Source: Protonemura montana (lineage: Eukaryota > Arthropoda > Insecta > Plecoptera > Nemouridae). From it: a stretch of DNA of 64,000 nt. Position 1 is the first letter of the stretch, and each line of letters starts with the position of its first letter. The DNA lies in contig OX387606.1 of the NCBI GenBank assembly GCA_947568835.1, forward strand, positions 16,802,001 through 16,866,000, given 5' to 3'. The translations under genes and the position numbers were made by a program. Below, one piece after another: positions 1-64,000 of the stretch. The notes beneath the pieces are model-generated. The model saw nothing but the letters and a program-made list of their open reading frames with translations, was not told the origin of the DNA and searched no databases.

Positions 1-267
1 TGCAAACGTAATTGTATGTGGGTCTAAAATTAAATATGAGTACCGATTGTATCTACAGGTGCTAATTAATTACCAATGCAGGTTACGTGATTACTTTAAT
101 GTTGCAATTACGTTATTATCATTTAATTTTATCCTTCCGAGATCGTTGCTATAGGCAGAGATATTTTGGGAAACCAACTGATGAAAAAATATTCAGAATT
201 CCTTCCGTCCAAAGCACGACCATGCTTTAACGTAACACTGGAATTGGTGACCGGGTGCTGCACTCAC

Positions 268-383
268 CGGCGATCGTGTTGAGGAACATGAGGTACTCGA
301 AGTTGGAAATCTCCCGCCGTTGCCATTTCTGAGTCATGTTCGAGTTCCTCATCAGTTGTCGGGGAGACATCATAGAGGCGCGC
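268..383 (-). CDS. rg (Nbea): rg exon 28, start of BEACH domain
   Basis: Completes Arg, then [38 protein letters not shown] plus one base. NBEA has [35 protein letters not shown], the first helix of BEACH. Acceptor TTCCAG, donor GTGAGT. The rest of the BEACH domain lies beyond the left edge. Confidence 0.98.
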
Positions 384-3300
384 CTGGAAAAGCGAGGGCA
401 GAATCGTGAACATGTGAAAAACAGCTCCATTACGAAAAACATTTTCACATCGAATAAACGATCATCTCGAGATTTTACCAAACTAACAAACCCTGACTTG
501 ATTGCTCTGACCTAAGGGGTAGCAACTTAAAAACATATGCCCAATTGCAACGTGGTACATTTACAAAATATAATGTTGAAATGAACTCCACTGCGTTGTC
601 AATGCTAAGTGAAGAACAACTAAATTTCCCAACGTTTCGTAACTTGTACCCGTTACTTTATCAAGGGTGAAAACAGTCCTGACAATTTTCCCTGGTTACG
701 AAACGTTGGAAAATTCAGTTGTTCTTCACTTAGCATTCAAAAACCAGTTTAAAAAGTTTTTATCAAAACTAATGCTAAGGTTAGATAAAGTAGACGTAAG
801 TCTAAAAACCATATTAATGGAATATATCAAATTGCTAGAAATAAAAGTTTGAACACAATATGAATATTCGATGCTTCAAGCTCATGTGCACTAATCTGTG
901 TGGAAATATAATAATGCAATTTGTGCCACGTTTTTGCTATCAAAAACTCCAGCTATCAAAGTGAAAACGTCGCCAGCCAAAGCTCCAACCCCATCACTAA
1001 ATCACGCTAATAAACTTTATCGGTAGCAACCAAACGACAATCACTGTGTTTATATAAACCAACCCCAACTCGAATTAGCATGCATTGTCACGTCCATCAT
1101 TGGCCCAACGCATTCTGAAAGCGCTGAGATTCTGGTGCCACGAAACCAAGTCGCTTTGCCAAAATACAGGCCGCCCAACTCTTTTTGGCAAGAACATCGT
1201 CAACATACACTGACAAGTTTAAGAATGGCGAACATGTGAACCGTTACTTCTAATCTTTGTGAAAACACACACTCATTTCCTTGACGATAGCTTCAATTTG
1301 TCTCTGGATTAATTGGATTAGTTGCGTTATTCGTCATGTGAATGCGGTGCATAGACTTTTCTGTATTCCCGTGTGTTTACCTGGTTTGAGGGATGCCGTA
1401 CTTGATGCCGACGCCTACTCTGGGCAGCGCCTTGATGATCTTTTTCACGGTGGTTTGGTCCGGGAACGCAAACATAATTGATGCTGAAAGGCGAACACAA
1501 AGGTGAGGAGCGTTAATGAGGGGTGACTTGAGATTAAACGTCGTCTTTTGGTGTCGAGCTGCTAATCAGGTGATGAGCAGGTAATGCAGTTTCAAAGATA
1601 ATTCGGAGGGGTTGGTTTTTAGAACAAGTTGTATTAGACTAGAAGCTGGTAGGGGTCGAAATAATAATGTGTGATATACTTTCATATTGTGTAAAAAGGA
1701 TTTTAAACCAATTCGAAGATATTTCCTCAATTTCTGTACGGCAAAGAACCATTCATATGTAGGGCAAAAAATCTAAGCATTTTCTAAATAACAAAAGCAA
1801 ACCGAGACGTCGTAAACATCATCACTTCTTAATAATAGTGGTCCAAATATTAAAATACTTTGCCTATTGCAAGCATTTGCAATTTAAATTAAATTTTAGA
1901 TCATCACTTCTTTTATAGTTGAAATTTAAGCAATTTGCCTGGAAAGATTTGATCAAAGTTCCTTTTATTAAAACCCAGCAATATCACGATTTCTTACCAT
2001 CTCGCTCGCAATAGTTTGTAATGGTAATAAACTTCGTCTTGGTCTCCTAAAACCAACTGCTATAGCATCATAGATCAATCCCCTCCCATTCGTTTCCCCT
2101 GTGGAAATCATCTTAGTTGATCCCCCGTCCCTGAACCTAATCCTGTTCTAAACCCTGGCTCAACGAAGAGGACGTCAGAAAGAATTTATAGCACGTGGGG
2201 AGTCAACCATAAGGGTACACCTGGATGGAAGCTGAAGGTTTGTTATTATATTACTAATAATACTTCTACCCGAGAATTTCGTCAAAATCCGTAATGGAAA
2301 GTGTGCGGGGTGCGTGGGGGGGGGGGGGGGGGGAGGAGATACAACGTACATGAATTTCTTGCTTGATGTAAAGAAGTTAGGAAAGTGCTAATAATTTCTA
2401 CAATATTGATGTCAATTGCAAGTAACTGTTGGTGTCAAACTTGAGGCTAAATGTATGATTAGAGACGTCAACGACATGTTTATTGAAAATATTAACGACT
2501 TTGATTCATCGCTGAAATACCACGTCATTTTAGCAGGTCGTATTTTATAGTTAATAAAATACAAGCTAATAAAAAATACTGTATATGTCATGTGTCGATT
2601 GGCATGGACTATGGAGGCATTATCTAATTTTTGCCTTCAACGCCGTCTTAGTAACAAGTGAATACTTAATGTAATACATTTTGATTCTACGTCAATATAT
2701 GGTCCGTTAATCACTCCAGTATATGATAGACTATAAATAGCCGGAAATGCAGATATAATTGGAGCTATCCTACGCGGGTATCCACAGTTAATTGTTGGCT
2801 TATAATAAAACAGTAAAAATAGAAGCAACTATTTTTTAAGGAAATAAATACAGGCGACTGCTAAATAAGGGCCGATATATTCTGAATAAAATTACCAATT
2901 GCTTATTGGGGCGAACCAAAGTCCAAAAAAAAAGAAACCAGCTCGAAAATATTCTCGAAAGTGTTTCTAAAAGTTTTTCTACCACACTGGTCTGTTGAGT
3001 AACAAAAAAGCATGTTGAAATATTTGAGTGTCACCACGCTGGTTCAGAGCGCGGAAGAATGCTTTTGAGAGATAGAATTCTTGTTTTATCTTATGGCTAG
3101 ATAGCCAGCCGCGGCATTCTTGCGGCTAAGTGGCCGCTAGGTATTCAATGCAACAGACGACGAATATTCGATTTGAATCACATTCTAACGCGACGAACAC
3201 GTCTGCACCCAAGATCACAGTCGAAACTCAAAGAAAGAATCGTTTTAGAAATAGCAAGCAATTTTTCTTTCAAGAAAACACTCACAAGTGGTTGAAAACA

Positions 3301-6300
3301 TTGTAATGTTCAAGTGAAATTGTCATCAAAGTGACTGTCAAAATGTCTTAAACAAATCAAACGGAACCTATCAAATGCCAACCATCAATCAGTTCGCGTC
3401 TCGACATCTGAATCTCATCGCAACAGATTCAATAGAAGATGAGTAATAAAATAAGTTGACCACTTACTCCTGCTGGCAAGGAAGATCTCGATGGCAACAT
3501 TCTGCAGAAGATACCTCCTAGAGAAAATAGCTCGCACTTCAGAAAAGTACCACTTTCCATGAAGATGGTCGCAGTATTTGAGCACCTGCAACAGACAAAA
3601 CAAACAACACATTTTAGAGAAAACCATTGCAATATTCCAAGCACGAATAATACACACGTCATGCTGGATTTTTATGTTACCCCATAACTTTATTCCAAAG
3701 GAATACATCTTAAGCACTTATTCCATTTGAATTTTATTGTTATAGGGGCAATAATCACGTAAAATTACTTCTTATTATTCAGCGTAGACGTTCAGACAGC
3801 ACAAAAACAGGTAAGGTTCACCACGGTCTATGCCAGGGATGAACGTACCTCAACGTGCTATTGCTTTTGTGTGATTGTATCCGTTGTCCCGAACTGATCT
3901 CTCTTCTTAGTAGCTCCAAGTCGTATAACGATACTTCGTTTATACGCGACAATAAAGTTATTTCAGCGTTTTAACTACCCGCGATGAAATGAGCTGGGAA
4001 AGGTTTATGTTTTAATTGCATATTGGCTTTGATTGCCGAGTTGGATCTATAAGTGTTAACCATCAGCTGCCAGCGTTAACTGCGGCTAAACTTTGCTTTG
4101 TGCAATATCGTGTACGTTTGGCGATAACTAATTAGAATGTTAAAACAAAAAAAGAAATCGCTGATTATGAAAAGACTTGCTAAATAAGCGCTAATTCTAA
4201 TATCAAAATTCGTATCAAGTTTGGCGTAGTTTTAAAGAAACCGCATATCCTTCGACGTTATCGCACAGCTTTTCGCTTTTCAACGAGGTTGTTCGTGCAT
4301 TTTCCGGGCAAGTCCCCCCCACTCTCCCCCTGGAAACGAACGGTTGAAGCGTGAAACAAAATGGCGACTGTGCTCTGCGGGCCGTATCGGCGCATGTCGC
4401 AGGGGCAGAGCACGGTCATACATCTCTCTGGCCTGTTTGGTAACAACCAGATCAATGTTTGGCAAGGTACTTGCAACTATACAGAAGAAGCTCTAGCTCC
4501 TCCTCCATGTGCGGACGGCCATCTTTGATAAACATTGATCCGGAAATTTTATATGTTTCTTGGTGAAGACTGCTACACGATGTGGAGTCACCAAAACCGC
4601 TACGCTGTATAACCAACACAATGTAGTCGTTAAATTTAGTTTCGTTCGAATTTTCAAAACTTTACGTACCCACCATGTCAAAAAGAAAGAAAGATAAAGT
4701 TGCTTCGGGGGTCATAATAAACTTTTGGACACATATCTCACTTAACTATTGTTCAAACTGACCAACCCTAAAGATCGTAAAAATTTCTTTACGCTACCTT
4801 TACGTCCATCTGAAAGCTTACAACGTACCTATATTTCAAAAGATTTTTCCCAGTACGTTGTTCGCTCACACAAAGCAATTTTTACACTATCAGAACGGGT
4901 ACAACCCACGCGCAAAGATGGCTCTTCCATTTCCGGCTGCCATTTTCCGCAAGCTGCCTCATTATGTGCGCATGAAACCAACAATGCTAAATCATATCGC
5001 CCTAGGATGACGCAAAATGCACGGTGCAGATAAATCGACAATGACAATTGTAGGTTTTCACCAAAATGTTGACAAGACAATAGACCGCACGATCGTGCTT
5101 CATTAATCTTTGCAGAGAAATCTCTCCACCCCCAAGTTTAGCGCGTCGAGATATTGCGGACGGTTTAATCGGGCTCACCTGGCCAACCGCGGTAATGTCC
5201 TCTAGACATGAGCTGGCCGTGGTTCACGTGCACCATTGCGTATTGTCTGAAATGATTGGTTGCACACATATGGCGGCTTCCCATAGTACGGTTCCTATGT
5301 GATAACAAGACTAAGGTCGGGTTTTACCAAAATGTTCAACTAATAGTTGGATATCTAACTCACAGAAACATCTGAATTTCACTGCATGTGATTGGAAGTC
5401 GCCATGGCAACAGTTTCAACTAGCACTTCAACTAGGAGGCGAGATTTTGGTAAAACCGGACATAAGACCAAAGGTGGTATGCAATACACTCTTGCTGGGT
5501 GAATGTAAATTTGTTTCCAACTTGCATGCACCATAGCGCTAAGTCTGCTAGAATCTTGTAAGTTTTCGGCTTAATTAATTTGTCAAGCAACATTATGTTG
5601 TACAATATATACCTAACCATGATAAATTCCGGGGACCTTGAGATCGTGCGTTAATATTGTGCATAATTGCATTCACGATTTGTATCTCTCATCACAGTGA
5701 AAACATGATACGAAAATTACATCGTTCAAAATAGGTCACAATTAGGATCCTTATACCCTTGTTGTCATATTCCTGTATTAAAACTGGAAATTTTTCTCTA
5801 AACTTGCAGTTATCACTTTCAAATATGGGGAGGGTTCAATTTCAAAATCTCTTGTATACCGCTCAGCATCCAATTCACCCATTGCACACACAATTGTCAA
5901 GCGCTCTTTTTATCCTAAAAAAATCAAACAAACAAGTGAACAATGACATCAATGGATAGCCTGCATCCTAATTGAGGAGGGATCCTTGTTTCCCGTAGCA
6001 TGATGAGGTCACTCAGTTTAAGAGTTCCAAAGGGTCCTTATGGGATCGAAACTTTTGTCAATAATAATGGACACACGTGGCACATCCCACACCCCTTGCA
6101 TTTTCATCCCCTTCGTGACAATGGCGAGATGGTCTTTTCAGTTCGCACTTTGCCATCCGATATATTGGTCCGGGGCACGAGTACGTATCACTAATCGGTG
6201 CTGCAGGGTGGGAGGCTGGCGTGGGGACAGATTTATCTCGTGCGTTCGGTGGCCGCAGGAGCGTGGAGAGATTGAAGGCAAAGCGGTTTTTTCGGGGTGG

Positions 6301-9300
6301 CTCAAATGTGACAAATTTCTTTCAACGGAGATGTGACATGTAAGTGTAAATGATTAATCTGATCACGAGAAGAGGAAAACACTCAGATGGCGTTAGATCT
6401 CGATGTGTCAGGACAAATAACACATTCTGATTTGCTGTTGTTACACTCATTACAAGTTGAACGATTGGTTTGGTTTTTGTCACATTGGATACACACTTAA
6501 CACTTGCAAAATATTAAAAAATAACGATTTACACCTTAATATGAGACCCAGACGTAAAAGTACAGATACCAACTCTACCTTATGTGAAATCTTATCTAAA
6601 TTGCAAATGCTTGCAATGCGCGGGGTATTTTATTATTATTATTATTACTACTCGATAATACTCGAGATTGAATGGTTGTGACGTGGTATAGCGTCACGAG
6701 AATCAGAGTGACTTTCGATGAGTTCCGTCATTCTCATCAAATGCACTAAAATACTCTCAACAATTATGTGTGCAAGTAGCTTAATGAATTAGAGCAACAC
6801 CCGCGATAGGTGGAAATAGGGGTTCGAGTCCGCGTTTGAGCATCAATTTTTGAGACGGTAAATAAAAAATGCTGCCCTTTGCAAGTGAAAAACAAATCAA
6901 GATAAATCCCTTTGTGAAAAACTGTAAGGCATAGGCTTTGGTATAGGTACAGACAAAACGTAAGTCGCAAGCGTTTTTCTAAGCATAAGTAAAGCTGACG
7001 TGTAATTGGAGTGTTCGGCTTGCCAGCAAAATGAAAGAGGGCTGCAGCGTCTGTAATCCGGGGATTAAAAAGGGCGCTTCTCGGGTTACGCGCGACAGCA
7101 ATGGGCAGTGAGGGGCCCAAGAGCCGGCCAGAGTCGAAGGACCGGTGCTGAGTGGGCCCAGCGTGGGGCCCCAAATACTCTAGAGATTGCGCTTTTGCAT
7201 GGCGAGCGCCGCATGTTCTGGGGGCCAAATGGGTCACCGGTTTTCGTCGCGAAGAGATATTGCTTGAGTGTGACCACCGGAATGAAGTTGTCTGTGGATG
7301 GTGAATGGGGGGCGCTGCTTCAAGTGAACTACTTGGGAGTCTGTCGATGAATTCAACAGTGACATGTAGATGTACCATTTATGGAGTTATAAAATGAAAT
7401 TCCTGAGCCTTTCAGGGGGTTAGCAAGATGGCGAAACATTTACATGTTAGGTGAAGAGAAAATTGCTGGAATTATTGAGACATTTGCAGCATTATGAGGT
7501 CATGAATGCATGACAGTATAAGAAACATGGGAAATATATATTTTTAGCGCGGTGCATTGCGTTTTAGGTTAAGTTCAAGCTTATAAAAATATGACCTTTT
7601 GTGCACCTATTTTTAGTAAGAACATAATTTACGTTCATTGAAACAAAACAAAACAAAGCAAAAACTTGACAAGACTAAACACGTGGCTGCACGGCGTTTT
7701 CATTAGGCTAAGTAAATAAGTTCGTGAACAACTGCGACACAATCTTGGTTACCAAACTGAATTTCGTGACATTTCCCTAGTTTGAACATCTATTTTTGGT
7801 GCACAATGTTTGAGAAAACAGAAGGAAATGCCACCACGGAAAAGCAGAGGGAGCGTCTGTGGTGCATGATGCATTGTCCTTACAGTGAGGTCATCAGCAA
7901 CTACTAGACACTAATTTTATTTATGTGTATACCAGAAGCAAGAGTTAATTCAATCATTATCCAGTTATAATCCAATTGTCGTCTAGTCTGTGCACTCCAA
8001 GTGCACTAACCCTCTCTTGATAGCACCCTCTGCGCTAGAGGCCGGAGGGGAAGATTTGCTGCAGGCTCGATTCGCAGAAGCACGGGATAGTTCTCTCAAA
8101 AAAACATTGAGATAACGCTCTAAGCATGCTCATGGATTAATGGCATGCTGTTACAGTGAAAACGATTAAGTTATGACAAGAATTAATTTTTAGAAATCAA
8201 ACTATCAACAAATAACCAAAGAGCGTATCAGTCAAAGGTGCCGATTATAGGTAGACTTGGTACATATCTTTCGGAAAACTTGAAAAGAAATACAGAAAAA
8301 GAACATCTATGAGCGGTCATGTTCAGATTTCAAATTCAGTTGACTTCATATTCACACCATTATTCGAGCGTACACGAGTTATTGCTAATTGACTCATCGG
8401 ATTGCAAATACATATCCGCAGATCAAGTTCACCTGCACCTACGCACCAATTAAAACGGACAAAGAAACCATTTCTTTCCAATCGTAGCCACACCTAGGGA
8501 TCGCTCAATTAAAGTTAGCTCAACTAATTGTCGCAGCACGGGGAACGCACACCAACCAGTCGTCAAAAAGTCACGTCTGAATCCGGTGACATAGCCGTCA
8601 TTCACACCTCGCCGAGGCGGAGTCTCGACACAATGGCTCGCCACCTGATTGGTTGCAGCATTAAAAACTTTTTCAGGTGTCTTGTCACACAAAATCCTGT
8701 CCTATCTGTTAAAATAGACATATAAATCGCAGGTAAGTGCTCGCTCTCTCTCTCTCTCTCTAGCCTTCTCGATGTCTTGGAGAGCTTTTTTTCTTTTTGG
8801 CATCCCCAGTTAACCTGTCCTTTTATAGGGTTTTTATTCTTATGGTGAACCTTTCAAAATGTCTCCGAGAATAAATCCACGCTAAATTATACTACACGCA
8901 AAGTGGCATGGACGCGTATAATTTAGTTATGGTCGCTTTTAAATAGGCCATAACTTAAAATATAATATACGTAAATATTTGCATATAACGTCCTAATGTC
9001 ATTCAATGCAGCGGGTTCGATGGCTAAGTAGACTCGTGAATCAAATTCACTTTACCGCACTCTTCTTTTTGTTGGCATGGCAGAAAGCATGTCTGTTAAA
9101 ATTAAAGGTAAACCTGGACGTTGAAAATATATGTCACTGCATTATATTTGGCTATACGAGTCGCTCATTATAACGTCTTGGCTTTGGTAGATAGATTTAC
9201 GATGCACTTTCGCGGATGAAACAAAAGTCAACTTTAATTGATAGGAGAAAAAAATGCATGCTTTTGCAAGGTCTGCAAACAGGCATTTAGTTTTGTAAAA

Positions 9301-12300
9301 GCTTTGACATTTTCTAGTGCGCGGGTTCAAGGGGAATGAAAATGAAGTAGAGACAACAATGTTCAGATGCAACCCATTTTAGGCAAACTATGTCCTATTC
9401 TTATCTGAGAACTCTTATGATGTAAAAAACTGTGTTTCTAAAAAAAAATAACACACGTTATGATGAACGGTAATTTTATGTGTTTGGTCGGTTTCACCGA
9501 CACGACTGTAGTTTAGCTCAAGATTGTATAATCCCTAAAACAACAAGATTTAGCAAATGTTAGGTATGGGCACTCAAATTAGGGTAACATAGGTAAAACA
9601 GCCTAGCTTCCTTTCCACGCTTCGCTTGCTGATTTTAGCTATCCAGTGGAAACACCAGAAAAATAAAAAAACCATGCAAGAAAAACATAGTTTTTAGCAC
9701 AGATTTAATTGAAATGGGGATGTTTTGTGATATAGAAATACGTCACGGTTTTGTCTGACAGTACTTTCTTTGAACTAGACGAGAGGTTTAAAATTTAAAA
9801 CTCAAATTTCAAATATTAACCCGAGATTAGCACGAAACAAATTATTGACAGCTACCAAATGTATTCTGTTTGATGTGACAGAACAGTGTCTTCTTGAATA
9901 AATACTATATTTTAATTTAAATGTCGATATTATTTTAGTGATCGTGACTTTCAAACCTTTTAAAATATCGGAACCAAGTTTAACTTAAAGTTAGGACAAA
10001 AAATGTCTCCAGCTAATAAAAGTAATATGAAAACAACAGGACTCATGCCTTGGAATTAACACTGATCACAATACATCTTCCCTGATAGAACGCACGCTGG
10101 GCCATCGGAGAGGACTTCGTTATTAACGGTTTGTTTAGCTTGGCTAAAAGGTAGATCTGCTTCTGCCACTACCTCGGCTTATTTACTGTTTTATTTATGT
10201 GACTCCTATTTTACTCTCTGTCTCGAGCTGTGTTTTTTGTGTGGTCCTGCGGTTGACACCCAGAGACCTTCTCCATCATTAACCCGGGCCTAGAAGACAA
10301 TGGCATGTCCTATCAGGACACGACCATCTCCCTGAACGCATGACGAGCAAGCATGCCGAAGTCCTTGCGGTCTTGTGGAGGCAAACATCATTTGATGCAG
10401 ACTTTTCACTAACGAGAATACAGCCAAGGCACAAAGTCATCGAGGTTCGGTGTCAATTGAGGACGGAATTTTTCAGTTTACAAGAAAAGTTAAAAGAGTT
10501 TTATGTGGTTATTAATTGGCCTGTATTCATTTTTAATTGGAGGCGGTTTTTTACGCCGGAAACCCAGTGAGGCTGGCACTCGATTTTTATCACGAGGAAT
10601 ACGTTTAACTTAATGAAGTACCAACGAAGTTAAAGAAAAAAATATTAGTTGGATTTACCAAAGCGTATAGGGCTACGACAGGTCACTGGAACTAGAGGGA
10701 GTTGTCAATAACTCAGATTAAAATTTCATATTTACTAAGATTTTCAATACTTTTAATTGCCAGAAACCTATATCTTTTCAGACTTGAAATCTAGCCTATT
10801 AAACTAGTGTACGAGTGGGCGAAGCGAACTGTATATTCACGGAAAACATTTTGTGATGATTTTCTTGGTCCTACCAATAGATGTCGCGCCCAGATCGAAC
10901 GCTGCACCCAACCATACCTCGTAAAAGTGAGCCGAATGATCCATCGATCATTCCCAGATCTCATCTAACGTCCACAAAAATAAAAGACAAATATATTTAT
11001 TGTGCGATCTGGAAGGAGATAAAATTGTGAGAACGTTTTAAAATATTGCAGAGAACTATAAAGGCAAGACAATCTCACGGATCAAGTTTTTGAACATTAA
11101 ATGTTGCCATGCCCTCTAAGAAATAGTATTGCCAGACAATGTCTAGACAATTTTCTCAGACTTTTATAACACCTTCAAAATAAACTGTCCACGCAGCGCA
11201 AATTTCACGACATGTCTCAAATTACTCTAGAGGAAATATTTATAGTAATAGTAAATAGTAATCACCCTACAAGTAATTGAAAGTAGTCAAATAAATTGAC
11301 TACGTGGCATCGAGTGCAATGGTAAATAGTGATGAACTAGAAAGTTCTGCAAGCTAGCTGATAGTGGTCCTATCGTTTACAAGTGAGGCTGGTACGCGGT
11401 CCAATCTGACCCCCAACAACCCTAATAGCTCCACGGGATGTGTGCAGGCACGGCCGGGGCGCGTTTGGCGAACGAGATTGTGCTGATGCAACGGCAGTCC
11501 GATGTTTGCACGCACAAATCGATAAGCAATGCTCATGTTTTGTACCAGACTTTCACAGAACCGTCCCAACGTAGTGTTCCGAAACCGGTGGCTAGGTGCC
11601 GCGAACAAAGAGCGAATCATACTTTTGAGTCACAAAATCACAAAGTAATTACAAAATTCGCCCAAAAACGTTGCGAATAATTTGGCTAGGCGTTTAATAT
11701 ACGTGGTAGCCATTCCTGGCAGTCCGACCTACCGGCGCAGCAATGTGATTCTGTTGCTTTTTCCCAGGGAAATTAGATATTATGAGATGTAAATAGAAGG
11801 AAATCTTTATTGGTTATTTTGTGGGCTTTGAAAAAAAATGTATCATCGCATCTCATCTCATTTCACTGGATAAAAAGGTGCAAAATCGTACTCCAGAGAT
11901 CATAAGCCAGTCCAACAAACATGCTAAAAGCTTAGTTCTTTTCGCTAAACTAAACTGTAACTCGACTTCAAAATTAAATGTTCTAAGGGGCAAAATAACT
12001 TTCACATTCCCGATTTTCAAACACAGTTCCATTTGCACCACATATCAACTTTGCATAGTCGCCATTTACAGGTCTCAAAATCGTTCCACACATTTGCGTG
12101 CTGGATCGAGAGGACTTGGGAATTTCGTTGTTCGGTTTTAAATAGGTTGTTCCACAGTATCAGTCAATGTTGATAGGTACAGGATTAAAGAAAATGACAC
12201 ATTCTTTTCTCTAAGGTAAAAGTACCTAAATCTCATGAATATCTTTCTAGCTGGGACTTTTTAAAATCATACCGAGCAGGGTCACATTTATTTAAGACAA

Positions 12301-15300
12301 ATCCAGGAACCCTACCATGTAAACTCGCCTAATGGTACAAACTCAAAGAACATCACAAAAAAGAGACAACTAATATTCCGAAACATACACTAATATCTTG
12401 TTTTTCTGCAGCGAGGGTTTAATTTAAAGCTAAAAACTCATCGCGCCCTGTTACCAATTTCGCCGTCATGTTCTTCCAATTCTCATCTCCACTCACCGAA
12501 AACAGCCCACGTGCGAAAATTTGGCTAGGTTGCTGCAAGCACCATGGCGCAGGTCTAAAAACTAACGGAAGTAAGTCTGTGTGTCCCGGGCCTGCGGTTA
12601 GTCGCTAATTCGTGTGGCGCCTCCACTGCTCCCGTCGTCGAGCAGATTGACAGGCTCATGTATAAATAAGACCAGTGGCGGCATTAGTACCAACCAAACA
12701 CTACGGAAAGCCTCGAAGAATGGGGCATTTTAAATAGTACGGCAATCAGTTTTGAAACTTATCTGAACCTGACTGCATCTTAAGGGAAAATAATTTATGC
12801 ACATTCAATAATGAACAACGATTCTTATGAATTTGGTTAGCTTTCAACTCAAACGGTGTTATTGAATATTGTGTGTTGTAAACTGTATATATTTTTTTAA
12901 CTGACTGTCAAAATAACATGTATGTGGTCAATGATGTCAAGGAGCAAACACAATAACATAAAGGTACACCAGGGGAAGAAGGTTCAGACAGAATCTTCGC
13001 AATCTTCACTTTTATGCGTTTATTATGGCTCCACTGAACAAAAAAGCACACCGAAGTTAAATAAATACATATTAGCGTCATTCAACTATGAATGGATGTT
13101 GATAAAAATTTTTGGTCCAAGCGGTCAAGTCGAAAAATTGCCCTAACATGGTATAAAATGTATCGCAATCTAGTTGGGCACACACCCCTCTGCCTCACAC
13201 CGTAAACGCCACTGCCGTCTTCAATGGGGCGACGGCCAAAGCTGTGACACTGACAGTGGGCTTGGCTCGGCAGGTCCGTCTCATGCACGCGGTTAATTAC
13301 TAACAGATCAACAGTGTTGTCTTAGGAAAGGGAAACCATAACTTGAAGATGCTCTCAGCGTCTCAGTTCCGACATCATTCTAAATGTTGACAGCTGTGTA
13401 AGAGGAAATGAAACAGTTTATTTCAAAAGGGAATATGCTACAAGGTATAGATCTTAGTGGCGAAGAACAGATGCACACACGCTAGCAGGGTTGGTTAAAG
13501 ATTAATATAAAAATGATCTAGGATCTATATAATCTAAAAGCATATCACCTGTCCGAATTATAAAAACCAACATATTAAGCAGGCGATCTAAAATAGCATG
13601 TCAGTGCGTTTCGATGATAAATTAATTGATAATTTCCGCGACCGAAAGCCTGAAGGCTAAAAAAGAGCATGAAAAACGACTCATCTATGAAAGTTGAGTT
13701 ATAATTTCTTAAACACTTTGTAGCTGCTCTTGACGGGTTTCCCTCCTCCACATATGCTCACATTTCAACTCTCTTGATTTTATTTTTTCGTCCAACATCA
13801 ACTTAAAGATGCTCGCTATTTTTAAAACACCCATAGCTCGTTCTTGCACACTATATATTTCATCGCATGAAACTTCGTCCTGCAGGCATCAGGATATGAA
13901 CGAGCTAACACTCATATATTAATCCATCTGGTCTCAGCTATAGCCATATCATACAACACCTCATTGTGCGCTATAAAAACCTAGTTACAAAGAAGGTGTC
14001 ATTATGCGGGTTAATCTTTCTTTTCACACCTTTACACGGACACGTCGAGTGCCATTGAATTGCAGGCTTACATCCATAACAGTCCCATTAACCAGTAGGG
14101 GCGCCCCAACGAGCAACATCCTGACACGAAATGTTAGTGTGCATTATGGTTTGCTTATTATATTATAAAAATTCGAATTCTTTAATATTAAGCCGCCAAC
14201 ACTAAACCAATAGAAAAAAATCTATGATCCTCTACTCTGTGAATTTGAAATAAAATTGGGGTGGTCCTTTAAGTCTAAGGTTCATGCAATGCTTGTGCAG
14301 ACAATTACGCGACTGAATTGTGTAATAGACTGAGCGTAGGACTGGCAAGGGTCAGGATTGGTGTAGCATTATAGATATAGGTACTTGACAACAAGCAACA
14401 GAATTGGATAAAAGAGCCGGCTTGTTCCTGTAGGTATAGATCTAGGATCAATGGGGCTAACGTGGCGTGAAACCCAGAGAGACTTGTATCTCTTCATTGT
14501 GGTCGTTGTTGGCTAAAAGCTATATAGTGAACATTTATGAAGTAAAGGTTTGTGTAGGGCGAAGTTTAAAAAAATTTTGTAACTCTGTAATATTGATATT
14601 TTTTCTATGTGTACGGCTCTATCAGGACAGCGCTGCGTTAAATAGTATTGTTCGTTGCCGGATAAATTCCCAGAAATCATAAAAGGAACATACTTGGTCG
14701 TTTTACCGGTACCATACCAATATGATATGCAATTCCTCGTAGTCGTATACAGTACAGAGATTATATAAATCTCGGGGAACATCTTAATTTCCTACCAATT
14801 TCAAGTGCCAATGAACCAAACAGGGTTAATTCAGCATTTTGAGAGCCCGAAATTGGACACAATGTACTTTACTTTCCTGCAGAGGGATGTGTTAAGTAAC
14901 AGATGTAGGTTTTCACGCATCCGTGGATAATTTCGATAACAAAAGGAACCCCATCTCTGTTGATTAAACATGCATTGAGCAGCATCGCATGTCATGCATG
15001 ATTACTCTCCGCAAGCTACTCATGGATGGAAATGTTGCACGGAACGCGTTAGAGTTTTCCGGAGGAAAGTGGAGCCGCAGAGGAAAGATGCCGCGCTGAA
15101 CGGAATAATGAGCAAGACTTTCGATTCTCAATTTAAATTATAATTATAACAGTGAAGATATTTAAATTAAAGAAGTTTACCTCGTGATTATCAATCATAA
15201 TAGTATTATATTGCCAAATATTTATAGGTGAGTCGAATAATCTGTGAGAACGCTTACCTCGGCAACCAGAATAAATGAGATAATCTCATCGCAAGACTCG

Positions 15301-18300
15301 TTTCACAAATAAATTGCCGCATGACTACCAAACACTCGGAATCAATTCGATCACGTATAGTTTTTTCGTCTGAAATCTCTCCCAGATTCCCGATGCCAGC
15401 GCGTCCTGCATCTCGACGCGATGCTGCACCGCGCGACCGAGGGGCAGGCGGGGGTGCAAGGGGCGGTGCCCGGCGTCGGGGGCGTCGAAACCACGCGTCG
15501 GCGCCCGGCCGGTGACGCAACCGGCACCCGAGAGGCGGGATGAGAACCGGATCTATCGCCGCCACGATTGGATTGCCGACGAGGCGAGGCGGCGAGCAAC
15601 GCCAAAGGAACCTCCCTTGCTCGCCGCGCACCGCAAAGGGGGCCGCTGCCGCCGCCGCCGTCGCCGCTCACCTGGCCGAGTCGAGGCTATCGCGGCGAGG
15701 CACCCGGCAAGCGAGACAGTCGAAGGTAGCAAGCGAGGGCGTCCAGGCTGCAACTAACCGGCCGGCTATCGAGATATCGTCAGGAAGAGAACTGAAGACG
15801 GTGGCGTCGCGCCGTTCATCTATATCCCAGATCGGCGTCCCGGTGTGGGGGGTCTATCTTATCATCCCCTCCACCAACCACCACCGCCGATGACAATGAG
15901 ACGCGTCAAGGAATCAGCTCACGCATTCTTCTATTGTCAACGGTGAAGGAAGCATCCAAGATGCTTGTACCTCCAGACATGATGGCTGCTCAGTCGAAGA
16001 TGCTGTACCAGATCAATAAGTTTTACGGTGAACGCGTGCAGAGTCGCAAGGGACAGGTGATGAAGACGATTCGCGAGGTGTGCAAAGTGGTGCAAGATGT
16101 GTTGAAGGAGGTGGAAGTGCAGGAGCCGCGTTTTATCTCGTCGCTCACCGAGTGCAACGGCCGGTTCGAGGGCCTCGACGTCATCTCGCCGGGCGAGTTC
16201 GAGGTGGTACTCTACCTCAACCAGATGGGGGTGTTTAACTTTGTCGACGACGGCACCCTGCCCGGCTGTGCCGTCCTCAAGCTCAGCGACGGCCGCAAGC
16301 GTTCTATGTCACTCTGGGTCGAGTTCATCACAGCGTCTGGATACCTGTCGGCCAGGAAGATTCGTTCCCGCTTCCAGACGCTAGTGGCTCAGGCGTGTGA
16401 CAAATGCGCGTACCGGGACTCTGTCAAGATGATCGCAGACACGACGGAGGTGAAGCTGCGTATCCGTGAGCGGTTTATCGTGCAGATAACCCCTGCGTTC
16501 AAGTGTTCGGGCGTGTGGCCGCGTTCTGCGGCGCACTGGCCTATCCCGCATATCCCGTGGCCGCACCCGAACCTGGTCGCCGAGGTCAAAACGGAGGGAT
16601 TCGACCTGCTGTCCAAGGAGAGCGTCGCCATGCAGGGCAAACAGTCGGCGATGGAAGGTGATGCGTGGGTACTCTCGTTCAACGAGGCCGAGAACAGACT
16701 CCTGATGGGCGGATGTCGCCGTCGATGTCTCAGCATTCTCAAAGCGCTCCGAGACAGGCATCTAGATCTTCCCGGGAACCCAGTGTCGTCGTATCACATG
16801 AAGACACTGTTGCTGTACGAGTGTGAGAAGCATCCACGCGAGCTTGAGTGGGACGAAGCTTGTTTAGGAGATCGAATCAACGGGATTCTGTTGCAATTGA
16901 TTTCGTGCCTGCAATGCCGGAGGTGTCCGCACTATTTCTTGCCAAATTTGGACTTGTTCAAGGGGAAGTCACCGAGTGCGCTCGAGAACGCGGCGAAACA
17001 AGTGTGGCGCCTGACGCGGGAGCTGCTCACGAACACGCGTTCCCTCGAGAAACTGTGAACCTGATTGATTATCAGCGATACGCGTCCTCTCAATTCTTAT
17101 CTTGATTGTGCTGTGCCAAACATCTCAATGTTCATTCACTTCTCGAAGATCTCGATTTACTAACCTAACTTGTTTATGATGGAATTTTCCGCGCGGCTTG
17201 CCCGTATGTTTGGAGCGGATGTCAAAGGACTAATAACTTGTACCCCCGTATTAAATTATTATAGTGTGTAAAATGTCTCGACGTGTTTCATCAAAGCTTA
17301 AACGATTAGATACGATTAAATTAGATCGTCATCGGCAATTTTCATATGCCAGCCGTTTTAAAAAAACGAATGAGCTGCGCCTGAACGACGTGCATTTGCG
17401 CAAAACTATAGTAGGCCTAACTTTTGAAGAGCACCCGCGCGTTTGTTTCGCAAAGTCTAGTGCTACGGGTTTATTCTCAAAACGAGCTACTCATTTTCTT
17501 GTATGCGCACTCGTTTAATTTCGTTTCGATCTTAATCAAGTGAATGACCAGTTTATAGGCTAGTCTAAAGGAATGTATACGGTAAATTTAAGCGAGTTGT
17601 GAGATGCAAGCATTTTCCTACAGTGCATGGCAACTGCAATCGAAAAACTGTGAGTGAACGGTGTTTAAATTTAGCATGTTTATATAGACGTAATACAAGA
17701 CTGCTGTGTCGATATTAGGGCCTACCTATTATAGAGTGTTATGTTTTCAAATGCTGTGTTAAATATTACCAATCCGGGAATCTAAGGTACTGTACATATT
17801 TATTAAATTATTAATTAAAAAAAAACATACATTTTCGTTGCTTTTATGCAGATCATTTCTGTTTCAATGTTGTTTAAAAATAAATTCTCACTCGAAATTG
17901 TATTTTATGGGCCAAAAGCTTTAATTAAATGTATATCAAACAAAATTAAGTTATGTGTAATATCAAACTAAAAGTAACGTTAAGCGAATCAAATTCAAAG
18001 CCACGTTCAATTCCTATATTCATGACAGTGCATTTCGCATTTTCAAACTCGTTCCCGCACACATGTAGGCATACGAAATAAAATGTGAAAACAAAAATCA
18101 AAAATTATGTCTGCATTACACTTAATTTACTTGAAGACACCTGACCGACATCCATTTACTGCCAATTATATACCTTCGTTCTCTGGAAGAAACCCTTTTC
18201 ACTTTCTTTGCCTACCCCATCAGTTAAATGTAAGGCCTCCGCCAACGCCACACCCGTCGCAACTGTCTCCGTCCGTCTTGATTATTTCGAATCTAATTTC

Positions 18301-21300
18301 GAACGCGATCAAATTGAAACCTAATTCAATCCGACATGTTTGTTTACACAAACGCAAACAATCTAACGTATTCAGATTTGGCCGCATCTCGTCTGAACGG
18401 CTCGTTTTTGTGCTCATCGTTGGCCTGTGAATTACACGCTGTCTGACCATGGAGGTTTGTCGACGTCTCGCCGGTACCCGGCGGGCAAGAGACCCCCGGG
18501 TGGAGGCGGACAGGCCGGGCGAACCCCCCGGGACAGGCGCCGGCAGTCTTCGGTGTTCGGACCTACCATCGAGCAACCCGCGACCCGCGGGGGAACAAAA
18601 ACGACGGGCAACGGGTAGATACGTGCCTGACACATGCAAGGTGCTGGGTGAAATGCATAGAAAATTGCAGCCGAAAGGCGAAGTCGTTGACAGCTATCAA
18701 AATGTGTGTAAGTACGCCTACAATTTACATGGAAAAAAAACGGATGGAAATGTCCTAATATGACTATTGCATCGACTCTTATAGAGTTAATGTTTCCAAA
18801 CGTATAATTTCACTTTCAAGCATAAGACATAGTCTTGAGAAAGATCCGTGAAAATAAAAGAAGGTTTTAAGGTTTTAAGGAAGTGTTAAGGTTTTAAGCA
18901 ATCGTGTACTATGTGTTTAACAGATCTGGAAAAAACAGGGCTCACTCGACCGAGTTATGTTAGCAGTATGAGATTTTCACTCCTTATTTCTGCAATGTAT
19001 ATAATCAAAGAGTATGAGAGACGTTCGAGTATGAAGGGCTGTTTTAGCGAATTTCAGAAGCCTAATCAAGTGGGTTCACAAGTCGGCAAAACCGCCTCTG
19101 TTCTCCTCAACCGAAAAGACAAGCTTAAAATTGCATGAGCATCCATTAAGAAATTCGATAAGAAGAAAAGCTGAGCTGTGTATAGTGTAACACTTAAAGC
19201 AACCCCAGTCTGCTATCAGCTACTGCATACCACTTAGGCTCTAAGTGGTACTTAATATCATCTGGAAGACGTCTGGAAGAGATGGCCGTTCAACATGCAC
19301 TCTATCCCCACGGTCATAGCGTACCACCTGGGTACCTAAAAGTCTTCTTAGAAAGTTGCCACGCTCAAGAAAATTATTAATTTATAAATTGAGAAGATAA
19401 ACTTACTACCCTAGTTAATCCCCAAAGAACACTAAAGCTATATTTTCTGGCCAACAAAAATCAATTAAGTGGCCAAGAAATGGAAAAAGCGGATCAATAC
19501 TAATGACATTACAGTTCTTTCCACCCCCTCCGTAAGGGATCTAGACATACCTGTGTGCCATTACACTCAAACATGTGTCTTATATCATTATTTATATAAA
19601 ATATTTGTTAGAGACGGTTCTTTCTCATACACAGCCCAGGTTGAAATTGAAATAAACGAGCACGTCTTCGGGGCCTGCAGCTTATAGGCAATCAGTTAAG
19701 TGCGCTGTGAAAGTTTTGATCGTAAAAATTGCTCGTATAGCTTTGTTGTGTGTGCATACGATCAATTAGTATACCTATATACTTTATTATGAAATATGAT
19801 TTGCGAGACGTGACGATCAGCACGCCGGAGGCTGGACGAAATTACAAATTGAAATTTTTATCAAATCTTCTTGCGCGGCGATCATGCAAATTCTTGTGAC
19901 GCTCATATTAAATCACTTCGTAAAGAAATGCGTCGCTAGACAACAGATTTCAAAATGCTGAAAACTTAAAGCCGTTGAACAAAAAAAAGTTTTTAGTTGA
20001 AATTATGAGCAAATAACGTTTACAATTACATCTTGTCTAATTAAATGTAACTACTTGTCAACTGCGTACATATGCGTACATGAGGGTTCATGGAGCACCA
20101 CGTTTATAAATAAATGCACTCGGGATCATAGTGTAAATCAATTAAACGAATTTAAGCTGTAGTAATGAAGCAGCGAACATCAGTTTATCTAGCAAGAAGT
20201 GCGAGCTTGGATTGCCCCTTCGCGACAACGTGACACAATGGACGAATGCAATTTCGTTGAGTACCAGTACGCGCACAGCGTCGGTATCTTTATGCAAGGG
20301 GTAAATCGCTTGGAAGGCAATTTGAAGCACCATACGAGTAATTCGTATAAAAACGTACTCCCGTAGGAAATACACAACTAAGTGGACACAAATCGTTTGT
20401 TCAAAGAGCTATAAGATGTATCGTGAGGTCTTTGTGGATGGGAAACGTCTCTGCAATCGACATAGAGTACAGAACTTCTTTATTGATGCACCGAACTTTG
20501 GTGTATCGATGTTAAATATCTAGTAAATGTTTCATAATTCCATTTATAGTGATTTTTATCAGCTAAAAAGAGGCAAATCGCCAAAGAAAAATATCAGATA
20601 AATCGTAAAAACAATATTTTCATATCTAAAAAACCAATGAAGCCTGCTTGGAAGCCAGCGCAATTGAATGAAATTTATTTGGCATATTCGCTCTGACCCT
20701 ACGTTGATTGCAATTAGACCTCTGAATAAAAAAAAGGAACGGGAGGGTTTAATCATCGTATACAGCGAGAGAAGTGACAAACATCGAGTCATGTTTCAAT
20801 GACCCAACCCCTACCACCCATAACAACCACCGTTGCTACCCCTAACACACCCCTACATATATACCAGCACCACTACACTAGATTAGACCCAAATCCAAAT
20901 TTGATTACCGCTGGGACGTAGGGTGGGGGGGGGGGGGGGGGGGGGACTCGTGCAAAACTGCAGGCTTCAGAGATTTATGACTTCAGCTCAAAGCTGAATC
21001 TAGGAGCGACCCCCCTCGACCATCGCTGGCGTACAACCCCCTTCATCCCGGTTTATCCCCGGGGAGCAAACACCACAACAACGCCCCGGAAACCCTTGCC
21101 AGAACAACACATCCAATCTCATTCTGATAGGCGCAGTGCTGCCCTCGCCCATGTCTGCAATGTTTTCTCTGTAATTATCTTTCTAGAGAGGTAAAACGAT
21201 GCAAGAACTATGTGTGGATCATTTTCGAAGCAAAAACCTATTCGGTGTAATGACTGGTAACACCGTAATGGTTACAAACAATTTAATACTTACCCGATAT

Positions 21301-24300
21301 GCAACCCACGGGCTAGGTAATGCGAATTACCATTAGTACCTTGGTGATGAGCGTAATGATCAAAAGCTTACCTGCAACACACGAAAGAAAGCAAGCTATT
21401 AGCGAACAGCAATCGAGATCACGTGCCTCATCAGATATAAGAAGAAGAAACCAGGATATACAAAGCAAAATTGAACAGAGCTTTAAAAAAGAACCTGCGT
21501 TCAAAACGTATGCTATTTCTTTCCAAACAAAACCAAGAAAAAAAACATGGATATACGCAACATAAGTTTGATCTCGGTTGGTAGGTACCTACACATAAGC
21601 GATAAGAAATTGTGGATAGAGATTTCAAAATTTTCTTTATCATTTACAGCATTATTATGGTCCATGAAAGCATGTGCTTTTCAATACAAGGGTACCCCGT
21701 ACAGTATTACCTTTGGTATTACCTATATGGACTACTATAGCCTCAGTAAACCAAGAGCAGATCGAAATCAGACATTTCTATATCGTGTCTACCTATCTGT
21801 GCACGCGGCTTGCAGCTGGATGAAAGAGTTGTATGCTTTTATGCCTTAATTACGAGATTCCGTTGGCAAAGTCTCGCACAAAGCGTTTCGAGGGAAGGAG
21901 TGAGAAGCAATGAAAGCTAATTGCATGTAATGCGATATTCTCTCTGGCGCTCCCGCGGAGCGAAGGAACAATGATACGAGATTTTCCAATTCCATGCGAC
22001 AGACGTTGCAATGGACGCGCAGGAAACCCGACTGTCGGAAGATTCATATCAAATGATTGTAGAAAACGTACCAGCAATGATCTTGAATTAATTGTGTGTT
22101 ACTTGAAATCAATTTCAGACAGGTCAGCTGGATATTGACGTTTCAAACGACTTCATGTCTGACTTCATGGCATATTTTTGTATAATAAAAAGGAATGGCT
22201 TTATCCATTTTCAACAAAAAAATAATCTCGTTTTACAATTGAATATAATTGTGTTGGAAAAAAAATAAGACAACTATTTTATGTCACAGGATATGGAAAC
22301 GTGAACCATACGTGACATCTTATGATGAAGGTTGGATTTCGAATTTTATTAACTTCAGAAGAGCTGCGATATAAGACATGATTTCAGCCATTATTGGCCG
22401 ATTTACACTTTGCGGATTGAATCCTTCCGATCCAATCTGTCCGTCTCGGATCCGTCCAAACGACTTTGTGTTAATAACCACCACAAGAATCAAGACGGAT
22501 TGGCAAGATCACGGATCCAATCCATGGGATAGGAACGCGTTGAGTGTATCGCCAATCCGTGTTTTGACATCCATGCGGCAAAGAGGACAGATTGGCAAAG
22601 AGACGGGGTCCAATCCGACAAGAATGCCAAGATTGGGATTGTACTTGGGATTGGCGAAGCACATAGCAATGCATTTCAATGAAACGGATCCAGTACGTGG
22701 GTTACCAGCACTCAATAGCCCCTATGGAAGACAGAGTTTTACAAAACTGAACTAAATCTTAAATGTAAGAGCTAAGGGATGTAACGAAAAGCGAGGGATT
22801 GAGCATCAGAATCAACTTGCTTTAGTAAAGGAAATAAGAATGAGCTAATATAATGCTGATTGTATGAACCGTGCTAGAAAGTATGATGGTATGGGGGGGG
22901 GGGGAGGGGGAGAGTTAATGTAGCATTTTGCTCGAATAATAATGAATGGTAATTTGGCGGGCGTCTCGACGCCGCTGGGACGGCGTCGCTTGCCGGTCCG
23001 ACGGCGCGGAAAATAACCAAAGCCACCTGCTTGGCATCGACTCGAGGGGACAGTTCGACGACGTCGACCCTTGCGGGTCTACAGTTCGCGGAGCGAAGGC
23101 TTTATGAGTCATCGAAATTTACTGAAGTTATTTGTCGTGGTCTTTATACGATTTTGAGTCAACTTGATAGAAGATTATTTGATTTAAACTCCAAATTTCG
23201 CCGCTCTTAACGTTTAGGTATTATATGTTTTAAAAATTCCAGATACTGTGCCCGGACAATTGATAGTTTTTATATTGAAGGTATAGATATACCGAGGAGC
23301 TTGTAGACGCTCAAAAAGTTATTCGTATGGCTGAAGCAGTTGTAGAATAAAATCGTTCAAATACGCTGGTCAGCAAAATAACTATATTTTCCCGAAAAAT
23401 GAATAAGATTAAATAACATTTCAAACAACTGGCCATCAATGACAAGGAGCGTAGTTAAACATCAATGAAGCGTAAAATAATCCAATGACGTTTTCATATA
23501 TCAAACCTATTTAAAAAAATGCAATGACACATTATTTTGACATAATGTAGCGACCCTTTAATTGAGTTACGAATCGTCTGTTTTGTTAAAATCACCACCC
23601 CATGTCCAATGTCCTCGTCCTCCCCGCGGCCAATATTTTCAGCGTGTAACACCACCGTCCTCTCTCTTCTATTCATAAGGGTGACATAAATTTATAAACT
23701 AATCTTCATCAATGTCGATTTTCCTTTCAGTTGAGAAGCCATCCATAGTGTGCATGGCTCTTGATGGCTTCTGGATCGTTGACTTTGCCTCGATTCGAGC
23801 GCGAAGTCGGCTCCAACGAGGCGTGAATTGCACCAGCACTGCATTTTGTCATCCGAGGGGTTGCGGCACTGAATCGCAACATATTAATCAAGTCGCAATG
23901 AGACTTGCATTACGCAGTAATTATGCACGGACCGTTCCATTACGACGCGGGCTTAAGACAAATGCTAACGTGACAAATTTCGTGCGAGCACCGTTCAATT
24001 ACAAGCCGTTGGGAGGACGTTTGAAACTGCCGCCTCCACAAAACACACACTGTAACGCGTCGGCCATTTTCTCATTTTACAAATGCACATCACAAAATAA
24101 TCGATTCAATCCGTTATTTTGATCGTCGTCAAAGATAAATCTTCGACTCATCCACTTAGAAAAAAGTCCTTGGAAATGTTTTCACGGAGTAATTTGATAT
24201 CAAAACACGTAAATAGTTTCAAAAGGCATGTAAGACGTGAGAGCATATACCGTCGCCGCGCGCGGTTCCTTTATGCAAGACGCAGCTTGAAGAGTCCGAG

Positions 24301-27300
24301 GTATGGCAGTGGACCTTTCGGGCATTGATGCACATGATCTTAATCTTAACACTAATCCCACGCGATTCTTTGCCAGTCCAAGCAGAGGACGCGACAACAG
24401 AAGACCATCGGGGCATTCTTGTTATCGGCCAGTTTGAAGACATTTTGCTTGTTATCTGCATGGATTGTTTTCGGCGATCGACCAAAGCCTAGTAGATGGA
24501 AAAGCAGGGGGATTGAACCCTTTTCGGTCGTTTGACGGCGGGAAAAAAACACAGATTTGATCAACAGTTTCGTTTAGTACAAAGATGTCTGAGTAGACTT
24601 TAATCATTGTTACCATTGTTGTGACTGTCTAGCCGCGTCTCTTTGATAGTGGAGGACTAAGGAGTAGGACCACATGGTTGGAGATTCGGCTACTCAAGTC
24701 TCGATGAAGCAAGAAAGAAAGACAACTGGAGTGGACATCTTTGAAGATTTTTGAAGAAAATTACAAGAAAAAATATTTTTTAGAGCTCTCATTGCGTAAC
24801 ATGTACGATAGTAAATATATAACACTTTCGAAGGTTTTCAAATCAGAATGACGGAGTTAGGTATCACATATTCGAATATGTATACAAAGATCTTGCCTCA
24901 TGCTGCAAAATCATTTGAATATTCAATTACCTAACTGTAAAATAAAACGTTTTATCGCGATATCTTTGATATCCTTGAAGTTGGACAAAATAGGTGCGTA
25001 CACACCAATACATTGAGCACATACAAGATATGTGACAATCATGGGATAAGTGATTATCATTACGAAGACTATAAATACAAAGAACAGTATCGCCAATCAT
25101 TCATGGTGTAACTATCATATGCCTTGACCATCGTTCGTCAGTCCTTCGAATGGCTTCCAGACACTAACTGTGTTCCGCCCCCTCATTAATCAGGCGCAAT
25201 TAGCAGCACTATCAGACACCGCTCTGAACTCTAAGGTTGACGTTGTTGCAGGTTGATGTTGCAGACAATGGTCGGTAGCACCGCGAAGACGTGCTCGCTG
25301 AACGTGTTTCTTCAGAACGCAGCCGACAATAGCACCAGCGAGCAAACCAGTTGACAATTACCGGCATGCGACGGAAATATCTTTCAATTAACGAACACTC
25401 GATTGCATTTAATTGTTTTATCTCGTTAGATCCGTTATTCGAAATATTTGCTACCATTGTTGTTAGCGGTATTTTTAAAGTTTGAATGCGCGGCTATTTA
25501 TGGAGTCAGAAAAATGAAACCTGAATGGGAACTGCAAGTTGGAAAGTGTGAGAAACTTATCTGAACTCTTTGATCAATAACTTTTTTTTTGTCTCATACG
25601 TGGTCGAATGTTTCAGAGTGTCAATGCGTCACGACAGTGGAATAATAATTGGCGGCAATTTGATTGATTCCTTGGCAGTAGATACTATAGAGCTTCAGCA
25701 AAGATTTCCCACGCGTACACCACTAAGTGAACGGTTGAGAAGCTTGGCAGTATTAGGATGTTGCAGCGATCAAATCTACACAGCCTTGAAAAATTATTTC
25801 GAGGGAAATCATTGTGGGAAACCGAGGATTACACTGATTTTTTTAAAACAAGTTAATATATTATAATGAAATGTATTAGAAGGCTTTGAAACTAGAACAG
25901 AAGGTACTTGATTTTTCGTTCAATTTTGCTTTCCATTGCAAAATGGTTCCCAGCCTCTGGTTTTTGAATGGAATGGCGTCATGATTTGAAAATTCAAGCT
26001 ATTGGTCACGTGTTCACTAAATAACCGTCCAAAGTCGAATGTGAAATACACGCGTGATCTCCATATTCATCGGATTTCTTCCCGATACGGCGAAGGAAAG
26101 AAACACATACACGCGGCACCGCGTGCAAAATGGGCAGGCGCAAGAATCAACGAAAAACAGGCGCAGGCAGTCAAGCAGCTGACCGAAAGAAACACACGGC
26201 CGTTGAGATTTATAATCGTGCATCATCTGTTAAGTTCGATTTATTCCCGCAGAGTCGATCGACGAAAAGAACAAACTATAAAGTCGACGAAAAGAAACAG
26301 AGCAAAAGAACAGAGGAGAAAGACACTCGATGATTCATTGGTACGGGCATCGCTGGTTATTCTGACCAACCGAAATGACTGTTAAAAGATGCCGCCATTT
26401 CTTAGATGATAATATTAATGCGGCACGCAATCTAGTTTCACCCTTTTGATGTCTTTCACGAGAGCCGCCTGAATCAACAAGAACCGCCCTATAAGAAAAG
26501 AAAAGAAAAACAAGTGTATGTGCAGCGGTGTTTTTTTTTTGTGTGTGTGTCCAATACGTTTATAAAATAAAGAATTAATCAAAAATAAAAACAACGGAGC
26601 GGGAATGAAACTCGTTCTTAAGTCGTCGATCGCGGAGCAGTCACACAAGAACGTGATTAATCTTGCGTGCCGTGATTCCATCTTCGAATCACAATGCCCA
26701 AGAACTGTTGATAAAGAATGTTGAGACTGTGACATTCGGGCTGCCGACCGATTAACAGACAGCCGATTAATAACTACAGCAATCTCTGGACACCGCGCTA
26801 GCGGAATATTATGAGTGATGGTTCGTTATTAAAAATAGAATGACGCATGATTAGCGACGGCAGGAACGCGGAGAGGGTGGGACCTTTAGTGGGACGACAG
26901 ACTGGCTGTTTCAATCTGTTTTAATTTACTTGTTTTTTTTCGACATGATTTCAAATAAAATATAAAAGGAAAAATTTTTAAAAAAGAAAAGTTTTGGGTA
27001 ACATGTTTACTAAAAGGAAACAGTCAGGGAAATTATTTACTTTCTTTTCGTATAATAACTCTATAGTGTCACGATATTTGCTTCTGTGATGCATTTATCA
27101 TTATCCGAAATAGCCAATAACCCCACCTACATTTGCTATCAATAGAGTTCAAGCCCATGCTTTGATTTATCTACAGGTACGTCAAGAAAATGCAACCACA
27201 TGTCTTCTCTGTTGCAAAACCAAAAAGAAAATATGTTATACCAGAAGCGAAAATAGTCGAAAACTATTCTAGATTCTAGATAACACATATTCGGTGTGTT

Positions 27301-30300
27301 GTAGCTTTTCTAGGTATGACTGTAAGGAACTACATGCTAGTAAACTATTTTCAGCAAAGCATTTTCCAACCTCTTGTAGATATGGTCCTATACCGTCCGT
27401 TGACGGGCAAGCCATTTCACTGGCTAACACGACAGGTACAAGCCATGCAATGTGCAAGACCTAACATACAGTTTGGAAGTCCAATGGACTTGTGTCATTG
27501 TGAGGCACATAGTCGAAACTGGCGGCTATGCTAGTACGTCATGGGGGTTGCATAACCGCAGTCTCCGCTCCATTCATACTGCGGCATCGTACATTCGTAG
27601 ACTTGGCTCTTTGGAAATCACTTTTCCTAGTTTCTAACATATATTAAATTTCTTTGGACCTCATAAAAACACTTGTGGCGTTCGATTAATGAATCGTCGC
27701 CACCAGCACTTTACTTTCAGAGTGTATCAACGTCTTCAAACAATAAATTGTTTAAATATTTTTCAACAATGGCACAGGAACTCAACAATGGCACAGACAT
27801 CGCCGCGAATGAATTGAACGGGAATCATATGAAACCAAACCGAACCCGTCGTATCGCTCGTAAGTAGAAAATGATTTGCTTGATCCCATCACAGCTCGTT
27901 CGCTGCGCGACGACGCGCAGTCGGCGCGTTGCATCGATATAAATCAGCGGCGCGCGGGCAGCGGTTGCGCAGCGCAGGCCTTGTCACCATCACATAGAGC
28001 CCGGCATCAGATAGTAGGTGAAGGATGGATAATATATACACATAAAGAATCTACTCTCTGAGCAGGCAAGAGACCCGGCTAAGAGATCCTGGCCAAGCCA
28101 TGGGCAGGCCAGTTAGATGGCAGCAAAACATGTCCCGTGTCCGCTAGCAGCTCGTCTGGGAACCGATCTCGGGACTCTGATAACATCGGTGCTGAAAACT
28201 GACAGGTCGGGCCAAAAGGCCACCCGAGCTGGAAAAAAACGAGTTCTTTTTTGTTTCGATGTCGTATTCTGTGCGCCATAAGGACAGAGATGTGTAGATA
28301 TGAAGGTTTTCGTTGAAGATGCTCGTGGTTGGGATTTGTGATTGAGTGGGTTACATGCGAGTGGTGCGATCATAAAGTATTTTTAGTATTCTTTAAATTT
28401 GTATCCACATCGCGACATTTTGTAAAGGATTCCATGCGATGAATAAGGTATAGTCAGAGGGCCAGCGTTAATGTTTAATTTTCTGCTGAGCAAACGAGCC
28501 GGTAATATGTGGTAACGGTAGGTGGCCAACCGATGGCGTAAGCGACCGCCTTTTCTAACAAACTTCTGTATTTAAATAATTACGACTTAAAATACCGATA
28601 TACGTTTATCAGTTGCTAAGTAAAGATTAATAAAGATTAGTTGAGCGTTAACCGTAAATGCGAGTAATCTACAAGAAACACCGAAATAAAACTTATAACT
28701 CTCAAAACGACGGTGACTCCGCCTAGTAGCATCCCTCAATTTTTATCGGTTAAGTAGTCATTTGGCGGCAATTTTTCGCGAATACAGCTTAACATTAACG
28801 CTAAAGCAGTACGAAATCGTAATTTCTTTGAATGCACCAGATTATTTCAGGTAGGACTGCTGATCTTCATGATTATGCGTGATCACTGCAAGGATATTAA
28901 TTTCACGACCATGCGAAAATTCCGTTGTCCAGAACGTGTCATGTTAGATTTTGTTTGGTGCAAGCATCGAAAAGCATGCATTCAACTGTCATATCTCGTA
29001 AGAACGATGCATCTCAGAAATGTGCAATTACAGGAGATGTGCAATTAAACTGCCACGCAGAGTAATAATATCTTGTCAAGCAGCTTGCTCTGACTAGCAG
29101 ACATTTTATAAGCGTACGTGTTATATTTCTGTTGTATTGAAAATTATTTTAAAAGAAAAGACTGCGCCTATATATTTTTTTTATAATTTAATATTATTTT
29201 TAAGACAAGTGAGTTAGCACAAAGAGGTTGATGGAAGATGAAGTTTAAAATATACTCTTGTACGTCTGGATAATTAAATGTGAGGCGAAGAGGAGGGACA
29301 GAATGAGATATTCAAACTTTAACAATCAAGAACACCTTTCTATCAAAACAGAAATGAGAAAATGCTTCGGGCTTAACAGGTACAGTTTATAAATATATGG
29401 CAACAGCTTGTTATAAAGGTGGTCTATGGGGAATTGCTCGTGCTTCTCTAAACTTTCAATTATAAACTCTTGTGTGGAGTATCATTCTGGATTTAGCTTA
29501 ACTGGACTTGCCCCATGACGGCAAAAATAAGAGTTACTTTGAGAAAAGACTGGAGAATAACTGTAAAACTGGAATAAATTCAATATATCACACGGTTTTG
29601 ACAAAAACCATTTGAACTGGGTTTTGAATGCTAAGTGAAGAACAACTAAATTTCCCGCCGTTTTGTAACTTGTACCTGTTACTTTATCAATGGTCCATCA
29701 AGCGGTTTAACAAACTGTTTTAACACTCGTTAAAGTAACAGATAAAAGTTACGAAACATTGTGAAATTTAGGTGTTCTTCACTTAGCATTCAAAACCCAG
29801 TTCATATAGTTTTTGTCGAAACTAGTGCTAAGGTTAGATAAAGTACACACGAGTCTAAAAACCAGTATACCACACGGAATTTGAATTACAACTTGGGGAG
29901 GGTGAATACAATAATTTTGGCAACACATAAAATTTGTTCAACGTATCTTTTCAGGTAATATATACTAACGCATCTACAGATCCACAGCCCACACTCGTTC
30001 TTGTTTCTCTCTCCGAATGTCTAACAATATTTAATTAAAGAGTGTACAGCCCATACGTCCGAGCGGAGTGCACCAACATATAATTAAACTTCAAACTAAC
30101 TTGATCATTGTTGAGCTAACGAGGTATGGAGGGTAGAAGGTTGGGATATAGGCGTTTTCACCATAATGCTCGCCGTGGCCGAGCTTTCAAAACGTTAAAT
30201 TAAATTTTTATGGAATTGACATGTAAGATGGCAGCTTGCCAGTCAAACACGGGTTTATACTGTTTATACCCTGAAGATATTAATTCCAGCAATTTGTAAG

Positions 30301-33300
30301 TTCAACACAATCTACTCAAGTTGTTATTCATACCAAATACGTTATATTTTGTAGATATTGCGGGCAAGTTGCGTGCGCGTTATAACTCAAATGTGTGTAA
30401 ATGTTCGTTCCAATCGCGCATACTGTAATGAGGTAACGATTTATTTTTGTTAATTGTTTGTTAATAATTATAAAGCTTGTTCGTTCACTGAAATCATGCT
30501 TGGTTTACTCACAGTACTTATAGAAAGCTGTCGTTCATGGTATGGTTAGTCTAAAAAACTCGGTGCATTGGTTTTCAAGTTTCAAGAGACTCTTTTCAAG
30601 AGGGTCTGTGTTCGATTTGTGTTAAATGGCAAAATTTAAACCAGCTTTGACTCTATTATCTAAGCTCACTTAGCAACCCCGTCGGGTAAACAAATGAAAT
30701 ACGGTCGAGAATGAAGCCCAAACTATCAATTCTGACAGCTAACATGGTTAAAGGATAAATATTGACTACTTCAAATGAGTGAACAAAGGCCAATTGTCAA
30801 ACCGATACGCCAGAGTGTTTGGGATACACTATAAGAGTTTGTTTGGAGCATACGTTTAAACACATAACAAGCAATGGAAATTCAAGACACAAGGACAACA
30901 TGTATCTAAAACACTATCTAAAAGAAAATCTAAGGTAGCAAAAAATAAAATGTAAAAATAAAGCGCACATACCCCTGCATTATCTCGTAGTCAGGTAGTA
31001 AAAAAAAGGTAGTGGAAGAAATAATAATTTTACTACTAACTTTGGGTGGAAAAGTGAGGAAAATTAAATCCTTTGTCATCATCAATAAGTCAAAATTTCC
31101 CTTGGAATCGTTAGTAAGGTTGGTAGAACTGGCAGGAGGAAGCCCGCTGAAGGAGTGATGAGTTTTTTCAATTTGTGGCATTCGAATGTGTAAGTGGAAG
31201 GCGGGCCGGGGTTGGACCTAGCGCCCTCCCCGAAAAAAACCTCGAGTGGCGCCAGCCGCCTGCGACCGAATCGTTCTTCATTCCAGTGTCTGATTTACTG
31301 CCCACACCCTCTAGTAGAGGGCATTCGTAGCCAGGGAGTGGTCACCTGGTGGGGTGCATGGAGGAGATTGGAAAACGCAACGAGTCGAGATAAAGACGGT
31401 GTACCAAATCCGGCAGCCAATTTTCACGTTTGCGGCAGAATACAAAATGTCCTGCACTTATTGCCACCCATTGTCCACCGCCAGTGTCATAAGAATTTCT
31501 AAGCATCCTGAAAAGTGAACAGTTGGGCTGCCTATGCCGTAGAACAGCTCTCAACACCTTTTCAGTCTCGATTCTTTTTAAGCAATTCTTCCAAAGGTAA
31601 ATGAATCCTAGCAAACAAAGCTCAAGCTTGCGCAGCATTTATCATCCTTACATAAAACCATGTGGGTACCTAGAATAACAGTTGAATCAACTCGGTAATG
31701 CAGGTGGATTAATGAAACAACTTCTCCACGCGCGTGATTTATCGATGAATGTTAGCCACGAATGCCCAGTCAATCATTTTTTTCAAATTTTATCCATGCA
31801 TACGTAATGAGAGATTTTGATCCCATGGAGTTTGCAATTGATAGAATGTAATGAAGAAACAATATCGAAATGAAACGTTTGTCAGACGTTCCCCGATGAA
31901 TGCTAATCGACGAAAGGCAGCAAACGGTGGCTAGTGTTAACTTTGCCGTAGCCAATTGAAAAACGTGAACAAAATTTATGTCGACAACCAAAAAACGATC
32001 CGTGCAACCCACCGGTCATCCTATTTCTATAACAGATCATGATATAACTAATCATTTCTAAAATTATTTTAACAAGTTATAATGTATTAAATATTTATGA
32101 GGTTTGAAATGATTATTCGACGTCGGTTCAGTAGGAAGCGTGGCGGTCTTTTGGATGGATCGGTCGGCGGTGGGGCTAGCCAAAAACGCGTATATTTTCA
32201 AACAAGAGTGGCAATTGAAAGAGAGCCCAAAGCTCGTCCATGACGGGCACACAATGCCCTCCCGGACGGCGACACCGCCTTCGGATTCTGTTTTCTTACT
32301 ACCGCACAATCATCAATTCAAACCTGAAAAACGAGGCAACATGACTCTGAAGTGCGAATCCACATTAGTGGGTGATTTTGATGAGAAGATTCCAAACCAC
32401 TTCGGATACACGCGCCATGTTCTGTAGTTTAAATCTTAACCAGGCAAATAAAATAACTGCAGCTAGATTTTCTCGGATTTATGGCTTTTTGGTGAGTACG
32501 GTTGTAGGATCAGTAAGATTTAAGGAAAAAGTCCACCTCTAGAGCTTGTTAGACATTGCAATTAGTTAGGGAATTAGTTGGCGCGTGATATCTGACTTTT
32601 TCCACTGCAAGGTAAAGGAGGGTAATGTGAAAAGATTAATTTTGTTGTTTATTTTACGAATTAGATGAGCTTTCTCACCAGACAGAATAAAATAAACAGC
32701 ATGGAAAACAATTTCGTCCCACAAAACATTTAATAAAGATTGCTTATAGCAGGTGTCTTAAGGCACATATTACTACTAGAGTTGTTCTTGTTAGTAGGTA
32801 TATAAAATTGTCTAGATCAGCAAGTAATTGACATTCACATATAATAATTAAAAACAAAAGTCCAGTAATTTTTTTAGCTTAGTTTCTTTGAATTAAACAA
32901 GATTTTAATAGGGCTCTAGTGTTGTAAATTATGCCGGGATTTCTTCTCGCTGCGCGAACGTCTACCAACGAGTGCAAAACACGAAACCATCTCCAATAGC
33001 CATTGCCTTACTCCGTCGAAGGGAGTGGGTCTTTTGCAGATAAATCTCCACTGAGTTGGTCTTCGGTGACCAATAAAACAAACCTGCCCGAACCGGCGAC
33101 CGGTTTGACTCATCTCTCCCCTTCTTAAGGTCAACAAACCATTGTTTTAAGACAGATTCGTCCTCTTAAATACTTGAAATACAAGACAGTGGAACTTGAT
33201 TCCCTGAAAAACAAGTCGATTTCTTAGAAGACTGCCTGTAGAAGAGAGCACAGCACCTGTGTCGGGCCAACAAAAACGACTTGAAATTTCGCTAAGGCCA

Positions 33301-36300
33301 AGTCTTCATTCTCATAGAAAATATTGGCTGGACAGAGATTTAAGTATAAGCTTAGAATGAATAAAAACAGAATACAAAAAGGACTCTATTGCACATCTGA
33401 GTAAGTTAGTAAACGCGTAAATAGTATGTGAAAATCACGTGAAAGGAAAGCGGATTAATCGGCCAATCGAGCCAAATGTTCGCCGATCTTTACGATCGCT
33501 TCTCAAATTTCAATCATCTGCGCTGAGTAAATATACTTTCCTTTGTGGTACTCCATCATTCTTCTACCTGTATATACCACAACACATTTTCACATTTACA
33601 ATTGTAGATCACAGTCAAATTACATATGCCTGCAAAATTTAAAATGGTAAAATGGTAAATGTAGCAGGCCGCAGTGCATGCAGTGCTGAGTTATCATAAA
33701 GAAATGCACATCAATCAGTCATGTTCGGTCCAGCCCAATGTTTAATCACTACAATTAGCAGAGGAATTATTCGGGTGGTCCAACCGCTAACAACCCATCA
33801 CCAAGGCACTCAATCATTTGAGATACACTAACCCAAAGGCATAAGCTTAAATCTTGTCCAACGCACTCGAAATTTAGAACTCTGCACCAAGCTCGATATG
33901 GTTATCAAATGGCATACAAACAAAATATGAGTGTGCAATTTCGAAAGTAATTTTCCTGTCTTATCCAAATATGTTGTAAAATGGCGTGGAATAAATTAAG
34001 CTGGCGCAAGGAGTCTGCTGAATTGAGGGTGATTTGAATGCGCGGTGGAATCTTTTACAATGTTTAGCGTAGACAATGTAATTTATAAGCTAAATTGAAT
34101 ATGAAGAGAATGAGTAATTTACATGAGCATCATATGATGTTATGTGTGTATTGTAGTGTGCTTCCTCTCCAACATGTCATAATTCACCAGATCGTGGATG
34201 ATAGCTCGAGGATATGAGCACGAGAAGAATACAAATCTTAAGATGAATCGGTTCGACTGCGATGCGGAGCGGAGCGGTACTATAGGTAATTGAATAACTA
34301 CACTGAAAAGCGTGCAATTTAGGCCACAGTCACGAATGGCAAATTTAAAACAACTTTTATCGATAAATTATTTCTTGTTTTTAAAGATATTGGGGACTTC
34401 GAGAACGACATATACTCTTCGTATTCGTGGAAGTAGAACGGGTAATGTCCAAGTTTCAAGTTTATTGAAATTGGGTTACTCCTTGGCGGAAGTGTTACGG
34501 CGAAAATTTTGAGATAATTTGAAACGTTGAAACATGCCGTCCTTTTGCTTTGGCAATACGGGTCTCCGGCTCTGCGTGGAAAGTGAATTTTAGATCCCTT
34601 GGAGATACCAATGGAAAAACGTGTATTTACACCAAAACGCCCCCATGTATCGAAAACGAATACATTTTAACAGTATTAAATACCCTCGTTAGGCGCAGAG
34701 TTGATTGCAAAAAATTTGACATGTTCTATTTCAGTTCCGAGAAACATGAAAAAGAAATTATTTTCCTAAAATTAAACCACTTAGATGCAATTTGCTTGAT
34801 CGCATACGGGCAATTACAAAGTCGCGAGCGATTAATTTAATTTCGCATGCGGTCTCGATTGCAAAAAAAAAACATCAAAAATGTTAAGGATACATAAAAT
34901 GTTACATAAAATGTTATGTTAAGGATACATAAACCTAATGGACAAAAATTGGTGGAAAAGGAAACTGCTCCCACATAAACAGACGCCTTACACGTCGCAT
35001 GCACCCGCTGATGACGCCAACAATAACTGCATCACCTGTCTGCATTCGGTCATCCTTCGACCGAAGCAACAGCAGCAGTATCACAAGCAGCAGCTTCGGA
35101 ATTAGCATGCACGTATACCCCGCAACTCGAAGTCTTCCCTCGCTAACGTGTCACGCTCGCCGCATAACTCATCGCGGGATGGGCTGGACTCGCTTACGGG
35201 AGGGAGTTGGTAAAACAAACAATGCTCAAGCCTTGGCAACCACAAGACCATTGGATGAGGATGACCGTTATTAGAAGCGTTTACTTACTCGCGAGCAATT
35301 ATGAACGCGATGATCTATGACTTTCGTTGCGCTTTGACTTACGCAAGGTTGGTAAGTGGTTGGTATGTAGATTGTTGTCATTCTAAGTTCAGTATTTATG
35401 GTAAAAAGAATGCAAAAATGCGTTTTTTTATTTAATTTATGCAATCTCGAAATTTAAAAATAAAAAGCCGAAAATAGAGCTCGAGCTGATATCGGAACAC
35501 AACGTTGCGGAAAAAAACAGTAGTAATATTGACTTTCCAAAACGGTTATAGATTAATTACTTGTACAAGTAATTTATTCACCAATCGCGCTATTAGCAGT
35601 AAATTTAAATTAAAGCTCCAATGTAAGTGCAATACCATGTAAGCGGGCACGTAAGAAAGCAGGTGATCGGAACTCCATTTATCATATCAAATAGATCGCT
35701 GCGTCAACAGCTTTGGGTAATGTAATCTTGCACCCATTAGATGTGTATCGACCATCATGAAATCGCTGATCTCACTAGAATCAAATAATTACAGGTTACC
35801 GATGCAGGTTCGCGGTCGAGTGTACTAGCAGGCTGCAGTAAGAAAGGGTTGTGCCTATCGTGTGTAAGAACACATACACATACACACAAACACACACGAG
35901 TCTGGCATACGAATCCTTCATCAAAGAGCCTGTCATGCCGTCAGTACCGGGACATGCAGCTAAATGATGCAGCACCGGGGTACCAATTGCCGTATCAGCT
36001 GCAAGAAATCTAGCATTTCATATACCTGTATTTGATCATCTCGTTAGAGAAATGCATACTGCATTTGGAGAAAATTATCCTCTTTGATGTCGTATGAGCG
36101 TAAAGCGGTTCTCTGTGAGTATGATATACATACATTTTCGCTGTGTTTATTTTAATGAATATTATTTAAAAGACTTCGCGAATAAAATTATTGTGCTGTT
36201 TCTAATAAGTGTATGTAGTATTGTTAGTAAATAAGTGAATACGAATGCATGCCAATGCCAATGATTTTGAATTGATGTTTTAATGATGTTGAAATGAGTT

Positions 36301-39300
36301 GAACTTCATGTTTACATACAACTTCCAAAATACTTTTTAAGCTGAGTTAAATGTTGTTGTTGCCTGCTCATCTGTGTGCATATCAGTCCACTCCAAAATG
36401 TCCCAAAGTTTCCAGATATGGCGCCAAGATAGTTAGGCGTTTATAGCGTCATCGGTAGAGGTGCCGAGTTTGGAGACTTCGATGCGTGTGTCCATGGCAC
36501 CCATCTGGTCTGCTTTGGGTTATTCTTCGTGAATGAAAATAACTATTATAACATCACACTAATACAAATGTCTCAAGGCGAAACCCGATGAGTGGCGAGA
36601 GCAGTGACTTGCCAAAATTCATTGACGAGTCCCACAAAGTAGGGAGATGATGAGTCGATTAGGTGTGGGCAGGAGGCATCAATGATAAATAGTGCGGTCA
36701 AAACGAATGGCTTGGAAAAAAACATCCCACTCGAGAGACCCACCGATATTATTTCTATACCTAACAAAACGTTAAGTGTTTTTTTTTTTTTTTTTTTTTT
36801 TTTTAAGTTAACCCCCGAAAGTTATAGCATATAGTCTCAATCCTACGACTGTTTAAAAAGCTAAGAGGCGGGTAATCACTATCCTTCATTTGAAGCTTGT
36901 TAACACGGAATAAAGCGGTGGGCCGAGCTTTTGAGCCCCAGGGTTATGGCAAGGAGGAGTTGAGCTCAGCGGGTGGCCGAGGAACCATTCCTCATGCTAA
37001 GCAAACAGCTGTCGAAAAGAGTTTTATGTTGAATACATAACCACTTGACGGGATCACAAAAATTAATATAATTCTAGATAATATCGAGAAGATAGAAGGA
37101 AAGTGGGCATATTTTTTTCTACCTTAAACTGTAATTGATATCCTGGTAGCCGGTTCCTAGTTATTAATTTTTTGGTGACTCCTCTATCCATGGCTGATTG
37201 CAGTATCTACCTTTGCATTGCTGCCCACGCGTTCATTCACAGAGTAATAAATAAAGAAATGGTGTTATTACATGGAGAAAACCATTAATTACACGGCCAA
37301 GATGAGCATGCGATGGGAAGACGAAGTCCTTAAATGGCGTGTGGATCGTCTTGAAAGGAGGTAAAACTTAAACATCCGACGTGCAACGACCGCTTGCAAT
37401 ATGTGGCTCTTGCAAGCAGCGGCGCCGGATGCCTTGTATTCAAGAAGATCATCGCAATGAAACAAACAATTGGACGCGCGAAGCAAAGTCAAATCAGAAA
37501 ACAATTTTGAATCAATAAGGATGGTAATTCATCACAAGTGACATTCCTTGGGCTATGGATGTTAACCTGTAATATGAAGTCTGGTCATCCATGGCTCATA
37601 ATTGGACTAGTCGTGTAATCCGATCCCCCAGCGGGAAGGTGATAACGTCGAACCGAATTGGTCCAGGGAACTCGCAGATGAGTCGGCGCTGTCGGTCGGT
37701 CCGGTCATCTGTGTGACCCTATAAGGACGGGGTCCGCGAGAGCTCGGGGAAGCCAAAATAAAGACCACCCAAGTCGGGCTAATAACTTATTGCCATCGAA
37801 TCAGACAATCAGAAATCAAATGGACGTGATGTGTTTTTAGCATGTGTCAACAATGAATTTTATAAATGTTTAATGAATTTACAAATTATAATTGCTAATA
37901 AAATTGGAATGTATTATAAGAAGGATTTGAAAAAAGAAATCGGTAGGACGAAATGTATTTGGAATTAGCGAGTTTTTCTGCGGATTTTTGACATGCATGA
38001 TGTTCACAGTTGTGAAAACGACAGCCATCAATCATTTATGACGCAATCGTGCAGACGAGAAAGGAGATCATCTACTTTGGACTTTTTGATTAAAGGAAGT
38101 TTTCATTAGCATTTACGTGCATGGCGCCATGGAGTCATGCATATTGAATGGCATTCCTGTTCCGATTAACATTCTAATTGGTCGATGAGCATCTATGTTT
38201 ATCCCTAACAATTAAAATATCCATCTCCCACGTTTACTTTAAATTAAACACTAATTACACGTCCTTCCTGTACATCATCCACATGAGATTGGTTAAAGGA
38301 GTGGAGTTAAAACCACGTGGCAACCCAAGGAATAGCCACGAAGAGAACCTCATGAGTTCTCCGGCATTCGAGACACGTTGCAAATTCCTAATTAAAAACT
38401 TGTAGAATATAACATAAAAGCATCGTTACGGTACATTGATGATCTGTCTAATTATTTAGACTTTCGGCTGATTTAAAAGCTGGAAACAACACGATTTATG
38501 TCGGCGATTCGCAGTTTTTACCATGTCTCAAAATTACATTCAATGCTAATCGGAAAATTGTCTAGGAAAAATAGTGTGACAGTTTCGTGAGAAATAAATC
38601 CCATCGGAAGCTGCTTGCCACGGCGCCGGTTACAACCATTGCATTATTCACAAGTCGAAGCAGTGATCTTCATGTTTATTAATCAGCGCTTTGCGCTTGC
38701 GCCGCGCACCGCGATCGGCGTCGTCTTTTAGAAACAGAAGTAGCAATCATTTTTCGCAGCGGGCACGGCACGCCGGAATACCGCGCACGCCTCTGTTACC
38801 GCGGACTAAAGCCGAATTGCTCAAGAGATTTGAAGGATTTTGGTAAAATTCATCACGATATTCAACAAGGTTGATTACATTCTAGTACCTAACTATTAAA
38901 AAAATTAGACCACAAGTCGTGTACAGGTTAATAACTTTTGCCTGTACAACGATAAAAAGTTCAAAGTCTTTTTACGCCAATTATGGCTCATCTAGGTACT
39001 CAATACCCGTGAAGTCTGGCACCTCCACCACTTTGTTCCTATATAGCTATACCTAGCTAAAGTAAACAATATTACAATAATTGAATAACCATGGGGTCAG
39101 GTGCCACCGAAATTCATTATTGTGTCGTGTGACGGCAGGTCAGACCCCCACGTTGGGTCAAGGGGGGTCAGGGGGTCGGCCACCCCGTAGAGGGGACATG
39201 GACCACGTCTGCGAGGCGAGCGACGACGACCTGAGATCGTGAGACGGACGAAACTTTGAAGGTGCCTCTAGTCGGGGCCCCAGTCGTCGTCAAGATGGAG

Positions 39301-42300
39301 TACTCGTTAACATAGAAGCGCGCTTATGTGGTAAAATCGGATAGGTAATCTACAGAGGTTTTGACGCTATTGTTTTTTGTTTGTGTTTGATTTTCTAGCC
39401 GAGAGATGTCACGGGCAAGGTTGCAATTAAATGGAATTTTAAACGTAATGCTGTCAACAGCGACTTTTTTTTTGTGTCCATAGCTCCTTCGTGGACAGTG
39501 CTGGTAGGCATAAGATAGAAATAATTCGTAGACACAGGTGTTATTTATCGGTTTCTAGGCGCCACAAGAATCTCATGAGAGAACTTTCAGTCGAGAAGAT
39601 TCAATAGCAGCTTTAGAAGGCTCCAGGCATCGACATCCCCCTAGAAAACTACTCTGCGTTTATAAAAAATATTATCGCGATTATTGAATAATATACGTCG
39701 ACCAATTTCTCTGCCACACATAATAATTGTTGATGGCCATCATCTGATATTTACACGTGAGCAAGAGAGAGGCAGGGGGAGGGGGACGTCCTGATCACTA
39801 AAGAGACTATGGGATGCTGCATACTGGACCGGTTACCACACAACTATCACGACTGATCAACTCGAATACCTGGCAGCGATTCCAGAGCCAGCTCGAGCTA
39901 ATTGATTATCGCTGCTAGAGCTCTTCTTTCAGACCTGCTTGGCTGTGTTTTATTCGTTGCTTTTTTACGACTCGCAGTGGAGGAGAGGTAAAACAAACAG
40001 TGCTTGGACCCCCCGGGGCCCGGGGACCCCTCAGGTTCGGCCAATTATATCGGCCCCTGCTGAGGGCCGACTCCGCTCTGGCGGGGACCTCTACGCAAGC
40101 GCCGCGTAACCTCGTCGCAGCCGAGGCCCGGATACGTGAGATCGGGAGGAAAATTTTGTATTCGATTTTATCCATCACGCGATGTGGTGATCGAACGGAA
40201 TAGGTTTTAGGTGAAACTTGTGATTGCGGATGCATCCACGCAAGACCGGCTTGCTGGAAAGATGTCCCAGACTAAACACGGACCTTGAACACTTTCCTAG
40301 GTATCACCCAAAAACAGTCATCCCGAACATATACCCCGAAATCGGGTTTTTAATTACATTCAACAAGAGCCAAAGCTATTTATTTTCTTCATAAAATGTC
40401 ACTTGCCTATCGACATTCGCTTTATGAACTTCACTTACCGAAAAAATTGCACACAGGGATAAGTTATAGGTCGTTAGAGTCTAATAGCGAGGTAAATCCT
40501 GGAACTGCCTCTTCCTTTAAAAAACCGAGTAAACGAGAAAAGTTCTCACATAACTTAGGTCGAGTCCAGACCTACCCGACATTCCCCAAATATCGGTGGT
40601 CAGTTGCCCTCACCGTCTGCATTGATCACCAGCACGGGACATTTATACAAACAGATTGCTAAACGAATATTTACCTACACGCCATGTCTATTACCACATG
40701 TATCAAGTTTTGAACCCGCCCATGCGGTCAAAGCTTGAACTGTTATGCATCCTTGTCTTTAGTGAAGGTGAAGTGATTTTAGTGTTCGTGTCAATAGTTT
40801 AACCCTAATTTATAACTTGTGCCTTTCAAAGATGACTGTTTATTACGACAGAGGGGACGGCCCGTGGCGGCAGACGTCTATGACGACTACAAATTACATA
40901 AAATAACTACACCAAATGACCTTATATAGGGTAGTAAAACTGTAATTTTGCTTGCAATGCAAATATTACCTTCGAGCGTAGACACGCAAATGCACGCAGC
41001 GCGAATGTATGTTAACAATTTTAATTTCCTCGTCCACATATATGGAGATAAAAATAAAAAAAAAAACACTGCTGTAAATTATATTTGAAAACGCATGGCA
41101 TCCTGTAGAATGTGTAATGAGGGATGCACTACATTTAGTTTCGATCTAGCCGTTTTTCAAATTCAAATAAAAATTAGGTCCCGCATCAACTGCCAATTCT
41201 TGCAGACATTCTACGCAACCATAATTCTTCATCCTCGTCCCAATTAATCGCTTATCCACACGCATACGGATCCGAGTGGGTTCAACTATCTAGTAAAAAA
41301 GGGTGGTCATTTCACGCTGCCGTAAATAATCTCCTAGACGACCACCCACCAATGAATGCAACCCCCCAAATGGGAGACGATGGACACAGAAAGTTATCCG
41401 TTGTATTAATCAACCACATTAAATAAGTTGCGAGTCTTCAGCACAGCAGGGCTGACAGGGGTAGTTAAAATTATTTACACAGCAAGAAGAGGTAGCATTA
41501 TGAGAGAGGAATTCCAAATGTGGTTTGTCTTTGGAATGTGAGGAGTATGATGGCGCTACTCAAGCGAGTGGACATTATGTTTTGGAATTATTAATTGATA
41601 TGCATGAGCTTCGAAATGGTAATAGGAATTCAGATTAATATTCATGGATAACAAGGTCCATGTGAGCGAAAATACGTAGTCGAAATTTGAAGCTCTCTGA
41701 CTAGATGTTGAAGAAAGACTAAAGAAAGTCAGATAAGAATATCGCTTGTTCGGGAAATAATGAGAAAGGAAACGAATTATTTTTTCCTTCAGCGAGCGAT
41801 CATCGGGCATCAGGGGCCGGCTATCATGCATCTGTCAATCTCGTAGCCACACAACCCCTACACGCTCACCTTTCCATCTGATATCAACTTTATAAGGCTT
41901 CGCATGCAAACCGAGAAAACTCATCACGTTTTCCCACAAGCTTTCCCTGATCGAAAAACACACAAAGCACTATCAATTATTGGCGAAGTTTTAGCTCTCT
42001 CAGTGACTTCCGGCGTACAATTAGGCAAACGCTAAAAAGCGATGTGGTTTTTATAAATCTATATAAAAAATCATTCAACTTAATTTGTATGGTACGTGAA
42101 CGCACTACCTATCTCCCAGTCCCAGCTCTTGTTTCGCAAATCGATTCAGTCTCTGAAACAACGATGCATTTCGCTTTGGAATTTTGCATGCTAACGAATG
42201 CCACGACTTCCCCGGCCTAATCACCGTCTTTGCCTACTAGTCCTAGAACTTGTACGACGTCCACAATGCGAATTGATTAATGAGGTAAAATGTAATTACA

Positions 42301-45300
42301 GGTTTCATTGACCAATCCTGATTTATTGGCCATCGTGTTTGGTTAACGTGAAGAGAGATCGAGTCCTCGGGCATTTTTCTAATTGCATATACAAATAGCC
42401 ATTAGCATACGTTTACCCAGCACCACCAGCGCATTAATACGCTCGTAGAATATAGGTGGTCTGCTCGTAATTATTGTAATTTTCGTAATTTTCATACTTC
42501 CTGATCAAAAATCATGTAATATCTCTTGACGTATTGATGATAACGTGTTTGATTTACAAGTGTTTAGCATTTTATCGAACTTTTAAACTGTTTCAACAAG
42601 CACACACTTTTTATGAGCGCCGTGAAACTTACGGGTACACTTAAAAATGTCTACTTTAATTTCCCTCCCAAAAACGATCCGATAACTCCAACAGGACCAC
42701 GTCCATATCGCGTTAATTATAGTTCATAAATTGGTTCAATACCCAACCCGCACTTAAATACTTTTTTCGCTGTTTTTTCAGCTCAAATATTTCCGACATA
42801 AAAATAAAACGCGTCGCTGTATTCGGATACTTCGAGGCAAAACAACTTCATTCGTTCGCTGATCAGAAAAGCTAGAAAAAACGAGTCTTACTAAACGATC
42901 GTCATCTCCGTCCTGAACAACATTTCAAATCAAAATCAAGCCCCCAACGCCCCTCGTGTTATTCAGCCAAAATGTACCAAACAAAAACGCCCAGGCTAAA
43001 ATATATAGCACAGGTATAAGCAATGTAACATAATATACACTGCGACCCATCCCGTGCGATATAGCGCATCTAGCGAGCGAGGTGAACTGCCCAGAAATAA
43101 AGGGTGTAGATAGAAAACGAGACTGTTTCCATGACTTCGATTGCGTGTTTGACATTAATTATAGACACTGGGTCCAGTTGCTTGCTTGACATAGTAATCG
43201 CCCAGTGAGGTGGACGGACAGCTGTCGGGCACACCTACCAAACGCCTGTCTATTTGCCTATCTAATCTGAACATGCACTGCGTTCGTACCCGGGGTACGA
43301 GACCCAACGATGGGATGGGGGCGATCATTTGCAAATCAGCTGGAAATTTATCTACGAGCGAGCAAGGTTAATTGTGAGGTCAGAAGCTTCCTAATAACCC
43401 GGTAAAAAAAACCTCCGGAGTCTTGGTTGCTGTTGTTCAAGACATCACCCACACTGTGGGATTGGGCGAAAAAGCTCCTTGGAGGTGCTAGCGACATGCT
43501 ATTTTGCAATTACTGGCAGTCGGTGTTTTGCATTAGCGATCTCGTTTCCAGTTTTGGCATTTTTATCTGGCGAAAGATAAAATTTTACTTCGCTTTTGTT
43601 TACCATAAAAATGGTTCTAAGTTTGCTGTGTGACTGTTTAAATAATTTTGCAAAGAATGTAAATTAGCTACTTGAAATTGATAAAGATCTCATTTAGATA
43701 TGAGTTATTGTTGGGTTGTGGCACATCAGCGCCAAGTTTATGTAATTATTATGTGACATGGAAGTTGTGAATGAGATAAATTATGAAATTTGCATTCTCC
43801 ATGTGATATTAATTGAATAACTAATCGAAATAAACTTGTTGGAAACATAATTTGTTTGAATAACTCTGAACTGGATTGAGATCATATGACTTCTAGTTCA
43901 TGCTCATGTTCTCCTGGAGTGCAAGTAAAGGTCATACTGTTTCCATTCGAGTCTTTGAATGAAGCCTATTTGCACAAAACAGGTTGACATATTACTACAA
44001 CAACAAACTGAAGGTGATCCCTACCTCCGCGTCGATCTTCTTGAACTCCAGGTCGTCTTCGTCGACTTCGAAGTACAGTTCCGTTGATGTTATGGACACG
44101 ATGCCCGTCGTGATGATTCCAGGAGCGATCAGTCGCGCCTTCGTACTGATGTTCACCGGTCCTGGGAGAAAAATGCCGAAATAGTTAATGCATTTTTTTT
44201 AGACAAGCTTGTATAATTAAAGGATTTAGTAGCATCCAAGTAGGTGGCAAACCAAGGAAATTTGTATAAGTTTCACCAAATTATTTTCTCTTTATTTTTC
44301 AACACACAGAAATATATGCATTTCACTGCACACCATTATTTCTACAGCTAGTTCTACTAGGAGTTGAGAAAACAGTAAAACTTGGTCAAAGAATAAGAAG
44401 CTCAAATTTGGAAAAGGATACAAATGTATCGCCAAGGCAACAGAAAAAATCAATGGGTTGGCAATAGTCACCAGTGACTCACCGGTGAGGTCTTGGTCCA
44501 GGTCGCGGTCGTCGTTAAGCAGCTCGCTATCGTCCATCAGATCGGACGACTGCGCTTGCTGCTGATGCGTGCGTGAGGCCGCCAGGTGGGCGTGGAACTC
44601 CTCTCGCGCCTGCAAGATGGCGTCTTCAGGGGCCCCGTGTTCTAGTGCTGCCTTAAGAGTTGCCTCCGGGTGGCTCGAGCCCAGCGGGTTGTGCACGAAG
44701 CGTTTGCGTCGTCGAGCGTCGTCTTCCCATGCGTCGAGCTTCCAGAACTCGTTGAGGCTGCGTTTGCGAACGGAAACGTGTTGAGAAAATCTTGCAATAA
44801 TGCAGGGATGGGGAAAAACTCTGTCTTCACTCTGTCGCTTGCAACTAGAGTTTAATTTCTGATTGTGTCATTGATATTTTGCAAAATCTAGAGAATATGG
44901 TTGGTTGAGTCAAATCTAAGCCATTTTTAAACTTGTCCATTAAAACATACTTGCAGGTTCAACACGAAATTTTTTGTGACAAACTTGTTCAATTAACTCC
45001 ACATTCATTCTTGCCTCCAAAATCACCATTATCTTAGAGCATGGACGTAGGCAACTAAAGCAAAGAAAGATTGAGACATCTGAAAAGTTTTTTTTTTAGG
45101 GAAAAGTACAAATAGCTGATTTTTTTTTTTTTTCAAATGGAAAAAAACTTGGCTTGTTAAAATTGGACCAATCTAAATCTAAATTCTTTTGCGGGGATCT
45201 GCCCGGGATTGCGAAAGTGTCGACTTACGATGCGGTGTGTGGGTCCATGTAACCCCACGCTCCATGCTTATTCGACATGATGTTGCGCACTTTCTCCAGC

Positions 45301-48300
45301 AGGCGGCCGGCGATGACGTTGTCCCTGCGTCGTGCGGCTGTTATCAGGTGGTCGCACATTCGCTCCTCTTCCCGACGGTCCAACAGAGTTTGTGCACATT
45401 GCGACTGCAAAGCAGGTTATGGCCATCAATAATTTGTGTGGTGAGGAAGGTGAGAAACCAGTGAAACAGGGCAGCTTGCTTTCAACATCTACAGGTTTTG
45501 CTGGTACCCCGAGCAGAAGAACACTAGCATATTATAATCTTTAGACTCGTGTTTTCTTTATCTAACCTTCGCACTAGTTTTGAAAAAAACTATTTACAGT
45601 TGGGTTTTTAAATGCTAAAAAAAGAGCTAATTTTCCTAACATTTGGCAACTTATGCCTTTTACTTCATCAAGTGTGATAGCAGTTGTGACATTCCTCCAA
45701 TAAAAAAAAACAAAAGAAAGGAAAGAAAGAGACAGAAGGTTCTTTTGTTATTGAAAAACGTCGGAAAAATTAACTGTTTTTACTTAGGTTTAAAAAACCC
45801 AGTTGTATACAGTTATATTTTCAACACTAGCTAGCATATTTAACGTTAACGTTACTCGAATGTCTTCTGTGCAGTGCATTTCTAGCAAGGTTTAGAAAGG
45901 GAGTAATTGAATACCGTTGCCATGATGTAGGTATGAAGATAAAAAACAATTCTTTTAGCAGAGTTTTTAGCTCAACCTTAACAGCCAGCTACGATTAAAC
46001 TAAAAAAAAAATACTTTGTGAAAATTGATAGTCTCTTACCTCAAAGTCGGCATGTTTCAAGACATCATCCGCACGCATTCGATTGAGAATAAATTCCGCT
46101 TCGTTCGCCACCCTGACGATGTGATCTTTCATCGCGTGTGACAACAATCGTCCCTCGTTAATGAGTTCGATAAACGCCAACCCCGCGTGTTTCTGAAGAG
46201 AGTTCTGCCACTCTTGCGAACACAACAACATAACCAGCTCGACGACAGAGTTGCTGTTCTTGAACGTCGTCAACCCTTTGCCTTCCATGAGCAGCTCTTG
46301 CCCGTGCGAACCCACCAGGGTTTTCGAAAGGAATGGTGCGAAGTCGACCATGATTTCTCGTAACAATGGACATACGGAACCGAGTGCCATCTCGAGTTTC
46401 TGCGTGAGAGACGCTTCTCGGGAAGGCGTTGGGACAGGAATGTGCTCCATTATGGGTTTTATTGGCAGGTCGTCAGGACGGGCCTGCGTCGGCGTAGAGC
46501 AGTGGCCGTCTGGCACGCGGACCACAGAAATCTCCTGCTGGGGTTTCTCGCCGCGCTCGGAAAGACCGTGGCTCAGAGACTGAATGTTGCCTTCTGAGTC
46601 AACGATGCTTCCACGCGAATGTGACATGTTGTGCACGTTTCTGTGCTCTTCCTTGTTCGAGGCTGGATCGCCGTCTTCATTGAGGTTAACATCGGACCAG
46701 TTTTCATCGTTGGAAACTTGTTTGTTGTCGTCTAGGATTATTTGGTAAGGCTTTTCGATGGCTTCTCCGTCTTCGGTTGGGTTAAGGTGTATCGAATTGT
46801 CGTCATCGATTGAATCTACACTCTGTAAAAAAATTAAGCAAGCGGAATGCTATTCGTTTCCATGTGAAATCATGCAAACTCTGTAGTAAATTTCTCCAGA
46901 CAATGTGTAAAGATATGTAGAATTATTAAAACTTCAACCATTAAAAGTAACAGGCAACTGGAAGTATCATGGAATAATAAGAAAAAACCAGAAAAGATAA
47001 TAGGACCAGCTTGAAATGTATTTTTTAAATGGTAAATTAATGTTTTTTTAAGGAAATATCTGTCTTCAGAGCTAACAATGGAGTGTTAACAATGGATTGA
47101 TGTCTTAAACAAAAGAAGATATCTGGCTCAAGCACTTTCCACCTCATTTCACGTAAGAATCAATTCAATCCTGCTTCATTTGACGATAAGATACCAATTA
47201 CACTACGAAACAACATACCAGTAAACACGAGCATTACCTTGTTAGAATGTGAGTTGGGTTGCAGAGAATTCCTTGCATAGCGCTGTTGTACCCCTTCCGA
47301 GGTGTCAACATCGTAAGGGTTGTTAATGGAAGATGCATGCGACGAAGCTCTGGACCTTGTACTACCCTACACCGTGGTAGGAAGGCATAGAGTTAGCAAG
47401 ACTAGCGCAGTAGGCAGTACGCGGGTAAAAGCATGTTTAAAACTAATCTCGCAATATTAGTCACAGAATCTAGATTTGTAACTCTATACATAATACCAAT
47501 AATCGTTAGGCAAACAAGTTAAATTACATTAAACAACCTTTTTCCAATGTTAAATATTAAACACATGACAAAGATACAGGGTAGTTGATACCAAATAATT
47601 GCATTCTCCTCGACCTTCGACTTTGTTGTCAAAATTTCAAACTACTCAATAAACTAGCAATTTTGCACCACAAGACAAAACTAGCGACAATATGTATTAA
47701 AAATGCTATTTTTTTGTACACAAAAAGTCCAGCAAGTTCAGAGCAAAATCACAAAATTAGCAATGTTGCCGTTATTCCTAATGACGTGTAATGAAAATAT
47801 CAAGAATATTTACATATATAATAATAACCAAGCATAAGAAATAATCATCATAGGTTCGATTGATGATTACCTTGAGTGAAGGCGGTCCGCTCGAATGATG
47901 GTCGTGATCAGCCAAGACAGATGAGTTGTTCTCGTCAACGACAATTACGTCGTACTCACTGTCTTCCTGTGACAGTTGTTGAGGCATTCCCCGGTGTTGA
48001 GCTGGAAAAGTACCGAAATTGTTCAAATCGCATGCCTTAAATGTAGCATGTGACTATAAATAGAAGCAACGACGGAGCAACACATTGCAGGCGTTTTAAA
48101 TTTGCGTAGCTGAGATAGGATGCATGATAGAAACCTGAGAGTTTAAATTGCAAATGTACAGCTGTAAGAGTAGTATGCAGAATTGATAAGAATCTTGTAA
48201 TTGTTTGCAGAACATTCACAAGCATAACATTCAATGATCTTCAAGTGCAAGGCAGTAGATTTTTAACAGTTGCAGTGTATTGTGTCGTGTCACATAACAA

Positions 48301-51300
48301 GTGAATAGAATAAATCATGCAAAAATTGAATGAATTACAAGAAGATCACTGAAAATTTGCCAATCATACTATGAAAACAGATGAGCCTAGAAAATAAAAT
48401 TGTTATATTCACAAGGAAAATAGGTAATGATTAGAAATATTTACAAATGGAAGAATCTACTAATGTTGACTATGCTAACACTACATCAAGAATGATGAAA
48501 AATCCTGGATTGCAGTGAAAACCATGGAGTGCACATGCTTACAAATAACAAACGAAAATAAAAAGAAAACAAAATAATCCTGAAATAAGTCAGACGGCAA
48601 AGATGACGGTACCTTGATTACCAACAGCAGAGTGCCTTTGGTAACGATGTTGAATATGGTTGTTGTTATTATTGTTTTGGTGGTGATGGTGGTGGTGGTT
48701 TTTCAGGTAGGAATTGCGGTGTCGAAGGAACTGCTGTTGGGGCTGCTGGACATTGGCATTGGCAGGATGTGATCCAGGCAGGAATTGAGGGTAAACGTGG
48801 TGGGACCACTGAGGAAACAACGGCCTCGATCCCCCCTCTAGGCAAGCGTCCACGGAAGGAATTACACGGATAACATTAGTACATCGAAAACAATTAGCCA
48901 GGTTAACAATTGAGCAGAAGTGATGCTAGATGGCTGATTGAAGGACAAGGTTTGCAAAGGAAATTTAGTACCTACATCAAATATTGAGCAGGTAGTTTCT
49001 TGTCAAATAATTACAACTGGCATTGCGTTTCAATGTCAGTTATGTATTTGTAGCGATTGATAAACCACTTCAAACTTTAGTAACACCAACCCAATTATCG
49101 CATTACTTAAGCACTGGCATAGATATGTTTAATTTGGATGCAATTATTTAGGTTTAGCAAGATCGTAGACAAGTAACAGATAGGTCACAATTAGCCGTAG
49201 TTTTTTAGTTGAAGGTAACTCGTAAAGGCAATGCAAATAAGGGTAGACACACAAATAGAAATACTGTTTACCTACAGGGTAAACAATCGTCAAGAAACAG
49301 GCAACAATGCTCGATTTTAACACCAAGACGAAACTAACCGCAAGCCACGAACCAACTCAAGACAACACAGTTAATCTTAAGACTGCAATGAGATTAAAAT
49401 AAAATGGTGAACTAATACAAGTGTGGACACTCATGCCCAAAACCATAGACTAACTAATGAAGTGTAGCCGTGTTTATTTTTTTTAAATCTTTAGTAGTAA
49501 CTAACTGGTTAGTGAAGTGATGTAGAAAAGTCTAGAAAAATTGATACATCAGGAGATGTAGAGATGTGCGTCAGTATCGCTAAGATTAAGATGCATTCAA
49601 CTGTGAGTCAGTGAATTTAGTGTTGTAAGCTAGTCATAGCATCAATGTGGTGTAGAAGCAAATGCCATTTTACTTCTAATAATTATTATTAACAATTAGC
49701 TACGTATTTAACTTTTAATTAAATATAGTGTGCAATAATTTTTTTTTTATTTAAGAAAACTTTTGTAATGTTCCTCATTAAATGCTTTACCATTCAGTTT
49801 CTAACAAATGGGAAACCGAATGGCTCTACTGTATTGTCTTCTACAAATAACATAACAAAACACTTCTGGCAGATCTACTTAAGAAACAACGTAACCAACC
49901 TGTTGGACTGTTGCTATGGTGCGACGTTCCATTGCTTCGCACTGTCGGCACAGGGCTGGGCGGTCTGGGGGTCATCGGCGGCTCCAAGATGTCGCGGTAC
50001 TTGGACACCATTAGCACCGAAATGAAGTAGACGATGGCCAGCGACAAGAACTGCGCTTGCTTTGTCTCTTCCACGTCGCGGTAGATAACGGCACGCAATC
50101 GGTTCACATCCATGTCTTGAAGAAGCTTTTCAGGGTCCTTGACTGGACTCGATTGGCTTGTGAAGTTCTCCACAATGTTCTGAAAAGCCAGACAGACATA
50201 ATTTTACCTTAATAGCTAATTGGAACGACACTTGAGGATAGCCGGCTTACTTGGTTTCAGCTAGCTCAGTTAATAACTTAAATCATTTATTTGTCTATCA
50301 TTGCCAAAAAAGCACAAAGCTAGGTTCCTGTGTGATGTCCAAGAAGCAGATACTCCCTGGTTGTATTCTAGAACTTTGCAATCTATGTAGCAAAATAAAA
50401 ATGAATTTATTACACTACAACACTGACAATAAAGGAGTTTTTAACTGTTAGGTGTTTGTATATGTGCATAGCAACCACGTTTTTACAAAGCAAGTGCCCA
50501 TTAAATTTATGGTACACAAAATACGTCTACGTTTTTTTTTCTTTTGCACTAATTACTTACACTACTTATTTGCGCTACTTACAATTTACATTCCTGGTCA
50601 ATAAAAAGTAAGTATGTGGACCTATTTCAGTATCATGAGTAGTAATTACAAGCAATCACTTATGGAATATTTTTACAAAAAAAGAAATAGATAAAAAATT
50701 AAAACGATTTAAAAATGTTACTAAACCAGAATTTTTATTTCTTGACTTACCCCAACAACAAAATATTGCTATTAACTCTCCCTATAGCTGTAATATTGTT
50801 GTTTTGGGAAAGTAATTGCCACATTAATTACAACTAGTTTCAGGAGATATTTTAAAATTGATGGGTGTTTACCTTGGGCGATGCTTGCACCCCTCGGATG
50901 AGAGACTGTAGGTGTGCAGCCTTATTGTTGGCGTTATGTGAAGTCGCGGGTGACATAGCAGTGGGGTATGGGCGGCTACGCTCTTTGCACTCTAAACAGT
51001 TGCGAACAGCGCAAGTGCAAACCTAAACACGGGCACACACACACGGTCAAGCATCGCACTACATGTGTCAACAACTTAAAAGATAAACATACAAAATATA
51101 AATTACAAACACATTGTAAATATCTATTTGGTGGTTGATTGCAGCTAAGCTATGGGAGTTATTTTATTTGCATGTTTTATTTACAATTTTTAGTATTTAT
51201 TTAGAAGTAATTGTTTATAATTTATTTTTAAATCCTTTGTGTAACGTGTAACTAAAATACAAGCAACTTTCTAATGAGTACTATCCGTAGGAGTAAAAAA

Positions 51301-54300
51301 TTAACAAGAAATTAAAATGTATGAATGTCCACAAGAGAAGAGAAGTGAGTTAGTTACAAGATATAATCGAAAAATATTATGCACCACAAATGTTTAAACT
51401 TTCAATAATTGGTCTTCATCAATAAGGATTTGATCAAGTACATCTTGGACCACGAGGACCAAGGGTGGGTCATTGTCCCAAGGTCAGCTGTGATACCCTT
51501 GGGCTAATTATGTTTTAATATGCATAATTACATAGTTATAAGAACAGAACAGACTTGGCTTTACAGTTCAGCAAACTGTGGGTAGGTACATCATGGAAGG
51601 AGGATTGTAAAACAAATAAAATAGGTACAGCTATCAATACTGACAAAATATACACATGTAACATGTAATGTTTTAGAATCGTTGCGTTGCTTACCAGTCT
51701 CAAACATTGTCGCAAGATTCCGCCGCTGGACATGTTCTTCTCCGCCTCTAGCTCTCCAAAGTTAAGCGAGCTGGCAAAGATGAGCACGTCTGCCATGTTG
51801 ACCAACCGCTGTAGAAACGAGACGGCCACTTCGATTGGCATTCCTTGAGTTGGTTCAATCACTTCAAGTTCGCTCTGAAAAGTAATAAATGCTTGAATTA
51901 AAGCCACAGGCGGCAAGAAATAAAGTAGGGTCAAGGTTTTTTCCAACTGATCTATTCTTTCATCAATTCATCTTTTTAAATAGCAAACAAATGGAAAGAG
52001 AGAGCTGATAGTGAATGCTTGCAGGCCGAATCATGTTGAATTTAAAATAAACTAAACTATCAACTCTTTTAGCTTTGGCAAACTCTCGTTAAGTTTAATT
52101 GGAAAAATAAAAATAGACTACGGTTTCTAGTAAGCAAGTCTGTTGATAAAACTTTGATATTAGTTAATCTAAAATTGTGAACTTCAATTGATCCTTCAGA
52201 CAAACCTGACAGATCAAAAGGGGTTATTTAATTACACAGCCCATTCATCTTACATTTGGAGAAGTTGCTGAAGCAAGCAGCGGCAAAAGTCCACCGCAAG
52301 CAATAATCAGATTGTCGGCGAGTTGCGAGATGAGGTGGACCGTGTTGACTACGAAAATAGCGTTCTCGCTGCTGTTGACGAAGTCGAGCACGGACTTGGT
52401 CGAGTGACTGCGCCACACTTGGATGTCAGTCTCGAGCGAGAAGAGAACGTCGGAGAGCAGTCGCTGGTGGATGTAGGACCACTTAAACTCGGGGATACGG
52501 AACGGAGGTCTTGACGGACCCGGACTGAACATCGGACGTGACGATGTCGGAGGCGGCGCAGGGCACGGCTTGGATCGCTTCGATTCTGTAAGGAGATAAA
52601 AGAATAGAATGCAAATTTGATCTGTTTGGTAAATTTGATAAACAGGGTTTGATATCCAGAGAGAATTTTTGCAAGAATGTGGGGTTAGTAAATATAGGGA
52701 AACTTAGAGCTTATTTTCCCAAATGCCAAACAAAGAATTTGGCCAATCACCATAGATCATCTTCATAATCATTAGATAATTTTCTATGATCCTTCTACAT
52801 AGATTCTTCTTCTCTACATGAAAAATGTGACATTACCCAAACTTCAAACACCAGCAACCACTCTTCAAACTTCAGTATGTTTCCTCTTTCCGCTCCTCCA
52901 TTAAATTAACCAGTCTTTTGGCACTCTTACAATTAGTAAAAATCTATCAGTTCCTCAGTGTGAACTCACCGAAATGAACAGGGTCCACTTGCGTAGACGT
53001 TGACGAGCTGTGTGGCCGTTTCTGCGGTGACGACAGTCTTCGCGCAGAGTCATGATCGCCAGAATCATCAACCTCTGCGTCATCCCCCTCCGCCGCTGGA
53101 CTTTCCGGCGATTCAACGACGGCTTGGTCGCCATTGTTTGCTGGCGCCACGCTGTCGCCGATTGAGCATGCAGGAATGTCGTGAATTTCATTCAAACTAT
53201 TAAGTTCGTATTTTGGCACTTGATAAGGAGTTGACTGTGATTCACTATCAGATTTATGAATTATGCTAATGCTAACTTCCTTGTAGTCGTCTTTCGTTTC
53301 ACTACCGTCTATCGGACTTTCGGCTTCTGTTTCGATTGAATTTGTTTCTCCTACTTCTTCCTTGGCTGGTAACAAACTCGATTCTGAACTTATCACTTCT
53401 GGAGGGATCACGTTCCCGATGTCCGTACTCTCACCGAAAATCTCCTCGACTATCACACCGCTTGTGATTACGTCTTGGCACGGACAGTCTACAAAATCAC
53501 CACCACTCTCTTCAATCTCCTGAAGCTCGCTTTCGTCTTGGACAGGTGCAACTTCCTCTTTTGCAAGTTCTTTCTCACTAACTTCATCCTCTTTGTTGAC
53601 AATTGACGCACTTAGCTCCAGAGTTGTATCATCGGCTGAAACTTTTGGCTCCAACGTCGACTCTGGTGTTTCTTCCGAATCTGTTTCTTTCTTTTCTTCC
53701 CCGGTGCTTGTCGGAGTCAGGTAGGCCTCCGGTGTATCACTATCACCACTCTCTACCACCACGGTGACTTCTTTATTGGCGTTGCCTGATTCCATCACCT
53801 TTTCAGCGAGTTCTTCTTGTTTTAGTTCGGTGGGGGTATCAGCGGGAGGCTCTTTCTCCGTAACGACAGTTTGATCTGCTGGCAGACTCACATCTGTGAA
53901 AGGAAGACCTGTGTCCTCTACAGGCAAGCTGACATCTTCAATAGGCAAACAAACTTCAACAGCACTTGGAACCTCTTCAGGAGTCTTGGCTTCTTCTTCA
54001 GCGTCTTTAACCTCAACAGTTTCACTGACAATTGAAACATCAACCACTATGCTGTCACCTTCGTTAACCTTCGAATCATTTTCTTTGCTTGATTTGTCTT
54101 TTTCTTCAACTTTATTGATCACAGTTGCTTCCTGCTTCAGTTCTTCAACAATATCTTTGCTAACTTCACCAACTGTCTCTGCTTGTTTGTCTTTCACAGG
54201 TTCTTCACCAACAGCATTCTCAACTGCACTGGCTTCCTGAACCTCTCCAGTGACCAGTAAATCATCAGCCTCAGTCAAACTAGGATCGGTAATGGTAGCA

Positions 54301-57300
54301 ACATCAACATGAGAGTTCACGTCACCATTCTCAATTATTTCCACGATGTTGATTGACGATTTCTCAGACTTAATAACTTCACTATACAACACCTCCTCTA
54401 GAGGAGTGTTGTCAAGTACAGAGCCGCTGATGGATTCATCTGGATGCTCGATGGCATTGGAAAGATCGCACGTGCACACAGCTTCCGACGGTCCAGCCAC
54501 AGGCCACGCCGCATCGGGATGTGGGTGGTAGCCGTTGGTCACAGTATGTTGTTGATCCCAACCCGAGATGGTGCTGATTGGCCGTTGTTGTCTCACTGCT
54601 GGATCGGTTATGTTGTCCGACCGATGTCGCTCATAATGCTCGTACATTTGAGCGAACTGCAGCTTGAACTCCTCGTACGAGACCTTGGAGTGAACGATGG
54701 CAAGTGTGTCGACCCAGACGCGCCAACCGCCGTATTCGTGCTTGATTGCATGGTGGAGAAGCATGCGGAACAGCGAGTACACCATATCGGATATTTTCTG
54801 CTCCTCGGTGTTCTTGGGGTGGATGTAGGCCATCGCTATTAACCATTCCTAGAAAAAGTTAGCCTCTTTAAGTTTTGATCAATTAATTTTTTCGGATAGA
54901 AAATTAAAGAACATCTACACAGTTAACGAAATCAGAGTAAAAAAAAAACAAAAAAGTTTTCATCCTGTAGTACAGAACTGAAGAAAGTTATCTGTACCTG
55001 CCACACTGACATCTGCAGAACCGTTCTTCTGTTCTCGCGGTTGTTGTTGCAAAGCAGGGTCATGTCCGACAAAAACAGCTTCTTAACGTCCAAAAGCTGT
55101 TCACTTTGCTTTGACTGACGCACCAAAGTTGCCACGACTTTTAAAATCACTGCAAAATACAATCAACAAGAAATTAATACACTTGTAAGGTTCTCGTAAG
55201 GTCAATCAAGAGTTGTTGAACTATGACAAACATGCAAAAGCAGTTGTGCTATAAAATAAACTGCATTATTTAAGGATAAATTCCAAATGTCCACAATTCC
55301 TTTCTGTTTCATTAGACTCACTCGGGTTCTCGAGGCGGAAATGTGACTCAGGCTCCGGATGCCGAGTGTACAGGATCTGCTGACTGATGTGCTCGGTCAT
55401 GATCTCGAAAAGAACGTTGTAAGTGGGCAGAGTCAGTGAATCCTCGTTCAGCAGCAGTCGTTCCGCCAAGAGTGTGTACAGGTTGTGAGGACTCATAACG
55501 TCATATTTCCTTCTGAAACCAATGGGTTGGCTCTCTTTAGTGGGGCGCTTCAGTTGATAATCAATACAATTCTGTTACAAACTATAACGGCTAATATGGA
55601 ACCTCATGGTCATGGATATTTCATTTGTGTATATTACTTGCATATTCTAGGTACTTAGTGGCCACAGATGTGTGGGAACATTAAACTACATAGAATTATG
55701 GTAACTAATAAATAACTGTTCCTCTTGAGTGGATTTCGTTATTAATATTAGTACATCTTTAGAGAGCTTAAACAGCAACTAGGCTCATGGAACATGTACA
55801 TAGCTGCTCCTTAATTTAAAATTGGAAAAATAATGACAGGACTTGATTTGTGGACCAACTCAACCAGTCCCAATACATGTGTGGGTAACTTAAGTTGCAT
55901 CAAAATGTTATAACAATTAGCTGCAGCCTAAGCTGACACTAGGCTGGCAATTTATTATTTTAGAATGACATCGCTCCTAGTTTCCAGTTGTCCGCCATTT
56001 CCGAGCGCAAATGACCTCCTGTCCGAGCCAACCACTCACTTGTGCGTGCTCCGGCTGAGGAAGAATCCCAGCAGCTTAAGGGCTTGCAGCCGGATCAACT
56101 GGCTTTCAGCCGCAAGTAGCTTGAAGATGGTCCGAACTCCCTGTTTCATGTCAAATGCAGGCACCATGGACGCTGGGTGCTCGGAGATCAGCGAGATCAG
56201 CATCTGCAGCACGTCGTGTAGATTTTCGTCCTGGAACGCAGCCGAAACACCGTTGAAATTAGCTCGTAGATATAAAGAGAAGAAACAAAAGAAAAAGCTC
56301 TTTGTTGTACAGCTTTGTAAAAGTTGTACGGCACAACCCTTGCCTAATACCCTAACAAAAGACAAGAGACTTCTCCACTGTCCGAAACATTGATTTTATG
56401 AACCTTATACTGAACTAGTTTTCACATTGAGCTCATATTTCCAAACAAAAGGAAGAAGATTTCATTTTCATATGCCATTGCAAATCTTTTATTGAGTGAA
56501 TAAATTGATTGGAAATAAATTATGTTGGGTACAAGAAAGAACTCAATCGACATTGATCAGATCCCATTTACTTACTTCGTGCATGGTTGTGAGGTAGTTC
56601 AGTACACTTTGAAGCTCATCATCTTTGACTCCATTGCCAACCATTATCAGTTGCTTGAGGAATAGCAGGATGTATGCTCGTATCGCAAGGATGTCTTTCT
56701 GGGGGGGTCTCGGTCCATCTGAATAAATTACAACGGAGTTCACAAGGACGCTTGTGGTGTAATCATCAATATCAATTATACAAAATAATTATTAATTGGT
56801 TTCCTGAATGATTGTGGCTTATCTTGTGTAAAAATGATACTAAAATCTATTCTAACAATTATTCTGACAACAATAATATGACAATTAAAATCAACATCAC
56901 AATAGAAATGAGTTACTCTGCCCTCATAATAGTTGTTGTCTTCTTGTCAGCTAGCCAAGCCTCAAATACTAACTCGAAGATACACTAATATTCCTGATTT
57001 TAATCGAGTTATACAAAGGCTAGGCGGAGATTCCCCTGAAACAGTTCTTACCCAGTCCCTTGGGCGTGATGCCGCTCTTCGCTCGCGGGTTTGCAACCCA
57101 GTAATAGTACTTGAGCGTGTGCACAGTTTGCAGCACTGTTGACACCCGACGCACGTTGGAGTAGATCTGCGTGTCCGACAGGAACTCGGTAGCCAAGTAC
57201 GAATACAGTCGCGTCTGCACCGGTGCTGGCGTGTAGATCCACAATGCCGGGTTGAACAGCACATGGTCCAGCAGCTGCCACGTTAGGAACGAAAAACAAA

Positions 57301-60300
57301 ACAACTGGATCTGAATTGATGGCGGTAATAGAAGAGAAAGATTGCAGGGTGTTTCAGTGGGTCATGACGGTGACGGCGATAGTGAATGACAGAAAAATAT
57401 AAGAGCAGTCGTAGTGGAAATGGAATGAACAGTCGGTTGCCTTTGTGGATTGCGTAAGGTTTTTTACTGTGCACAGCGAATGTGCCACTGCAGAACACAA
57501 GTCTACGTGAATATTGTGTTAATTGAGCTACGAAACTATAGTACACACAACACCATTCAAAAGTGATAAAATATTGATAATAACAATGAATCACAATGAA
57601 ACATCAAATTACTGTCTCTAGGAATTTCTTTGTTACACACCACACCAACTTAGAAATTAAATGGCTTACTGCAAATTACTACACGGGCTAGTTAACACTA
57701 TACGACAAGTCTCCCCAAAATATCCAGACACCGACAAAAACCAAACACACCACACACTAGCTAGCGGCGCTGCCGTTTCGGCGGTTCGCGTCCAACGGAA
57801 ACACCCTGCATGCACGAGCCAAGAAATCGCTGGCCGAATCCCACCTGTTTCAGTAGCAGTTCGCTGTTGGAGCTGAGGCAAGTGACCAGGTACTTGGTGA
57901 GTCCGAGAAACGAACCAAGCACTTCCGTCGTGAGGTGCTCGCGTGACGATCGCTGCAGCATGAAGCTGATCACGAGGAACCCGCGGTTCTGGATCATGTG
58001 CTGCTGGACCGTCTGTGACGACTCGACCAGTTCACAGATGAAGCCGAGGAGTTTTGAGCTGGTGGGGAAATGTTCTAGTTAATTCAGGAAAATCTATTTG
58101 TCAATTGCAAATTCATCACCTCAAAATTCTCCAAGATGTTTTTATAATACGATGCTTTTTAAACAAACAAAAATTAACTGTCCTTTCAAATCGTAAAAAA
58201 TCTTGTTGTCAACACCATTGATAGCATTCGCTGCTATATTCACCGGTCGCCAGTGGAAAGAAACAGGCGCTGTGAACATTTTTCTAAATGAAAATTTCCC
58301 TTTTTGGTTTATAACTGCATTGGATTTATGAATGGGAATCCTTAAATTAAAACATAAAGGTTAAGATTTTAAGGTTGAGAGATTTACAAGGGATGGCATG
58401 TGAAATTTTAATGCACACATCTGTATTTATTGTACATGTATTAAAATTTGTATTAACCAGTCCAAAATTATTTTAACATAATCAATAGGGAGAAATAAAA
58501 AAAATGATTATTATTGTGAGTGCCTATCGAGCTTGAAAACACCAACAACAGTACGACTGGCTGTGGATTTCAACCAATCAGAGACCAAGGCCATGATTTG
58601 AACAATTTCTTGAATGCCAAGTTGACTTTAAATCGCAATCCCCGTACTAGAATAACCAAATTACAAGAAAATCATTACAAAAAAGTACCCCCCCCCCCCC
58701 CTCCCGATCCCGTGTTTCTCGTCAGTCTCATTGACATTTTTCATCACAGATCACCACTGATAATAGCTACGTTAGCGCCATTACAAATGACTCATCTAAA
58801 AATAAGAACGTTGATATATATAACGTATGTATGTGATATGTATGTGATATGTATGTGATGTGTATGTGATGTGTATTTTGCACTGACCACAACGCAGGGT
58901 CTCTCTTGGCGTCTGTGGAGCCGACGGCGCAGTCGTAAGGCATATCTAGTTGGGAGAAGAGCGGGAACAGGACCTGGATGCCGCCGATCGAGTTCAGAGT
59001 ACTGTGGATGGAATGCGTGATGACGGCCTTCACTTCCTGCAAGCACAAACACAGACACAGACATTAAAACAACCGAGCTTTAGAGCGTAAATGATCGGTA
59101 AACTTTGCGATTGGAACACTATTTAGTCCGTGAAATCTTCGATGTGATATCGGCGGCAACAATGTTAAAGAGACTCGATTGGAATTCGGCTACATTTTTT
59201 AGACGAGTTTGATGAAATTTATAGCATGTTTATTTTCATCGCCGTGAAACTAGCGCGCTGCATATTTGATCAACAAAGTTCGTTTTATGTTTGTTTTCTA
59301 TTTGGAAATTTGCTGAGCGTGGAATTGCAGCCGCTGCTGATAGCCAATAAATACAGGAATTGGAACGAAAAAATCCACATTGTACATTGAAACAAAATTA
59401 ATCTGCGAAATTAAAAAGAGAAAAATTATGACAGACAGCAAAAAGTGTCAACTGCAATCGTGCAGATTAAAATATGGGGCCATTAGTCGGCAAAGGAAGC
59501 AGCTCCCAGGTCTTAGCCGGCTGAAATATTAAGCCATTAGACGGTAATCTTTGGACCAACTTTTCATGGACCTTCCCGGGCCATAACTCTGAGCTTTTCA
59601 TCCGGCGAAATTGTACTTATTATCTTTCCCAGCGTCGTCTGATTCGTTCTTGATTTTTCAGGGTCCGAGTAAAAAGATGAAAACTTTGGGGTTTAACACG
59701 AAGCTTTTCAATATGAAACCGTTGAGTAACTAAGGGCGTTTTACTCGGAGGGTTCACGCTGGGTATTTGATTTACCGCGATATCCACTCAGCTTTTGGCA
59801 AAACCTACGATTGTTTATAAACTTCCCTGAGCCTCTCATAGATCCTTGGTACACCGAAATGACCATCGTTCAGAATTCGTTTCTCATAAATGCATAGCGC
59901 GCTGATTTTTATCAGCGCAAGCACTACATAAGCACTAAATACATTCTAAGACAGCGGTCAGTCTTTAAGCTTATCAACAACAATAGATTTAAAGTCCTAA
60001 TCGCAAGTCTGGACAAGTTTGACAATAATAAATAACAAACACGAAGTTAGATTTATTAGGGCCATTTCACATGTATAGTTACTACCCACATATTTTTTTG
60101 CGGTGAGCCCGTTTTTGGGCAAGATTTACGACTAAATTGGGGTGGTTTTAAAACAGTGGAGCGATGAATGATTTATTGGCTAATCGCTGATGATGACACA
60201 ATTGTGTCCGCGCGTACGTGCACCACCTCCACATTACTGCACAAAAATGTTATGGTACCTTCTGTGTAAAATATTGAATGTGATTATGTGGAATGCTAAA

Positions 60301-63300
60301 TTTGGAAAAATGGAAAATACCCAGGCGTAATGCAATGTTACTGTCAGTGATGGGAATGCTAATTTGAAAGGTATGGCTTGGATTCTACTGTAAAAATAAG
60401 TCTTTTTAACGATTTTGTTCGCAAATTTAGCGATTTTGACCTCGCATGCGATGGTTTTTTAACCAAACTTGTACTGATAATCGATTTCCACGATATCCTC
60501 ATTCGCGTTGTGATCCTCGTGGGGTAGTCTAAGAGTGAACCTTACCTGTAGCATGAGGGCGTGCGGCGTGTGGACGAAGTAGGAGGCGTTTCCCTTGGGA
60601 GCCGACTGAAGACACAGCTGGCCGTCGGTGGCGACGGGATTGTACATGAAGACGATGGCACTGGAGAGCTTGCCGTCGTACAACACCTACCACACATGCA
60701 CAACGAAACGCGTTCAAGACAACTCTTTGACAGGTGAATGACGCAGCGTGTAGTCCGTTTGGAATGCAACTGCGGGTTTCAAAGGATGAAGTTTTCATTT
60801 TTTGGTTTTTACTGCCTTTCCAGGGTCTATTATGAGAGAAAATATACCTATCTTTATTGAGTTGGCCATGCTATAGCATTTTTAGAATGCAATAAATATC
60901 ATGTTTACTAGAAAACAAGCATGTTTAGTATGAACACAGCTTTACAATGAAAAGGCTGGGAAAATATTAGCAGCCGGTGTGCTGCATATCATAGGTCCCG
61001 TAAACAATGAATAAAACAGACAACGAGAAGTCAAATTATTTGTGTCCACTGCGGTTGGTGAAAATTTGGTAAATTATCAGCAAAGGCAAACGTGGTTTGC
61101 CCACAAAATAACAAGTTTAAAGCATTGACTCTATAAAAATATGATAATGTCTAGTCCGTGCATGTTTTAATTGCAGTTGAGTGGGGATGGTTCGTAAATG
61201 TATGAAACACAGCCATGAGTGTGTGTACATTACAAAGTTTGTGAATCATCTGCTCGGAGCGCTGTTCAAAATTCGGACACTCCAATTATTTCCATCCCTG
61301 TACTACAAAGCTAAAATATGCTAAAAAAAAACACAGACCTTTAGTAAACGAAATACTATTTATGCATGCAAACATTTTGGAAAGCTACCAGAGCATCGCA
61401 GTATACTCTATTTTTATTTTCCCACATATTTTCTATAATGTATAACTAAACATCAAAATTATTATAAGGCACCGGCGATAAAGAACTCACGAGAACCACA
61501 AAACATCTACGAAAAAAGTAACTACAAAAACAAACGCCATAAAACCATCTAATCAACGTGTCTACAGGAATATTATGCACATGTTACCTACACATTGTGC
61601 ACTGAAAAATACTTGACAATAATGTGCATTAAGGTAGAAGAAAACGTGTTCATAGGTTTGAAAGCAAACTCGTTGTTTCCTCTACGGGTTCTTCACAGAA
61701 ACTGTTTCCTGGACATACTGCAGCGGTGACATCATTCAGAACTCGCTGAAATCACTGCGTGCCAGCTCTGCAGTGCAATGCGCCATGCTGAATCGAACCG
61801 ACTATTGCACTATGGCAGTAGCCTTTTGTCTGATTATCTCGAGTCCTATTGTTTTCAATTCTGTCATATGCCTGACCATTTGAAAAATGACGAGGTTTTT
61901 GTACGAGAATATTATTCGAGCGAGTTAAGGAGAATTTCAACCTTCTGGTGTAATTTTGGTTCTACTAACCTGCATATGTGAGCAGCTTTTATATTGACAG
62001 CAAACAACTCAATTAATTTTTTAGTTGGATTTGGGATATATCTGCTCTAGACTGCAAGTACGGTCGAAATGGATAAAAAATATTTGTAGAAATAGTTGTG
62101 TACAAAGGGCGAAAATACTGAACAGATTTACCTAAATCTGTATTAAGCCTTTGATACAGGCAAAGACGAGAAAATATCTTACAATATTTAAAGACTAATT
62201 CATTTAGGAGACACTCAGATGTCTTCAGTCCAATTAAACCAGATACACAAATCTTGCAGCCAGTTTATTGTATCGAATAGGTATTGGTTGGGTAGCAATT
62301 GGTTGGGTAGCAATTGGTTGGGTAGCAACCAATGATACAACTATAAAGTAAAATCATAAGAAAACACATGCTTACGGGTAGAGATGCAGGTTCCGGCATG
62401 CTGGCTATCGGTGGATCACTCACCCTTTTGTGATTGTCGGGTAGATTTATGTTGCACTCATTGTCAAAACGAAACTGACACTAGAAACAAACGCAGACGT
62501 ACCAATCTCAGTTACGTAAGCATTAACATGTCTTTCACCTCAACGGTGTAAATCTAATATATGTAGTACATACCTAAAAAAAAAACAATTCTAAACGATT
62601 TCACAACGCTACAAACTATTTTTAGAAGTAACATCACACTTCAAACGAAATTACAGACACATTTTACAAAATAAATCGGCAATTTTGATTGTTACCTAAA
62701 ACATGGAAATGTGCCTAATATGTTGAAAAGCTTACGACACCTTACGAGATATAAAAATTAGCTTGAATTTTACTCTAAAAATACCTATTTTGTAAACTGA
62801 ACTTTATGAGAATCGCTAGTATGCTTCAAAAATGCGTGAGATAATGACGATAGAATATCTATGAAAAGAGCATAAAATACGTTGAGGATTCGAACGTACC
62901 TTATACCCCGGACCCAGTCTGTGCATGGCACAAATTTGATGAGTGGTTAGAGCTTCGCTGAACAAGTAAATGGCAGACATCTGTCCGCAAAAAACCCTCT
63001 CCTCGTCAACTTCGGGCGTCGCTCCGATGTAACATTTGTCAAAAGGCTGCGAGGAAAATCAAATCGTTATCAACAAGAAAATACAACTGTACGAACTGTA
63101 TGGCAAAGGGACTAGATCAAAAACAGTAACGCGGATTGGGGCACAAAACACTGAGGAAAACAGGGCGTGATAAATAGCAGTATGATAACAAGATTCTGTA
63201 GCTATGAGCAAGACGTTTTTTATTAAGAATATCGTGCTGCATGGGTCTTCTATGCTTTATTCTATGTTTCTGCTCATTAAATTTAAGTCTGTATTTATTC

Positions 63301-64000
63301 GAGAGTTCTGCTTTAATCTAGTTGAAGTAGTTTCAGTTCAAAGTTAACATTAATTGAATTCACAGATGTATATTTACATTTAATTCCAACTCCAACGTCG
63401 TCTATTATATTATCACGAATGTGTAGGTATTAAAATTTAGATGATGATGATGAAACTACGAGTTGGACAAACATAAACTCAACACAAAAGTAAAAAAAAA
63501 ATACATTTATATATGTCTGGTGAACCCTGTGGAACTCACGTCGTTGGTCGAAACGAACCAAGCCATCTCTGTGCTTGATGCCAGCTGACCGTTCACCAAA
63601 CATTTTATCTCGCTTTTCGTCCAACGGTTGTAGATATACACAATCGCAATCATGTACCACTGGAAAAAGAAATGTCACGCCATCCATAAATACAATACCT
63701 GACAAGAAATCACTCCGCTTCTACATGAAATAAATCAAAACTGACAAAATACCTTTCTAGGTTGGAATTCAAATTTGACACAGTGTTGAAAGCCCTTTCC
63801 TTTGACTTTCATGGACGTCAGAACGAGGCAGTTGCCCACAAAGTGCGCCGAATAGCCAACCCCTTTGCTGGTTTTGAAGCTGGAACAACGTGCACACCGT
63901 CAGTGACCATGAGCCGTCAGACAATCGCAGCCACGTTTTGACCGAAAGTTGAATCGGCACGTTACTTACCAGTACAAGTAAGGCTTCTCCCGTTCGATAT
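268..64000 (-). CDS. rg (Nbea): Neurobeachin/rugose gene, 28 exons placed, both ends outside window
   Basis: This is a large BEACH-family scaffold and A-kinase anchoring protein. The family acts on membrane trafficking and synaptic protein targeting; Drosophila rugose is also linked to EGFR/Notch signalling and learning. I translated 28 minus-strand exons. Every junction obeys GT-AG, and phases match throughout, giving 6,900 coding nt (about 2,300 residues) with no stop. The order matches NBEA/rugose: ConA-like (exons 1-5), DUF4704/armadillo-like (6-14), acidic AKAP region (14), conserved block beginning FSPGP...FRIPEFKW (15-18), variable linkers (19-22), DUF1088 (22-23), PH (25-27), BEACH start (27-28). 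Missing are the N-terminal part and UTR to the right, and most of BEACH plus WD40 to the left. Exon numbers here are local to the window. mab-21 lies antisense in intron 25. Confidence 0.97.
384..1380 (-). other. rg intron 27 (1.0 kb), holds a foldback element
   Basis: Contains the first copy of the foldback element (about 575-810). The rest is AT-rich with no recognised feature. Confidence 0.8.
575..810 (+). mobile_element. Foldback (MITE-like) element, copy 1
   Basis: Long inverted arms at 600-643 and 695-738 (AATGCTAAGTGAAGAACAAC and its inverse) surround a short centre, with a one-sided tail ending AGTCTAAAAACC. It encodes no protein: the 61-codon ORF at 667-852 runs through the arm. The same element recurs at 29590 and, diverged, at 45535. 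Confidence 0.85.
1381..1483 (-). CDS. rg (Nbea): rg exon 27, PH-BEACH junction
   Basis: Completes Thr, then [33 protein letters not shown] plus two bases. NBEA has [35 protein letters not shown]. Acceptor TTTCAG, donor GTAAAC, ends in phase 2. No ATG lies at its start, so an ATG-based ORF search would miss it. Confidence 0.96.
1484..3467 (-). other. rg intron 26 (2.0 kb)
   Basis: AT-rich intron with an 18-G tract (2316-2333, poly-C on the coding strand) and small GGCTAGATAGCC and AGCCGC...GCGGCT palindromes near 3095-3127. No gene or larger repeat was recognised. Confidence 0.75.
2316..2333 (+). repeat. Poly-G tract, 18 nt
   Basis: Uninterrupted run of G in rg intron 26. On the transcribed (minus) strand it is poly-C. 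Confidence 0.95.
3468..3585 (-). CDS. rg (Nbea): rg exon 26, PH domain
   Basis: [39 protein letters not shown] plus one base. NBEA has [33 protein letters not shown]. Acceptor TTGCAG, donor GTAAGT, phase 0 start and phase 1 end. It joins exon 25 in frame across the 40-kb intron. Confidence 0.98.
3586..6769. other. Intronic stretch between rg exon 26 and the SINE
   Basis: AT-rich sequence with the TIR element at 5305-5470. The block at about 3980-4110 contains a CAGCTG E-box and looks compositionally distinct, but its function is unknown. Short ORFs are not supported as genes. Confidence 0.55.
5305..5470. mobile_element. Short TIR element, MITE-like
   Basis: Terminal inverted repeats GTCGGGTTTTACCAAAAT (5316-5333) and ATTTTGGTAAAACCGGAC (5444-5461), 17 of 18 matching, with sub-terminal TTCAACTA words. 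A related direct copy, GGTTTTCACCAAAATGTTGAC, lies at 5053-5073, so a larger or nested element is possible. No coding capacity. Confidence 0.6.
6770..6841 (+). mobile_element. tRNA-derived SINE head
   Basis: A tRNA-like unit with A-box-like TAGCTTAATGA (6777-6787), TTAGAGC closing a D-arm, and a perfect B-box GGTTCGAGTCC (6821-6831). It lacks a proper acceptor stem and CCA-side pairing, so it is not a functional tRNA. A body of unknown length follows. The 204-codon minus ORF at 6764-7378 is partly the antisense of it. Confidence 0.6.
7380..15384. other. Intronic stretch upstream of mab-21
   Basis: AT-rich noncoding sequence. A short (CT)n tract lies near 8742-8761, and a tRNA-like B-box-type word (GGCTCGATTCGC) near 8064. 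The ORFs here (for example 11821-12141 and 10340-10570) show no family and no codon bias. Nothing else is supported. Confidence 0.6.
8742..8761. repeat. (CT)n microsatellite
   Basis: About nine CT units after GCTCG. On the other strand it is (GA)n, which could bind GAGA-type factors. Confidence 0.85.
15385..15900 (+). promoter_or_regulatory. CpG/GC-rich region upstream of mab-21, likely promoter and 5' UTR
   Basis: About 0.5 kb with dense CpG dinucleotides and GCC/GCG runs (for example near 15650) and GC-box-like GGGGCGG at 15454, in otherwise AT-rich intron, ending 60 bp before the mab-21 ATG. It is open in several frames on both strands, as GC-rich DNA tends to be. It probably holds the mab-21 promoter and 5' UTR. 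No TATA box was identified and the start site is unknown. Confidence 0.6.
15961..17058 (+). CDS. mab-21: Mab-21 protein (Mab21/cGAS-like fold), complete single exon
   Basis: 365 residues, starting [13 protein letters not shown] and ending NTRSLEKL. The only in-frame ATG fitting the insect N-terminus is at 15961; the frame is open further upstream but begins with a TTG. It is about 80% identical by eye to vertebrate MAB21L1 (359 residues), e.g. [53 protein letters not shown] and [20 protein letters not shown]. Mab21 proteins are nuclear developmental regulators (eye and sensory organs) with a nucleotidyltransferase fold. The first two acidic positions survive as EFE (in [11 protein letters not shown]), but the third carboxylate of cGAS aligns with Gln in VQITPAF, so catalysis is doubtful. 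GC content and codon use are much higher than the surrounding intron. It is transcribed opposite to its host gene. Confidence 0.97.
   Translation: MLVPPDMMAAQSKMLYQINKFYGERVQSRKGQVMKTIREVCKVVQDVLKEVEVQEPRFISSLTECNGRFEGLDVISPGEFEVVLYLNQMGVFNFVDDGTLPGCAVLKLSDGRKRSMSLWVEFITASGYLSARKIRSRFQTLVAQACDKCAYRDSVKMIADTTEVKLRIRERFIVQITPAFKCSGVWPRSAAHWPIPHIPWPHPNLVAEVKTEGFDLLSKESVAMQGKQSAMEGDAWVLSFNEAENRLLMGGCRRRCLSILKALRDRHLDLPGNPVSSYHMKTLLLYECEKHPRELEWDEACLGDRINGILLQLISCLQCRRCPHYFLPNLDLFKGKSPSALENAAKQVWRLTRELLTNTRSLEKL
17059..18095 (+). other. mab-21: Probable mab-21 3' UTR with poly(A) signals
   Basis: AT-rich sequence after the mab-21 stop codon. Canonical AATAAA hexamers lie at 17879-17884 and 18077-18082. 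A Pumilio-type UGUANAUA element (TGTACATA) lies at 17791-17798, a common feature of regulated developmental 3' UTRs. The true 3' end is not visible. An 84-codon ORF at 17264-17518 looks like chance. Confidence 0.5.
18440..18620. other. GC/CpG-rich patch downstream of mab-21, unexplained
   Basis: About 180 bp of CCGG/CGGG-rich DNA in AT-rich surroundings, 1.4 kb after the mab-21 stop. ORFs of 104 (+) and 139 (-) codons cross it, but neither resembles a known protein. It could be a regulatory element, an unannotated exon or a degraded GC-rich repeat. Confidence 0.35.
20925..20945 (+). repeat. Poly-G tract, 21 nt
   Basis: Uninterrupted run of 21 G preceded by GGGT, in the giant intron. Length is uncertain in any assembly because such runs are hard to sequence. 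Confidence 0.95.
22414..22680. repeat. Cluster of GGATTGG/CCAATCC hairpin-like repeats
   Basis: Two copies of a 27-28-bp unit, GATTGGCAARANNACGG followed by NNTCCAATCC, at 22497-22523 and 22589-22616. Each is an inverted repeat in itself. A weaker version lies at 22414-22437, and further GGATTG words at about 22635-22655. The function is unknown. Confidence 0.6.
22893..22904 (+). repeat. Poly-G tract, 12 nt plus 5
   Basis: G12-A-G5 run just before the CpG-rich patch at 22955; a possible G-quadruplex. Confidence 0.9.
22955..23105. other. CpG-rich patch beside a G-tract
   Basis: CpG-dense sequence (GACGGCGTCG, GACGACGTCGAC-type words) immediately follows a 12-G run at 22893-22904. It is unexplained and may be regulatory. 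Confidence 0.35.
29590..29862 (+). mobile_element. Foldback (MITE-like) element, copy 2, longest hairpin
   Basis: Inverted arms 29592-29687 and 29729-29824, about 95 bp each, separated by about 40 bp. They share AATGCTAAGTGAAGAACAAC and TGTTACTTTATC blocks with copy 1. The right tail (GCTAAGGTTAGATAAAG ... AGTCTAAAAACC) is also shared and lies outside the palindrome. Confidence 0.88.
34881..34932. repeat. Imperfect tandem repeat ATGTTAAGGATACATAAA
   Basis: The 18-bp word ATGTTAAGGATACATAAA occurs twice, about 35 bp apart, with shorter ATGTTACATAAA-type copies between. It is a local duplication in AT-rich intron. Confidence 0.7.
36779..36804 (-). repeat. 26-nt T run, probable poly(A) tail of a minus-strand retroposon
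   Basis: An uninterrupted T run is followed on the + strand by about 200 bp of moderately GC-rich sequence (to about 37010). This is the arrangement expected of a SINE or LINE 3' end inserted on the minus strand. No family was recognised and no flanking duplication was confirmed. Confidence 0.5.
36805..44024. other. Intronic stretch next to rg exon 25
   Basis: Noncoding AT-rich sequence with three CpG/GC-rich patches (37615-37760, 38690-38815, 39135-39300) and a fourth near 40000-40145. TAAT-rich homeodomain-like words cluster around 42280-42520, and a POU-like palindrome abuts an E-box at 43327-43342. These could be enhancers of mab-21. No coding gene was recognised. Confidence 0.5.
43327..43342. 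promoter_or_regulatory. POU-like palindrome joined to an E-box
   Basis: ATTTGCAAAT (octamer-like palindrome, 43327-43336) runs directly into CAGCTG (43337-43342), 0.7 kb from rg exon 25. The pairing suggests a composite enhancer site for neural POU and bHLH factors. This is inference from motifs only. Confidence 0.3.
44025..44161 (-). CDS. rg (Nbea): rg exon 25, first half of PH domain
   Basis: Completes Gly, then [45 protein letters not shown]. Human has [44 protein letters not shown]. Acceptor TCCCAG. The donor GTAGGG departs from consensus at +4/+6 and opens the 40-kb intron that holds mab-21. Confidence 0.97.
44483..44757 (-). CDS. rg (Nbea): rg exon 24, conserved block before PH domain
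   Basis: Completes Ser, then [40 protein letters not shown], then a variable Gln/Ser/Asp-rich segment ending DLDQDLT plus one base. NBEA has [37 protein letters not shown]. Acceptor CGCAG, donor GTGAGT. The next intron is 321 nt with nothing recognised. Confidence 0.97.
45229..45404 (-). CDS. rg (Nbea): rg exon 23, after DUF1088
   Basis: [20 protein letters not shown]...[20 protein letters not shown], ending in phase 2. NBEA has SQCAQYAADRREEEKMCDHLISA...ILNILTNKHGAWG. Acceptor TGCAG, donor GTAAGT. The next intron is 471 nt with T-rich tracts only. Confidence 0.98.
45535..45830 (-). mobile_element. Foldback (MITE-like) element, copy 3, diverged and reversed
   Basis: In rg intron 22. Diverged arms at about 45570-45647 and 45758-45830 (TTGGGTTTTTAAATGCTAA against TTAGGTTTAAAAAACCCA). 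The tail TTTAGACTCGTG...TATCTAACCTT on its left is the inverse of the right tail of copies 1-2, so it lies in the opposite orientation. An A-rich expansion sits in its centre. Confidence 0.75.
46040..46822 (-). CDS. rg (Nbea): rg exon 22, linker plus DUF1088
   Basis: 261 codons. The first 130 or so residues are an acidic linker. Then come [100 protein letters not shown]. This second half is nearly identical to NBEA DUF1088. Acceptor TTACAG, donor GTAAGA, phase 0 at both ends. Confidence 0.98.
47238..47366 (-). CDS. rg (Nbea): rg exon 21, variable linker, frame-neutral
   Basis: 43 codons, phase 0 at both ends: [20 protein letters not shown]...[11 protein letters not shown]. It is Ser/Asn-rich and likely disordered. 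Acceptor GTGTAG (weak polypyrimidine tract), donor GTAATG. The length is a multiple of three, so it can be skipped. The downstream intron is 415 nt with nothing recognised. Confidence 0.8.
47871..48001 (-). CDS. rg (Nbea): rg exon 20, variable linker
   Basis: Completes Ala, then 43 codons: [43 protein letters not shown]. It is an acidic linker with no domain. Acceptor TTCCAG, donor GTAATC, ends in phase 0. The upstream 611-nt and downstream 504-nt introns hold nothing recognised. Confidence 0.85.
48613..48837 (-). CDS. rg (Nbea): rg exon 19, His/Asn/Gln-rich variable exon
   Basis: 225 nt, phase 1 at both ends, so a frame-neutral cassette. It encodes [18 protein letters not shown], a QQPQQQF tract, then six His, a Gln and six Asn (about 48659-48698), ending HSAVGNQ. 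There is no detectable similarity to vertebrate neurobeachins. It is supported by splice sites (GCCTAG; GTACCG) and phase agreement on both sides. It could be an alternative exon. Confidence 0.75.
48838..49899 (-). other. rg intron 18 (1.06 kb)
   Basis: AT-rich sequence with short homopolymers only. No ORF, repeat or RNA gene that I can support. Confidence 0.75.
49900..50179 (-). CDS. rg (Nbea): rg exon 18, conserved hydrophobic block
   Basis: [75 protein letters not shown], ending NSPT plus one base. NBEA has [35 protein letters not shown]...[18 protein letters not shown]. Acceptor TTTCAG. The donor GTTGGT is poor (no A at +3), but it is the one that keeps the frame into exon 19. Confidence 0.95.
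50873..51022 (-). CDS. rg (Nbea): rg exon 17, conserved start then variable
   Basis: Fifty codons: [17 protein letters not shown], aligning with [17 protein letters not shown], then an Asn/Ala/Ser-rich tail ending GVQASPK. Acceptor TTTAG, donor GTAAAC, phase 0 at both ends, so skipping would keep frame. The next intron is 693 nt with nothing recognised. Confidence 0.93.
51695..51874 (-). CDS. rg (Nbea): rg exon 16, conserved block
   Basis: Sixty codons: [20 protein letters not shown]...[19 protein letters not shown]...[14 protein letters not shown] has TELENIEVTQGMSAETAVTF...[26 protein letters not shown]. Acceptor TTTCAG, donor GTAAGC, phase 0 at both ends. The next intron is 672 nt, AT-rich, with nothing recognised. 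Confidence 0.98.
52254..52585 (-). CDS. rg (Nbea): rg exon 15, conserved block after AKAP region
   Basis: Completes Glu, then 110 codons: a Pro-rich lead-in ([18 protein letters not shown]), then [58 protein letters not shown]. Human has [29 protein letters not shown]. Acceptor TTACAG, donor GTAAGA, ends in phase 0. The next intron is 379 nt with nothing recognised. Confidence 0.98.
52970..54848 (-). CDS. rg (Nbea): rg exon 14, large exon: conserved start plus acidic AKAP region
   Basis: 1,879 nt, 626 codons plus one base. The first 90 or so residues are conserved ([54 protein letters not shown], then the ISTISGW motif). The rest, about 530 residues, is an acidic Glu/Ser/Thr/Val-rich region of low complexity and probably disordered. 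In Drosophila the equivalent region binds PKA RII subunits (DAKAP550). Candidate amphipathic segments here include [19 protein letters not shown]. Near 53869-53957 there is a short degenerate repeat (LP-x-x-D-V-x-LP). Acceptor TTCTAG, donor GTGAGT. The downstream 384-nt intron holds nothing recognised. Confidence 0.96.
54998..55149 (-). CDS. rg (Nbea): rg exon 13, end of DUF4704 region
   Basis: Completes Met, then [14 protein letters not shown]...[13 protein letters not shown]...[15 protein letters not shown] (50 codons). NBEA has [12 protein letters not shown]...VRRLFLSDMIKLF...SRENRRCLLQCSVWQ. Acceptor TGCAG, donor GTACAG, ends in phase 0. The next intron is 149 nt. Confidence 0.97.
55322..55512 (-). 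CDS. rg (Nbea): rg exon 12, DUF4704/armadillo-like region
   Basis: Completes Lys, then [20 protein letters not shown]...[16 protein letters not shown] plus one base. Human has HKRKVEIMHTHSLFTLLGERL...HPEPDSTVKIQNP. Acceptor TTTCAG, donor GTGAGT, ends in phase 1. The split ATG with exon 13 restores the conserved Met. The next intron is 172 nt. Confidence 0.97.
56040..56230 (-). CDS. rg (Nbea): rg exon 11, DUF4704/armadillo-like region
   Basis: [20 protein letters not shown]...[19 protein letters not shown]...SRSTH plus two bases. It matches DENIHDVLQLLVALMSEHPASM and IRVQALKVLGYFLKHLGHK of NBEA. Acceptor TTCCAG, donor GTGAGT, ends in phase 2. The next intron is 527 nt with nothing recognised. 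Confidence 0.98.
56576..56718 (-). CDS. rg (Nbea): rg exon 10, DUF4704/armadillo-like region
   Basis: Completes Asp, then [20 protein letters not shown]...[14 protein letters not shown] (47 codons). NBEA has DGPRPSQKEIISLRAFMLLFLKQL...ELQSILNYLLTMHE. Acceptor TTCAG, donor GTAAGT, ends in phase 0. The next intron is 345 nt with nothing recognised. Confidence 0.98.
57052..57274 (-). CDS. rg (Nbea): rg exon 9, DUF4704/armadillo-like region
   Basis: [16 protein letters not shown]...[16 protein letters not shown]...[18 protein letters not shown]...SGITPKGL plus one base. It corresponds to DHILFNPAIWIHTP...[17 protein letters not shown]...GITPKGLDG in NBEA. Acceptor GGCAG, donor GTAAGA, ends in phase 1. 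The next intron is 333 nt with nothing recognised. Confidence 0.98.
57845..58058 (-). CDS. rg (Nbea): rg exon 8, armadillo-like region
   Basis: Completes Cys, then 71 codons: [20 protein letters not shown]...[20 protein letters not shown]...[10 protein letters not shown]. It is very close to Drosophila rugose. Acceptor CCCACCAG, donor GTGGGA, ends in phase 0. The following 570-nt intron holds only chance ORFs. Confidence 0.97.
58688..58701 (+). repeat. Poly-C tract, 14 nt
   Basis: Run of C in rg intron 7, so it is poly-G in the rg pre-mRNA. Confidence 0.95.
58818..58879. repeat. Microsatellite next to rg exon 7 donor
   Basis: About five copies of a 10-11-bp ATGTATGTGAT-like unit, with GTATGTGATGT variants. 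It begins within 10 nt of the exon 7 5' splice site inside the 829-nt intron. The remainder of this intron holds a 14-C run (58688-58701) and nothing else recognised. Confidence 0.9.
58888..59036 (-). CDS. rg (Nbea): rg exon 7, armadillo-like region
   Basis: [19 protein letters not shown]...[16 protein letters not shown]...RDPAL plus two bases. It matches [30 protein letters not shown] of NBEA. Acceptor TGCAG; donor GTCAGT, a non-consensus +3 position. Phase 0 start, phase 2 end. The donor abuts a TATG/GTGAT-type microsatellite. Confidence 0.96.
59037..60545 (-). other. rg intron 6 (1.5 kb)
   Basis: AT-rich intronic sequence. I saw no ORF of note, no repeat above background and no RNA gene. 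Confidence 0.75.
60546..60686 (-). CDS. rg (Nbea): rg exon 6, start of armadillo-like/DUF4704 region
   Basis: Forty-seven codons: [17 protein letters not shown]...[15 protein letters not shown]...HALMLQ. Mammalian NBEA has VLYDGKLASSIAFTYN...CLESSPKENASIFVHSPHALMLQ. Acceptor TGTAG, donor GTAAGG, phase 0 at both ends. Confidence 0.97.
62283..62327. repeat. 15-bp tandem repeat, three perfect copies
   Basis: The unit ATTGGTTGGGTAGCA is repeated three times without change. It is followed by ACCAAT, the inverse of the repeat's own ATTGGT. It is a small intronic minisatellite that is likely length-variable between individuals. Confidence 0.95.
62376..62423 (-). CDS. rg (Nbea): Possible alternative 3' extension of rg exon 5 (16 residues)
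   Basis: Read-through of the proximal donor to the distal GTAAGC gives 16 open codons, [16 protein letters not shown], exactly 48 nt and in frame with exon 6 (VLYDGKL). The insert would lie in the linker between the ConA-like and armadillo-like parts. Both donors are visible in the sequence. That the extension is used is inference only. Confidence 0.35.
62424..62480 (-). CDS. rg (Nbea): rg exon 5, 57-nt small exon with a second downstream donor
   Basis: Nineteen codons, [19 protein letters not shown], matching the neurobeachin stretch before VLYDGKL. Acceptor TTCTAG, donor GTGAGT, phase 0 at both ends, so the exon could be skipped without a frameshift. A second good donor (GTAAGC) lies 48 nt further on at 62375. 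Its use would keep the frame and add [16 protein letters not shown]. Confidence 0.92.
62900..63046 (-). CDS. rg (Nbea): rg exon 4, end of ConA-like domain
   Basis: Forty-nine codons: [10 protein letters not shown]...[16 protein letters not shown]...HRLGPGYK. The FCGQxxAxYxFSEAL motif and the closing LGPGYK are family hallmarks. Acceptor CGCAG, donor GTACGT, phase 0 at both ends. The next intron is 419 nt without recognised content. Confidence 0.97.
63540..63659 (-). CDS. rg (Nbea): rg exon 3, ConA-like domain
   Basis: Forty codons, beginning [13 protein letters not shown] and ending [10 protein letters not shown]. They align with the mammalian WYMISIVHIYNRWRNSEI...MAWHVNTND stretch of the ConA-like fold. 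Acceptor TTCCAG, donor GTGAGT, phase 0 at both ends. The following intron is 493 nt, AT-rich, with nothing recognised in it. Confidence 0.96.
63753..63879 (-). CDS. rg (Nbea): rg exon 2, ConA-like domain
   Basis: The exon encodes [17 protein letters not shown]...FEFQPRK (42 residues). It is nearly identical to neurobeachins ([17 protein letters not shown] in mammals). The acceptor is TTCCAG and the donor is GTATTT, which is weaker than consensus. It starts in phase 2, completing Cys with exon 1, and ends in phase 0. The next intron is 93 nt. Confidence 0.95.
63970..64000 (-). CDS. rg (Nbea): rg exon 1 of window (partial), ConA-like domain
   Basis: The window edge cuts this exon. It reads IEREKPYLY plus two bases of a Cys codon, then donor GTAAGTAAC. 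It matches the neurobeachin stretch DKPYLYCFRTSKG in the ConA-like/LamG-like domain. The downstream intron is only 90 nt. The upstream part of the gene is not in the window. Confidence 0.85.

Follow-up and report, generated by a model that had tools for sequence, protein, structure and literature searches.

A single-exon mab-21 gene nested antisense in a 40-kb intron of a neurobeachin/rugose-type gene in Protonemura montana

The host gene, its giant intron and the nested mab-21

The DNA analyzed (the window) is a stretch of 64,000 nucleotides of contig OX387606.1 from the Protonemura montana assembly GCA_947568835.1 (positions 16,802,001 to 16,866,000 of the forward strand); coordinates given below are those of the window. 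Part of a host gene lies on the minus strand, and a mab-21 gene on the plus strand within one of the host introns. The features, listed from the 5' part of the host onwards, are the following.

45995..54848, minus strand: further host coding stretches, with the N-terminal part of DUF1088 in 45995-46849 and the end of DUF4704 in 52947-54848 (approximate limits)
44483..44756, minus strand: part of the next upstream host coding exon, C-terminal part of DUF1088, donor at 44482
44025..44161, minus strand: host exon 5' of the giant intron, 137 nt, first part of the PH domain, ending in KKIDAE
3586..44024, minus strand: giant phase-0 intron of the neurobeachin/rugose-type host, 40,439 bp, GT donor directly 3' of GCG GAG (last exon base 44025) and AG acceptor directly 5' of GTG CTC (first exon base 3585)
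15961..17058, plus strand: complete single-exon coding sequence of mab-21, 365 amino acids and stop (open frame, Pfam, structure match, identity count)
3468..3585, minus strand: host exon A, 118 nt, second part of the PH domain, starting with VLKYCD
1381..1483, minus strand: host exon B, 103 nt
268..383, minus strand: host exon C, 116 nt, start of the BEACH domain
Past a 4,259-bp intron, outside the window, minus strand: host exon D, 113 nt

Judged by its sequence matches, the host is a gene encoding a BEACH protein of the NBEA/LRBA type. The joined exons match the Pfam families DUF1088, PH_BEACH and BEACH, and host stretches scanned separately match DUF4704 and DUF1088 (four of the seven pieces in that scan were matched, one of the four being another locus, L018, with Mab-21 domains). 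Only two PDB sequences were found at E values up to 0.001, LRBA (1t77, E 2.8e-167) and NBEA (1mi1, E 6e-167), and the host aligns to both gap-free over 334 residues. Over the first 206 aligned host residues, identity is 151/206 to NBEA and 143/206 to LRBA.

The limits of the giant intron were set by reading its splice sites, which are of the GT…AG type. On the donor side the host reads ...AAG AAG ATC GAC GCG GAG|gtaggg, 44024 being the first intron base; on the acceptor side it reads ...tgtctgttgcag|GTG CTC AAA, 3586 being the last intron base, and the exon resumes at 3585. The mab-21 frame runs for 365 uninterrupted codons (15961-17055), with the stop extending through 17058. The mab-21 coding sequence, to which the analysis was confined, is antisense to the host and resides entirely within this intron, 12,375 bp from its acceptor end and 26,966 bp from its donor end. 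A complete mab-21 on the opposite strand in a 40,439-bp rg intron had been proposed from the sequence alone, and both the splice sites and the uninterrupted frame bear this out to the base. The same holds true for the division of the PH domain between KKIDAE and VLKYCD: in the joined exons, the PH_BEACH match extends from residue 100 to residue 196, with the intron placed after residue 137. The six downstream introns, measured as differences of exon edges, are 1,984, 997, 4,259, 659, 287 and 117 bp long; the third starts at 267 and exits the window, and the last three lie outside it. The sequence-only reading put every other intron that it saw at 2 kb or less, which is correct for the next two downstream, both wholly inside the window, and wrong for the gene, given the third.

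The mab-21 product matches Mab-21 (1.2e-43) and Mab-21_C (5.9e-31) in Pfam and, over query residues 8-365, the structure 5eog ('Protein mab-21-like 1'; E 3.8e-204). In an ungapped alignment with the MAB21L1 chain of that structure, which we take to be the human protein, identity is 286/358. No second mab-21 of the same type was found in a whole-genome protein search in which four candidates were scored: the one strong match is at this locus, and the sole other protein match among these candidates is 26% identical over part of its sequence (E 4.5e-6). Five other Mab-21 domain matches in the genome have E values from 1.8e-10 to 1.6e-5, vs. 3.1e-42 here. By identity and match scores, the nested gene is the orthologue of MAB21L1/2.

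Nesting in other animals and the position of the intron

The arrangement is already known, both as a kind and as a pair, and what is new here is the exon-length evidence on the position of the intron. The conservation of Mab21-Lrba/Nbea as a nested pair across animals is described in print (Tsang et al. 2009, Genomics 94:177; PMC1784063; PMC4994411). According to the legend of Figure S10 in PMC1784063, synteny of this mab-21 family holds in every metazoan taxon studied there apart from D. melanogaster, and the vertebrate members reside in introns of NBEA and LRBA; MAB21L1 is reported to have a single exon, to lie in an intron of NBEA and to be transcribed from the opposite strand (PMC9681113). 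The homology of the P. montana arrangement with the vertebrate one (MAB21L1 in NBEA, MAB21L2 in LRBA), put forward by the sequence-only reading, is supported and has long been published. Here too an antisense gene of the MAB21L1/2 type lies whole in one intron of an NBEA/LRBA-type host. The likeness extends to nematodes, where mab-21 is reported, antisense to its host, within the largest intron of sel-2, the neurobeachin homologue, in all clades (PMC4994411).

The mab-21 coding sequence is described as uninterrupted in Nematostella and vertebrates, as it is here, and as interrupted in fly, worm, Ciona and sea urchin (PMC1784063); the gene of P. montana thus differs from those of D. melanogaster and C. 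elegans, which have introns. It differs in copy number from the insects named in the same paper, Anopheles, Apis, Tribolium and Bombyx, for which two mab-21 copies are stated, with data not shown there, vs. the single strong match in this genome.

Nesting is not universal. In D. melanogaster, a distance of about 800 kb is given between both mab-21 genes and the homologue of neurobeachin (PMC1784063), nesting is reported as absent in some insect species (PMC3786989), and in Pristionchus, a difference from the other nematodes, mab-21 is outside sel-2 in both genomes examined (PMC4994411). The view that the arrangement has been held across bilaterians is right as far as the match with vertebrates goes, and too strong in the face of these losses; print already provides relatives in which mab-21 lies outside its host, one of the two outcomes that, taken together, the sequence-only reading had itself set against its proposal. 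That separation is prevented is likewise an overstatement, the pair having split in Drosophila and Pristionchus. Since separation has occurred in some lineages, the constraint against it is a tendency and not absolute.

Exons A to D, which follow the giant intron, add up to 450 nt (118+103+116+113), or 150 residues, with phase 0 at both ends, and their product aligns gap-free with 150 residues of LRBA. In human, a deletion lying 19.38 kb upstream of MAB21L2 is reported to remove four LRBA exons, 150 amino acids in frame, and with them parts of the PH and BEACH domains (PMC11511899). Loss of host residues 138-287, encoded by exons A to D, would in the same way cut both PH (100-196) and BEACH (from 229). 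The five runs of four consecutive exons among the eight exons measured are 474, 450, 473, 490 and 527 nt long. Only the A-D run gives 450 nt, matching the deleted LRBA exons, and by length these exons agree with the LRBA intron on the 5' side of the deletion. If the breakpoint intron is taken as that which holds MAB21L2, mab-21 here and MAB21L2 in human very probably occupy the same host intron. The two introns would then be the same by descent. One frame of the zebrafish lrba 'exon 40' guide given in PMC11511899 reads EVFMAN, the counterpart of which is EIFLAS in exon A; in the structure alignment, LRBA and NBEA show EIFMAN/EVFMAN where exon A has EIFLAS. As for NBEA, which has 58 exons, a translocation is described that breaks the gene in intron 41, and on the derivative retaining exons 1-41 MAB21L1 is silenced (PMC10557686); this fits the same intron position without proving that it is the same.

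Content of the giant intron

Two short dispersed repeats were singled out in the intron.

28443-28813, strand not assigned: short dispersed repeat
29595-29875, strand not assigned: short dispersed repeat, a foldback with 92-nt arms

Listed repeat matches cover at least about 1,500 bp (5%) of the 30,001 bp tested, made up by three stretches of the 40,439-bp intron. Control loci gave, per 10,000 bp, at least about 310 (L014), about 4,020 (L018) and 1,601 bp (L020) of repeat cover; all of these figures are lower bounds, and the controls are not random, L018 and L020 having been chosen for their Mab-21 matches and L014 lying near the host gene. In a comparison of 21 tiles, the five window tiles touching the intron had 542, 0, 341, 0 and 146 bp of repeat cover, and tiles at 14 other loci from 0 to 4,939 bp, 8 of the 14 being at 232 bp or less. 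Given the uneven controls and the tile comparison, a depletion of repeats in the intron is unsupported.

Eight short motif classes were counted in the intron and compared with 200 first-order resamplings. Seven of the eight fall within two standard deviations of chance, including the Otx class (14 vs. 21.4 expected) and the homeodomain motif TAATTA (29 vs. 21.5 expected). GAGAGAG, found 7 times vs. 2.0 expected (z 3.3), is the only class above chance.

Besides mab-21, the intron contains 14 open frames of at least 120 amino acids. Four of them overlap mab-21 or its upstream end; the ten others were scanned against Pfam as candidates for other genes, and none of these ten reached a family cut-off. 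A 15-residue Pfam match in 23703-24122 was taken as due to chance (17.1 bits vs. a cut-off of 25). Structured RNAs were sought in the window with 4,227 Rfam families, none of which matched at gathering score. GC content climbs to 0.60 at 15586-16585, over the start of mab-21; the CpG observed/expected ratio in the same interval is 1.15, an ordinary value for the giant intron, in which the maximum is 1.44.

Proposed enhancers and the retention of the pair

The nested pair of P. montana is best read as an ordinary instance of the ancient Mab21-Lrba/Nbea pair, retained in this lineage, and the intron around mab-21 is most likely its regulatory domain. The approximately 40-kb intron would contain enhancers that act on mab-21 and leave the host unaffected. 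A break moving mab-21 out would entail the loss of some of them, and at this cost the pair would tend to stay together and the intron to stay long. Of the explanations considered for the retention of the pair, this one is the best supported, and we regard it as likely; that enhancers lie here, and that selection keeps the pair together for their sake, is inferred. The intron itself gives no direct support, motif counts being at chance apart from GAGAGAG and Rfam matches at gathering score being absent, and the lack of nesting in Drosophila, some other insects and Pristionchus speaks against the explanation. In Xenopus, disruption of the Otx2 site in CE14, an element of an lrba intron, is reported to lower mab21l2 and not lrba (PMC11511899), and the introduction of the same paper states that four of the five conserved elements Ma-Me (Ma, Mb, Md and Me) drive tissue-specific LacZ expression in mice. 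In Table 1 of PMC1852409, worm, fly and human are each listed with a cluster of conserved noncoding elements of their own at mab-21 genes, with counts of 2 in the worm, 6 at CG4766 and 9 at a gene printed as 'mab-2' in the fly, and 5 and 4 in human. The presence of elements in the fly despite the loss of nesting suggests that they are able to move along with mab-21, which would allow the nesting to be lost. The position of mab-21 in the largest sel-2 intron of nematodes (PMC4994411) is also in favor of the enhancer-domain explanation.

A close parallel is the genomic regulatory block with a bystander host gene (Kikuta 2007, Engstrom 2007), in which, as described, a developmental target resides inside a functionally unrelated host with a large noncoding interval; MAB21L2 is named among the loci of this kind (PMC2745767). 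Conserved noncoding elements define such blocks, and the likeness of the giant intron to them is one of anatomy.

Alternatively, mab-21 may have landed in a long intron of an early animal and been retained passively, exit requiring rare double breaks, with no enhancer constraint and with the intron growing by drift and repeat insertion. We hold this to be unlikely. Nesting has been lost more than once, and is termed 'obviously not essential' for both Pristionchus genes (PMC4994411); motif counts are mostly at chance, and short dispersed repeats do enter the intron. Yet recognizable repeats, at the cover found in the tested 30,001 bp, do not explain the length of the intron, and passive retention leaves aside that vertebrate elements inside the host act on mab21l2 by experiment, as reported for Xenopus and mice.

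It is far less probable that transcriptional interference is what is selected, each gene damping the other through antisense overlap and the pair being kept for this coupling. The two genes do lie on opposite strands and overlap fully, but the CE14 disruption alters mab21l2 and not lrba, LRBA-deficient fibroblasts are reported to retain MAB21L2 transcripts, at somewhat lower levels (P 0.48 and 0.999; PMC11449124), and host and antisense levels are described as uncorrelated genome-wide in P. pacificus (PMC4994411). An assembly artefact placing mab-21 inside the host is scarcely conceivable, the window being within a 25.9-Mb contig, the one strong mab-21 match of the genome search being at this locus, and the same arrangement being in print for other animals (PMC1784063, PMC4994411, PMC3786989, PMC9681113).

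P. montana provides a further clean example of an ancient nested pair that is already known, in which mab-21 is single and has one exon and the splice position is exact. Since the nesting is gone from Drosophila, a lineage that keeps it is a place to ask whether arthropod mab-21 enhancers occupy the host intron. A wider proposition can be made tentatively, and is as a whole rather doubtful: the PH-splitting intron may have been a regulatory chamber for mab-21, at one splice position, since before arthropods and vertebrates separated, mab-21 having entered it without introns, possibly as a retrocopy. The nested arrangement would have outlasted the turnover of enhancers, so that architecture, and not sequence, would be what is conserved.

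A separate observation concerns the mitochondrial DNA, in which trnL(taa) lies between cox1 and the stretch that includes cox2; trnL(taa) after cox1 fits an insect or a crustacean, being the pancrustacean mitochondrial order.

Repeats and base composition of the giant intron

Window 5303-5470 (1718-1885 of the acceptor-side query, 3586-13585): dispersed repeat, ~170 bp
Window 29595-29822: foldback element, arms and loop

The dispersed repeat has copies genome-wide, mostly 86-95% identical among the matches listed, part of the listed copies being arranged in tandem. The foldback element, MITE-like, is made up of 92-nt arms (88% complementarity) and a 44-nt loop, and dozens of genome-wide copies are found among the matches listed. 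GC content is 0.60 in the mab-21 start region (window 15586-16585), vs. ~40% in the surrounding intron.

Other Mab-21-domain loci

C4:7172176-7184415 and C2:14307663-14309023: further Mab-21-domain matches (L002-L006)

In the domain search of the genome these matches are fragmented, in the manner of a coding sequence interrupted by introns. A high-copy repeat adjoins one group of them.

Copies of the mitochondrial cox1 region

C4:5760925-5762262 (L023) and C4:5776811-5777755 (L025): cox1-region copies, by sequence match
C34:3504-4841 (L024): comparison locus, small contig

C4, the contig of the window, carries nuclear copies of the cox1 region of mitochondrial DNA. These copies may either have been inserted recently or stem from an assembly join. 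One copy scores the same as C34 in the genome search.
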